In this document: piece after piece, positions 1-64,000 of the stretch | Layout: each line of letters starts with the position of its first letter | Numbering within the stretch: the first letter of the stretch is position 1 | Assembly: GCA_947179485.1 (NCBI GenBank) | Contig: OX359246.1 | Span: 8,060,001 to 8,124,000 of the forward strand | Direction: 5' to 3' | Length of the DNA stretch: 64,000 nt | Origin: Allacma fusca | Lineage: Eukaryota; Arthropoda; Collembola; Symphypleona; Sminthuridae | Program-made: the position numbers and the translations under genes | The notes under the pieces: generated by a model | Databases searched by the model: none | What the model was told of the DNA's origin: nothing | What the model saw: only the letters and a program-made list of their open reading frames with translations

Positions 1-563
1 CCAACAACTCGTCCTGAGGCTGCGGCTCAGAACTGGAACAATAATAAATGCCTGCCATTGAACGGCTACCACAACTTCCTGTACAGCTCTCAATGGGATG
101 CTAAAAATTGTACGGAAATGGTTCCCAATTGGCTCTTCTACGACGAAAATAATATTCTCAAGGGATTTGGCTTTACTATTCCAGGATGCGATCCTTCCCC
201 ACGATTCCAACATCCACCAGGAGCAATTGTCAAGGTAACTTATATTTTGTGTTCATTGAAGCAGTACCTTCACCTGGAAGTTTTAATTTGATTTTATTCA
301 TGTACAGGTTTACTATGTCCAAGTTTTTTTATATTTTTTTACAGTATGTTTCTGGTAGTCAATGTGCGGAACGCGTCGCAAATACAGTTCTTTTCTCGAA
401 CATTAATGTTTACTTGGGGCCAGTTCGGGATACTCTCAACGACTGCAATAAGGGATTTTTGGACACTATTCAGAAAGTTTTTCTAGAGAGAGTGAAGTAC
501 GTGTGTAGCCTCACTCTTTTGACTCGAGTTGTTTGTAGCGTCGTTGGTTTTCCCAATGCTTGA
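1..563 (+). CDS. Secreted cysteine-rich protein, copy 1 (5' part outside window)
   Basis: This is the 3' end of the first of three tandem paralogs; the function is not recognised. Two exons are visible: 1-234 (donor GTAACT at 235) and 345-563 (acceptor ...TTTACAG, stop TGA at 561-563). The protein part contains PNWLFYDEN, PGCDPSPRFQHPPGAIVK and SQCAERVANT, which all three copies share. Over all 563 bases, including the intron, it aligns without gaps to 8729-9291 of copy 3 (constant offset 8728) at roughly 98 percent by eye. Similarity stops within a few bases after the stop codon. The upstream exons, including the signal peptide exon, lie left of the window. Confidence 0.8.
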
Positions 564-3099
564 CTAAAATCTGTTAAATGTAAAACACTCTTGACTACAT
601 AAACAGTATAATTCTCTGCAGAAATTGCAATAATTTAAGCATGTATTGAATATAAAATTCATTTCTTGAAAATGTTTTTGAATAAAATAATTTTCTAACT
701 AAATAACAAATTACTATAATAACGTTGTAGCCCAACCCAGCTAACGTGTTGTAACTACTATTAAAACGGTCACAGAACGATGATTCCTGGCCAGGTTGCA
801 CATCGTTTAATTTGGAATCATAGGGATATACCATTTGTCATTTAACCCGTTAAAACCATGGACGCCCAACCGTCTTAACTATTCTACACCTTTGGAAAAT
901 ATTATGGTACCGTTTTGAGTCATATGGCATAGATTTTTTGTGATTTGTTGTAGCTGCAGAGTTAGTGTTGCCCGCAGATCAGACCCACGTCAATAAGTTA
1001 GGATATAATTCTGTCTCCAGTTAGCTTCCCTCTCCATTACCACAACCGTTCACGTGGTATTAGGTCCAGTCATTTTTGGGTCACACCTACGCGAGGTATT
1101 TTGGATATGGATCCCGCCAGAAGTTTAATAGCTAACAGAAATTCTCCCTAATGGGGGTAAAATAGTGAGAGACTAATTTCTTTACCATTGGCTATGTCTA
1201 ACATAAAATATATGAAAATACTGTTTACCAGGAGTGGATTTACGGGGTGGTCCACCCAGGTTAAAAAATATTCACGATGGCCTCATTTTGCATGCCTAAT
1301 GCCCACACATCTATTTTGTGTCAACTGAAACCAAATTAGGTAAATTGAAAACAAGCATATACCGAAGAACCGAATTCGGCTTAAATAGATGATGATACGT
1401 TCTCAATTTTCGCAGCTTCTTTAAAACGTTTTTTCGTCCCGAAGAGGAAGGAAGTTTGGAAACACTGATTATTGCAGCAAACAATGGATTGTCTTTGGAG
1501 ACTTTTGCTAGTTCCCGACCACTCCGGGGGATTTTCTTTAAATTCGCATTGGAACTACACCCATTGTCATTTTTAATTTTGGTCATAACTGCAATTTTAT
1601 TTAAATTCCACTTACTTTATAATTTCATGATTTAATTCCATTTTCAATTTCTGAAAAGTTCAACATTTTTCATCTGCGGGAAACGAAAAAATGAGGGAAA
1701 ATTTGCATGCCAGTTAGGACTATGTATTGGGTTTGGGACAATTCGTGAAAATGCAGTAAAATGAAAGTGGCGTGAAACTCGAAGAAAAACATTTGCACGA
1801 ATGTGACTATAAACACGAGCCACTCGTAAAAATGCAAGAATTATCGAGTGAAGTAAAAAAAATCACCGGCTACAAACAAGGCATTACAAATGAATTTTAT
1901 TCGAAAACAAATGTTTTTTCAAACAGTAGTTATGAAATGCACGTGGTAACATACAACCAAACGCATGATGTCAGCATCCGTAAAGCACTGGAGGAAGGCA
2001 TTGTTTTGTGAATTATGCTGCTGGGAAGAGTGGCAAAGAATTTTATTTGTGAGTCGATAAATGCAGCCCTTGGCTGAAATTTAATTTGTTGAAATTACCT
2101 CATCCTTGACTTTCTCATCTTCATGACAATTATTTATAGTGGTACCCAATCCTTATGGTTGGCATTATGAATTTAAAGAATTCGCAGCCAAAATTTGTAC
2201 TGGCAGTGCCTGACAATATGTTGCTAAAAATATTAACCTTGGCAGTTAAATTGTTTTTTCCGTTTGTAATTTAAAATGCAGCGTAATAACCTCAGAAGGA
2301 ATTTTCCCCGCGTAAATTTCGCTATCGTGGCGTCAAAATCTCCGGCGGAATTTTCTTCGCGTAATAATCTCCACTCGGACGTAGTAATCTCCCGCGGAAT
2401 TTTCTTTGCGTAAATTACTCCACGTAAAAATCCCCGACGGAGTTTCAGAAAATCGGAAACGAAAACAGAATAGTTACGACAAAAACATCTGACTCCAAAA
2501 CGGAAAGCCTGTTATTTGATTTTCCAAGCATGGTCGTCCTAACCATTATCCAGTTCAAAGTCTTAATTCAATGTTTGCTGAGGAGTTTAAAGGTGGACTA
2601 AAACTACTATGCAACAAAATTTCGATTGACGTCAAATATTTCAAACAAATAGACCTTGGACCAAGTGAACTTTGCCCGCGAATCTCTCTTGGAGATTAAT
2701 AAGAGACCTTTGTAAGCAGAAATTGGACCTAGTAATATTGCAATGAACAGTAAAGATAATTATTCAAATGCATGTGCCTTAATGATTGTGAGATCCTGTC
2801 ATATAAAATAAATACAAAATTGTGTACAGAAAATTATATATGTACACATGGCTAAAATGGATTCATTATTGAATGCACATACTACGGTTTCAACGAATAA
2901 GGATCATATATGAGAATTTAGTCTGTTTACTAAATGCAAGAATTCAAAGTTCTGATTGCTCAATCAACTGTTACATGAAATAACCCAAATATTTGCCACA
3001 AACTGTACCTCTGTATCACTGTCAAGGTACCTCTGAGCTTCAGCCAAGCAAACATATGCCACCTGCCACAACGGATTTCCTTAGCGGAGTTTATAATCT
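564..3099. other. Intergenic region, mostly without recognisable content
   Basis: About 2.5 kb of AT-rich DNA between copy 1 and copy 2. I see no gene here. Short open frames at 1311-1586 (minus) and 1772-2011 (plus) show no recognisable domain. The only clear structure is the 49 bp tandem repeat listed separately. Confidence 0.5.
2281..2446 (+). repeat. 49 bp tandem repeat, about 3 copies
   Basis: The core GGAATTTTC(T/C)(T/C)(T/C)GCGTAA starts at 2298, 2347 and 2396, giving exactly 49 bp spacing twice. A more diverged partial unit follows near 2439. Units differ by a few substitutions. No function is evident. Confidence 0.7.
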
Positions 3100-3112
3100 C
3101 CAACATATAAAA
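3050..3112 (+). promoter_or_regulatory. Core promoter of copy 2, conserved with copy 3
   Basis: A TATAAAA box lies at 3106-3112, 64 bases before the start codon at 3176. The preceding 50 bases (CATATGCCACCT, ACAACGGAT, CCTTAGCGGAG) match the corresponding stretch before copy 3 at 7427-7485, while the surrounding DNA has diverged. This looks like a shared upstream element plus TATA box driving both paralogs. Confidence 0.6.
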
Positions 3113-3175
3113 TAACTTGGATTTTGATTTGGAAACTCATTCTGATTTCTCCAGTTTGCTCCCAAGCAATTCAAA

Positions 3176-5670
3176 ATGGTTGGAATTACACTTTTGACAA
3201 TACTTGCAGCTCTCGCTGCCTCTACTTCAGGTAATTTCATTTTTTCTGTACGCATATAATTTATACCTTAAAAAATTGAATTTCGTAAAAATTTGATATT
3301 TTAATTTACTTCAACTTTGCAAAACTTTCCAGGTTCTGGTGAAAAAGGAGCCTTCGAAACACTGGCAGGTTTGTCAAGAAATATAATAAAATGCTGATTT
3401 AACAGTCTATATGGGAATCGATTTGAGGAGCAAGTTTTTATAACACTATTTAAATTTTTAGTGACGCTCCCAGACCCAACCCGACCCTTAACTGCTCGAT
3501 ATTGGTTCAACACTCTTCCGACCAGTGCTGCCCGCCAGCCTTTCGAAGTCAAGTCTAGTCTAGTCAACCACAATATGCATTAGGCATAGTCCAGTCAAGT
3601 CAAGTCACCTGGACTTTCCATCCAGCTAGTCATGTCAAGTCATAGTCTCAAAATAGGGCAGGAAAGTGTAGTCAAGTCCTAGTCAAGTCAAGTCTTTTAG
3701 TCTTACAGTTAAAGCAAATATTCCCACCAAGTAGCAGCTTGTGGTGATTGAAACATTCAATCTTACCTTCTACGCAAGCATGAAAAAGCGAATACATAGT
3801 TTTATTACTCTATTTCTAATCCTGCTGGGAATTTTTACTAATTTCTCATTTTTGGGTTCTGCCCGTCGTTTAAAAATAATGTTCACTGATTTATTCGAAA
3901 CAACGCTTCTTTCCATCAACTCATTGCTTAAATTTGTGTATGTATATATGATAAGTAACAGCACTTTTTCGTGAAGATTTTTTAGGACCTCCTGGTTTTG
4001 TAAAACAAAAAACTAGAATTTTGTTATAATATACGGTGACTAACCAAAATAAACAAGTTCAGAATATTGGCTTGAAAATTACAACCAGAACAAGTGAAAA
4101 TGATAAGCAGTTATATTTATGGAGTTGTTACCGCCTGAAAAGCCGTAATTGTGTGCATGTACCATAATAGTATTTATCCGATCGCAGTAGTAAATACAAC
4201 ACTATGAAGGCCTAGAAACGTAATAATTTGCATGATTTTGGAATTTTATCGACCGCTCGAGGGTACTACGGGTAGTCATGACTTGACTAGAAAATGTCAA
4301 CGAAAAAGGCTAGTCGAGTCAAGTCAATCTTCAAGTTGTCGTCCCTGCAAGGAGTCTAGTCAAGTCAAGTCCCGTAATTAAACAAACAGGATGTAGTCTA
4401 GTCAAGTTTTACTGCAAGGGTATTTTTACCTGCTAGTCTAGTCAAGTCGCAAGTTTTCAAGTCAAGTCTGACTTGACTCGGGCAGCACTGCTTCCGACAA
4501 CATTAAAAGAAGCTGAGAAGCAAAACTGGTCGAAAAGCCCGCAAGACCTGAGCTGTGCTGACCCCGCCAAATTCTACGTTGGAAATAGATTCGTTCCTCC
4601 AAATGAGCCATCTGTTGCTATTTTGCTTGACAGTCAAGGAGTCGTTGCGGGACTTCAAGCAATTGTAAGGAAAACATTGCAGAAACTTTTAGTCAGTAAA
4701 AATTAGTGTGAGTCAAGAAAGTTGATTAATATTTTTCCATCAATTTAAATATTATAGTACGATGTTGAGAGCCTTGTTTCCGGAAGTGCCCAACGTGACT
4801 GCAAAACACTGAACAAGTATGTAAACGACTACAAGTTCCAAGACCAACCCATGCTCAATACCGAAGTGATTGACGGCAAGGAAAAATATGTCCTCACCGT
4901 GTATTTCGATAATCCAAGTAACGTTCTGAAATTCATTGACACAACAAGGAACAATTGAGAGCAGTGCGGTTAAAATATTCACAAATTTGTTGATATGCAA
5001 CATAATTTTGACATCACATTTTTGTACAGAGGAAATCTGTACTTCGACTCGGGACCCAGCTAGCGTGAAAGACAGTGGTTACGGAACAGGTCTATATTTC
5101 CAAAATGGTCCGACTCCTGATACTTTGCTGGTTGCACCCCCAACTCGTCCTGAGGCTGCTGCTCAGAACTGGGACAACAATAAATGCCTGCCTTTGAATG
5201 GTTACCATAACTTCTTGCACAGTTCTCAATGGGATTCTCAAAATTGTACGGAAATTGTTCCCAATTGGCTCTTCTATGACGAAAATAACAAGCTCACTGG
5301 CGGTGGGTTCTCCGTTCCAGGATGTGACCCCTCCCCACGGTTCCAACATCCACCAGGCGCAATTGTCAAGGTAAGTCATTCAGCGTGTGTGTTTTCAATG
5401 TACCAAAAATGTGCTTGAGGTTTCTAATTCCGTGTTTTGTATTTGTTTCGGTAGTATGTATCCGGCAGCCAGTGTGCGGAACGTGTGGCAGACACAATCA
5501 AGTTCTCGAACATTAATTTTTACGGATTTCCCGTGAAGACTACTCTCAACGATTGCAATAAAGGAGTCTTGGATGATGTCCAGAAAGGTTTTATGGAAAA
5601 GATTCGGAATGTTTGCGGCCTCACAATTCTCACTAGAGTTGTCTGCAAATCTATTGGTTTATTAGATTAA
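3176..5670 (+). pseudogene. Secreted cysteine-rich protein, copy 2, disrupted by a DNA transposon
   Basis: Second paralog, family not recognised. Exons: 3176-3230, 3333-3368, 3462-3522 continuing at 4499-4664, 4758-4917, 5030-5370 and 5455-5670, all with GT-AG borders. The N-terminus MVGITLLTILAALAASTSG is a signal peptide. The mature part carries LPDPTRPLTARYW, YVGNRFVPPNEPSV, CKTLNKYVNDYKF, NWLFYDENN and SQCAERVAD, with about ten cysteines shared with copy 3. Exon 3 is split by a 968 bp hAT-type element. Read through, it gives an in-frame stop at 3581-3583, early in the protein. Without the insert and one target duplication the coding length is 1035 nt, a multiple of three, so nothing else seems broken. 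The allele is therefore probably null and recently inactivated. AATAAA occurs at 5748. Confidence 0.85.
3523..4490. mobile_element. Non-autonomous hAT-type element inside copy 2 exon 3
   Basis: The insert is bounded by 12 bp inverted termini, CAGTGCTGCCCG on the left and CGGGCAGCACTG on the right. It is flanked by a perfect 8 bp duplication CTTCCGAC (3515-3522 and 4491-4498). An 8 bp duplication and CAGNG-type termini are hallmarks of hAT transposons. The subterminal parts are packed with AGTCAAGTC/AGTCTAGTC short repeats, a layout seen in hAT elements whose transposase binds subterminal repeats. No transposase frame is present. Confidence 0.9.
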
Positions 5671-7426
5671 CATAAAACAAAATCCTTAAAAATTTGCTAT
5701 GGGGCTTATGAAATTTTAATCATATCAAAATGATCAAGCTGTATATGAATAAAAAATAATAATTTATATATAATTATGGCTAGACTAGACAACATATTGC
5801 AATTTTCCGTCACCTCTACATCATTATGCATGTATAATATACATACTATATTCATTTTATCATCATTTTCGATACGAGGGGAGCACAGTTCATGAATTCA
5901 TGTTAAAGTTTTACTTATTACATCAAACTTGCAGTGCAGTCATTCTCGCAAAACACATATACAAACACAGACATCAGAACTTGACATTTGTCAGCCTTGG
6001 TTTTGAAAATAGAGAAATAGAAGTTGAACCCTATCAAAGGCTCATAAAATTACTAACCTAATTGAGATGCAATTTACATGTTAATGTTTCCGTTTAGTAT
6101 GTTATCTTACATGTAAATGCTACATGTTTATTAACGTTATTAAGTTCCTAAAAACAAAAAAAGTATGCCGCACATGGAACAACATTAGAAAACAGATGGA
6201 AATTATTAAAACAAGAAAGTAATACACTGTCTGAATAACGTCAATGGTTATAGAATAGGAGGATTTACATTGTATTCTAAGAATTCGATGTGAATTGTAT
6301 AGCAAACCCACCCCGGCTTGTTACAACAATCTGTTATAATGGGTTCCATATTTGAGGGAACTAGAGTGAGATTTAAATTTTATCAGGCTTACAATTAGTG
6401 GCGTTAGGAACAAAAAGCAATTTTGTAAATATTAATATGCCGTTTATAAATACAACGAATGGAATGCGATCTACAATTGGATCAAAAATCATATTGCCAG
6501 AAGAATTTCATGGATTAAAATTTTTTGCATGTATAATTTGAGGCAAATTCTTTTAAAAACCTTGTCACAATTATTCGTTCAAATGCTTTAAGATACTACG
6601 TGCTAATGTGTAGTAAGAAAATGATAATGACGTCATTTCCTATGAGAAGTTATCTGCAGTACTTACCTATTAAGGTCCAAATTATTTATGAATTATTTCC
6701 CTTCCAAGTTATCCGCATATTGAGACATAATTAACTGAAATTTAGACCGAAACGTCAAGCTTACATCTATCTGTTTGATAATAATTTTACTTTGACGTAA
6801 TATCGAAATTCGTATTAATTGACGATATTACCCCCACCAGAGGGGGTTCACTACATTCGGCTATTTAAATGATTGCGAGCATCCCGATAATCCGGAACGA
6901 CTGAATCGGAGACAAGAAAAATGTTATAATTGCAATATCTTGGAATGAACTAAACAAGTCGCCCAACGTTCGAGCGTAGAAGGCTTGATTTCAGCCTTTT
7001 GGGACATGTGTTTCGTTATTTACATATGTAGCTAATAGGTTTTTGAGATACTTTCGTACATTATGCTTCTAGGGTTTCAAAATTCAATTGACGTCAAACG
7101 AAAATTCCAAAAGTAGACTTTGTCCTAATATGAAATGAACTTTGGTCGGGCCAGAAAATATTTTGCCGACCTTTGAAACCTGGAAAAAGTAATTCCGGAA
7201 TTCCTGCATATATTGCAACCCATAGGCACGTATGTCCAAATTCCACGTGTTTTGTTTAATTATTCAGTAAAATATATATATACCAGACTCTATGAAATTA
7301 ATTGAACAGCAGACTTTTCAATTCATAATTTTATACAATGTCACTGTATATTACCTACATCAATATTTAAACTAGCACAGAAGATCCCGATTGAAATTTG
7401 GGAAAACTCATAATCAGCTGCGTAAA
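5671..7426. other. Intergenic region between copies 2 and 3
   Basis: About 1.75 kb of AT-rich sequence after the copy 2 stop codon. Apart from the AATAAA at 5748 I see no gene, clear repeat or RNA in it. Confidence 0.5.
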
Positions 7427-7485
7427 CATGCCACCTATTACAATCGGATAGCCTTGGGGAGCTTCTGAAATCACTCATATAAAAG
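7427..7485 (+). promoter_or_regulatory. Core promoter of copy 3
   Basis: TATAAAAG at 7478-7485 lies 63 bases before the start codon at 7548. It is preceded by CATGCCACCTATTACAATCG and further blocks similar to those before copy 2. Spacing from TATA box to start codon is nearly the same in both genes. Confidence 0.6.
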
Positions 7486-7547
7486 AGTTTAGAAAATTGA
7501 TTCGTAACTCATTCCCATCTCCCAGTTTAACCTACTTGCATTTCAAA

Positions 7548-9291
7548 ATGGCCAGATCTGCACTTCCCACAATTTTGTTCGCAGTTTTTGCCTCTGCAAC
7601 TGCAGGTAAATTTTCCGTTTTAATGTGCAATTCCCTAGTTTTTACATTAAATGTATTTCAGTTAAAAAACTTTCAAGGTGTTATAATTATAAATTGTGAC
7701 AACTTCTTTTCTAGCTATATACTTCCCAATAAATATCCCTTCAAGACCAGCAAATTCTGCGGAACAGGGCGTTTTTAAAGATTTAGCAGGTACATAATCA
7801 TTTAAATTTTCTTGTTAAACCCGCACATTCCTTATTTATAGAGGTAAAAGTATTTATTCTGGTATACAAAAATTTTGTACTTATTTTAATACTCACATTC
7901 TTTGGAACATTTTAGTGACATTGCCAGATCCAACACGACCCCTTACAGCTCCCTATTGGTTCAACCACCTCCCAAAAACACAGGTTGAAGCGCAACAGAA
8001 AAGATGGTCCAAGAACCCGCAAGCTCTGAGCTGCGCCGATCCCAACAAATACTACGTTGGAAACAGATTCGTACCACCAAATGAGCCTTCAATTGGTGTT
8101 CTGTATGACAGCCAAGGAATTGTGGCAGGACTTCAAGCCATTGTAAGTTGTCCATATGGTTTCTAAAAATAAAGTTTCCCTTCAATTTTTTCCCCAATAT
8201 AGAGAAAGTTCTGGTAATTAAAGTGCACGTACTAGATAAATAAATATGTTTTAAAAGCTTGGAAATTAATGATCAGCGTTGCTAAAATTTCTCGGGGTAA
8301 AATTATAATTTTGTCTTTATGGTTCCGTAATGACATGTTAAAGCATTCATGTTATATAATTATATAGTACGATGTGGAAAGCCTTGTCTCGGGTAGTGCC
8401 CACCCCAACTGTAAAACACTAAATAAATATGTGAACGACTACAAATTCCAAAACCAGCCCATGATCAACTCCGAAGTGATTGACGGGAGACGAAAATACG
8501 TCCTCACTGCTTACTTTTATGATCCAAGTAAGTCATATTTTAATTATTTATTTAATGCAAAATATTTATGTAAACTTTGCAGTAAAAGTTAAAGGTTGAC
8601 ACAATTTTTTTTTCTCAGAAACAATCTGCAGCTCTACCCATAACGCAGCCAGCGTTAGGAATAATAATGGTTTCGGAACAGCTCTGTATTTCCAAAATGG
8701 TCCAACTATTAATACTTTGATGGTTGCACCCACAACTCGTCCTGAGGCTGCGGCTCAGAACTGGAACAATAATAAATGCCTGCCATTGAACGGTTACCAC
8801 AACTTCCTGTACAGTTCTCAATGGGATGCTAAAAATTGTACGGAAATGGTTCCCAATTGGCTCTTCTACGATGAAAATAATATTCTCAAGGGATTTGGCT
8901 TCACTATTCCAGGATGCGATCCTTCCCCACGATTCCAACATCCACCAGGAGCAATTGTCAAGGTAACTTATATTTTGTGTTCATTGAAGCAGTACCTTTA
9001 CCTGGAAGTTTTAATTTGATTTTATTCATGTACAGGTTTACTATGTCCAAGTTTTTTTATATTTTTTTACAGTATGTTTCTGGTAGTCAATGTGCGGAAC
9101 GCGTCGCAAATACAGTTCTTTTCTCGAACATTAATGTTTACTTGGGGCCAGTTCGGGATACTCTCAACGACTGCAATAGAGGATTCTTGGACACTATTCA
9201 GAAAGTTTTTCTAGAGAGAGTGAAGTACGTGTGTAGCCTCACTCTTTTGACTCGAGCTGTTTGTAGCGTCGTTGGTTTTCCCAGTATTTGA
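7548..9291 (+). CDS. Secreted cysteine-rich protein, copy 3 (intact)
   Basis: Complete third paralog, 348 aa, unrecognised family. Exons: 7548-7605, 7751-7789, 7916-8142, 8368-8527, 8619-8962 and 9073-9291. All have GT-AG borders and a summed length divisible by three. The N-terminus MARSALPTILFAVFASATAG is a typical signal peptide, so the protein is probably secreted. The mature chain has about ten cysteines (ALSCAD, NCKTLN, ETICSS, NKCLPL, KNCTEM, PGCDPS, SQCAER, NDCNRG, YVCSL, AVCSV), suggesting disulfide bonds. It also has NCT and other possible glycosylation sites, and no membrane anchor. A possible AATAAA overlaps the stop codon at 9291-9296. The tandem array suggests a lineage-specific expansion, as is common for extracellular, defence or digestive proteins, but this is only inference. 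Confidence 0.85.
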
Positions 9292-9493
9292 ATAAAATAC
9301 GCCGAAATTTGAAATACGTTCGACGAGACAAACAAAATATATTTTTCTGCCGAAAGTCGGAACTGTACCTACTGCAAACATGAATTGAATAAAATAAATA
9401 TTGCTTCGAAAACTCGGAGAATAAAATTATTTTGTTAAAACAATTTATTAAAGAGGGTTTACTTTTGAGAGATTCGGCCCAACCTGAAACGCC

Positions 9494-10377
9494 ATATCGT
9501 CGGTGAAGAGGCAAAATGATCTAGGTGCATAATCGATTAGAATCAAAATGATCTACATAACTTTTTCCCTAAAGGCAAAATGAACTGGGTGCAAGCCTCT
9601 TTAAAAGCAAACTGATCTACATACAATTTTCCTTAAAAGCAAAATGATCTAAGTGCTGGTCTAATTTTTTTTGTGAGAAAACTAGCATCTGTAAGGAGGA
9701 CACGTGGCTTATAAGGGCTAACCATGACTGTAATTGACCTAGGGTTGTGGGTTAATATTCTCTGAAGGGTTTGCTATTACCATTCCAAAAATTTAAATTT
9801 AAATATAAATAAAGGATCATTCCGGCAACTAAAGTTAATTTCACTTATTGCATCTAATACATTTTTAGTTACGAAAACTGCAACATTCATTTATTTTAAA
9901 ATCGACGAATTAAAAGACGATTCAAAATCACAGTAAGCTCATGTGTTAGTGTGCACATTGAATTGGTTTTCCCTTAAATAATTCTCAACGTGGAGTTTTT
10001 TCAAATCGTATTCTACGATCATCACCATTATCATAACATTCGGAATCATTTTCAAATGTTAAATCATAATTGACAACATTATTTTTTCAATGTTACTGAA
10101 AGAAAGAAATGGAGGCATTGGGGAATTAAATGCATATATAAAAGATTTTGAATACCTCGCATTTTTGTACACCGGCATTAGAATGTGTTTACTTATATTG
10201 TTTTTATTATAATTTGTATCTAGATCATTTTGCTTTTAGGAAAAGCTGCATCTAGATCATTTTGCTTTTAAAATTCAATGCAAGTAGATCATTTTGCCTT
10301 TAGTGAAACTGCAAGTAGATCATTTTGATTCTAATCGATCATGCACCTAGATCATTTTGCCTCTTCACCGACGATAT
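9494..10377. mobile_element. Foldback DNA element with repeat-rich inverted arms
   Basis: The left arm (9494 to about 9655) and right arm (about 10222 to 10377) are reverse complements at roughly 85 percent over 155 bases, beginning ATATCGTCGGTGAAGAGGC. Each arm is built from several 30-45 bp units containing GCAAAATGATCTA. The unique centre of about 560 bp has no coding frame. This matches foldback-type elements with tandemly repeated arms. No target duplication was found. The giant LTR element is inserted two bases outside its right end. Confidence 0.8.
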
Positions 10378-10379
10378 AT
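10376..10379. other. Target-site duplication of the LTR element, left copy
   Basis: ATAT directly precedes the left LTR, and the same four bases directly follow the right LTR at 39107-39110. Confidence 0.8.
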
Positions 10380-10962
10380 TGTTATGTTCTGTATTACCCG
10401 GGTATTGATGTTGTATGGGTAATAATAATGTAGCCTAGGTTCGGGTGTTCCATCCCCTGAATTCCTGGAATCCGATGTTGTTGGAAACGCATGAATAAAT
10501 GGAACTAATGAATTCTGTGTGTAGTTCGCTTTTATAATTATTTGAGCCGATTTATTGTTCCTAAACTGATACAATTTACACTGAACAATTAACATTTAAC
10601 ACAAATAGAATTTGAAGTCTGAATCTCTTCTTCTCATGAAATCTCCCGATTTCATGTCGCCCCGCTTGCTACCTGTTGAGATCCATCCCGGAGGGAATGG
10701 ACTCTAGGTGCGACTCCTCTTGATGTTTCTTGCTTGAAGTCGAGATTAGAACTTGTACTTAATCTACGTGTCTTAATCTAAATCTAATCTTATCCTATTC
10801 TTAGTTTATTGTTTATTAAATAATCTGAATCATTTCCTTTCCTTTACTTATGATTATGTTAGGTCAGCGTTTGGTCTCACGTAGCTTCTGCTTACGACCT
10901 TCTAAACTATTTGCTGACTTAGATTATGCTTATTCTACTCTATTTATAATATATCCGTAACA
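10380..10962 (-). repeat. 3' LTR
   Basis: 583 bp, starting TGTTA and ending TAACA (5 bp inverted termini). No difference from 38524-39106 was seen on line-by-line comparison. On the sense strand it contains TATAAATAG close to its 5' end, TATAAAAG at 10536-10529 and AATAAA motifs, candidates for promoter and polyadenylation signals. The U3/R/U5 borders cannot be fixed from sequence alone. Confidence 0.95.
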
Positions 10963-10973
10963 TTCCTCTTCTG
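10963..10973 (-). promoter_or_regulatory. Polypurine tract for plus-strand priming
   Basis: On the sense strand CAGAAGAGGAA directly precedes the TGTTA start of the 3' LTR. This is the expected place and composition for the primer of plus-strand DNA synthesis. Confidence 0.8.
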
Positions 10974-13580
10974 GGTAATTGTCGACCTCGACAATGTCAT
11001 CTGTCGAAGTTCAAGTTCATATTATTTGTAATTATACTAATGTTATTTATGTTACCTTACTTTGTAGCTATATGTTGGTCGTTGTATTGACTTTGTAGCA
11101 AGGTCGTAATGGTATTCATGGGTATTTGTTGTTAAGGCATTTTATACAATTTATCATACATGTTCATCATCATATGTGTGTATACTTTTGTAATGCTGTA
11201 CAATATTTGATGGTGTTACTGTTTGTATACTTACGTCTGATAATCAACCATTTTCATCCTTTCATCATTTGCATATACACTATTTACATGGAATATATCG
11301 TTATTTGGCTTGATTTCTAATGTTATTTATCGTATCTAAGATTAGAAACATCGTAGCAGAATTGAAAATTTTGTACACGCAATTATAGTATGTCGAAACA
11401 AGAATTCGAATCTCGAAAGATACATAAAAATACTATGTTTTGAAAAGAATTTGTTTGTAAAAACTGACAAGAATACTTGAAAGCAGATATGAAACATTTT
11501 CCCTTGTTTCTATTGTTATTTGATTTCTAATTTTTCTGATACCAAATTCTAGTTGTTGCAACAAGTGGGGTAGCATGTTTATATGCTGAGGTTGTTGTTA
11601 GATAATAGGACTGATAATATGTTATTTTTCGTGAAATCCCGTGACTTTCCTTGTGGAACAATTTAACATGTCACAGACAAATCGTTGTGGGGAAATGTGT
11701 GATTATCCAATATCACTATCAACGGTTTGAAGTGACGGTCTTGAGCGCAGTAGTGTCGCTCTTAAACACAATTATTTGAAAAACCGACGCTGAAACCTCC
11801 TGAGGTCTCTACAGAAAGTTTGAAAATCTTTTTATTTTCGCCTGTGAAATATTTGAGTTGTTTTTCGGTGGCTAAATTAGGAATTATGTCCTTCTCATGC
11901 ACAACTGTTGGCAATTTCACCAAATGTGAAAACATCGTGCTCCATGAAGTTCTGTAAGTGGTTCTTACTACTCCATAAGACATAAAATCATATTGTACCG
12001 TGAGCTATTTCCTCAACTGAGATAGGAATGTATTTTGGCGATAATCATAAATATATATATATATACCTTGATCTGTAAAAATTCTTATTTGATGAAATGT
12101 GTCAAATTTGTAAGTTAAATTTTCTGTTTAAAATTCCTTTCATAATTGTGTTTTCTTAATATAATTTTTGTCTTGGGAAACTATGGAATTTATCAAAGCT
12201 AATAAGACATTTGATCTTTTAAGATTTAAAACTGATCCTTTTTATTGGATAAACGAAGTGAACTTAATGATTCCGTAAACCTTTTGTCATCTATGATGTG
12301 TATTCGCACAGATAGCTTCCGTCTTAGACTTTTAACTCAAAATTGTAAAAAGATGTCAACACTGTTTGCAATGTGATTCTCGTTGCCTCTTGTACCTCTC
12401 GATTCACATTGGACTAGTTTACGACTAACAATCAAATATATCCATTACTGTAATTTTCTTACTTTTTATCTTTTTATTTAAAGTTCCTCCTACCTATTCG
12501 TGGTATATTTTTGTTTATTCTTCTGGTCCCTAGATCATTCATGTAGGCCCTTGGAATAGGTGAAGGTCCTTGCTCTCAAACGACATTAGGATCCTTCTGA
12601 TCGGGGCACATTCATGTCAATAATTTTTGATAAAATTATTTTCTAACTATCATTTGAAATGCGAAACACTTTGCAAGTAAATAATAAAAGAATTACACAC
12701 AGAAATTCTTTTGGAAGAATCTATCCTTTGGCCTTTCGTTTTACTTAATCCATTTTTCTAGGTACCTAAAATATTAGCACGTCTAGCTAAATAGATTTTG
12801 TTGAACTGAAGTTAAAAGGTAAACTGATCCTGATCGTAGAGAACTTGCTTATACAGGGGTCTGATTTTTGCTGGAAATTTGTTATCCCGCTCATCCCAAA
12901 CGATGAGTAGGTTAGAAATATAAATTTATTCTTCTCATATGGAGTTGAATAACCTAATAAAGTCACAAGGCATTACAATCATCACTCATTGAGTGAACAA
13001 GCCTCAAGGAATTATGATATTGCCTAAAATTTTTGTTAGAACTGAACCTTATCTTGAAACATTTTTCATCTCGTTAACAAATCAGTGTTTATTTTGAAAA
13101 CACAGCCTGACTTGATAGTGTTGATGTCTAATAAAAACCTAATCACTGGAATCAATGGGGTGAAAAGGAAATTGGAAAGAAAATGGATAATGAATCCAAT
13201 GATTGGGTTAATGACTGTGGAGCTGATGCCATTGGGCCATGAAAGATATATTGATTTGAATCACATAATCTTTAGACTGTTTTTTTCTTTTTACTCCTAT
13301 TGGAGATCTGCCTCTTTAACTAAGTGGAACTTTTCGTTCGTTATTTGAACTTTTATTATTTTCATTTCGTTTTTATATTTTTGTTGTATATGAACTTGGT
13401 TTTCTGTCTTTTCTCTTCCTAACCTTATTCTACTTATAACTACTTATCCTATTATTTTGCTAATACTATCTTATAACTAATAAATGTTTTTAAATATTTT
13501 TCCATACAATTTTATGGTTTTGTGTATATTTTTCTTCGTTGTTTTCTTTCTTGCGTTGATCCTTCCCGGTTGGGTCGGTG
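10974..13580 (-). other. Long 3' untranslated region of the LTR element
   Basis: About 2.6 kb of AT-rich sequence between the ORF4 stop and the polypurine tract. Only short unconvincing frames occur, the longest in sense direction being 73 codons at 11983-11762. It includes an AT dinucleotide run near 12050. It could hold export, packaging or regulatory RNA elements, but none is recognisable. Confidence 0.6.
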
Positions 13581-14327
13581 TTATAGTTGTACGGTTGCTC
13601 TGGTTGTGTGTCGGCTGGCTTGTTGTTGTGTATTGGGCCTCACAATTCTGCATCCGACTAGCTGCTCTATAGAATTTTGAACTAATGCCTGCGTGTCTGC
13701 AACATTGTCTAATTCTCTCTCATTCGGTTTTTGTTGATCTGATTTCTTTTTCTGCATTCGAATTCGGTACAGTATTACTGTGACTATAAATATCACTACT
13801 GTGGTAATACAACCGAATGAACTAATAATGACTACGGTATAATCCGTGTCTGATGTTGGAACCTCATTGGATTTCCAATCAATTTCGTTGAATTGCTCCA
13901 TCCATGGTGGTCTGCTATCCCTCAGCATCGTGGGCTGTTGGTTTTGTATGAATTGGGGTTGTATAAGTTGTTGTTGGGGTTGTAGTAGAGCCATTTGTTG
14001 ATTTCTCTCCATGATTCTCTGTGCTTCTACGTTTGGGTCGTTCGGGTCGTACTGCACTACGGCTAGTTTCCCGTCATCTTTGTGGTGTAGTATATGTACT
14101 ACTGGGTCTTTTTGTGATAACACTGATGCTGTAATGGCTCCGCTTCCGACGGTTATGGCTGGTACCATGTAATTTGCGAACCATTTTCCGACTTGAGTTC
14201 CTAGGGCTGCCATCAGTGGTCCTTGCCATGGTTCTGGACTTGGTTGTGCTATCGGCCTGGTTTCGGAAACGTCCATTGCAATTAGAGTTATTGCAAGGCT
14301 CAAAAGAATATACCACTTGTATTCCAT
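13581..14327 (-). CDS. ORF4: small type I membrane protein of the LTR element
   Basis: 248 codons. The N-terminus MEYKWYILLSLAITLIAM is a signal peptide. Then come a proline-rich start, a glycine/alanine-rich moderately hydrophobic stretch (about residues 40-70) and a Q-rich region (about 110-130). A clear membrane segment (YTVVIISSFGCITTVVIFIV, about residues 163-185) is followed by RIRMQKKK and a cytoplasmic tail of about 55 residues, giving a predicted type I topology. No N-glycosylation sequon is evident. It lies 567 bases downstream of ORF3, the position where gypsy-like elements often carry envelope genes. I do not recognise the family. It could be an accessory membrane protein or a reduced envelope subunit. 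How it is translated, probably from a spliced RNA, is unknown. Confidence 0.7.
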   Translation of the reverse strand: MEYKWYILLSLAITLIAMDVSETRPIAQPSPEPWQGPLMAALGTQVGKWFANYMVPAITVGSGAITASVLSQKDPVVHILHHKDDGKLAVVQYDPNDPNVEAQRIMERNQQMALLQPQQQLIQPQFIQNQQPTMLRDSRPPWMEQFNEIDWKSNEVPTSDTDYTVVIISSFGCITTVVIFIVTVILYRIRMQKKKSDQQKPNERELDNVADTQALVQNSIEQLVGCRIVRPNTQQQASRHTTRATVQL

Positions 14328-14894
14328 CCTTGGAAAATTTTGTATCTGTTTTTGGTTTCGTATTTCTGAGTAGTCTCAAGTATTTGAGCTCTCTGTGGGT
14401 GTTGAGATTATAATGAGTACTCTGGTTTAAGAATCTCTTATTTATATCAGTATATTGTTTGTGTTTTCATCTTCCGATTGCGAAAGAGAATTCTTTTCCT
14501 AATTCCAATGTTGTAATCCGTATGTCCCACTTCCGGTGACATAATCTTTTGTTAGTATTTTTTATCTTATGAACTCTATGAAATGTGTTAGTAAGTAAAA
14601 TATTTTTGTTTTGTTTTCTATTTTGTATTTTATTTTTATTTGTTTTTCTTTTCTAACTATTCTGTTATGGTGATCATTATGTAACATCCGCCGTAATCCC
14701 GATGGTTGATGCTACATAAGATCTTAAAAATGTTTTATCGTAGATCATCTCTTGCGAAATAATCTACACTTTACATTCCCTTCGGGAATTTCTTCCGTCA
14801 TCAGGTAATTTGGCTTCTGCTTTCCCCGCTAGTTCTCCTTCTCTTCCTACCATGACCTGGATGGAATGGTCAGGTTATTATCCTCTGTGACATT
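14328..14894 (-). other. Gap between ORF3 and ORF4
   Basis: 567 bases without a coding frame in the sense direction. In sense it includes a stretch ending AAAAACAG 21 bases before the ORF4 start, which could serve as a weak splice acceptor for an ORF4 mRNA. Confidence 0.4.
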
Positions 14895-17800
14895 TTAATC
14901 ATCTTCCTCGGACGGCCCTCTGAGGGTGCCTGTCTCCTCCTCTCCTTCCGCTAGTGTTCGGAATGATATGACTGCGAATCTATTCTCGGATAAAATCTCC
15001 GGGTCCCATCTTGCCCGTTCCGATCTTTCCCATAATTGATCCATTAACCTTCTGTGCTCCACAGGGTTTGTTATGGAAAGATAGCTGGTTCTTTGTTGTG
15101 TTACTGGATCTCTCCTGAGTTCTTCCTGAATAAAATCATGTCCAAGGTCTCGAAAAATTATTTCAATTCCTGTCCGACCTCTGAGGGTTCGTATGAGATT
15201 TATTATGTCGGGTTCATCTGGTCTTCCATCAATGACAACTGATCGCCATTGGGGTGTTTGGAATCGATCTATAGTGCTTGGTACCATATGTATTGGTGTT
15301 ATTCCTGGTCGTCTCTCGTTTCTTGGCGATAATTGATATGGTTTGTAACTTGGTCCATCTCCACGGTTGCTAATTTGCTCCCGAATCCTGTGAAAATGTT
15401 CTCTTTGCCAGATTCGTATCGTGACAAGTTCGTTTAGGTCTCTGAAAGAGCCTGTTCTCCGGGGTTGTCTTAGGGTGGCTACTCCTCCTTTCAGTTTTCT
15501 AGCGTATAGGGTAGTTGGCTTTTGGCCTTCCCCTGCTAGTTTCATTGCGAATATCCAGTCTTCCCATTGTCCTAGTTCTTCTTCTATGTCGTCTATTGGA
15601 TTGGGTTGACTTCTGCCGCTTTGATTCATCGCTCCAAATTGTCGCCACTCCTGAATTGCCTCGTCCTGATGATAAAGAGTTATGAGCCTTTCGGTCATAC
15701 TCGCAAATTCTTGAAAACTTAGCATGTGTATTGGTATACTTGCTAGTTGTTGTAAAGCTTTCTCTCCACGTCCGGTGATGGCGTCTCCTCTCAGTAGGAA
15801 ACTATTTATCCATATTTCTTGCTCTCGCCAAGTTGGCTGAGTTCCTATGTCAAACCACATCTGAGTAATCAATCTGCGTAGCTCGGTTCCTGTTAGCCCT
15901 TGCATTACTCCTTGATGTTCCCGACATGTTAGGTATGTTGGTACTTGGTGATTGTCAATACCTCTTTGACCATTGAACAGTGTTGTCCAAAGTCTCGGTA
16001 TCATTTCCCCTGGTGAGATGTTCATGTCTCCTGCCATCGTTTCCAGACGGGTGTTTTCCATTGGTACGTTTCTTCGACTTTGCCCGTATAGGATGAGCAG
16101 GTCTCGCTCCCTTGGGTCTAGTCTGCGATAATCTGTGGGATGGTCCATTGCATCATACAGCAATGCCCTTCTTTCCCGGATTAATTCTCCGTGATTGTTG
16201 TAGTCTATTCCTGCCTGGTGTTCGGCGTATTCTATATTCGATTCGTGAGCATCTGTTCTAGGTTCGCTTAAAGTACTAAGCGCCCTTCGTAACTGCTCGA
16301 GTCGTAGTTGAGGTGGTTGGGTGGGTTGTTGGTGGATGTCAAGTCTCTCGATAAATGTCTCCCTGTACATTCTGTTGAGCCATCTCACTAGATTTTGCTC
16401 TGGACTGTTGGTTGACCGGTGTGAGATATTATATGTTGGAAGTCTCTCTGGGTCAATGGTAGATTTCTGGTAACAATGAGGACACATGGTGGATCTTTCC
16501 CTGGTGTCCATGTTGTTGCTGAAGTAGTTCGTTCTCCTGGAGTACTGCGCTTCTATCTGGCTGTGGCGTTCGTCTCCGGATATATCTTCCATCACTTGGT
16601 CTGGGAATCTTGGCGGTGGTGAGTGGTCCAATGGGTCATTGGCCCTTTCCACCATCTTTTTCACTTGAAGTCGTACCGGATCCAGTTGGCTGTATAACTG
16701 TGTCTTGTTTGGGTTGGTAAAGATGACTATTTCCGCATCCTCATCTTCCCAACTTGGTGCTACCATCCATCCACGGACTCCTATGTAAAATGATACGTGA
16801 GCTAAATCAACGAATCTTACATCAGGTGAGTCGGGTTGTGCCAGTGGGTCTTCCGGTGCTGGAGCTGGTGGGTTTTCCTGGCGTTCTTCCTTGAATTCCA
16901 CCTTTCGTTGACGTTGTCTAGCTCGTCTGGACTTCAGTTTGTCTTCAATGGGTGGTATATGTTGTCCCGTTATCGCGGATGGTCCGGGTGACGGTGACCT
17001 TGATCCTTGTCTGTCCCTTGTATCGTTAAATATTACAGTCCTAATGGGTGAGTATACTCTAACCCTGGGTCGTTCAATTTCTGGCTCTGGACCTCGTCGT
17101 CGTCCTCTATACTGGAATGTACAGTTTGGAGCGTTGTCTCTTCCATACAACCTGTCCAACTCGGGTCTACTCCTTCGGATGTATTGTACCGGAATGTCCT
17201 TTTGTCTTTGCCAAGCTTCATGTGCTGCTAACTTGGTCTTTGGTCGTACGGGTGGCTTATGGCCATGTTTGAGTGGGCAGTATTCGCATCTGGTCTGCAC
17301 CCACTTACTGTCTGTCTCATTATCTGACGAACTATCTACCTGATGTTCCAATGGTGGCTTTTCTTCGTCGTCTAAGACTTCTTCCTTGATTACGTTCAAT
17401 GATGTTCCGGCTCCTTCTTCTTGAGCTTCCATAGCTTGTTCCGTTGGCACAGCCGGTTCCTCTTCTGAGGCCAAAACCGGTCCTTCTGCTCCCTCTGTCC
17501 TTCGTGGGTGGCTTCTTCCAGGGTCACTCTTCCGTATTGGATCCTGGTTCCCTCCGAAGTCCATTCCGACGGACGTGCCAATATAGATTACCATTCTGAG
17601 GGTAACTCGTACAAGCTGTTGAATAATCCCTGTAGGTCTTCCTGACGATGAGTGAGCCTCCTCTTCCTCGATTCGTGCCAGCATAAGCTGTAGCTGTTGT
17701 TTTAAGAATTGTTTGCTATAACTGACGGGTGACCATGCGTTGGTCGGTCCTACGAATGCATCTCGCCTCTGCCGTTCTCTGGCTGCTCGTTCCGACGTTC

Positions 17801-20800
17801 GCTGGAAGAGTGGGTGGGTTTGTGAGACGTTGGCGTGTGCCTTTGTCTCCCATCCCTTGAGTTCTTCTTCTTCCAGATGGTCAACTCCTTTGTATACGTG
17901 TGGTATGAGCAAAACTATCGTCCAGTTTGCTTCTGTGATTGTCGTTGCTAGTGCGAAGTGTACAACTTCACCTATTGCAATTTCCTCGGTGGGGTGAACA
18001 TAGTCTTCCCCTTTTGTGATACTGTGAGGGTTGTTTTGCATCTGGCGTTGTAGGTTATTTATCTGGTCTTTTGCCAAGATACTTCGCCTGGTGCGTTTAT
18101 GTATGGTTTTGAGTCCCAAAATTTGGATGACTTTGTCAATGAATTTCCCGTATTGTATTTCATATTCCTTCCAAATTTCGTATTTGGTTTGTAGTGGCAG
18201 TTGAATTGGTTTTGTTATTAAGTCCATTGCGACTGACTGTAAAGTTCTTGTTGTAAGATGGTAACCGTCACGTATTGCTTGTGACATTAACCAAATAGCT
18301 TGCGGTAATTTCCGTTGGTCTCGAATTTTCTGTCTTCGTTCCTCTTCCTCCGAGGTGGGTTCAGGAGCATGTCGTCGCACTCTCCCGTTTTCGGATTCTT
18401 CCTCTTCCACTTCCTTGCCTAAAGCTTGATTCCATACTTTGGCTACAGAAGTTTCGTTGAGGTAATGAGCATTCCTTTGGATACCACCTGGTAATGCTAT
18501 TAAATTCGGAGATATTTCTGTTGCTGTTGGATCTTTCTTAAGAAAATCTTCTAATTCTTTTTCCTCACTGGCGTTGACGGGCATTATCATCCAGATGGGT
18601 CGTTGGTCTGGTAGTTGGGACTCGATGAGTACCCAATCCTGCGGTATTTTGACTGTTTTGAGTGGTTTATTCCATCTCCTGACTGCGTCTAGGATTGAGC
18701 TGGTGTAGACTCCTACTATGACCATTCCCGTGGTACACATGCCTACGGCTCCTGCTACTCCTCGTACTACTCCATTCTGCCAGAGTCGGTGCGCTGTGGC
18801 TGAGCCGAAACCTTGGTACCGTACGGCTGAATTTCCGACCGGTGGGCATTCCCGTTGGCCGTAAGGGTCATAGTGTCCGATTTCCTCTGAGTCTTCCTTG
18901 TTTTCAAAGTCCAGGCTGACATGGTCAAAGCCTCTTGGACTTGTCGAGTTGTCAATCTCCAATCGGGTCCACCACTGGTAATGTGAGGCCCTGGTTGTTG
19001 GATATGGTCCGTAGTGTCCCGTCAATTCTTTTCTCAAGGTGGATTGTCCTACAGCAGATGTAATTAAACCGAACATTAATAAGAATGATAGCCAACTGTT
19101 ACCGAGGTAAGGTATGGGTCCTCCTCGTCTTCCTCCTCCTCCACGTCCCATTTCCGGCGTGTGAGGTGGCGTTTGAATTGATGAGGTTGACTGTCTTGGT
19201 TCCTCGTCGTCACTGAGGATGACGGTTCCGTCCTGGGGTGAGTTGGCAAAATCAGCCAATGAAAGCTGGTGGTGATTAACAATTTCCGTTGTATCCGAAG
19301 TTATTGATGATTCTCGATCTTTGGGTCTTCTCTTTGATCTGATCAACTCGAAATCCTCTGAACTACTGCTCTGTTCGTTGTGTTGTTCGGCTATGGATAG
19401 CTCAGATGTTGCAACTTCGACGTTTTGTGCTGGTGAGGGTGGCATTTCCGTTGCCATTCCTGTTGAGCTTGCCGTTTCTGGATCATTTCGTTTTTCCTGA
19501 GCGAGCAAACGCTCTAGCTCTCCTGATGTGGCTGTTGACGTTGGAATGTTGGTTGGTTCAAAGTGTGCTGGAGGTAATTCTCTGGTTTGAAGGTCTATTT
19601 TTGACTCAGCACATACCAAGTGAAAGTCGTTATCATTTCTCAACTTTATCCATTCCTGTCGGTGGCGTGCTAATTCTTTCATTAATTCTTCCTTTTGCTT
19701 TTTCGCACTGTCTGCGTTGACATTTTGTCTGGCAAGGTTGCGGATGATTTCCCCGAGATCTTTTATTCGGTTTACCATCTCCTCGTGCTTCCCTGCTTTC
19801 CTGGAGTCTTCTCCGATTTTTAGGATGTTCGACTGCCATTTCGCCGGTGGTTGGGTTGGTGCTGTGTTCTGTCCAAATAGCTCTAAGATGGTCATCTGAG
19901 CCTCCTTCTTGACCTTCTTCTCCTTCTTTGCACGTTTCTTTGCATGATGTTCACATTCCTGTTGTACCACTGGTCCACTGTCGGTTGCAATTACTTGTCG
20001 TACCCTTTTACATCCTTTCCTACTACAGGTTTGGATGGGTACTGTCTCTTCCTCTTCTGAGTCTGAAGAAGATTCATTGGCGGTATCTCTGTCCGCTGTT
20101 GTAGCTGTGTCCGTGGCAGTTTCCTCGCTCCATAATGTCACAGCTACTGATGGTGGAGTCACTACAGGTACTTCCACTGGTCTCTCTCTTTGAGCGATGC
20201 AAACTGCACGCTGTGGTTTAGGTGGTTCACTATTGACCGGTATTGTTGGCGGTGGCATCTTTGTGACCGCTGTGTAGCTTGAAGCTGGAGCTGCTATGGG
20301 TGCTGTCAGTATTGACTCCCTCTCCATTCGATCTTTATAATCTTTCGCTGCTGGTGATAGAAATGGTGAAGGTGGTGGGGTTGACTCTCTCCTGCTCCTT
20401 GACCGCGCTGGACTGTCATAGCGGCTCCTTGACCTGTCGTCCTCCCGTCGCTTCTTCCTCTCCGATGACGACTCTGTCTCCCGCTTCCTGGTCCTGCTGT
20501 CCTTAGAGCTGTGTCTTTCCCTCGAACTTTCTCTTGAGCTTCTATGATGCCTGCTCGAACTTTCTCCAGTAGTGATGGCCCGCCCGCGGCCTCTCCCGGC
20601 TGGTACCATATGTGCCGAGTAGGCTGCGAATCTCGGAGGCTCCCTTCGTCGGTCCTCCAAGTTCCCTCGTCTCAGATCGGGTCCATAGTTGTCGTCAATA
20701 CGTCTATTGATTCTATGGGCTACGTCCTCGACCTGTTCTTCATGTTGCGGTAACCATTCACTAATTTCGGGGATGTTGACCCGGGTAACTCCACAAATAG

Positions 20801-21464
20801 GGTCGGCTCCCATCACTTTCCGAGATGAGCTTCGACTTGTCTTGCCTCGTTCGTACTGAAGGCTTGGAGTAAATGCCCAGGGGTCATGTTCATAATCTCC
20901 CCTTGGATTCTTTTGTCCGGGCACATCCTTTTCCTGCCTGTAATTTTGGACTAGCCATGGGTCATCTGGCTGTCTATTACGTGTTCTACAGATGGGGATC
21001 TGTCGTCGTATGGGAGTGGGATTAAATTCTTGTCCTTTAAAAAGGTAAACAAGATCATCTGGCGCTCGCTCGCCTCTATCTACTTCCACCTGCTGCTCCG
21101 GAAAATTTATTGACCCGCAAAAGTGCGGTTCTCGTCGTAATATACGATAATCTAGTGTTAACTCTCTAGGCTTTCTGAGAGCTCCGATGAGTACTGAATG
21201 AGTTACGATTTCTCGTCCATCTCGTCCTTGGATGATAATCCTGTGGGGTAACTTCCCGTCTACTCTGAGAACAACTTCCAGTCGTCCCGTATCTGAGTTT
21301 GGTAAAATTTTCGCTTGTGGTATTTCCACTTCAGTTTGACTCACGTATTGGGTCCAATAACGTGGTCGATCGTCGTCGTCCCTGTCGACGGCGGGTGGGG
21401 CGTCTTGGCGTGGAGTCTCGTTGGTTCGAGACCCGGATGCACGTGACCCTCTGTTCTCTGACAT
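14895..21464 (-). CDS. ORF3: large polyprotein with envelope-like central part
   Basis: 2189 codons, no recognised family. Features in order (approximate residues): arginine/serine-rich RS domain (298-365); a CX4CX16CXHH possible zinc site followed by a lysine-rich tract (478-515); a hydrophobic segment SWLSFLLMFGLITSAVG (789-806) that could act as internal signal or anchor; then a region with five NXS/T sequons (NST, NAS, NET, NWT, NVS); a second hydrophobic stretch (897-925); two furin-like basic sites, RVRR (about 1030) and RTRR (about 1125); a third weaker hydrophobic segment (1275-1302); CXXC motifs near 1390 and 1660; and a soluble C-terminal 500 residues without known motifs. Sequons and dibasic sites between hydrophobic segments suggest an envelope-like ectodomain embedded in a larger protein. 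In sense the start codon directly follows TATTTTATCTTCAACCAG, a good splice acceptor. Confidence 0.75.
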   Translation of the reverse strand: MSENRGSRASGSRTNETPRQDAPPAVDRDDDDRPRYWTQYVSQTEVEIPQAKILPNSDTGRLEVVLRVDGKLPHRIIIQGRDGREIVTHSVLIGALRKPRELTLDYRILRREPHFCGSINFPEQQVEVDRGERAPDDLVYLFKGQEFNPTPIRRQIPICRTRNRQPDDPWLVQNYRQEKDVPGQKNPRGDYEHDPWAFTPSLQYERGKTSRSSSRKVMGADPICGVTRVNIPEISEWLPQHEEQVEDVAHRINRRIDDNYGPDLRRGNLEDRRREPPRFAAYSAHMVPAGRGRGRAITTGESSSRHHRSSRESSRERHSSKDSRTRKRETESSSERKKRREDDRSRSRYDSPARSRSRRESTPPPSPFLSPAAKDYKDRMERESILTAPIAAPASSYTAVTKMPPPTIPVNSEPPKPQRAVCIAQRERPVEVPVVTPPSVAVTLWSEETATDTATTADRDTANESSSDSEEEETVPIQTCSRKGCKRVRQVIATDSGPVVQQECEHHAKKRAKKEKKVKKEAQMTILELFGQNTAPTQPPAKWQSNILKIGEDSRKAGKHEEMVNRIKDLGEIIRNLARQNVNADSAKKQKEELMKELARHRQEWIKLRNDNDFHLVCAESKIDLQTRELPPAHFEPTNIPTSTATSGELERLLAQEKRNDPETASSTGMATEMPPSPAQNVEVATSELSIAEQHNEQSSSSEDFELIRSKRRPKDRESSITSDTTEIVNHHQLSLADFANSPQDGTVILSDDEEPRQSTSSIQTPPHTPEMGRGGGGRRGGPIPYLGNSWLSFLLMFGLITSAVGQSTLRKELTGHYGPYPTTRASHYQWWTRLEIDNSTSPRGFDHVSLDFENKEDSEEIGHYDPYGQRECPPVGNSAVRYQGFGSATAHRLWQNGVVRGVAGAVGMCTTGMVIVGVYTSSILDAVRRWNKPLKTVKIPQDWVLIESQLPDQRPIWMIMPVNASEEKELEDFLKKDPTATEISPNLIALPGGIQRNAHYLNETSVAKVWNQALGKEVEEEESENGRVRRHAPEPTSEEEERRQKIRDQRKLPQAIWLMSQAIRDGYHLTTRTLQSVAMDLITKPIQLPLQTKYEIWKEYEIQYGKFIDKVIQILGLKTIHKRTRRSILAKDQINNLQRQMQNNPHSITKGEDYVHPTEEIAIGEVVHFALATTITEANWTIVLLIPHVYKGVDHLEEEELKGWETKAHANVSQTHPLFQRTSERAARERQRRDAFVGPTNAWSPVSYSKQFLKQQLQLMLARIEEEEAHSSSGRPTGIIQQLVRVTLRMVIYIGTSVGMDFGGNQDPIRKSDPGRSHPRRTEGAEGPVLASEEEPAVPTEQAMEAQEEGAGTSLNVIKEEVLDDEEKPPLEHQVDSSSDNETDSKWVQTRCEYCPLKHGHKPPVRPKTKLAAHEAWQRQKDIPVQYIRRSRPELDRLYGRDNAPNCTFQYRGRRRGPEPEIERPRVRVYSPIRTVIFNDTRDRQGSRSPSPGPSAITGQHIPPIEDKLKSRRARQRQRKVEFKEERQENPPAPAPEDPLAQPDSPDVRFVDLAHVSFYIGVRGWMVAPSWEDEDAEIVIFTNPNKTQLYSQLDPVRLQVKKMVERANDPLDHSPPPRFPDQVMEDISGDERHSQIEAQYSRRTNYFSNNMDTRERSTMCPHCYQKSTIDPERLPTYNISHRSTNSPEQNLVRWLNRMYRETFIERLDIHQQPTQPPQLRLEQLRRALSTLSEPRTDAHESNIEYAEHQAGIDYNNHGELIRERRALLYDAMDHPTDYRRLDPRERDLLILYGQSRRNVPMENTRLETMAGDMNISPGEMIPRLWTTLFNGQRGIDNHQVPTYLTCREHQGVMQGLTGTELRRLITQMWFDIGTQPTWREQEIWINSFLLRGDAITGRGEKALQQLASIPIHMLSFQEFASMTERLITLYHQDEAIQEWRQFGAMNQSGRSQPNPIDDIEEELGQWEDWIFAMKLAGEGQKPTTLYARKLKGGVATLRQPRRTGSFRDLNELVTIRIWQREHFHRIREQISNRGDGPSYKPYQLSPRNERRPGITPIHMVPSTIDRFQTPQWRSVVIDGRPDEPDIINLIRTLRGRTGIEIIFRDLGHDFIQEELRRDPVTQQRTSYLSITNPVEHRRLMDQLWERSERARWDPEILSENRFAVISFRTLAEGEEETGTLRGPSEEDD

Positions 21465-21466
21465 CT
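21465..21466 (-). promoter_or_regulatory. Candidate splice acceptor at the ORF3 start
   Basis: In sense direction a T-rich tract ending CAACCAG runs straight into the ORF3 ATG. Splicing to this site would make that ATG the first base triplet of the downstream exon. This is a prediction without RNA support. Confidence 0.5.
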
Positions 21467-21653
21467 GGTTGAAGATAAAATACTTTGCAGTAATCTGATT
21501 TAATGATTGTGTACGTACCTACGTATCGGATTCTCCTTCGACCTTGTCGTATGAGGTAACTAATGAGATTTATATGGTCTCCAATCTTGAGATCAATCTC
21601 GCTTTGACCAAAACTAACACAGTTTGGTATTGTTGTTAAGTATCAGGTGGTGC

Positions 21654-21917
21654 TCATTCGCTTTCAGACTGATCCAAATCTTTTCGTCCTTTTTCGGGTA
21701 CGAGTTGGGTATCGTCTACTTTCTCCGGTTTCTTCAGCGCTTTCTTCTTGAGGTGTTTCGCCTGCTTCTTTAACTCCCGAATCTCCTCCTGAACTTGTTG
21801 AAGTTCCTGTTGGATTTGTACTCGTCGGGTTCTGAGGGTCGCTGAATGTCTCTCGGTGCTCTGACGTATTTGTTCTAATTCTCTCAGGCCTTCTGGGACT
21901 GTCTTTCGTGATGACAT
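21654..21917 (-). CDS. Alternative-frame coiled-coil ORF 5, under the pol tail
   Basis: 87 codons in the +1 frame relative to pol. The central part (QQELQQVQEEIRELKKQAKH) is strongly heptad-like, followed by a basic then acidic tail. It runs 10 bases past the pol stop codon. It is the last of five such ORFs in the same frame. Coding status is unproven. Confidence 0.4.
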   Translation of the reverse strand: MSSRKTVPEGLRELEQIRQSTERHSATLRTRRVQIQQELQQVQEEIRELKKQAKHLKKKALKKPEKVDDTQLVPEKGRKDLDQSESE

Positions 21918-24900
21918 CCAATGACCTGTCCTCTTCTGTAGAAAATTCTACAGGTATGTTAATGACTTCTGTATGAGTATCTACAGAGTCTTGTCCGTTT
22001 TCGTCTGTTGGAACTTCCTGGAACTCTTCGTCCTCTTCTGTAGAATTTTCTACAAGGACTTCTCGTTCCGAGGGTTGTTTGAATTGTTGGCTAGGCTGTT
22101 TGCTGCTCGTATCTGATTTTTCAGAATATTCTTGGCTCTCTCGGTTTGTTCTATTTCTCTCTCCACTCGTGCTATTGCTTCTCTGATCCGACTGCCTTGC
22201 GCTTGTAGGCTTTGCAGTGTCTGTCTCTGAGCTTCGCTGGGTGGGTTTGATGTTGAGTTCCACAAAGGGGGGCTCTTCCAAGGCCTTTTGCTCATCTGAG
22301 TGAAGCAATTGGGTTGAGATGTCCGCCGCTACTGAGGGCCAAGGCACCTCAACTCGTGAAGTCGCTTCTGAAGGTCCTTGATTTCCTGTTTCAATTTGTC
22401 CAGGTCTCCCTCTCTCTGTCGTAGGCGGTTGATTAATTCTCGGTTCTGATCCCGAATTGTAAGAATTTGTCTCTCTACACTCACTGCTGTCGTCCACATC
22501 AAGTTCTGTTGGACTTATCCCTGAAGTACTTAATTCTTTAAGTGTTTTAAATTCACTCTCGTCAATAAGTGGTTGAGTTTCTTCCTCACCTTCGGATATT
22601 ACACCTGAGCTATTTTCAGCTGGTTTATTAAATCCGAAATATCTTCTTTGGCTTTCTGGGTTTCCTGGAGGGTTGCTTTGTGATCTCCCTCGAGTTGTTT
22701 CAATTTGCTCAGTATTTCCTGTTGTTCCGAAATCTGATGTAAAATTCTTTGTTTGAGACGAATTTCGTTCTCCTTTGCCTTGATTAATTGGGCTTGTAAT
22801 CCCTGGATGATTAGGATTAATTCTCTCTTTGTATGTGTCATCAGTTATTCTGGTTGAACCTCGTCTTGTGATTTCTCCACTTGTGGGCAGAAACTTGACG
22901 TTTGAGGTTTTGTCTCCTGAATTAGCAGTTCTAAGTCTGCGATTCTCTGTTTGATGTACTCTTCCTGAGCTGCGTACTTCCAAATTTTTATTTGGACTAA
23001 ATTCCTCTGTTGTTTCAATCCCCTTATCTCGTCCCTGATTTCCTCTAGGGTGTTCATTTACTTTCGAGCGAGTGAAATATGGGTAATTTTTATCCAAAAA
23101 TTCCCTATTATCTGAATAATTTTCTGACGAAAATTTTCTTACTTGTGTACTTGACTGCTTAATAGTACCTTTTCCTCCTTGAGTGTTATCTTTATGTTGA
23201 CGTGGTCCCTGGTTTGATCTCCCTCCTTCACTTGGGGTGATTTGAGAGTATGAGTAATTTTTGTCACAAAATTCTCCTCTCTGTTGTACTGGCTGAGTTT
23301 GGTCACTTGAACTGTCTGAGTAATTTTCGGATGAAAACTCTCTAGTTATTTCTTCGGTTTGAGCAGGTTGAACTTTAAAAGTCACCTTCTTGCTCGTAGT
23401 TGAACTGTTATCTGAAGTGGTCGAACTCTTAAGAATTGACCGTGGCTGACTCACTATAACTTTTCCACACTTGTTCCAGTTTCGTTTTGTCACCAATTCC
23501 ACTATATCGGAATCTAAATCGTAACTATACTCGTCCTCAATGTGTTCTCGCTGTAGGCACTTCTTAAGCCTCTCCACATGGACTTTCTGTCTCTTTTTAG
23601 AATTCCTAAGGTCTTGAATGATATAATTGTCTTTGGCTAAAACTTCTATGACTACAAAGGGTCCTTTGTAAGGGTGAAGAAAGCGTTCGCTCTTTCCAAC
23701 TATCCTGGTCGGTGTAAAGACTCGCACTGTGTCTCCGATGTTGAATTTAACGAACCTTCTTTTCCTATCATACCAATCCTTACTGTAGTCCTGACGTTCC
23801 CTTATCTTAGCAATAGCTTTTTCTATTCTAGTAGTGGCTTCCTCAGCACTCATAAAATTAGTGTCGACGCTGCTTAAACACAGTTGTAAGTTAAAATCAT
23901 ATATGGGTTGTCGCCTAAACATCATAAAATAAGGAGTTTCTTTGGTCACATCATGGTGACTGCAATTGTAAGCATTTATTAAAAACGGTAAACAACTGCA
24001 CCATAGTGCTTGCTCTTTTTGAGTATAATGACTCAGCATAGTGCTTATAGTCTGGACCATTCTTTCTATTTGTCCAACACTATTATGTCTTAGTGCTGTA
24101 GATGTAGAATGGTTCATGCCTAATCTGCGAAGTAATGCTTGAGTGATTTCCGCTCTGAATTCGGATCCTCCGTCACTCAGCAAGTTTTTGAACAGTCCGT
24201 ATTTTAAAACTACTTTGTGAAGCAAAAACTCTGCTATCCTGTCAGCAGTTTTATCTGGAATTGCTTCTGCGATCACGAACTTTGAAACATAATCCTGTGC
24301 GATTATAATGTACTTGTTCCCTTTTATGCTAATTTGCATGGGTCCAATTAGATCGATACATAATGCATCTCCTACATTTTCTATCCTGATTGGATGAAGT
24401 AGTCCTGCTGGCTTCATTCTCATGGATTTAGCTGCTTGGCAACTTTCACATGACATGACATATTTTGCTACTGAGACGTTCATTTTTCTCCAAAAATAAT
24501 TTTTGTTGAGTCTATGAAGAGTTTTCTGGAATCCTAAATGTCCTCCGCATAGGATCCCATCATGAGCTTTTGATAGTAGGAAATTTCTAAGTACTCGGGG
24601 TACGTATAACTTACGTCCATCTTTATGTACTATAGTAAGAATCCCTTCTTCATCAATTTCATATCGGCTATACTTTTCTTTGTCCTTCCAATTTAACGTA
24701 TGCCGCATTTTTATTTTGTCCATGATGAACAAACAATCTGGATCGTCCCTTTGCATCTCCTGCATGTTATGTTCCTCTAACATAGTAACTTGCTCTTCAT
24801 CTTCAAGTATCCTACACACAGGCTTGTGTGTGGAAAAAGTATCTATGCTCCCTTCGCACCCCTGTAGTGCGTGAGCTCCTGGAACAAATTTTATTGCTCT

Positions 24901-27900
24901 ATTTAATGACATGTCCTCAGTTTTCTGAGCGTCTTTATTCCTTTGGTCTTCATCCTGTGAAAGACATAGTGAATGTGACGTCTTTTTACTTGTCACAACA
25001 CCCTGCCCTTTCAGAGGTTGAATCTTCCATGATCTTCCATCGGTGAATCTAATTTCACCTTCCTGGATATCTTTCCTCAGCTCTTCTACTGTGGTCGCCA
25101 GTAGAGAGAAATTATTTTTATCATCTGGATTCTCTGTGGATATGTACGTATGCGACGGCGGAGGGTTTTTGTTTTCCTCCGACTCGCATGCTGCAGATCT
25201 TCGTTGGATATTTTTCATCCATTCATCCACATCTCTGGAAATCTTCATCGCCTTGATCCGCTGTGGGGTATCAAGATCCGGATTGTTAACATATCCTGGA
25301 CTTTCTGCATCAGGAACTTGATCCGTCTTCCTGGCAGATTGTGCAGTGTATGTCTTCAATTGCGAAATAACTTCCTGTTTGAGCTTCCATTCATCTCCTT
25401 TTGTTGACGTTGGATTCCTCCAAGTCTCTTCAAATGCAAACCATTTCTCTTCGTCTGTGGGATCGTGTCCGGATGGAATGTGATTTTCCACACTGAACTT
25501 TTCCTGTTCCAGTGTCGGTCGGTCGCATTCCTTTTGGACGTTCCTATCCTCATCCGTGAGTACCAATTTCTTGGCCTCTTTAGGACTGGCGGGATGGGTG
25601 GGCGGGTTAGTTGAGGACTTCTCTTGTGTAGTCTCAGCTGCCTGGCTCACCAGATCCGCTGTTTCCTGATTCTTCAATGTTTGATCATGGACTTCCGTAT
25701 CGGAGTCTACAATTATGGCTGGTGGTAGATGTACAGCTTTAGTTTCAGCCTCACCTGCCCCATCCATTGTTGTGAATTCCATTGTACTTCGTGTCATCTG
25801 CCCTTGGGATTTTGGTGAATCAATGTCAACCTTCCCGTTGGCTGGACTTTGTGACGTTATTGCTGTCGTTGACTTTGGAGTAGGAGACCAATCAGTCCCC
25901 ATTCCAATGTCAGTGATAGTATTTCTGTCAAAATCTTCCTTTTCATTTTGAACTTGAACTTTCTTTGGTGATAAAAATTCCTTCATATCTAACTCATTTA
26001 TTGTAGCATTGTGAAGCTCTATTTCCTGTATTAGTTTGAGATTCTTCTCGTAGATATACTCATTGGTATATTTCCAGGTGTTTTCATCCTCTTGTGGATC
26101 ATCCTCCCGAAATTCGTGGATTGTAACGATGTCATCAACGGATAATTTCCATTCTTTGAGCGCTGAGTAGCTGTGTGTTACTTCATTGACACGGCTCTTT
26201 ACGTTCATTGTATGGTTTTCCCAATCCGTTTCCTCCAAATTCGGTTGAGGTGCTAGAATTTCCACTTGTGTTTTGACTTTACGTCTGGGTTGACCTTTTA
26301 ATCTTCCTGACCATGGATTTTGTCGCTGTGGGACTATGGCCTCATCTTCATCTGAGGATTGACTTTCGTCATCCGTCCAATATTTTCCCTTATAGCTTTC
26401 CCTGGTCGTAAGGCTGGCTGCACACGCCGGTGGTGGCATTATTATGTTCCTCTGAGGGATTTGTTTTTGCTCTTCCAAAGCAATTTTGTGCTCTTTGACC
26501 GGATCTGGGTCAAATTCGATCACTCGGTCCTCTGTATCTTCCAAATCTTCCTTTGTATAGGGTAATGGAGCTCTGGATAGAAAGTCTGCATCCAAGTGTA
26601 ATGCTCCTTTCTTGTATGTGACTTGAAAGTCAAATTCCTGTAGTTTATTTACAAACTTACTTATTCGGTGGTTTGGATCTTTTTGTAATCTTAAGTAGCA
26701 CAATGCTAAATGATCTGATCTGATTAAAAATTTTCTCAAATAAAGATATTGTCTGAATTTGCGAACTGCATATACGACTGCTGCTAGTTCTAATTCTGTG
26801 ACTGAGTAATTCTTTTCTGACTGAATTAGTGTCCTTGAAGCATAAGCTATTGGATGTTCTCCTCCGTCATCTTGAAGTATACAGCATCCTAGTCCTGAGA
26901 TTGATGCATCTGTATGTAGTATGCAATCCAACTCTGGGTTGAAATGAGCTAGGACTGGCTGTGTCATTAATTTGGTTTTGAGAATGTTGAAGGCAATTGT
27001 TGCATCTGCACTCCATTGGAAGCATCTTATGCGTTTTTGTCCTTCAGATTTCCCTTTACTTCCAATCCATGATTGTGAGATGGGACTAGCAATTTTTGCG
27101 AAGTCCTTGATGTATTTTCTATAGAAACTGCATATTCCGAAAAATCTTCTAGCTTCTGTTTCGGATTTTGGTATTGGCACATGTCTAATAGCGTCCACCT
27201 TTGCAGGATCTGGACTGGTGCCTTCCCTGGATACTTTGAATCCTAAAACAATTACTTCAAAATATCCGAATTTGCATTTCTTTGGCTTGAACTTAAAGTT
27301 CTTGTTGCTGGCTCTTAACATCAATTCTTCGAGAGATGCTAATTTGTCCAAAAGATGAATTCCATAAGAGATTACATCATCTAAATATACCATGGCTCCC
27401 CTAAATTTGAGTGAGCCCAGCATTTGATCTGCTGCTCGCTGAAAAGCTGACGGTGCAATCTTGACTCCCATAGGTAGTCGTTTGAATGCATATAATCCGT
27501 CCTGTGTAATGAAAGAGGTTATAATTTGATCATCCTCGTGTATTAATAGTTGAAAGAAGCCTGATTCCATGTCAAGAGTGTCGAACATTGCAGATTTTCC
27601 AAATTGCATAAGTATGTCATCTATTCTTGCTAAAGGGTAAACTTGATCTGTGATGGTTTTGTTTAATGCTCGATAATCCACAACTGATCTAAATGTTCCG
27701 TCTTTCTTTTTGATGAGAAATAGTGGACTGCTGTAAGGTCCGTTTACTTCCTTTATTATGTCCGCATCTAACATCTTTTGTACTTCCTCACGTACTTTTT
27801 GTCGCTCCATAGGTGAGCAAGGGAAAGGTTTTGCCTGAACGGGTGGATTATTTCCCGTATGGATCCGAATGGGATCAATCCACGCTGGTTCTTTCAAATC

Positions 27901-28914
27901 TCCCTTGTTGAATGCGAAACATTCTGGATATCTTGTCAACAATGCTCGGTACTTAGCTCTTCCTTCCTCATCGAGCTCTTCATTGACGTCGAAACAATCG
28001 AGCTGTTCTTGTGTGAGCCTTTTATGAGCATCACGTAATTGATTGCGCTTGATTTTGATGAGATCAAAATTTTCCTCAGCATGACCTATAGCTGTCCGTC
28101 CATACATTGTCTGTGGGCATGGAGCTGGATTAAATACATATGCGAAAGGTTCTTCATTTGGTACTACACCTGCGGCTACTAAAAGTCGCTTGCTGGTGTA
28201 TAGTTTCTCTGATGGTTGTAAATAAAAATCCTTTTTAATGTGTTTTGGAATTTGTATGGGCACTTTCATGTGTCCGTAGGCTGGTATCGTGACTGCTTTT
28301 CGAGTCCTGCACATCATGTTCTTCGGTCCTTTGACTTCATGAAATGAAAAAATTGACCTGACAAATTCTATGTCGGCCTTTTTCTCTCCGACGTAGAGAT
28401 GAGTGTCTCTAGTCATTGGAACTGTTTGAAATCGGTCACTCCGTATTTCATTATTCTTGTAATCCAACGTTATTCCATAACGTGATAAAAGATCTTCACC
28501 TATGATCATTCGTGGTTCTAGTGTTTCCATCACTAGACCTTTGAATAAAAGCTTTTCACCTTCAATCATCATTGTGAATTTGGTAAGGCAAATTGGTTTT
28601 ACCAATTCCGCATTTGCTACTGCTATACGCAGAGCGCTTGGAACTTCTTTTATTTCCGCACATCTGGGTACTAAGTTTCTTTGGATACAGGATCTTGTTG
28701 CTCCTGAATCTAGTAAAGCTGGTATCATCATACTGCATATTTGTACTTGTAAAGTGGACTTGTTGCCGTTTGATAAACGACATGGGTTGAGATCAATAAT
28801 TTCTAATTCTTCGTCGTCTTTTGACTGACTTTCTACTCTAGTTGCTATAATTGCATTCATTCTTTCTTGGATATCTTCAGTTACTGGGGGTGCGTCCCCC
28901 TCTGTGAGTTTCCC
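21664..28914 (-). CDS. pol: pol: protease, reverse transcriptase, RNase H, integrase
   Basis: Open frame in -1 relative to gag. It is open from the frameshift site at 28914; its first ATG is at 28860 (2398 codons from there). Numbering from that ATG: aspartic protease motif LLDSGATRS (D51); RT with SPLFLIKKKDGTFRSVVDYR, the catalytic D in FDTLDMESGF, and YLDD (about 490); RNase H with HTDAS (about 646); integrase H2C2 zinc finger (about 1430-1477), then core D (ALCIDLIGP, about 1500), D (SDGGSEF, about 1563) and E (GQIERM, about 1597), and a GPF-type C-terminal module (about 1730). All catalytic residues are present. Two parts are unusual: a roughly 630-residue linker between RNase H and integrase (765-1395), and a roughly 640-residue hydrophilic tail with SSENYSD/DKNYSY and STEED repeats. 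Family: Ty3/gypsy. Confidence 0.95.
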   Translation of the reverse strand, partial: GKLTEGDAPPVTEDIQERMNAIIATRVESQSKDDEELEIIDLNPCRLSNGNKSTLQVQICSMMIPALLDSGATRSCIQRNLVPRCAEIKEVPSALRIAVANAELVKPICLTKFTMMIEGEKLLFKGLVMETLEPRMIIGEDLLSRYGITLDYKNNEIRSDRFQTVPMTRDTHLYVGEKKADIEFVRSIFSFHEVKGPKNMMCRTRKAVTIPAYGHMKVPIQIPKHIKKDFYLQPSEKLYTSKRLLVAAGVVPNEEPFAYVFNPAPCPQTMYGRTAIGHAEENFDLIKIKRNQLRDAHKRLTQEQLDCFDVNEELDEEGRAKYRALLTRYPECFAFNKGDLKEPAWIDPIRIHTGNNPPVQAKPFPCSPMERQKVREEVQKMLDADIIKEVNGPYSSPLFLIKKKDGTFRSVVDYRALNKTITDQVYPLARIDDILMQFGKSAMFDTLDMESGFFQLLIHEDDQIITSFITQDGLYAFKRLPMGVKIAPSAFQRAADQMLGSLKFRGAMVYLDDVISYGIHLLDKLASLEELMLRASNKNFKFKPKKCKFGYFEVIVLGFKVSREGTSPDPAKVDAIRHVPIPKSETEARRFFGICSFYRKYIKDFAKIASPISQSWIGSKGKSEGQKRIRCFQWSADATIAFNILKTKLMTQPVLAHFNPELDCILHTDASISGLGCCILQDDGGEHPIAYASRTLIQSEKNYSVTELELAAVVYAVRKFRQYLYLRKFLIRSDHLALCYLRLQKDPNHRISKFVNKLQEFDFQVTYKKGALHLDADFLSRAPLPYTKEDLEDTEDRVIEFDPDPVKEHKIALEEQKQIPQRNIIMPPPACAASLTTRESYKGKYWTDDESQSSDEDEAIVPQRQNPWSGRLKGQPRRKVKTQVEILAPQPNLEETDWENHTMNVKSRVNEVTHSYSALKEWKLSVDDIVTIHEFREDDPQEDENTWKYTNEYIYEKNLKLIQEIELHNATINELDMKEFLSPKKVQVQNEKEDFDRNTITDIGMGTDWSPTPKSTTAITSQSPANGKVDIDSPKSQGQMTRSTMEFTTMDGAGEAETKAVHLPPAIIVDSDTEVHDQTLKNQETADLVSQAAETTQEKSSTNPPTHPASPKEAKKLVLTDEDRNVQKECDRPTLEQEKFSVENHIPSGHDPTDEEKWFAFEETWRNPTSTKGDEWKLKQEVISQLKTYTAQSARKTDQVPDAESPGYVNNPDLDTPQRIKAMKISRDVDEWMKNIQRRSAACESEENKNPPPSHTYISTENPDDKNNFSLLATTVEELRKDIQEGEIRFTDGRSWKIQPLKGQGVVTSKKTSHSLCLSQDEDQRNKDAQKTEDMSLNRAIKFVPGAHALQGCEGSIDTFSTHKPVCRILEDEEQVTMLEEHNMQEMQRDDPDCLFIMDKIKMRHTLNWKDKEKYSRYEIDEEGILTIVHKDGRKLYVPRVLRNFLLSKAHDGILCGGHLGFQKTLHRLNKNYFWRKMNVSVAKYVMSCESCQAAKSMRMKPAGLLHPIRIENVGDALCIDLIGPMQISIKGNKYIIIAQDYVSKFVIAEAIPDKTADRIAEFLLHKVVLKYGLFKNLLSDGGSEFRAEITQALLRRLGMNHSTSTALRHNSVGQIERMVQTISTMLSHYTQKEQALWCSCLPFLINAYNCSHHDVTKETPYFMMFRRQPIYDFNLQLCLSSVDTNFMSAEEATTRIEKAIAKIRERQDYSKDWYDRKRRFVKFNIGDTVRVFTPTRIVGKSERFLHPYKGPFVVIEVLAKDNYIIQDLRNSKKRQKVHVERLKKCLQREHIEDEYSYDLDSDIVELVTKRNWNKCGKVIVSQPRSILKSSTTSDNSSTTSKKVTFKVQPAQTEEITREFSSENYSDSSSDQTQPVQQRGEFCDKNYSYSQITPSEGGRSNQGPRQHKDNTQGGKGTIKQSSTQVRKFSSENYSDNREFLDKNYPYFTRSKVNEHPRGNQGRDKGIETTEEFSPNKNLEVRSSGRVHQTENRRLRTANSGDKTSNVKFLPTSGEITRRGSTRITDDTYKERINPNHPGITSPINQGKGERNSSQTKNFTSDFGTTGNTEQIETTRGRSQSNPPGNPESQRRYFGFNKPAENSSGVISEGEEETQPLIDESEFKTLKELSTSGISPTELDVDDSSECRETNSYNSGSEPRINQPPTTERGRPGQIETGNQGPSEATSRVEVPWPSVAADISTQLLHSDEQKALEEPPFVELNIKPTQRSSETDTAKPTSARQSDQRSNSTSGERNRTNRESQEYSEKSDTSSKQPSQQFKQPSEREVLVENSTEEDEEFQEVPTDENGQDSVDTHTEVINIPVEFSTEEDRSLDVITKDSPRRPERIRTNTSEHRETFSDPQNPTSTNPTGTSTSSGGDSGVKEAGETPQEESAEETGESRRYPTRTRKRTKRFGSV
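22050..22295 (-). CDS. Alternative-frame coiled-coil ORF 4
   Basis: 81 codons in the same +1 frame as its neighbours. The heptad-like stretch covers about residues 24-65 (REAIARVEREIEQTERAKNI). It starts 33 bases after the stop of the preceding small ORF. It overlaps the pol tail completely. Confidence 0.4.
   Translation of the reverse strand: MSKRPWKSPPLWNSTSNPPSEAQRQTLQSLQAQGSRIREAIARVEREIEQTERAKNILKNQIRAANSLANNSNNPRNEKSL
22329..22499 (-). CDS. Alternative-frame coiled-coil ORF 3
   Basis: 56 codons in the same +1 frame. Nearly all of it after the first 8 residues is heptad-like (RQILTIRDQNRELINRLRQR, KLKQEIKDLQKRLHEL). It is the most regular of the five. The pol frame over the same bases is S/T/N/P/E-rich and low in complexity. 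Confidence 0.4.
   Translation of the reverse strand: MWTTAVSVERQILTIRDQNRELINRLRQREGDLDKLKQEIKDLQKRLHELRCLGPQ
22599..22841 (-). CDS. Alternative-frame coiled-coil ORF 2
   Basis: 80 codons in the same +1 frame, rich in L, I, K, E and Q with heptad spacing throughout (QGLQAQLIKAKENEIRLKQR). Its ATG lies three bases after the stop of the preceding small ORF (TAA CTG ATG), a spacing that could allow termination-reinitiation. Confidence 0.4.
   Translation of the reverse strand: MTHTKRELILIIQGLQAQLIKAKENEIRLKQRILHQISEQQEILSKLKQLEGDHKATLQETQKAKEDISDLINQLKIAQV
22845..23057 (-). CDS. Alternative-frame coiled-coil ORF 1
   Basis: 70 codons, the first of the series, starting MNTLEEIRDEIRGLKQQRN and continuing with a second heptad-like stretch (AAQEEYIKQRIADLELLIQ). 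It lies within the pol tail in the +1 frame, downstream of the integrase domain. Confidence 0.4.
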   Translation of the reverse strand: MNTLEEIRDEIRGLKQQRNLVQIKIWKYAAQEEYIKQRIADLELLIQETKPQTSSFCPQVEKSQDEVQPE

Positions 28915-31900
28915 GACGGATATGGGCTAGATTGTCTTTTGTGTGGGCAATTTCTCCTCAGGTGGCCCATCTCTCCACATCCGAAACACTTTAGGTCGGT
29001 TTGAGTGGATTCTAGCGCCAATTGTCCCGGTATCGGTTGTGACTGCTCCTGGCGGTCTGGTTGATTTCTCCAAGAGTTGTTTCTGTCATTGCTTTGGCTG
29101 TTCCGGTCCCTGGAGTTAGTTCTACTCCTGTTGTTATTGTTGTTGTACTGTTGGGGTCGCTGACCTCCTTGGTTATTGTTTGGCTGGTAACCCTGGTTCT
29201 GGTAACCTTGTGGGTTGGCCTGAATTTGTTGCATGCCAGTGTTGGCGTACCCTGCATTTTGCCCTTGACCGTATCCTTGTTGCGGTACGTATCCTTGAGA
29301 TGGTCCATACCCTTGAGTGGGTGCATAACCTTGAAATGGTGCATAACCCTGTTGTGGTGGGTATCCTTGATTCGGATTAAACCCTTGAGGTGGCATAAAG
29401 CCTTGAGTTTGATTAAATCCTTGGCTGTTATAGCCGTTGTAGGATTGGTTGTACCCTTGGTTCATCTGTTGGTCATTCCACTGACGATTTCCCTGGTTGT
29501 TAGGGTTGTTGTTGTAGTATTGTCGGTTTGGACTTTGTCTAGATCCGAAGTTCTGGTTCCTCTGAGGGTAACCTTGATTGTTGGAGTTGTTGCCATCATT
29601 TCTGTACTGAGGCCTACTCCTGTCTTGATTATTGTAGAATCTCTCAGGTGTTGGAGATCTACCTCGGTTCCCATAACTTCTTCGGTCATCATACCCTTGG
29701 TTGTTACGTCCCCTGTCCGGGTAGTTGTTATTGTTACTGTAACCTGGGCTGGAATTCCGTGAGTTGTTGAAGTTTCCCTGACCTGGACTTCGTCCCCGTT
29801 GGTCATTAGGTCTATTCTCAGGTCTCCGATAGTCCTGCTGTTCTCTCACTGCAGCTATTTTCACTACAGTTGTTTCTGCTGGAACGGGTTTCATTCCGGA
29901 GGTTAATTTCTCCAACATTTCTTGGACTTTGGCAAATCTTGTCTCAATAGATTCCGCGCCGTCCGTCTTTCGGTCTTCATCATACTGCTTGATTCCCTCT
30001 ATGAAGTCTGCTACAGTCCCTGCTGTCCATCCTCGGCAGAAAACTATGTATTCGGATGTTAAACCTGCGCGTAAGAGTCTGATTTTCTCCAGTTCGGGCA
30101 TAAATCTGTCGACCCTATTGATTAGTGCTAATTTCGCATCTATGTATGCGCATGGATCTTCATCCGTATTCATCTTTCGCTTTTCCATTAGTGTACGTAT
30201 CATTTGGTCGGTGATACTGTACCTTATTAAAAATTCCTCCCTGAATTCGTCCCAGTTAATGGTGTCGTAGGGTAGTTCCTCATGTAATCTTCGTTCGGCA
30301 ATCCAATTTCTGATCCAATCCCTGACGGGTGGGTCAAAGATGATCTGTACGTACTGCATCCTGGTTATGATGGTATCTCCTCCGAACCTGTTGGTCTGGA
30401 GTTCGGCTGTTGCGAAGGCTGTCTCCGGGTCATCTACACCCGGTTTGAATTCAACTTTGGGAAACATGAGGGCGGTCATGTCGTCGTCCAGATGTCTCCT
30501 TGGAATTATTCGTACTTGTTCTTGGTCTGCAACTTCCTCAATACGTATTCCCTGATTGCGATTAATTGGTACGTATGGGTTGATGATGTTAACGTTGACC
30601 TGGTTGAAAAAATTATTTCTGTTCACAATCTGTCTATTCCTCCAGTTGTCGAAGGCCTCGAAGTCGTGAGGGTTACTTGAGTTGCTACTGCTGGAGCTGG
30701 ATGATGAGCTACTTCCTCCGGAACTTCCGGGGTCACTCCTTGCTCTCTGTCTGCCTCCGATGTGTCTACCTCCTCTCGAGCCTCCTCGACCTGGATTTGA
30801 CCTTGATTGAGATGGTCGCTGGTTGTGGAAATTGTTGTTGTTAGCCCCTCTCGGCTGGTTTCCTCTCCCTGATCCACTTGGTCCTGGGCCTGGTGGTCTG
30901 GGTTGGTTATTTCCAATTTGACGGCGTGCTCGTAAGGGTTTGCGTCTTTTTCTGACTTGAGTGAGTACAACTTGAGTTTCCGGACTAAGGTCTCGGAGTC
31001 GGATCCTTGGGAAGAAGTGAGTTTCTCCGGTGTTATCCACAAATCGGACTTCCTCTTGTATTTCTTCGTCTCTTTCGATTGCTCTGAACGCTGCGTCGTA
31101 GGCGTCGTCTATCGAAATTCTTATGGTAAATTGACCTGGTACTTCCGGGATAATGAAGTCCTCTTCGTCAACTCCAATAAAGATGTGCTCTGTCTCTACG
31201 CTAGACTGTGCACTGCTATGCTGACCACTCTCACGTCTCGGAGTGTCTCTCTGTATTACCTGCTCTTCTTCTTCCTCGCTGGACGTGTCACTCAAGATTT
31301 CTACGTTAGGGTCGTGAATTAATCTATTCAATGCCTCTTGGTGGTCGTGTTCGTTCTCGATTTCTTCCAAGAAGCCTGGTGGTACCCTTTGTCTGCGAAC
31401 GCCGTTTGGTAGACTGATGTGTCGATGGTAAAGTCTGAAATTGGGTGCGATGTAGCTGGAGATCTGCCCTGGATCTAACGATCTTCGGGTGATTATATTC
31501 CAGAAGGTAAATATCGGGTGTTCACTCAGAACAATTTCTTCGTGTTCAGCTCTTGTGGCTGCAAATGCTTCAAAGTTTGAATCCCTTGCTGGTCTGAACC
31601 TTCGTTGTATGATACCGTCCCTTCTGTTGTAATAGATCAGGCGTCTCACTTGACCTGTCCAGGTCGCTTCGTTTTCTACCCCCTGGTTTCTGAATCTGTC
31701 TTGTTTTCGGGCGATCCTAGCGTATTGTCTCACTGTTACTCTGCTTGGTACTAACTCGTCTTCGGTTGCTTCGTTCTCGCTGGTGTACACTCTGCCACTG
31801 GGTCCTGTCCAAATGTTAACTCCGTATTGCAAGTCGTCAAGCCAATTGACTTTACCTTGACTTGTGGTTGGAGTTGTTGTTACTCGAGATGGTCCTGCTA

Positions 31901-34900
31901 CTGCTGAGTTTGGTCTGACGGGGACAGCTGGAGCTGTCGGTGTCGTTGGTCGGTTTGCTGACCTGGTTATGAACCTTCCGGTTGGTCTAGCTGGTACTGC
32001 AAAAGTCGTTGCTGCACGTGTCGTAGATGCAGGTGTTGCTGTCCGTGACCTTAAGGTGTCACCTTGGACGTACGACTCGTTGCTTCTAGATGTTTGTTCT
32101 GAAGGTGGTGGTTGTGGTGCTGTTACAAGCTCTCCACCTTCTATGATGGTCCTGTCGTTGTTGGTTGCTCGCTGCAGGATGTCTCGACCTCGTAAACTGT
32201 GGCGGTGTATACCTGTGCGTCCTATCGGTAGATTGTTGTATAACGAGCCTCTCGGTGATTGATAGACGGTAAACCTGTCTTGGGGTCTAAATGCCTGATA
32301 GTAAGTACCTGTGTCCGAATTTCTGATGGTATTTGCAATAGTCAATGACGGATTCTGTTCCCGTAGTTGTCTCCCTACTTGCACCAATGTTCTTAAAGCT
32401 GTTTCACTAACGTCAAGTGGCGGTGTCCGCAACGCGTGCACGGGTGGGTGTACGTAGATTCGACCTCCCGGTGACTGGTAAACTCGGTGTACCAGTTGGT
32501 CGTTGTTGGTTGCCTGGGTGGAATCTGTGTTGACGTACAGTTTTGTTGTTGCTAAATCCCTCTTAACGTTAGCCTGCGATGTACTACCAATTTGGGTGGT
32601 CTCGACCTCCTCCGTTGGTGTCTCCAAATCGTCTTGGGTGGGTTGTGGCCTAAATTGCAAGTTAGGTTGAGTTGGTCGATTCCTTGGCGTATTTTCCGTT
32701 GAAACCTGTCTATTCTGACTGGTTGGTGAGACGTGTGCTGGGTTGATTTGCTGTGTTATCTCGTGAGAGTTGCTGTGTCGGCTTGACTGCCTTCTATCGC
32801 CTGTTGCAGGTGTTGAGCGACAGGAATTACTGGACCTCGGGGTCACTCTAGGTTGTGTCGTAGAGCTCCCTACTGGTGTCTGATTACCTGTCTGGACTGT
32901 AGGTGATGTAGTGGGTGCTCTTGGGCTACCCTTCTGAGTGGCTGTCTCGCAACGGCTGTTGCTTGGTCTCTCACGTGTCGTACTCCCTTGTGGACTGGTC
33001 CTGGGATTTAAGTTGCTGTTTTCCTCAGCACTATTTACCCTGTAATGTCTTCTCACCGATTTCTGGAAAAGTTGTGACCTAGGTGATGAGTAATCTACCT
33101 GGTTACTATCCGTCACCTGGTTACTTGGTCTGAGATGGTCACGATCGGAGTTACTCGACTTCCGATTTCGAGGGGTTGTTAAACCTGCTTGAAGTGTCGC
33201 TGAGGCTATTGCCTGGGCTATAGCCTTGTTGATTGAGCTTGAGCTGGTATTCAAGCTTTCGGGTGAAATCCTTCGTGACGTAACGGGTTGTACTGTAGGT
33301 TCGCCTGAGATGGTCCTTAGCGTAGATCTAGATGCTGGTTCTAATAAACCCGTAACCGGATTCCGTGTTACTGGTGGGTTTCGTTGTTCGTACCTAAGGT
33401 ACCTGCTAATGATGTTGTCAGCACTGGAGTCGATTATCCTTGGCTGGGTGGTCCCGTTGTTGTTTGGATCTTGTTCTGGACCTGGCCTACTCTCGTCACT
33501 GACTCGCCTTTCTTGTCGTGGTTGTCCAAATTCTAGATTTTCGCTAAGTCTTCCGGATTGTATCACGGTTGTATACCTAGGTGTATCGTTGAAGAAAATC
33601 TGGCTATCCTGGTGTGCCTGATGACTTCTCAACGACAATACCCGGTGCTCTAAAAGGTTTCGGATGACGTCTGTGGGGATGAAAATGTTGTCCCTGACGT
33701 TCCGACCGTACTCGAAGGCACGTGTACGTAACACTTCCCTTTCTTCCCTATTCGGATCCCTGTTGTTGTCCCGTCTGTGGGTGACTTCAGCTAATCTAAG
33801 GAAAAAATGTGTCCACTGGACTGTACCTGTATAAAGATTTTGAGCTAACCTGTGATACACCTCTATCAGTTGTCCTTCCAATCCTCGAACTACCAGAAAA
33901 TTTTCCACTGAGTTCCGTTGGAAGCCTGCGGTGGTCACTAATTGTTGAAACGAACCTGCTGGTACTATCACACCTGTACCTGTCACTAATTGTACGAAAT
34001 TTTCTTCCACTCTTTGGATGTTATCTTGCCCTTCTCTGATCGGTGGTAACTGATCCTCGACTGGGCCTTCCTGTTCTGTAGACTCAGACACCCGGCTGAG
34101 TGTCCTTTGGAAGCCTATATCTCCTCTATTGGAAAATCCTGGAGATGGTCTTGATAGAAACCTGTCTCGTACAAGTTGTTGTATGTCTGGTTGTTGAGAA
34201 ACTGTAGTATTCGACTGTGAAGCCTTACGGTGGTCACTGATGCTTAAATTTGATAACTGCTGATTTAATTGAGTAGTGACCTGGTCACGATCACTCCCTA
34301 TACTGGTGTTAGTACGTGGCAATCCTGTTGGTGAGTCACCTTGTTCGCTCTGTTCAGTTGACTCGTCCGATTGAGTTATTGCTAAATTGTCCCTAAATGA
34401 TGAGTGCGTACTGAGATTTCCTGGCTGGATAATCTCTGGTGTACTTGTTGCTATAGCAATTGGTCTATTGGAATCCTCCAACTCATCCAATTCCGTTGAG
34501 CTTTGCTGATTAACCTGTTGTTCTGTTTGTCCAGTAGCTTTGCTGCACATTCCTTGGCTTTGTACATCCTGTTGGGATTGTACACTCGTATCTTGAGGAA
34601 TGTCTCCGTTGCCAACTAGGTTTGTCAGGTTGCTGACAACCACATTGTTGGCTGATTCACTGGTCACGTCTTCCATCTCACTTTCTGGGGTTGCGAATCC
34701 TTGCTCGCCCTCCTCTACGCTTGTGTGATTGCTTCCAGGATCCGTGATGATTTCAAATGATGACGTGGCAGCGCTACTAGTTGGTCTTTCCTCAGGTTGA
34801 TTGAATTGCGACAGGATTTCCTTGATCGTGGGGTCCGCATCGTGACTGACAAAAACCATGTCTCCTCTAGCATTTAGCATGAATTCGCCTGTGGCCTCAA

Positions 34901-35447
34901 CCTCCTGGTCTTGTTGGACCTGTTGGCCCTCCAGGTTGGTTACCTCGAGGTCGCGTAATTCTCGTTGCATAGCTAGTCTATGGAGATTCTGTCCTTGCAC
35001 CACCTTTGTTTTTGAAAACTTTGGTGTTTGTGCTGTCGATACTGTTGGTGTTCGTTTAGGACTGGTTGCCGTACCTGTTGCAGGTGTTGACACCGTGTCC
35101 AAGAACACATCCATGCTTTCATCATTATTGTCAGGATTATCTCCGTGCCCCATGGCCTGCGAGCCCGATGGACTTTGTGCAGATAATGCCAGGGTTGTAC
35201 TGCCGGATTCTTCCATGACTGTAGATGTCGAAGCTGAAGACGTTGAAGAGAGGTTTACACCTGCCGTTGCTGTATTAGCTTTGGCTTTTGCGGCTTTTCT
35301 CTCCTCTTTCCTACGGGCGAGGATTTCCTCCAAGCCTGTTTCGTTCTGTGGCACTGGGCCTGCCGATCGCGTAGTCCTTCGAGATGGTATTGAAGGTGCA
35401 GGTGGTGGTTCCCTTCTTGATGGATGTTGGTTCTTTTCGGGTTCCAT
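28881..35447 (-). CDS. gag: gag: very large capsid/nucleocapsid polyprotein
   Basis: 2188 codons. The first 1400 residues are mostly Q/S/T/N/R-rich and probably disordered, with no family I recognise. An acidic run follows near 1386, then a G/R-rich stretch and a polyserine run near 1577. A retrotransposon gag (capsid) domain lies at about 1656-1833 (DPPVRDWIRNWIAE, INWDEFREEFLIRYS and the following helices). Next is an N/G/Y/R-rich region with about ten QGY-type repeats of seven residues (1989-2076), and near the C-terminus a CCHC zinc knuckle CFGCGEMGHLRRNC (about 2152-2165). Typical gypsy gag is 300-500 residues, so most of this protein is extra. The start codon follows ACAGGT, a donor-like site. 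The stop at 28881 follows a frameshift signal. Confidence 0.9.
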   Translation of the reverse strand: MEPEKNQHPSRREPPPAPSIPSRRTTRSAGPVPQNETGLEEILARRKEERKAAKAKANTATAGVNLSSTSSASTSTVMEESGSTTLALSAQSPSGSQAMGHGDNPDNNDESMDVFLDTVSTPATGTATSPKRTPTVSTAQTPKFSKTKVVQGQNLHRLAMQRELRDLEVTNLEGQQVQQDQEVEATGEFMLNARGDMVFVSHDADPTIKEILSQFNQPEERPTSSAATSSFEIITDPGSNHTSVEEGEQGFATPESEMEDVTSESANNVVVSNLTNLVGNGDIPQDTSVQSQQDVQSQGMCSKATGQTEQQVNQQSSTELDELEDSNRPIAIATSTPEIIQPGNLSTHSSFRDNLAITQSDESTEQSEQGDSPTGLPRTNTSIGSDRDQVTTQLNQQLSNLSISDHRKASQSNTTVSQQPDIQQLVRDRFLSRPSPGFSNRGDIGFQRTLSRVSESTEQEGPVEDQLPPIREGQDNIQRVEENFVQLVTGTGVIVPAGSFQQLVTTAGFQRNSVENFLVVRGLEGQLIEVYHRLAQNLYTGTVQWTHFFLRLAEVTHRRDNNRDPNREEREVLRTRAFEYGRNVRDNIFIPTDVIRNLLEHRVLSLRSHQAHQDSQIFFNDTPRYTTVIQSGRLSENLEFGQPRQERRVSDESRPGPEQDPNNNGTTQPRIIDSSADNIISRYLRYEQRNPPVTRNPVTGLLEPASRSTLRTISGEPTVQPVTSRRISPESLNTSSSSINKAIAQAIASATLQAGLTTPRNRKSSNSDRDHLRPSNQVTDSNQVDYSSPRSQLFQKSVRRHYRVNSAEENSNLNPRTSPQGSTTRERPSNSRCETATQKGSPRAPTTSPTVQTGNQTPVGSSTTQPRVTPRSSNSCRSTPATGDRRQSSRHSNSHEITQQINPAHVSPTSQNRQVSTENTPRNRPTQPNLQFRPQPTQDDLETPTEEVETTQIGSTSQANVKRDLATTKLYVNTDSTQATNNDQLVHRVYQSPGGRIYVHPPVHALRTPPLDVSETALRTLVQVGRQLREQNPSLTIANTIRNSDTGTYYQAFRPQDRFTVYQSPRGSLYNNLPIGRTGIHRHSLRGRDILQRATNNDRTIIEGGELVTAPQPPPSEQTSRSNESYVQGDTLRSRTATPASTTRAATTFAVPARPTGRFITRSANRPTTPTAPAVPVRPNSAVAGPSRVTTTPTTSQGKVNWLDDLQYGVNIWTGPSGRVYTSENEATEDELVPSRVTVRQYARIARKQDRFRNQGVENEATWTGQVRRLIYYNRRDGIIQRRFRPARDSNFEAFAATRAEHEEIVLSEHPIFTFWNIITRRSLDPGQISSYIAPNFRLYHRHISLPNGVRRQRVPPGFLEEIENEHDHQEALNRLIHDPNVEILSDTSSEEEEEQVIQRDTPRRESGQHSSAQSSVETEHIFIGVDEEDFIIPEVPGQFTIRISIDDAYDAAFRAIERDEEIQEEVRFVDNTGETHFFPRIRLRDLSPETQVVLTQVRKRRKPLRARRQIGNNQPRPPGPGPSGSGRGNQPRGANNNNFHNQRPSQSRSNPGRGGSRGGRHIGGRQRARSDPGSSGGSSSSSSSSSSNSSNPHDFEAFDNWRNRQIVNRNNFFNQVNVNIINPYVPINRNQGIRIEEVADQEQVRIIPRRHLDDDMTALMFPKVEFKPGVDDPETAFATAELQTNRFGGDTIITRMQYVQIIFDPPVRDWIRNWIAERRLHEELPYDTINWDEFREEFLIRYSITDQMIRTLMEKRKMNTDEDPCAYIDAKLALINRVDRFMPELEKIRLLRAGLTSEYIVFCRGWTAGTVADFIEGIKQYDEDRKTDGAESIETRFAKVQEMLEKLTSGMKPVPAETTVVKIAAVREQQDYRRPENRPNDQRGRSPGQGNFNNSRNSSPGYSNNNNYPDRGRNNQGYDDRRSYGNRGRSPTPERFYNNQDRSRPQYRNDGNNSNNQGYPQRNQNFGSRQSPNRQYYNNNPNNQGNRQWNDQQMNQGYNQSYNGYNSQGFNQTQGFMPPQGFNPNQGYPPQQGYAPFQGYAPTQGYGPSQGYVPQQGYGQGQNAGYANTGMQQIQANPQGYQNQGYQPNNNQGGQRPQQYNNNNNRSRTNSRDRNSQSNDRNNSWRNQPDRQEQSQPIPGQLALESTQTDLKCFGCGEMGHLRRNCPHKRQSSPYPSGNSQRGTHPQ
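28889..28914 (-). promoter_or_regulatory. -1 ribosomal frameshift site at the gag/pol junction
   Basis: In sense direction the gag codons TCG GGA AAC (28916-28908) contain the heptamer G GGA AAC (28914-28908), a canonical X XXY YYZ slippery site. The 7 nt spacer TCACAGA follows, then GGGGG-ACGCA-CCCCC (28901 down to 28887), a five-pair GC stem with a five-base loop. The gag stop comes right after. The pol frame is exactly -1 to gag and is open from here. Confidence 0.85.
29237..29462 (-). repeat. In-frame 21 bp repeats coding the QGY tract in gag
   Basis: About ten near-tandem units encoding (Q)GY/F followed by P and two to four polar residues. The resulting low-complexity tract resembles the aromatic-spaced repeats of FUS-like prion-like domains. 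That comparison is on composition only. Confidence 0.8.
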
Positions 35448-35450
35448 ACC
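35448..35450 (-). promoter_or_regulatory. Candidate splice donor 2 nt before the gag start
   Basis: In sense the sequence reads TTTACAG then GTATGG, with the gag ATG inside the donor hexamer. Splicing here would remove the gag start codon and could join the leader to a downstream acceptor such as the one at the ORF3 start. A second candidate donor (G/GTAAGG) lies just after the primer-binding site at 38491-38490. Confidence 0.45.
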
Positions 35451-35559
35451 TGTAAACGTCCTAACTTTTTCTTGATGGGCTGAAAAATGCTAAGGCGTTT
35501 CGTAGAGTTTGGTTTTATGAATTTGTTTGACGGTTGTGAGAGTTCTTTTGTCAATTCCA

Positions 35560-36090
35560 AACCTGAAAACCTTCTTAAAACTTATGCCAAATTTTAACTT
35601 TAACCGTTTCCTAAAATTATGCCTTGTATGCCTGTGCTTATGTAACCCTAATTGTTAAACTTAATTTGCCAATTGGTGATGATAACTTGGAGAGAAAAAA
35701 TTTTCCTGTGCTTATAACCTAAGTGTTCAATCCCTGAACATCCCTAACCTTAGCTGTGAATAGTCTTAAAACTTAATCTCTGTAATTTTAACGTTTCTAA
35801 TGAGTACCTCCTGGTGTTACCACCTGAATTTCCTTAAAACCTAAACTTTCTAATCTTAACTTTCGTTAGCTTATCCTCCTTAAACTTATTCCTGTCTTAC
35901 AACCTAACTGTTTTTAAACTTAATTCCCTTAAACTTAAACTTCTCTAAACTTAGTCTCCTTAACCCTATCCTCCTTAAAACTTAATGTCCCTATTCCTAC
36001 TCACCTTAAAACTTCAACCTCTTAAACTTACTTATTTGCAATGGCTAGTTGCGTCTAACTCCTTAAACTATCAGTCTTTTTGTCCGTCAA
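35560..36090 (-). repeat. Degenerate TTTAAGG-type repeats in the leader
   Basis: Read on the plus strand the words CCTTAAAC, CCTTAAAACTT and TTAAACTTAA recur dozens of times without a fixed period. In the RNA this gives a purine-rich, weakly structured stretch directly upstream of gag. Confidence 0.6.
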
Positions 36091-36516
36091 CACTCCTCAC
36101 ATTCGGGCCGGTGTTGCCTAAATTCCCTAAATACTCCTGTAATGATTCCCAGAATTAATAAGGACTGTATTCCTCGCTACTAATTACCCTTCTGTCCCAA
36201 AGGATATGTTTCGCGTCCTAATTCGTACCTAAGAACTTCCTTGAACCGATCCTACCATCAGCAAGGCTTGTATCTGACGTAGACAGCAAAAACTGAAAGC
36301 ACCAGAATTTACTGAATTCCTATCCCTATAACCAACTCTCAAAAACCATGAGCCTGTGGTTTCTTATGCCAATTCTCTCTACTCTAGCAAAATCCTTCGA
36401 GAATGGCTAAACTTATGATGCACTCAAAACCATGAGTCATCTATGGAAGAAATAATAAATATGAAAGTCCCTACGTATGGCCATAGCTGGAAACCGCATA
36501 CATAGATTTTAAAGTG

Positions 36517-36772
36517 AACCTCCGTGCTTTGGAATGTCCCCTGTTATCCTATCCACTAAACCATGGACCTCCTTACTAGTAATAGTCATTGCTGTTACCT
36601 ATCCGCTAGCTCGGGCACATTACAAACATATACCTATATCGGTGCGTCAATCATAGCCTCTCCGATTACCTCTAGTAGGTCACAGGCTTATCGGTACTTT
36701 TGTCGGCACTCCATCCGATCACCTCCGTGCTTGGAATGACTCGAACCCTACTAAACCATAAGGTTCCTCCTA
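36517..36772 (-). repeat. Two related tRNA-like units in the leader
   Basis: Sense strands of 36574-36517 and 36772-36719 share AGGAGG, ATGGTTTAGT, CATTCCAA(A)GCACGGAGGT in the same order about 200 bases apart. The first reads TGGTTTAGTGGATAGGATA, close to the D-arm (A box) of eukaryotic tRNA-Glu. The second contains GGGTTCGAGTC, which fits a T-arm (B box). Neither folds as a complete tRNA by eye. Confidence 0.5.
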
Positions 36773-36827
36773 ATCTTCCTAGCCTCTCGGATTCTACGTA
36801 TACTAAAACCTATACACAACAATGATT

Positions 36828-37842
36828 GCGCTCATAACTCGGCCCTTCAATCCCTAAACTACGTGGATGAGAATTTTCTTATATGTATGCTTATGTACTA
36901 TGCCAATGTGTCCACGCTCAATATACCTCGGCCCTTTGGACTAAATTTTGTTCAAACCTTAATTAAACTGTCCTAATCACCTCGGCGCTCATATTCGGCC
37001 CTTCCGAACAAATTTTGTTTACCTTACATACTATAATCTTTAGATGGTCTGATCTACCTATGCTCTCTAACTGAGCTATATAGGTTTTGATTTGCAAAAT
37101 GACTAAACTGAAATCTGATATGCTCCGTGCTCACGTTCGGCCTTCCGGATTAACTTTAAAGTCCTAATATTTGCCAAAACCATGACAAATTATGTCCTAA
37201 TTACCCAGCGCACAAAACGGCATTTCTGGTAGAAATGGAAAGATGGAAGAAGAAAAGAAGTTTGTGAAAAGTTTATGATAGTTCCTATTGTTACCCGTGT
37301 AAACCTACACATCAGGTAAAGAAAGTAATTTTCAGCGAAAGAGTTTTAATTGGGTTTTGCCACCTTGCCATGGGGCTCTTAATTACGTAATTTGGAGATA
37401 AAGACTTTAGAGACATTTGCGCTCAATGACGGCCCTTCAAATGTACTTATACTAGAAGGAGAAAAGATGTAGAGAAAGAAGAGAATGAAAAATTATTTTT
37501 TGAGTTGTTTAATGAAAGATAGATCATATTGTTGCTTTAAACTAAGCTTGGAAAGTAAATTCTGAGAGTCTTGTGTTAATAAAAAAAATGTCCTAATTTA
37601 ATGAAAGATTTTAATTTGTGTTTTGGGTTCCTATCCCCTAGCCTGGGGTTTCCCAAAACTTTGAAAAGTGATTTGAAGAGTTAAAAGAATTTCAACGCTC
37701 AAAAACGGCCCTTTTGAAATTTGGAACTTAAACTTACGAAGAGAAAGATTACTATTATACTGCGCACAGAAACGGCCCTTCAGCCGGAATAGTTCCCTTT
37801 ACAATACGAACACTGTTTATGCCTCCGCTCACAACGGCACTT
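36828..37842 (-). repeat. Nine-copy GCGCTCA...CGGCCCTT motif in the leader
   Basis: On the plus strand GCGCTCA or a close variant is followed within 2-8 bases by CGGCCCTT(C). Copies start at about 36828, 36914, 36985, 37127, 37208, 37419, 37695, 37762 and 37825. Between copies the sequence is unrelated, so these are dispersed conserved words rather than a simple tandem array. In the RNA each reads (G)AAGGGCCG...TGAGCGC. Confidence 0.7.
37035..37088 (-). other. tRNA-Lys-like 5' half in the leader
   Basis: In sense CCTATATAGCTCAGTTAGAG and the following AGCA resemble a tRNA D-arm (TAGCTCAGTNGGTAGAGCA). The ATCAGAC that follows resembles the start of a tRNA-Lys anticodon arm. No B box follows, so this is a fragment or a mimic and not a tRNA gene. 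Confidence 0.45.
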
Positions 37843-38505
37843 AAGGCGTCTAAAAAGATAGAAGAAGACTTATTTTACTGGAAGAAGCTAATTTTGGTGA
37901 AAATTTGTTATGCACACACACCTACTATGTACTCTGAAAACCACAAAATACATATACATATATGCGCAATTTTCTAATTTAAACATATGAATTGTATTTA
38001 AACTCTGGTTAATTACTCCTGAATATTAGCTACGCCTCGTAACTACATGACAAAATTAATATGCTCCTAATCATGAAATTCATGAACCTTAAAGAAAATT
38101 TTGTATTACCTTGTTGGACGTCCTCTTCCCCTAATTTTCCGGTTGGAAAGAGTCCCAATTTCACTGGTCACTTAAAATAGTATTTCCGGCCGTAAAAAAA
38201 ATAGTTCTTTTTATAGTGCCGCACTAGGACTTCTGAACTGTTATTTGAATCCGCGCGTGATGATAATGGCCAAATTTCCTTTCTTGAGGTAACATTGTTG
38301 CATGTTATAACTGCCTTTCACGAGAAGTTTCGGGTGGCCCTGGAGAGAAATGAAACACTTACTCCTTGTCGAGCCCCATACTTCCATCCCGTGAATTTTA
38401 TTTGACTAACGACCTTACTTGCTACAAAGTTTGGTCTTTTGTCACAGGGTCATCCGCAGGTCCCCGACCTACGGATCCTCCGGGTCCTTACCAAATAAAC
38501 CCGAA

Positions 38506-38523
38506 GGCCTGGCAGAAACACCA
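38506..38523 (-). promoter_or_regulatory. Primer-binding site, tRNA-Val-like
   Basis: Immediately inside the 5' LTR the sense strand reads TGGTGTTTCTGCCAGGCC. The complement ends GCAGAAACACCA, which differs little from the 3' end of animal tRNA-Val (GGCGGAAACA plus CCA). The deduced acceptor strand GTTTCTG would pair fully, so a tRNA-Val variant is the likely minus-strand primer. Confidence 0.75.
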
Positions 38524-39106
38524 TGTTATGTTCTGTATTACCCGGGTATTGATGTTGTATGGGTAATAATAATGTAGCCTAGGTTCGGGTGTTCCATCCC
38601 CTGAATTCCTGGAATCCGATGTTGTTGGAAACGCATGAATAAATGGAACTAATGAATTCTGTGTGTAGTTCGCTTTTATAATTATTTGAGCCGATTTATT
38701 GTTCCTAAACTGATACAATTTACACTGAACAATTAACATTTAACACAAATAGAATTTGAAGTCTGAATCTCTTCTTCTCATGAAATCTCCCGATTTCATG
38801 TCGCCCCGCTTGCTACCTGTTGAGATCCATCCCGGAGGGAATGGACTCTAGGTGCGACTCCTCTTGATGTTTCTTGCTTGAAGTCGAGATTAGAACTTGT
38901 ACTTAATCTACGTGTCTTAATCTAAATCTAATCTTATCCTATTCTTAGTTTATTGTTTATTAAATAATCTGAATCATTTCCTTTCCTTTACTTATGATTA
39001 TGTTAGGTCAGCGTTTGGTCTCACGTAGCTTCTGCTTACGACCTTCTAAACTATTTGCTGACTTAGATTATGCTTATTCTACTCTATTTATAATATATCC
39101 GTAACA
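38524..39106 (-). repeat. 5' LTR
   Basis: 583 bp, visually identical to 10380-10962. It abuts the primer-binding site with no gap, which fixes the element's orientation. It is followed on the plus strand by the ATAT duplication. Confidence 0.95.
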
Positions 39107-39110
39107 ATAT
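39107..39110. other. Target-site duplication of the LTR element, right copy
   Basis: ATAT, matching 10376-10379. Removing the element and one copy joins the foldback element's right end to AATATTCGGGTG. Confidence 0.8.
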
Positions 39111-39378
39111 AATATTCGGGTGAATTACATCGAACAAGGATTTTGTAGTCTGCCGTTGTATCATTAGCAAATTAATAAAACAATTTTTATAAAACAACTT
39201 TGCATATGATACAAACATGTAGGGCATGTAAGTATACATATATGCAATTACATACATATGGACACGGCATTAGATGATAATTTTGTTTTTATTTGAGACA
39301 CCATTGTTCCAAATGTTACTCTGGATCTTTCCACTGTTTTGTGCTTGGTGCTTCAGCAATGACTGTCCAACGAACATT

Positions 39379-40875
39379 TTAGTGCACAATGATCAATTCC
39401 ATGATAGACTCCAGGACAAATCTGAGCATAGTCAGCACCATTCCCTTGTCCACAAAGTAAAAGGAGCCGATGTAAATCCGAAAGGGCTTCACACTCCTCA
39501 AAAATCCCTTCATCTCTCGAGACTCAGTTGTTGTCATCCAACTTCGGAGCATTTTCTCATAACATGCTGGAATATCCGCCAGGACAGCAAATACACAACG
39601 AAGGTACACCAGCATCAAAGTCGCACCCGCAAACATCAATAACGCAAACAATCCACTAATCCTTATGGCCCCGTAGATGAAGTACACGCACGCACAAAGA
39701 AATAACCATTTATTTGCCGGCAGTGCAATCGGAGTCAGAACATCCGTACTATTCGCAAGGAGAATCTGTAACGCACGAAGATTCTTCATCAACTTCGGCT
39801 CAGTTCGTAAATCATTTACAGTTTTGTACTCCCTCCTCCCGAGCCTGCGAGTATCATCCCAAAATACACATATTATTAGAGAACTTTGGATTAAAATTTG
39901 TCTATAAAATTTTGAATATAACTATAAATGACTGGAACTGCCCACATACCTCAGCTCATGCAGTACCTCAATGCACAAAAATATACTGTCCATATTAGTA
40001 AATGCGTAGAGGTACATCGTTCCGAATAGGGACAGGATGTGATGCGTCAGGAAGGTGTACTGAATGACCTGGGCTGTGAAAAATGCCCGAGGGGTTGACA
40101 TCTTAACCATATCAAGGGAAGTGAGAAGACAAGGAAGGTCCGGGTAGAGTATCACCAACATTGCAAAAATTAGGATACCAAAATTTGCGAGGTAATAGAG
40201 TACGAAGGAAGTGATCCCAGCGTAGTCCATTAAAATTGCCTTACGCGAGTTGAAATAATTTGGTTTTATGAAATCCGCTGTGAAATTGCAAAAACATTAC
40301 GGTTGAATGACACATTCTCATAGAATAACACCAGAAATGATGAAAGACATGAAATGTTCGTAATTATTTAGAATAAACAGAACAACGGAATTGAAAAAAT
40401 TTACGAAAAAGTGTAATTACCTGTAAATTTTTGACAAAAACGAATGTATTGAAAATTTAGGGCCGGAAGTTCGTGTTGAACTCGAAGTAAATTCATTTGT
40501 AATGCCACACCCAGCATGGAGCCTATGAACAAGAGGCAGCAAATTAAATAATAGCACTTCTGCAACGGAGACTCCACCTGGTGAGGGTGCGTCTGTATGG
40601 TTCGAATGAGGAGCCACATTGAAAACATCCAATCCCGACAGATACAAAAATACCAAGATGTTATACGAAAACCCCCTGCAGAATCTCGGATCTCTCTTTT
40701 ATGGCGGTCCCAGGAGTAGGGTAAATTGAATAAGTACGTCCCCCAAATGTATCCTTTAAGGAATTGACGTTTTGTTAGAGGTCCCAGCATTTCTTCAGAG
40801 AGTGCAGAACAAAACGTTCGTGATATTGTGTCAAATTTATTGTCATAGAAGCGTAGCCCACTTTGGGATGGTGAC
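39379..40875 (-). CDS. Gustatory-receptor-like seven-transmembrane chemoreceptor
   Basis: Predicted membrane chemoreceptor. Exons (minus): 40790-40421 counted from the first ATG, 40277-39950, 39844-39379. They join in phase with GT-AG borders and give 387 aa. The frame stays open upstream of that ATG to an acceptor-like GCCAG at 40877, so a further 5' exon outside my recognition is likely and the true start may differ. About seven hydrophobic segments are visible (for example YYLICCLLFIGSMLGVA, ITSFVLYYLANFGILIFAML, WLFLCACVYFIYGAIRISG). The C-terminus FRIYIGSFYFVDKGMVLTML resembles collembolan gustatory receptors. The canonical insect TYhhhhhQF motif is not present in that form. Family assignment is from memory of this C-terminal pattern. 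Ligand unknown. Confidence 0.7.
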
Positions 40876-42158
40876 CTGGCAAAGACATTGGAAATTAATT
40901 ATTTCACCTGTCCTATTTATTCCAACAGATTATCGGACATATATCGGACAAAGTCCGATTTTGTTGCCCCCTTCCTGTTTATCAATGGGGAAAATTTTTC
41001 TGCCCCTTTAACAAAGTTTGGGAAACGTGAATCCTCTGGAAACTTTTTAAAATTAAATCATCAACATTGAAAATCTCCGATTGTAGTTTAAGTTTCCAAA
41101 ACGAGTTTTTGAAATCATGAGAGCCTGCTGGAAATCTTGATGAAATTTAAAAAATGAGAATTCGAAATTTAAAGTAATATATTATATTAAAGCAAAAAGG
41201 TAGCTTTTAAGAACTTTTAAGCACAACCCGCAGCGACCTCCGTATTTAAGACGATTCATATTTGGATTTTGAATATCATTTTTCGGATGGAAAATTTCAA
41301 TAAATAATTCTTTCCCTGCAAGACTAATCAATTACAATACTTATAGGATTATCTGAAAAAAATCATTTCAACATATTGCTATTCACTGACTGTATTATCG
41401 TACATATGTATACGCTCGTGAAGATTTCTGATACAAGATATTATCGAATTTCTATAACTTTTGAAATTTATTTGGACAAAAATCAGAGCGAAGTATTTTG
41501 AAATATGGGTATAGTTTTAATGTGGATATATGTATAATTATATATAATAGCAATATTTTTCCTTACCGTTGTGTCCCGCGAGCTCCAACAATTTTGCATA
41601 AATGCCCCCTTTTCTTGAACAGGATATGTGAGCAGTAATAAATTGTATTGTGTATTACAAGTAACTGAGTATTATACTTAATGTTCAGAGTACTCCAAAC
41701 AATTTGCCTAATACATCAGACACATTTAATATTGAAGCTATATGTTTCTTCGCATATTCAAAGACTCTTTAAAGGTAAAGTTGCGAATTGATTTTCGATG
41801 TAACTTCTATAAAGCTCTTCAGTTACTTCAATAAATCCATTAATATACATATTTTACTTGTAGTGGCGTATGCATTCATTAGTATCGATTAAAAATTAAG
41901 TACATTCGCTTGTGGGTGGGAAGTTGTTTAAAATTGATGAGGGATAAGCACTGCGAGACCAATTTAAATCTGAATGAAGGATTTTTGTTTTAGCTCAATT
42001 CAATTCACTATTTTTTCTATTCAATCCAAGATCGAACTCAACTGAATGTTTCCGTTCCAAACTTGGAATTGAACTGAATCATTTTCTTTGAATTGATGTT
42101 CTAAGGATTTAGACTGTCCCGAACATTTGAATTCAAAATCAATCCTTTACAAACTGTC
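40876..42158. other. Region upstream of the chemoreceptor
   Basis: About 1.3 kb of AT-rich sequence. It may contain the receptor promoter and an unseen first exon. No convincing frame or repeat was found. Confidence 0.4.
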
Positions 42159-42166
42159 TTGGTGAA

Positions 42167-43013
42167 TAGGGAAGCTCATGGGAACCGGACCAACCCGGGT
42201 ATTTGGGTACAGGAACAGGTCCAAAATGGGTACAGTTAAAAAGTTCCCAATTGTAACAGGAACAATACAGGTACTTTTATTTTGTACCCAGAAACCCGTG
42301 ACCACAGTCACAAAGAGGTACAGGAACGAAAGTCGTTCTTGTTTGTGTGTTCCCAATAGGAACAGGTCCACACTGTTGAATGACCCATATTTAAACGTGT
42401 GGGCCCGGGTGCTTTGACGTTTTTGAACTTCAATCATTTCCAAAGCACCAACGACCGCTCGAAATGAATTTCGAGCATTCCAGTGCAATTACTGCAGGTA
42501 GGTTTTATTGTAATATAAAAGTAGTAATAACAATTATTTATTTATTTCCACTGGAAACATTCGGAAGCATTTACGAAGATAAACTTAACAGCAAAAATCT
42601 TAAAAGTAAAGTTGCTTTTCCGCCCTTAAAATTAATAAACAAGTTACGGTACAATAATTATTTTATAGTACAAAAATATTAGGAACAATGAAATTATTTA
42701 TTGAAAAAGCAAAAAAATAGTAAAAAAACGCTTAGCTTAAATTCATATATTTAAACTAAAGTACCCGGGGACGCACCCGGGTACTTGCATAACTTTTGGG
42801 AATGGGTACACGTTTTGGGTACTTTTCAGGAACGGGTACAATTTCAGGAACAGGTACAAGATTTTAGATGTGTGAACAGGTACAGGAACGGAAAATTTGT
42901 ACCTGCAAAAGTTTAGCATAGGTACAGGAACATATATTTTGTACCTGTATTTACGGGTTCGTGTTCAGGAACAGGAACAGGAACCAAGTTTTTGTACCTT
43001 TGCGCTTCCCTAA
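42167..43013. mobile_element. hAT-like non-autonomous element with GGTACAGGAAC repeats
   Basis: Inverted termini TAGGGAAGC and GCTTCCCTA. An 8 bp duplication TTGGTGAA flanks it (42159-42166 and 43015-43022), with one extra A between the right terminus and its duplication. Both subterminal regions are dense in GGAACAGGTAC/GGTACAGGAAC words in opposite orientations. No transposase frame is seen. The architecture resembles that of the element at 3523-4490 but the sequence is unrelated. Confidence 0.75.
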
Positions 43014-43373
43014 TTGGTGAAGACTTTCTTCAATGGTGTATGAGAATGCGTCCAAATGTTTTCTTTTGTTAAAAATAAATGCTGATTACAATATCTTTAA
43101 AAAATTTGCAAGTATGCAAGTGGTGTTAATGGATATAGTGTAGCATATATTTTATTATTTAAAACATTGATGGACGGGATGAAGTCTATAAGGGGGCATG
43201 CATAAATAACGTTTCATTTTTACGCAAGTTTTGGACCCTACCCCCCCTGTTGTCATCACACCGTCACTATGTCAGAACCCCCCCTCCCCTATATACGTCA
43301 TCATGATTAAGTACCCGTAAAGTTTTTTTAAATTCACGCACCTTTTATTCATTTTTTATTGCAAAAATGCATA

Positions 43374-43472
43374 CTAATCATCATCTTTATCTGTAATCTC
43401 ACTCTGAATCCAATCAGCAATGTCGTCTATAACTTGAATCGGTGTGTCCGGCAAATCCTCCGGGACAGAAAC
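43374..43472 (-). pseudogene. C-terminal remnant of a transposase-like protein
   Basis: About 32 codons ending in a stop (PEDLPDTPIQVIDDIADWIQ, then an acidic end). The orderly acidic sequence near an element terminus suggests the 3' end of a decayed transposon gene. The assignment is weak. Confidence 0.35.
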
Positions 43473-43692
43473 CGTAGAAAATCGAATTTGATAGCTTTGA
43501 ACAACAGACAAATGCAGTGGAGAAGTTAATGGATTAAATGCTGGTCAGATAATTTCGAAATATGAGAAGAAATTCCGGTCTAAACTATCCTGGGGTGAAC
43601 TGCAGGTTGTATTTAGCTTTCTGCTTTTCGACTCAGTTTGCTGAAGCTGTGCCAGTCCTTTCCACGAAAAACAGGATTGCCCAAACGTACCG

Positions 43693-43833
43693 GCTCCGGG
43701 AATTAAAAAAATGTGCCGATCGATGCATTTGGAAAATCATCCAATGAGTGACGATGAAGCTGAAAAGCGTTACCAGCGGAAGATGAAATATTCTCAAGTT
43801 GAAAAAGAAGTGGACAAGAAAGGAGAGTTGTAG
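43693..43833 (+). pseudogene. Second short coding remnant in the element
   Basis: About 46 codons ending in TAG, including MSDDEAEKRYQRKMKYSQVE. It faces the opposite way to the remnant at 43374-43472, which would suit an element with two convergent genes. No domain is recognised. Confidence 0.3.
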
Positions 43834-43914
43834 AACGTTTTTGTAGAAACATGTTCATGAATTTGCTCACGTGTAGTAAATAATTGTTATAACGAACTTA
43901 TTGTTATATTTTTA

Positions 43915-44310
43915 GGGTGGCGTCAGCCCCCTAGTAAAATAGCCTTGTCCGTACGTCCGTATGTCCGTGTATCCCTCCGCACGATTACGCTAAAACTACT
44001 GAACCGATTTCAATGAACTTTTTAATGGACATTACTTGTAACAAACGTAAGGCTGAGTTCGTATTTGGTTGAAATCGGCCAAATAGTTTTTCCGAAAACA
44101 ATTCATGAAATTTTGGACTTTATGTCAAATGACTGTTATCTCTAAAACTACTAAATCGATTTCAATGAAACGTTTTGTGAATATAGCTTATGTAAGTAGT
44201 AAATACTACTGTATATTTCGTTGAAATCAGTTTTTTCTAAAAAAATTCTTGAAATTTCGAAAAAAATCGACAATTTATCCTACTTTGACGGCGGTGGCTT
44301 TCGCCACCCT
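43915..44310. mobile_element. Nested short inverted-repeat element
   Basis: 396 bp bounded by AGGGTGGCG...AGCC and GGCT..CGCCACCCT inside the larger element. The interior has GTCCGTACGTCCGTATGTCC and two copies of an AACTACT(G/A)AA(C/T)CGATTTCAATGA stretch about 150 bases apart. The right end can form a GGTGGC/GCCACC hairpin. It is non-coding. Confidence 0.6.
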
Positions 44311-44566
44311 ACGCGAAGCCTCAAATTATCGCGTAGCGATGATTTTTGTTATTGGTCCCCGTGTGGATTTTTGTATTTGATTCTCTGTATCTACAATCAT
44401 TTAATTAAAACCTGTTACATTTAAAGCTATTTATTGCTTCATGTGTCCTAAATTCAGTGCAACGTCATCAGTGAAATTACCCCCACCCCCCTGCAGTATG
44501 CAAAAATCATCAACCCTAAAACCCCCTCCCCCCGGGAATATGAAACGTTATTTATGCACGTCCCCT

Positions 44567-47500
44567 AAGTAGGCCTTACAAATAGTGTGGGATCGTAGGA
44601 TATGTAGAAATGAATGAAATTTGTTACTTCATAGGGAAGGTAGGATACAAAAAGTTATATTTGGCTACAAAATAGGATAATAGCGGGTTGCATATTTTCT
44701 CAAATTTTTTAGTAGGCAAATGCATAGGGAGGAAGGAAACATGCATAGCAAGGCTCTGCGGGGTATAGAAAATTGACAATCAATCAATCCTATATTTCAA
44801 AGTAGATCGTACATGTGAGTAAGCTTAAAATCAATCCAACGAACCCAGGTGGAGCATTTTATGACTTTCGAAAACAAAAGTACAAAATGCAGATACACTT
44901 CCAGAAAGTCTAAATTACAAATTAATAATACAAATACGAGATGTAACTTACAATGAGGATACAAATAATGCATTTAACCTGAATAATTTATGAAAAACAC
45001 AAAATAAAATTCTTGGCCTCCAGTAAAACTGAAAATACGCAATGAAAATACTTTATTTGAAATACAAAATGCATAGTCAAGATAATGCCGTATTTATGGG
45101 CAAATATCCTCGAATCATTTCCCGATTTTTAAATAAAACTGAGTAGCCCCTCTTGGATAATTGTGTTTGAATATCTGGATGTCTAAAAATCATACATAAT
45201 TCAGCAAGCGTAAGGAAACAGGAACATGAGTACGTTTGTTGAGTATGTTTTACGTTTATGTAAATATTTGATTGTATATTTAATTGACCCTGGGCCTGGG
45301 GACCAGTTAAATATAATTATTGTGAAGGAGTTCAGTTTGCCTCTTCTGGTAAAAATTTAGGCCCGTTAGCCCAATGGGCTATAGTTTCTACGAGGATTGT
45401 ATTATACTGCCGGCGTGACCCATACATATATCCGAAACACCTGGCGTAGATTCTCTTAACCAGCTGGGCCAATAAATGTGTAAAAGGAATGGATTGGACC
45501 CCAAAAAAATGACCGGACCTAATACCCTCTTTAACTTTTGTCCTTAATATAGAGGAAATGAGGGAAGCTCATTGGGGGGAAATTATATCCCAACCAAAGG
45601 TGCTATAGCCTATCCTACTTGAAGGCCTACATGTAGGCCTGTTTGTAGGGTGCGAGCAGAAAAAAGAACTTTTCATAAAAAATTATAGGCAAAATAGTGG
45701 GCACTGGTTTTGGCAGAAAAAAATCCTATAAAATAGGGAATGCAGGCCTGCAAATATTCACGCGAAATATTGAGAATATACAATATTTTTATCATACTTT
45801 ATTTCTCTCAATGCAAACCAAAACGATTTTTGAACGTTGGAAGGTCAGACAACTGCATACAAGATTTTCCATTCAAAATAATATTCATACAGAATTAATT
45901 GTAAACATAAGTAAGTACATACAATGTATGTGATCGTTCAGATGGCTCATATTACTGCAATCTTCAACGTTCTCAAATAATGCATGAGCAAAGTTAATTT
46001 TGTAGAAGTACTCATCACAATCAGTTCGTTTAAAAATATGTCTACACATGATAGTAACACATAGAGCCCAAGAAGGGATGTCAAATCTGTAGTATAGTGC
46101 GTTATAACTTTTCACTTCAGAAAAAACTTCCGGTTCGACACTCGACAGTCACGGAAATTGCTTTAATAGTATAAACATACGGGATCTGTAACACATGAAA
46201 AACAAAATTGAACAACAAAAAGATCCACTAATCAGAAGAGTAATGCCTCATTTCCTGTTCCTTCCCTTTTTGCACGCTCAGCAAATAAATACCAGTAATG
46301 GTTTGATTTCAAAGGGATAGCAATGACACATGACACTCTGGATGAGATGACATAAAAGACACTATCTAAAGTACCATATAGCAATATCTGTTAATAATTT
46401 GATTATGGGATTGATTTCCCTGTGCTGATGCTCCAGAGCCATATATGCAGTGTAAGATGTGAGTCATGTGTTTGGTGATGATCTCACAATCAGATCACAT
46501 CATGGATACGTTCCTCATAAGAGCGTTGAAGGTGACACACATATGTGTATGTACATGCGTGTAATTAAATACATGTAACTAATAAAATACTTTATGTTGG
46601 AAATAACAATAATAAATAATTGCAATTATATCACCAGGAATGCCTACACTTGTAATTCCTACTACTCATATTAGTAAAGCTCAGTGGATTGTTTTAAGGA
46701 ATCAAAGGTTCAGAGAGGTTAGTTGGGGGACCATCCCCTGACAATGCGTACATATGTAATTATGTATCTACATGTACTTAAGTGTACCTAAGGACAGGGC
46801 AACGTGCAATAACATTCGTCACGAGTATAAAATATTTTTAACTATTGATTATTTTGTCTCCCGTAAGATATAAAGTCAACATATGAATTACCGATATTGT
46901 TATCGACCCTATGAACTCATGAAACTAAACACAGAGGAGCATTTACTGCATACATACAAGGATACTCCAAAATAGCTTTAATCTCTCCTAGATACAAGCT
47001 AGTTGTGGAAATGCATTTCAAGAAATGCATTTGTCCCAGTGCTCATCCTTTCACTGAAAATATTTCCAGTGAGTATTTCAAATATTATAAACATAGGTAA
47101 TTATACTATATCTAATTATTACATTTTTCCTATTCAAATAAAATATACATATTCCCGTTAGGGGTGCACTTTTGCACTTCTAAAAGTGTGCCTTGTATTT
47201 TATGTCTTACAAGGATCTAACCCAATATAAAATATCCTGACCTTGGCCTTCAAATCTTAAATGGACTTCTTCATCCGGATGGCTCCTGGTCGTGTTCAAA
47301 CAAAACACTAGCGTGACAATTTTTTTTACATAAGTGCGTGAGGACCCATTTTGGACGTCGGAATGTGTGGAGAATAGTTTCGGAACAAAACTTTTAAAAA
47401 TTTGCATTTTGGAGTTGTGAGTAATATTGCATGTTCCGCACCCAATACAGTCACTGGAGCAATCCGAGGAAATCATGAGCAAAACCATTTGACTATTTAT

Positions 47501-47975
47501 TTAGAACGAAAAGGCATTGCAGAGGCAGAGTGAGAGGTAAAGAAGCAAATTATATGTAAAAATGGAATTATCCTATCCCATACTTCTCAAAAATAAATTT
47601 AAATTGTTTATTTGTACCAAAGGAATTTCTATTGCAAAATAGTCCTCTCCCGCGCTCCGGACCTATCATCATCTTCAGAAAGGCCGGACATCCCTTGACG
47701 AGCAATATATTCAGTATTGCAGTCTTATTTTTAGTTTTAAAAAATTATAAACTGAATAACTCTAAAGGCGGGGTAAGTTATTTTCATTTAATAAATTTTT
47801 GGGAATTAATTGATATTTATATCAAAGGCATACATTTTATTTTTAGGGGTTAATGGTTTCAAGGGAGGATTTTCTACTCAAGTTTGTAATAATAATTATT
47901 ACTTTGACTTAATGTAATATTTCCTTTTAATAGATACCAGTAATTACATACAGTATATGGGCACACTTTCATAAT
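44567..47975. other. Intergenic region before the ADP-ribosyltransferase gene
   Basis: About 3.4 kb of AT-rich sequence. Frames such as 47488-47207 (minus) and 47632-47853 (plus) have no recognisable content. A TAGCCCAATGGG stretch near 45367 looks A-box-like but has no B box partner. Confidence 0.4.
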
Positions 47976-48353
47976 ATGGTGAAGATTTACCACTACACAA
48001 GTTTGGAGGGGGTCAATGGGATGTCAACCTCGGGAGTTCTTCACATTTCGACCTCAACCATGGGTCATGCCCGGTTCGGAGCCGGGGTTTATTTCACAGC
48101 CCTCCCGCCCAACACCCCCCGTTACTACCTCGTGGTGAATAATTACGACGGCAATAACGGCAATATTTCATCCTTTGAGACTTACGTCCGGACCCATTGG
48201 AAAAAAGTAGATTTTGCGCTGGAGTTCGATAGTTCCCAACTCCCCGGGATCCACAAGGTAAATGAAAACATGGGGAGGGACATTTATCGCTGTCCGTACA
48301 ATGTCAATTTGATTTTGACCCAGCCCAGGTTGTGGGCCGTACCAAATTGGTAA
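47976..48353 (+). CDS. HYD1-type ADP-ribosyltransferase domain protein
   Basis: 125 aa, single exon, no signal peptide. The N-terminal YHYTSLEGVNGM, the GHARFGAGVYFTALPP block and following residues match the HYD1-signature ADP-ribosyltransferase family (Tox-ART-HYD1), mainly known from bacterial polymorphic toxins and scattered eukaryotes. Such enzymes would transfer ADP-ribose from NAD to a target. H6 and Y39 are candidates for the H and Y of the family signature; an acidic residue at about 79-85 is a candidate for the third, but that assignment is uncertain. The protein is only the catalytic-domain size, with no delivery or targeting modules. The gene is visibly GC-richer than its surroundings, which fits transfer from bacteria, although long residence in the arthropod genome is possible. 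Substrate and role are unknown. The start at 47976 gives the complete domain. Confidence 0.8.
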   Translation: MVKIYHYTSLEGVNGMSTSGVLHISTSTMGHARFGAGVYFTALPPNTPRYYLVVNNYDGNNGNISSFETYVRTHWKKVDFALEFDSSQLPGIHKVNENMGRDIYRCPYNVNLILTQPRLWAVPNW

Positions 48354-51300
48354 TTTATATATTTACATACATGACTGTTTGACTTCAGCCGATATTTTAA
48401 ACAATTTTATAATGACACGTATTTTTTATGACCTATGTTACCTATATTGCTATTAATTGTAAATGCCTTATCCCAAAAGTAAGACATTAAGACATGTTCT
48501 GAAATTCTGTGAGCAACTGATTTGTGGACTGAGATAATAATTATTAGTTTTATAAATAGATAGATATAATATTCAATATGTTTATATTTCAACCTTACAA
48601 AATTGTTAGATTTTAGATTATGTAATTTTATTTAAAACTAGATACAGAATTCGCTGAGACTATATAGTATATAAGCGCAATTTAAATCAAGTTCGATATG
48701 TATCACTTTTATGTTTTTTTCTTTTTGTTTATGTAAAGCAGTTTTGATGGAATCCAGTGATATTTAGGATCTGTCGTTTTGTTAAAGTTTCCAATATTGC
48801 CTGAGTATTTGCCCACCACCTCAAGATTTAAATGTATATTGAGTTATACTTCTAACAATTGTATTGATTTTGCAATTTTTGACTAGAAAATGCATATACG
48901 GGCGTACACAAAAATAATTAACCGAGCTTTCTAATTTTGAAAATTTTGAAAATAATTTCGAACAAAACGGATTCATTCCAAAATGATAGGAATATGAATA
49001 GCATAACTGAGTCTGTAGTATATACTATTAACTATTGTTACCCTCGGTTTTTTTCATCGGGCTCTTGGACTGATTATATTGTATTTAAATAACTGTTTTT
49101 CTGCGTGTATAATAAATACAAGGAGTGATTACTAAAGACCCTGTTACGAAACAGGATGAAAATCCATTTGAGATTGTATTTATAATGGAATATTATTAGG
49201 ACTATGTACCTCCATATAGTAAACTCATCTGTGATGTCCTACGAATATTACGTACAATTCAAGGGCTCCAAACAGTTTGTGCATGTTAGAGTGAATAGCG
49301 TGAGAAACATTTAATGGTAGGAGTTGCATAACATCACGTTTAAAAGTTCCTTTAGGGATAAGTCTGAAATTGTTGTTCCATTTGAAACTAATGTCATGCT
49401 ATCTTCAAATGTTCGATCCAATCAATAAATTGTGTTCCCATATTTCCCATGTATTTTCCTCCTGGCTCGTGCAGTCATTATTGATGAAGTAAACTTGCAT
49501 GTGTGTGGGTAGTGGGGAAATGTTTACACGGGATAAGTGGCTTCGTAAATGTAAGTAAATGTTTGTCTTTTTAAAACACGAGGAAAATTTCCGATGGATA
49601 TATAATTATTTTTGAGAACTTTTAGAAAAAAAATCCAGAGATATGTTATTGCTAATTGGAGGTATGCTGCTTGCCCTTTGATCTGGTATTTTGTTACAAG
49701 TTAGTCCTGAATGCCTGGGTATATATACCCTCCGCAATAGGACTGCCTATGCCTATAGTTTAATTCAGTGCGGGTTGACTATATGTTAAATAATTATTTA
49801 CTCCGTGTGTTCCATCCATGTGCATATTAGGTTACAGTTTTGGGTATCACTTTGCCCCTTAAAACATTTCGCTTTCGTGCTAATCACCGATAATTTGTTT
49901 GTGCAATGAATCATGGATTGCTGACTTTGTCCTCATTTATAGATGTACGTTCAAGTTTCACAGCATCACTTGGCAATTGTATAGTAAAATTAAACTGGTG
50001 AGTTTTCCGGATTCCTTGAATACATTGAGCAAATATGTAAAATGACAAAGAGTCCGTGATACATTCAATTTTGTTGCAGAAATAACATTTTATTTCTGCA
50101 TTTTTTGTGGTGTTATTTAGTACAAACGAGCTTGTAACTCGAAACAAAACAACTGAGAAGAGCACAAGCTTGCGACGAATGAATTTTAAACGGGTATAAT
50201 TATCTGACTTACCGGAAAGGGAAATGTTCACAGAATATGGCGTTCAGTCATTCAGTGTTTAATATTCGTCAAAAACTGGCGAATTCTGTAAATTCTGATC
50301 GGAAATATTTGTTGTATTTCAATTATCGCTCAATTCAGAAACCCGCTTGAAGTAGAACAAATATCAGTTACGGAAGATAATATTCATTTAAAATGTCAAA
50401 TTAAACATCAAACCTGCAGGGAAAAATATGAACATATTCAAACACACAACAACTCCAAAGTCAATATGTGATAACGTTAACTATTCTATTTTCTAGACAA
50501 CATGAATGGATTCTTGTTTGTACCTATAGTAAGAAAGTATTTCCAAATTCGCTCAAATGTGTTAGCAGCGTACATGGTCAAGCAAATTTTCTATACTAGC
50601 AAACCATGCAGATGGGACTAAAGCTACGAACAACTCTAAAAAAACGCACTTTCAACTTAATTGCCAATTGAACCAAATTGAAAGTTATTATTAATTTAGA
50701 TTCCATTATAAAGGTTTTTTTTACAGATCAAGGTATACATATATTAAGATCCTGCTGAGGTATAAATGAGACATGTTTTTGCTTCAATAACCGCTGTCAC
50801 TGAAAAATCGAAAATTATTATTGCACTGAATCAGTGGCGGTAAAATTTTCAAAAAAAAGCTGTCAACATAATAAACTCTACGACGGGTTTGTAATGTAAT
50901 TAATAAATTATAAAATGTGTTGTTGGCAATATAATCCTCTGAAATATTTTTTGTTTCAATTATAACTATACACATACATACTTGTAAACGCAACTCCTTT
51001 TTGTAACTGGCCTAACATTCGCATACTCTCGTATAAAAAGTATTAGTAACGTTAATAGCACCCTCACTCTACAGTCACTTCCAATCAAAACTGATTTTGG
51101 CCCCAAAGACATACTCATGGGTACACAATACCTTCACACATTCGGATATTCTAATGTAACCTAACCTAAGTACTACATCGGCTAATCAAAAACATCAGAT
51201 ATACACACAAGTAGGTAATACGTAAATCCTAACCTACAATTTGAACAACGATCCTCTTGCGTGCTCCACACAGAAGCTATTTTAGAAAAAAGACATCTCA

Positions 51301-52167
51301 GTACTTACATATAATTATGTATATTACAAAAACTTCAACTTGTTTATACTTTCAATTTTCAACACATTTTGATCAGTGGAACACATAGCTGTAAACTTAA
51401 CTAGTCGATCATTCCCTGCTACAATGATACTAACAAAGACAATGAAAGAGACGAATCCGAAAAATTGATTTCGGAAAGACAAAATCTATGCACTACAGCC
51501 AATCTAGGAATACATATATAACTATAATAGGAACAGAAAACAAGACTTACTGCAAACAAAGATATGCATTTGGTTTTCTAACTTTACAGTTCTTTTCAAA
51601 CAAACTGAAAGTATCTATTAATTAATCTAGCAACTGTATCAGTGAGACGGGATGCACAAACACACATCACTACTAGAACAACATTTACAGAAAATTATTG
51701 CTGAAATATTTAAAATAATTTAGAACAACTTACATATTTCTCATTCCAAATTATTAACCGTATCTCCGAATAACTCCAGGAATATTGGCATTCAGCTAAT
51801 ACATTTTCAACATTTCTTACAAGTATATATAATTATATATAATAAATCAGACTTGTACTCCAATCTCAATTTATCCACTGATTATTTTCCCATCCTTACA
51901 CTGAATCTTACACTTGACCATTCCATATCGCTGTCAGCATAGCATATACACCCTAACGAAGAAGTATGTACACTATGTTTTGTAATATCAAGTATAAATA
52001 CACACATTCTATGTGGTTTTTTCGTTTCCATCACTTAACTTATGTTATAATTACAAGAATCACATTTCAGGTTTCCAGAAAAAATACAGTAATTCATTTA
52101 ACGTAAAATTAATTAATTTGACATATTTTAGCTTTAAGTATTTTGCCGTTCCTTCCGGTTTAGAGGA
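48354..52167. other. Intergenic region between the ADP-ribosyltransferase gene and PEX5
   Basis: About 3.8 kb of AT-rich sequence with only short random-looking frames. No repeat, RNA gene or transposon was recognised. Confidence 0.4.
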
Positions 52168-55100
52168 CTAAACACTAATTTGGAATTCTCGGTTGAGCGT
52201 TTCGAGGTCCCTGAGATAAAGAGAATTAAAACACCCCACTTTAGTAAATTGTAAATATCGAATACGTGATTAAAAAAATGAGTCTAAAGCTTGAAAAGAT
52301 TTCTTAAACCATGCACTTCTTATCTAACTATATATCTCGTCAATTTTGCAGTTAGGATAATGTAAATTGTAACTCATTAATGTTTACCTGTGATCAATGG
52401 CAGAGGTGAGTTCTCCCCTATCTAGTAAGTGTAATATCATTCGCAGGGATGACCAGATTGAGTCTGACATGACGCTCCGCTTGTTACCAGTAGTCACGCC
52501 AACAGAGGAGCTCGGCTCTTCACCAGATTTTCCAGCAGCTTGGATATTCAACGACGATAGGAAATGCTCTGCTGCTTCTCTATAAATATATTTGAGAACA
52601 TTTAAAAAATACATAGTAGCTATAGCAATCATGCAGCTACATCAATAGCTCTACAGAACATTTTTATTTAATTTAAACTTTTAATTTGAAGCTTTCTAAT
52701 TTCTTTTTGTTTTAGTACTTACTTGTAGGCCCCCAAATTAACACAAGAGATGCCCAAATTGTACCTAGTCCGTATACATCCAGGTGAAATCTCCAGCGAT
52801 TTTCTGTAAGCTCCGATGGCTTCAGCTGACTTCCCACCATTGGCTAAGGTAGCACCCAATCGATTCCAGAGCAAAGAATCCTACATATATTTTATAAATC
52901 AGTTCCATTTCCAGGAGAGCAACCCCTAGTAATAAGTTACCATATAGTTTGTTAATTGGTCTATTCTTGACAATTTTGCAATTAAATGCATTAAATATTA
53001 GCTTGAATAAAAATAGAGCTAGGAACCATTAAATTGTCAACATAAAATATTTTAGCTTCATTAGTTATCTAGACTAATAGGATTTCATGTGTGTAAACAA
53101 ACCAGCAGTAAAAAATAATTACTTATAATAAGCAAAAAAAAGAACTAAAACTGACATTGAGGGACTGACACTCTGAGCGTAAAGCTTAGGCTTGATGTGA
53201 AACGATGTGCAAAAACACAATATTGATCTCAATGGCATTACTTACATCGGGATTTACATTCAAAGCAGCTTGGAAACAATCAGCAGCTTTCTCATACTCG
53301 GAACCAAGGTTAAATAGGATACCTAGCCCACTCTGTACATCAGGGTCGATCCCTTTCGTTGGATTCATCCGTGCTGCCTTCATGTACAAATGCTGGACTT
53401 GAGATAATTCATCACTGCAGAAAACAAATTCTATTAAATGCTGCTTTCAGGCGTTTGTGCAAATAATTGTAAATGTCCTCTATGACATTTAGACATCAAT
53501 AATGGAATATTATAGAATGTGCAATAAACATACCTGGGAAGAATTGATGTCGTTCTGGACTCCAGAGTTTGAACTTCTTCTTCGATGATATGACTATATT
53601 TAGGATTAAACTTGAGCCACCTCTGAAACGAAGACAAATGGAATAAATAATTAGTTCAAAAACATAATAAGATTGGAAATAACGAATCTCACAGGCAGTT
53701 TTTTTTAAAGTTTCGAAAACTAAAGCTTTAACTTAATCATATAACATTAACACGGATACAGATTAACTGAGCATAATTTTTAAACAGGTTTATTATAATT
53801 ATATGATATATAACAAACATACTTTGAGGGCATTGGAAGCCTGAAGATGATAGGATTCGTTGGTCAAGGAAGCAGCAAGAGCCATCAATGCAGGTAAATT
53901 GTCCGGTTGTATACTAAGGCACTTGTTTAGAGCGGAAATAGCGAGAGGATCCTGCTCATTCTGAGCCTGGGTGGTACCCAGGAGCAACCAGCACTCAGGA
54001 TTTTCCGGTAATTTCTGAACAGCGGACTCAAAGAGCAGTACTGCACTTGGAATATCCCCTTCTAGCAATTTCTTTTTTCCTTCAGATAAAGGATCCTCAA
54101 CTTGCTCAAAAGGATTCTCTTGATTAAAAGTATACGGCTGATCTAATTGAGGAGAATTATCAGTCAGCCATGGATGATTCGCTGAGTCATCTTGAGCCAA
54201 CCTATCCCACTCTTCTTGCAGTTTCAGCCAAAAATCTTCTTTGTCATCCTGCATTCCTGATGGAGCACCCATAAAACCTCCCGCCGCAAATTCTTCCGCC
54301 CATTCCTTGGGATTTGTAATCTCAGGGTTCAAATCTGACTGGTATTCTGAAGCCCAAATATTAGCCAAGTCCGGCTTGGCTGTCGCTTGGTCCGCAAAGT
54401 CAACCTCGCCGGTGCTAAGTTTCTCTACAAATTTCATAAAATCTGTGGCTTTCAGAGTCGGATCCGCCACAGACTGTAAAAGTTCATCTGCAGTAGACAT
54501 CAGCTCGGTCTTCTCCGTCGCTACAAAGTCATCAGCCCATTTTGAATCATCCAGAAGTTCCCTGGCTGTGAGATTAGGATCCAGTTGACCCACGGGTAAG
54601 GGCATAGGATGCACCACATCATGAACCGGCATCGGCAGAGGCGGCTGGACCGGCAAAGCGTACGCATCCCTAGAGTTGTCCCAAACAGGATCCAGTTCCG
54701 CTGCAAAGTAGTCTCCAGCCCACGCTGCCCCTGTGACCTAATCACAAAAACAATGTACAACATTAACAATCAGAGAATAATAGAATATTCATCCACCCAC
54801 GAATCCTGTGTACTGCACTCAGCACTTTCACTTCCAAAGAAAAGATTTAATCATAACTCATAACAGTCATATAAAAAATAATGTCCATACATGTGTACAT
54901 ATAGTAAGCTTTAATATTAAACAAACCTTCAAAGAATGCTCGTTCTTGAGGAACTCTTGCGCCCAGTCGGGCTGCTTGGCAAAGTCCGCAACTCCGGGTC
55001 CCGGAATGGGTCGACTACCCTGAGAGTTCTCCATAGACTGGATCTCCCGGAGTAAACTGTCCATTTGAAAGGTGGTGGGAGGCAGCATCGCCACTTCTTG

Positions 55101-55555
55101 ATGGGACCTCTCCAAATAATCTTGCAAATACTAAAAGTTACAAGACACAGCAAATTAAAAAACCAGCCTCAACTGACTCAAAAAATTAAACAAATCACAA
55201 CAATAAAAATACATCCCATCCCAATCAAATACACATGATACATAATTTGAATCAATATTTTGATATTATTATTGACATTAAAACACTATCAGTTATCCAA
55301 TATTGATCTGATGTAAATAATCTCACTGTCTCAAAATCATTAAAAATTCTCCCGACAACTCTACATCACGTAATCCATCATTCAAATTATTACCGGATCA
55401 TTTTGATGAGCAGTCCTTGAAGATCCAGCCAAACCACCAGAAGGCCCACTGGCCAAAGTATCCCTCAAGGACACATCTTGAGTGAAGTGACTCGCAACCT
55501 TCAACACCGGGTTCAGCTGCCCACACTCGCTGTCCAAAAACTCCCGGAATGACAT
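52168..55555 (-). CDS. PEX5: PEX5, peroxisomal targeting signal 1 receptor
   Basis: Cytosolic shuttling receptor that binds C-terminal SKL-type signals and delivers proteins to peroxisomes through PEX14/PEX13. Eight exons (minus): 55555-55394, 55130-54927, 54737-53823, 53622-53534, 53414-53246, 52880-52723, 52579-52388, 52210-52168. They join in phase to 643 aa, close to human PEX5. The start [11 protein letters not shown] was chosen over an ATG 12 bases upstream because the family begins this way. It carries the conserved Cys11 used for ubiquitin-dependent recycling. WXXXF/Y motifs that bind PEX14/PEX13: WAQEF, WAGDY, WADDF, WASEY, WAEEF. The segment [16 protein letters not shown] resembles the PEX7-binding region of the long isoform. 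TPR repeats fill the C-terminal half, followed by the conserved end DLETLNREF from a 43-base last exon. Confidence 0.95.
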
Positions 55556-58500
55556 TTTTTTTTTCAAATATAGGTATGTCTGATTTCAATTGTGGATATT
55601 CCAAAAATTCCTTTCCTTTGAGAGACCAACGGAGATTACACCCTGAACGGTCGTAGCACACTAGCCCTTGCCGATTTTAAATACCATGTCCACTACCACA
55701 CAGATCACTGGTGAAATGCCTCATGGGACATTTAATAAATTTTGGAACCCAAATAATTCAACTGAGCTTCATAATTCATCCTTGCTATTTCCTCACAATT
55801 CCAGGGACGACCACCACCATGGACCATGGGACTGTAGTGTAGCTCCAACTTTATTGTATATATTTCCTTACACTATATAGAATTTATTATTTTTATATGG
55901 AGAGACTTCCCCACACTCAATAATAATTGGGAATTAGAAATGAATCTAAATTCCAAGTCTCCTTATAAATCCCAACGCTCCCAATGATGCAATCACACTT
56001 TAATGGCGGCTTCCAAGTAGCAGTTAAATATTTCCCTGTAATATAGATTACAAATTTGTATATAAGTAAATAAGTAACTTGACCAAAAAAAAAACTCTTG
56101 GGGAATTTCTTGTCTCAATCACAATTCAGAATGATAACTTACAAATATAAATGAAGTGAACTCAACTCCCAGGCCCATGAAATATATTTCCACATTCCTC
56201 ATGAGCAGTTTCCACTCTCATAATAATTATACTACTACACACACATTATAGCACTTTTGACATATGGAGACTATTAACATGTATTTGAATGAGCAAGAGC
56301 AGCACATATATGTACATGTACACACACACAGATAGCAGAGTAGACGATCCACACACGAACGTGCTCCGCAGCCTGTGTTAAGAGACTCACTTGGGTCTAT
56401 GGGGCTTTACTTTTAAGCGTAAGCAAAACAAACGTGTGACAGGGAGAGAGGGAGGGAGAGGCAGAAGCTTCACTTTGAACACGAGTTGATGATTCCCAAG
56501 CACTAAATATTAAATGACAAGTCAAGGAAAGTGTTGTCGTTGGTCCTGCCCTGCATGTTAACGGATGGGGATCCATCGAGTCAAGTAACCTGTCGGGGGA
56601 TGTGCTGGGACTTCCGAAGTGAGGGGAACAGTAATGAATGAAACAGTTCATCTGGGAAGTTAACTGACATAGGGAGGCGGCTTGACACCTATACTCAAGA
56701 GATGTAACTTTTGTGATACATTCAGAGAGCATATGTATATTTACAATGAGTAAGTATATAAAAGTGTAAATAACTTCTGACGTTGGTTTCTATTGTAAGG
56801 GACTTGCCCCATAGACGTAACGCAAAAATTGGATAATTTTGGACATCCCACATAGCACTTGGGTAAGCTAGTGAGAGGGATTATTCCTTGGATGATTATA
56901 CCCAAAGTAGCGTAAACAAAAGCTGTCCGAAATATCTAAAATACATTTAAAATTTGTATAAAAATCAAAAAAGTTACATAATTTGACGATGATGAATATT
57001 TGAAAGGCCTCAACGTTTTTCACACCTGACATTCTGCCTCAAGTTTACGATGGCTTGTGATCGTACATAAAAATTCAACTGTATATTTATGTCAGTTGGC
57101 CAGATCATTGTTTTTGAAAACGAAAATTATTGCAATGGTAACGAAGAACCTGAGTTGTCCTACATTTCCTATTTTTAAAATGTATTTAGATTATATTTAA
57201 AATACATTTTGCATATTTTAGTAGTTCGGATTTTTTATTCCTGCAGTGAAAACATTTTGTGGTTTGTATTTTGGATTCCTGCAGTGAAAACATTTTGTGG
57301 TTTGTATTTTGGATTTCTGGAGTTAAAACACATTTTGGGGTTTGTATTTTCGATTTTTGGAGTTATGAAGAGCATTTTGTACCTTGTATTTTGGGATAAT
57401 GTGCTGTAATAAATTATTTTGTAGTTGTATTTTGCCTGCGGGGAAGTATTTTGTATTTTGACTTAAATGTAATTATATTTGCATCTGATATTTTGTGGGT
57501 TACATTTTGGGATAATGTGCTGCAATAAAATATTTTGCCTGCTGGGAAGTAAATTGTATTTTGGTTAAACTGCATTTGTCTTGTATTTGCTGAATATGTA
57601 TTGTGGACAGCTCTGGTAACGTGCCGTTGAACGTAGGTTTATATTCAGTTCCCAAAATACTCAGGGAATTTGTAAAACCTAAAAACAACTTTCTTTAAAT
57701 TTAGGCTTGAAACAAGACAAAAGGTAACATTCCCATCTAACCCAAGTGAAAGCCTCCTTACAAAGTCTAGAAAGTAGGTCTTATGTTTAAATTAATCCCC
57801 ATCAGAGCTCCAAGTATAGTGTTATGACATATTTTTATAAGCGATGATTCATTTACAATCAAATGACTACTTTAAAATTAATCCTTTCCGGTACATTTCT
57901 CACGTTTGGTCCTAATTGTGTAGGACTGAATACCTCTAACCTCGTTTTCTATTTTTATCGGACTATGCCCACAATTTCCAACATAGGAACTAACATAATT
58001 GATCACTGTGCAGGCCATACAAATTCGTCGAGTGTTTCCGAGCCAGGGTCTAAAAATACTTTTGTAAATTGAAAGACTAGTATTATTTAAGTTTCATTTC
58101 AGGTATATTCCAAGAATCCTGGAATCCTGTTGCTTTCATAACGGTGTTGGGCTAGCGGGATGTACTTTTATAAAAGAAAGTGATTTATAATACATTACAA
58201 GATGTACAATTGCGCCCCTTATTGTTAGTGTTACACCAAGTACGTCAACAGCCCCTGCCCATTGTGAATATAGAAGGACTATGTTTTAAGATCGTAGGAC
58301 TGGGAGTGATATAGCAGTCGTGGTTAATACTACTGTAGAGCGGTGTAATAATATTTCCAGGGTCTATCACAAAAATTCTGTAATTTTAAAAAATTTATTT
58401 TCGTAAAACGGCCCAATAATTACCCCCAGTGTTTAAAAGCTGACTGTGCAGCGCCCCTAACATCCCAACTCGGATCACATGTTTTGAGACTTGACTTCGA

Positions 58501-59015
58501 CGTCGGCACCAGCTCAGCATATTCAAGCTCATATGCGTTTGTATGGGAACAGCGTTAGTATGTATCATAGGTGGATTTAAACGTTAATAATCCAACTCAA
58601 AGTTAAAGTTGATACAAATACAACTCACAGGGAACGTGGATCCGAGAAGAAACCAAACATCAAGAAGCCTTTTTAAACCTCAGCCCTATAAATACACTTC
58701 AAAGCTCAAGTTGAAGCTCAAGTTCAATAATTTAATGTTTGAATTAAAAGTGTGATTCAACGTTGAGTAAATATAAATAACTACACGACAGCTCGGTAAA
58801 CACCCTCGTCAAAATACAGACGTAAATTAATAACTAATTACATAATAATTAATTATTATAGATATATATACATGTGTTGTTACATACTCGGACTCTTGGA
58901 GATCCCTCATATGTGACGAAATTCATCAAGGTCGTCTCTTTCTACTTACTTTATAGATAACCGATTAATAGAAGTTTTTCTTCAACCTGCAACCTGGGAA
59001 AAAAATTTAGATAAA
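55556..59015. other. Divergent intergenic region between PEX5 and ALDH4A1
   Basis: About 3.5 kb that should hold the promoters of both divergent genes. No obvious TATA box is linked to either start. Apart from the tandem repeat at 57239-57420 I see nothing coding or structured. Confidence 0.45.
57239..57420 (+). repeat. 38-40 bp tandem repeat, 4-5 units
   Basis: CTGCAGTGAAAACATTTTGT with the following GGTTTGTATTTTGGATT recurs at 57241 and 57279, then as diverged copies near 57317 and 57357. Looser TTTGTATTTTG words continue to about 57560. Confidence 0.75.
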
Positions 59016-62904
<3,889 letters not shown>

Positions 62905-63095
62905 GTGAGGATTTCCGTGCAGTCGTAATTTAATGCGCTTGTTAATATTTTCAACAATTCTATCCGATTTTGGAGACAATACCTCCAGCGATTTTCTCTT
63001 CACCTCGGATGGTTATGCCTCTTCCGGAGGTAATCCTTTAATTAGATGACCTCCATCTGCGGAGATATGCCATCCGTTACTATCCCTCGGAGCAG

Positions 63096-63345
63096 AGCTG
63101 CGTTCAAGTCAAGTTATTTTAGACAACTTGACTTGAACTTGACTTGAACTTGAAAAAATTGTCTAAGCGAGGTATCCGCACTTGTACTTGATGAATCAAG
63201 TTTCTCAAGCAACTTGAGCATTCAAGTACTCGATTTTCAAGTTCATTTTATTGAACTTGAACTTGATCATAACTTGACGTTCAAGTTGGGCACATAACTT
63301 GACTTGAATGTGAACTTGAACTTGTACTTGAACTTGATTATTCAA
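63096..63345 (+). repeat. AACTTGA-rich repeat in the last visible ALDH4A1 intron
   Basis: From CAGAGCTGCGTTCAAGTCAA onward, some 200 bases are dominated by AACTTGA/TCAAGTT words in both orientations. The start resembles a hAT terminus (CAGNG), and the dense short repeats recall the subterminal parts of the element at 3523-4490. No matching right terminus is found before the window ends, so it may be truncated or continue outside. Confidence 0.5.
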
Positions 63346-64000
63346 GTAATTTTTTCGTAAATTAATAATTAATACTACAAATTTCGTCCATAACTATTAT
63401 AGCTAATAATGGCTAGGACGTGATTAGGATTAACTAAACAGGATGCATTCTTTACTTTAAAATTGCCAAAAAATTTAAAATACTTGATCAAATAACTGTA
63501 AACATCGTAGTCCAATCTAATTTACTAATTTGCACTATTAAGAGTTTAGAAATCACATTACTGGCCTGCTCACATTAGTGTTGCACTCACCTGGTGAGTG
63601 TTATATTCATGAATATTTGTCGTCGTTAATTTTGCTGTTGATTTATAAGGTTGTTCGTCTGCGCCATCATGTTTAATATCAGCAAAAATTATTTTTACAT
63701 GAAATAATAAATTATTCTTAAACATCTTCGTAGCTTCAGAACAGGTGAAGTGAACAATTAATTCATTTTTATAATGGAACAAGAACCCCGAGTATCAAAA
63801 AACATTTTTATAAAACAACAAGACGGAAATTTAAATTATTCAAAAATCAAAGTATGGAAACAGGACACAAGAGATATTCTCGACCACTGGGCATCGTGGA
63901 GGCAACTTTAATGTCGATGGAATGAAAACAAATACAAAGATAACATTTTTATGATGATTGACGCCCAATATTATTTATAGTGGGAAGCAATGATGCCACT

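Follow-up and report, generated by a model that had tools for sequence, protein, structure and literature searches.

A 28.7 kb Ty3/gypsy-type LTR element with additional genes under purifying selection and mosaic copies in the springtail Allacma fusca

INTRODUCTION

Giant LTR elements are described in planarians and in plants. As summarized in one published account (PMC6431247), the Burro elements of planarians are giant gypsy-like LTR elements of over 30 kb with their LTRs, with internal regions of up to 25 kb; their giant ORF1 is a single frame that takes in gag, extra domains, an env-like part and also pol. The same account attributes much of the size of the plant Ogre elements to LTRs of 1.9-6.5 kb, the internal region being 11-13 kb (PMC6431247). 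Errantiviruses, or insect endogenous retroviruses, are defined in a published outline of the group as having a third ORF that encodes an F-type envelope (PMC12992720). Here we describe a Ty3/gypsy-type element of the springtail Allacma fusca, in which LTRs of 583 bp flank gag, pol and two further genes.

RESULTS

Anatomy of the element

We analyzed a window of 64,000 nt from the Allacma fusca genome, whose assembly used HiFi reads (PMC10427803). An intact LTR element of 28,727 bp, several times the usual Ty3/gypsy size and with an internal region of 27,561 bp, occupies positions 10380-39106 on the minus strand (Table 1). It was assigned to the Ty3/gypsy type (Metaviridae) by its TG..CA LTRs (ends TGTT..AACA), short target duplication, primer-binding site and polypurine tract, and by a pol gene with the order PR-RT-RNase H-IN and the catalytic residues in place. 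The initial annotation, made from the letters of the window, had proposed identical LTRs of 583 bp, intact terminal signals and catalytic motifs, open long frames and extra length that is mostly coding. All these proposals were borne out: base-by-base alignment of the two LTRs gave 0 mismatches over 583 bp, hence none of the many differences that would speak against youth; the ATAT duplication, a tRNA-Val-like primer site and the tract AGAAGAGGAA were located; four ORFs are open, with the motifs DSGA, YLDD and DD35E present; and coding sequence totals 21,245 of 28,727 bp (74%), so the estimate of about 20 kb holds.

Table 1. Features of the element (positions are those of the window)
Feature	Position	Strand	Remarks
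5' LTR	38524..39106	-	583 bp
Primer-binding site TGGTGTTTCTGCCAGG	38506..38523	-	directly adjoins 5' LTR, 38523 downward
Leader	35490..38505	-	3.0 kb
gag	28881..35489	-	2202 codons, first Met at codon 15
Candidate -1 frameshift module	28886..28914	-	slippery site, spacer, hairpin
pol	21664..28926	-	2420 codons
pol PR	residues 56-154	-	Pfam, above cut-off
pol RT	residues 405-565	-	Pfam, above cut-off
pol RNase H	residues 638-765	-	Pfam, above cut-off
pol insert	about 650 residues, between RNase H and integrase	-	no known domain
pol integrase	residues 1442-1789	-	zinc domain and C-terminal domain above Pfam cut-off
pol C-terminal extension	about 600 residues, after integrase	-	no known domain
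ORF3	14895..21518	-	2207 codons; Met at 21464
ORF4	13581..14375	-	264 codons; 248 aa from Met at 14327
Conserved 3' non-coding stretch	11850..11999	-	150 nt, same in six copies
Polypurine tract AGAAGAGGAA	10963..10972 (10972-10963)	-	adjoins 3' LTR
3' LTR	10380..10962	-	583 bp; same sequence as 5' LTR
Target-site duplication ATAT	10376..10379, partner 39107-39110	.	4 bp, from flanks

The 5' LTR carries a TATA-like sequence, TATAAAAG (by eye), and one run of 76 nt in the LTR does not vary across 19 copies; the LTR fold was no more stable than shuffled sequences (z -0.87). The primer-binding site matches the complement of the 3' end of host tRNA-Val(AAC) at 15 of 18 bases, and one of the three mismatches is a possible wobble. 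TGA is present in 90 of the 100 primer sites listed, while a copied tRNA end would give TGG; this counts against the explanation preferred below, as templating by the tRNA should restore the TGG. In the leader, positions 36740-36142 are strongly conserved, with 2-3.4% variable columns versus 4-16% across most of the other leader (six copies). A splice-donor-like AAG|GTGAGT near 36007 is retained in five of six copies; its loss from the sixth would count against the cycle with splicing proposed below. A search of Rfam gave no match.

gag, pol and the candidate frameshift module

The gag product has an N-terminal extension of about 1600 residues with biased composition, a capsid-like region at about 1730-1810 with a weak match (Retrotrans_gag, E 0.1, below the Pfam cut-off) and a CCHC knuckle at 2168-2181 that is barely over the cut-off (20.9 versus 20.8 bits). 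The integrase core of pol scores 32.2 bits against a cut-off of 32.6. The best database match to pol residues 1-850, a frog protein (36% identical), was considered as a giant relative and rejected; by eye it consists of two ordinary pol-like parts fused together.

In the candidate frameshift module the slippery sequence GGGAAAC (28914-28908), read in the gag frame as G GGA AAC, is followed by a 7-nt spacer and the hairpin GGGGG-ACGCA-CCCCC. The same sequence occurs at 78 places in the genome; the stability of the hairpin region was not above that of shuffled sequences (z -0.77). Frames without stops were found at 21/21 (gag), 20/20 (pol) and 20/21 (ORF3) of the best-scoring genome places.

ORF3 and ORF4

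An acceptor-like sequence, TATTTTATCTTCAACCAG, stands just before the ORF3 Met. The ORF3 product has two weakly hydrophobic stretches (805-828 and 917-943), and the ORF is exactly 2207 codons long in all but one of 18 copies, namely that of the window and 17 others. Among 102 genome matches of at least 95% identity (tallied by eye), 76 keep a frame of 2201 codons or more free of stops and 26 are shortened or bear stops; thus the initial annotation has to be corrected in that roughly one in four close copies lacks the full ORF3 frame. Searches of Pfam, NCBIfam and PDB gave no match to ORF3 (best Pfam E 0.11, far below any cut-off). The ORF4 product (248 residues) has a single strong membrane segment, at about 161-192, and, by eye, a hydrophobic N-terminus; its Pfam matches are all below cut-off and cover the membrane segment (best ECSCR, E 2.5e-4, 21.3 versus 27 bits). 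Pfam detected no envelope or F-protein family in either ORF, and a length-limited search of 5.8 billion proteins found no relative of either at E 1e-3.

The C-terminus of ORF3 suggested a second Gag capsid. This candidate was rejected, as hhalign of ORF3 against a capsid profile (built from five hand-picked sequences out of 73 pol matches) did no better than shuffles; the same profile recovered the known gag region with E 4e-4. Comparison of ORF3 with gag as possible products of a duplication found no relationship.

The genome holds a second family in which RT, ORF3 and ORF4 lie at the same distances from one another. Its RT is 92-94% identical to that of the window family and its ORF4 50-55% (about 53%); the C-terminal part of ORF3 (1436-2207) is conserved. 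ORF3 and ORF4 are thus common to two families, and no relatives were found elsewhere in the searches above.

The extra coding sequence is used and is under purifying selection, because dN/dS is low in ORF3 (0.106; 17 copies, 136 pairs), gag (0.10) and pol (0.14; five sequences each) and ORF4 (0.35; six copies). Values for gag blocks 15-400, 401-800, 801-1200 and 1201-1600 are 0.21, 0.11, 0.19 and 0.09; those for the pol insert and C-terminal extension are 0.19 and 0.47.

Copies in the genome and their age

Exact junctions of polypurine tract and LTR (3') occur at 109 genome places and those of LTR and primer-binding site (5') at 119, with 0 matches to reversed-pattern controls. Among the 100 listed of 134 matches to the LTR core there are 49 pairs and two singles; 43 of the 49 pairs are spaced by 28.0-28.4 kb. 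The copies are spread over all six chromosomes, each with its own target duplication, and are of nearly uniform length except for one of 20.5 kb; some stand in tandem and share an LTR. Equal ORF4 scores of some neighbouring copies (for example C10:60436450 and 60560647; C1:24797093 and 24825285) imply that there are local duplicates too. So many independent copies of like length and layout speak against an assembly chimera at 10380 or 39106.

The age that follows from 583 identical bp alone is loosely bounded; the wider copy sample is far stronger. The LTRs are identical within 20 of 23 copies, the other three pairs differing at 2, 2 and 3 sites. In the set of 19 pairs chosen by similarity to the window LTR (from the top 40 of 292 candidates; 95-98% identity), all 19 are identical; four more divergent copies (85-92%) have 0, 2, 2 and 3 differences. 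A 4-bp target duplication flanks 21 of the 23 copies (ATAT in 17, ATAC in 3, GTAT in 1). Together with the junction counts and the selection on the extra regions, these pairs uphold the claim of a young, intact giant element. Between copies the LTRs differ by 3.8% on average. As the two ranges of identity to the window LTR show, the copies belong to several diverged lineages that have recombined, a correction to the initial annotation.

Recombination among copies

Linkage between 426 informative sites of ORF3 falls from r2 0.32 at <50 bp to 0.10 at 200-400 bp and 0.07 at >800 bp, a decay that none of 1000 position shuffles reproduces. The 6.6 kb require a minimum of 141 recombination events, and linkage comes near background within about 400 bp. 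Long-range linkage slightly exceeds that of shuffled data in two tests (0.073 versus 0.062, reached by 1 of 200 shuffles; 0.075 versus 0.062, reached by 3 of 500). The LTRs are mosaic too (at least nine events; 0 of 1000 shuffles). The copies are thus mosaics of one another. Since the LTRs show mosaicism from copy to copy but agree within a copy, recombination most likely preceded integration, through template switching between co-packaged RNAs.

DISCUSSION

Proposed life cycle and alternatives

The element is probably an autonomous giant Ty3/gypsy-type retrotransposon, recently active in Allacma fusca, whose cycle includes mixing before integration. In such a cycle transcription from the LTR promoter would give genomic RNA some 28 kb long, reverse transcription would start from tRNA-Val, -1 frameshifting would carry gag translation into pol, and spliced RNAs would give the ORF3 and ORF4 proteins, which may act in particle assembly or at membranes. 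Particles would hold two RNAs from different genomic copies; frequent template switching by reverse transcriptase would make each new copy a fresh mosaic with two identical LTRs, which integrase would place at RTAY sites, mostly ATAT. The extra genes would be required for this cycle. Besides the primer-site and donor-site observations, the unremarkable stability of the LTR and hairpin folds, the small excess of long-range linkage, the choice of the 19 LTR pairs by similarity and the 26 interrupted or shortened ORF3 frames weigh against this reading.

Gene conversion between chromosomal copies after insertion could also produce mosaicism and identical LTR pairs, and many close copies in one genome, some in tandem, would serve as substrates. 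However, tracts from other copies, whose LTRs are mosaic and 3.8% apart, would split LTR pairs, and 0 of 19 pairs are split; target duplications are intact in 21 of 23 copies as well, and we regard conversion as distinctly improbable. Still less probable is an ordinary Ty3/gypsy element burdened with long non-functional open sequence, though the extra regions have no known domains and much of their composition is biased: the low dN/dS of ORF3 (0.11), of the pol insert (0.19) and of the N-terminal blocks of gag (0.09-0.21), the near-constant ORF3 length and the sharing of ORF3 and ORF4 with the second family already contradict it, and only the C-terminal extension of pol (0.47) leaves it some room. 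Assembly can mis-join multi-copy repeats that exceed the usual length of HiFi reads, and chimeric or collapsed repeats might in principle have made both size and mosaics; yet the copies, on all six chromosomes, each have a target duplication of their own and, apart from the one of 20.5 kb, are near-equal in length, and linkage breaks within a few hundred bases. HiFi reads are far longer than that, which makes an artefact scarcely credible.

The copies could instead be independent germline infections by many strains of an enveloped springtail retrovirus, with ORF3 and ORF4 as entry and assembly genes. The scarcity of close sisters (the nearest pair among 17 copies differs at 67 of 6621 ORF3 sites), the absence of LTR ageing in the same set, the two ORFs behind pol, the acceptor-like site at the ORF3 start and the likeness of ORF4 to a membrane protein (N-terminal signal by eye) would fit. 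On the other side stand the lack of an envelope or F-protein family in the two ORFs, the composition of their products (ORF4 contains two cysteines and lacks N-glycosylation motifs, and residues 1001-1400 of ORF3 are free of cysteine), the lack of relatives among IMG/VR viral contigs scanned with pol and the C-terminal piece of ORF3, and the local duplicates. Such an origin is unlikely. Equally tentative is a bolder version, which we also doubt: a 28 kb retrovirus-like springtail agent, the copies of which recombine almost freely as a single population, two different RNAs being packaged and reshuffled every round. In it ORF3 and ORF4 would be a new module for membrane functions or for entry and assembly, unrelated to envelopes, that enables an RNA of this length to be packaged and perhaps to spread between cells or animals.

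Implications

One genome holds more than 100 copies of a 28.7 kb element; the dated copies are recent and the extra genes selected, so the limits of giant elements can be studied in a young, non-planarian system. The linkage decay means that retroelement copies behave much like a sexual population, and such mixing could be what saves an RNA genome of this length from mutational decay. ORF3 and ORF4 may be additions to the known retroelement toolkit. As Allacma fusca is described, in a published summary, as eliminating paternal genomes (PMC9630974), transposon spread in this species is of interest on that account also.

Comparison with known systems

Among solved structures, those of yeast Ty3 (PDB 7q5b, 4ol8) match the RT-RNase H block best (residues 356-869, E 1.8e-102). 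Yeast Ty3 is far shorter and has none of the extra ORFs. Ogre, as outlined above, shares the giant Ty3/gypsy size class but has multi-kb LTRs against 583 bp here. With errantiviruses, as defined above, the element shares gag-pol and a third ORF behind pol. Expression of this ORF from a spliced RNA is predicted from the donor-like (five of six copies) and acceptor-like sites and may be a further likeness. Errantiviruses also use ATAT-type targets and are usually several times smaller; their F-type envelope was not detected by Pfam in ORF3 or ORF4.

The closest known kind, likened by published description, is the planarian Burro. Pfam scans of the springtail element found neither a dUTPase domain nor the BIR, BCL2-like, MATH and ankyrin domains that the published summary gives for Burro. 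In the springtail element gag and pol occupy different frames linked through a candidate -1 frameshift, ORF3 lies behind pol and the LTRs have only 583 bp; the Burro ORF1, in that summary, is a single frame. The internal region of 27.6 kb ranks with the giant ones of Burro (up to 25 kb as summarized), and both, as far as that summary describes Burro, are giant animal gypsy-like LTR elements with large extra coding capacity.

Element anatomy

Both LTRs of the window copy are identical on comparison, and the element is flanked by ATAT on either side. The primer site after the 5' LTR matches, in 15 of 18 bases, the complement of the 3' end of host tRNA-Val(AAC), the best match among nine host tRNA-Val stretches examined; a polypurine tract (PPT) stands before the 3' LTR. 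LTRs without difference and an intact primer site, PPT, target duplication and set of catalytic residues had been described in the initial annotation; all of them were located in the window copy.

Features of the window and coding regions of the element
Feature	Position	Strand	Size	Description
Repeated stretches	1-9300			86-98% identical, with similar ORFs
Inverted pair, repeat array of 32-bp period	9494-9651, 10221-10377			stops 2 bp short of the element's 3' end
LTR retroelement	39106-10380	minus	28,727 bp	internal region 27,561 bp
LTRs		minus	583 bp each
Primer site, third base	38521	minus		TGG in window copy
Leader segment	36740-36142	minus	600 nt	no long frame
gag		minus	2202 codons	weak capsid-like match and CCHC knuckle, behind a ~1600-residue extension of biased composition
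pol		minus	2420 codons	46-nt overlap with gag, -1 frame; PR-RT-RNase H-IN, catalytic residues intact
pol insert		minus	650 residues	between RNase H and IN
pol C-extension		minus	600 residues	behind IN
ORF3		minus	2207 codons	downstream of pol
ORF4		minus	248 aa	one strong membrane segment; start hydrophobic by eye
ADP-ribosyltransferase-like ORF	47934-48353	plus	139 aa	HYD1-type family match (Pfam Tox-ART-HYD1, E 8e-8), in an animal genome

At the third base of the primer site, 90 of 100 copies among the matches listed read TGA, a mismatch to the CCA end of the tRNA that reverse transcription should repair. Conservation of the leader segment is unusually high: across six copies, 2-3.4% of columns vary. 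The 1 kb around it is G-rich on the sense strand; our guess is a packaging or export RNA element. Outside the element, the repeats at the start of the window resemble tandemly arranged genes of one secreted-protein family, and two pieces tested gave no Pfam family.

Within the gag/pol overlap, an in-register slippery heptamer, GGGAAAC, is followed by a 7-nt spacer and then by a GGGGG/CCCCC hairpin. The genome contains 78 exact occurrences of this 29-nt frameshift module (reversed-pattern control, 0); the stability of the predicted fold was not above that of shuffled sequence. In the leader, 5/6 copies retain a splice-donor-like site, and an acceptor-like tract lies directly at the ORF3 ATG in 17/18 copies (those found by the exact start motif); ORF3 is therefore likely to be expressed by splicing. 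Searches of Pfam, protein and structure databases with ORF3 and ORF4 gave no relative outside the A. fusca genome.

Copies in the genome

In the 392.7 Mb host assembly, where the window lies at C8:8060001-8124000 (C numbers denote host chromosomes), we found 109 exact matches to the PPT-LTR junction, 119 to the LTR-PBS junction and 134 to a 28-nt LTR core. Among 100 core matches listed, 98 formed 49 pairs, with a spacing of 28.0-28.4 kb in 43 pairs and of 19.9-34.0 kb in the other six; two were single. Solo LTRs are thus rare, an estimate that covers LTRs with this exact core.

All long frames had been described as open. No stop was found in those of the window copy, and among the best-scoring places stop-free frames were found for gag in 21/21, pol in 20/20 and ORF3 in 20/21. 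In a wider count, however, 26 of 102 close ORF3 rows are impaired (24 shorter, 2 with a stop); in the other 76 the frame runs unbroken for 2201 codons or more. This tally, made by eye among the matches listed (150 of 225 candidates scored), takes rows with at least 95% identity over at least residues 2-251 of a 251-residue query; it leaves out three rows at or above 95% with partial query matches (9-251, 1-184 and 1-167).

Tandem elements with a common LTR lie at C1:24.77-24.83 Mb, with a PPT directly before the 5' LTR; listed junctions and cores suggest the same arrangement at C9:31.14-31.17 Mb and C8:12.18-12.21 Mb. Adjacent copies with equal or near-equal scores among the ORF4 and ORF3 rows listed (C10:60.41-60.56 Mb, C1:79.6-80.1 Mb) are probably local duplications, not separate insertions.

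The element is some two- to threefold rarer on the X chromosomes, C5 (X1) and C9 (X2). By eye from the match lists, we counted there 15 of 119 5' junctions (32 expected, p 3e-4), 13 of 109 3' junctions (29 expected, p 2e-4) and 8 of 77 frameshift modules (21 expected, p 7e-4). A. fusca is a species with paternal genome elimination (PMC9630974).

Age of the insertions

In 19 copies chosen by similarity to the window LTR, no LTR pair showed any difference (19/19), while LTRs of different copies differed by 3.8% on average and by at least 0.9%. To offset this similarity-based choice, we added four copies whose LTRs are more diverged (85-92% to the window LTR); their pairs had 3, 2, 2 and 0 differences. 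Target duplications of 4 bp flank 21 of the 23 copies (ATAT 17, ATAC 3, GTAT 1); of the other two, one stands directly behind another element, in tandem with a common LTR, and one has no duplication. A fly-like mutation rate is 2.8e-9 per site per generation; with zero differences over 19 x ~580 bp, this rate, which may not be the springtail's, would put the mean age of the 19 copies below ~50,000 generations. The proposal of a young insertion is supported by these LTR pairs, much more strongly by those of the further copies than by the window pair alone.

Selection on the coding length

Pairwise dN/dS of ORF3 was 0.106 (dN 0.0113, dS 0.106; 136 pairs from 17 copies, an eighteenth with a stop being excluded). 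Every 150-codon block had a low value (0.04-0.20), and codon positions 1/2/3 held 145/110/546 variable sites. For gag and pol (window and four copies each) the values were 0.10 and 0.14, with 0.01 in each of the capsid, RT-RNase H and IN blocks, 0.09-0.21 in the gag extension, 0.19 in the pol insert and 0.47 in the pol C-extension; ORF4 gave 0.35 (six copies). The low values in the extra regions show that the added coding length is used, the pol C-extension being the weakest case. The initial annotation's view that the extra length is mostly coding agrees with the low dN/dS in gag extension, pol insert and ORF3.

Recombination among copies

Along ORF3, a copy's nearest neighbour switches between segments of ~950 nt (four copies shown). 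Across 17 copies with 426 informative sites, mean r2 drops from 0.32 (<50 bp) to 0.10 (200-400 bp) and 0.07 (>800 bp), with 1/(n-1) = 0.0625, as four-gamete incompatibility climbs from 0.22 to about 0.5. None of 1000 position shuffles matched this decay, which requires a minimum of 141 recombination events. Linkage within the LTRs decays in the same way (26 sites, nine or more events, 0/1000 shuffles matching). Long-range linkage is not quite nil: r2 between LTR and ORF3 is 0.073 vs 0.062 in shuffles (1/200 reach it), and between the first and last thirds of ORF3 0.075 vs 0.062 (3/500).

Exchange after insertion should spoil LTR identity within copies, and in the mosaic LTR set both LTRs of each copy are identical; so mixing most likely took place no later than reverse transcription. 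It would be most simply explained by template switching between two different co-packaged RNAs, a process established in retroviruses.

Related giant families

Among the best 150 of 1950 candidates for an RT piece, tallied by eye, 110 places have 96-100% identity, 23 have 92-94% and 17 have 88%. In the second family (92-94%) RT lies 12.5 kb from ORF3 and 14.4 kb from ORF4 (C8:9291715, 9304199, 9306128), vs 11.5 and 13.5 kb in the window element, so the two families share a layout that is slightly longer in the second. A 4.3 kb stretch of one such copy aligns to ORF3 residues 1436-2207 (49%) and to ORF4 (53%), membrane segment included. An ORF4 search (150 of 215 candidates scored) gave, at 50-55% identity, at least 28 more places, of which 25 are stop-free; an ORF3 piece gave a corresponding set among the matches listed, most at 63-66%, with frames up to 2341 codons.

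The third RT set (88%; at least 17 places, e.g. C8:11959793 and C10:61601011) has equal scores throughout. In 14 of the 17 places listed the pol frame spans 2251-2252 codons, and the set has no ORF3 or ORF4 match among the matches listed. It is possibly a larger, younger giant family.

Comparison with known elements

Among the titles and abstract openings listed in our search of open-licence PMC literature, none concerned giant LTR elements of Collembola; two springtail genome papers are listed there, PMC5644144 (Holacanthella duospinosa) and PMC12693562 (Orchesella dallaii). The giants described in PMC6431247 are planarian Burro and plant Ogre. Burro has an internal region of up to 25 kb (>30 kb with LTRs), a single frame that fuses gag and pol with accessory domains and an env-like part, and apoptosis- and ubiquitin-linked domains (PMC6431247). 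In the window element we found neither such a single-frame fusion, with its accessory domains and env-like part, nor the apoptosis- and ubiquitin-linked domains. Errantiviruses are defined by an F-type envelope (PMC12992720), whereas Pfam finds none in the window element. We have therefore filed the element by anatomy as Ty3/gypsy, not as a Burro or an errantivirus, and Ty3 is the best solved relative of its pol.
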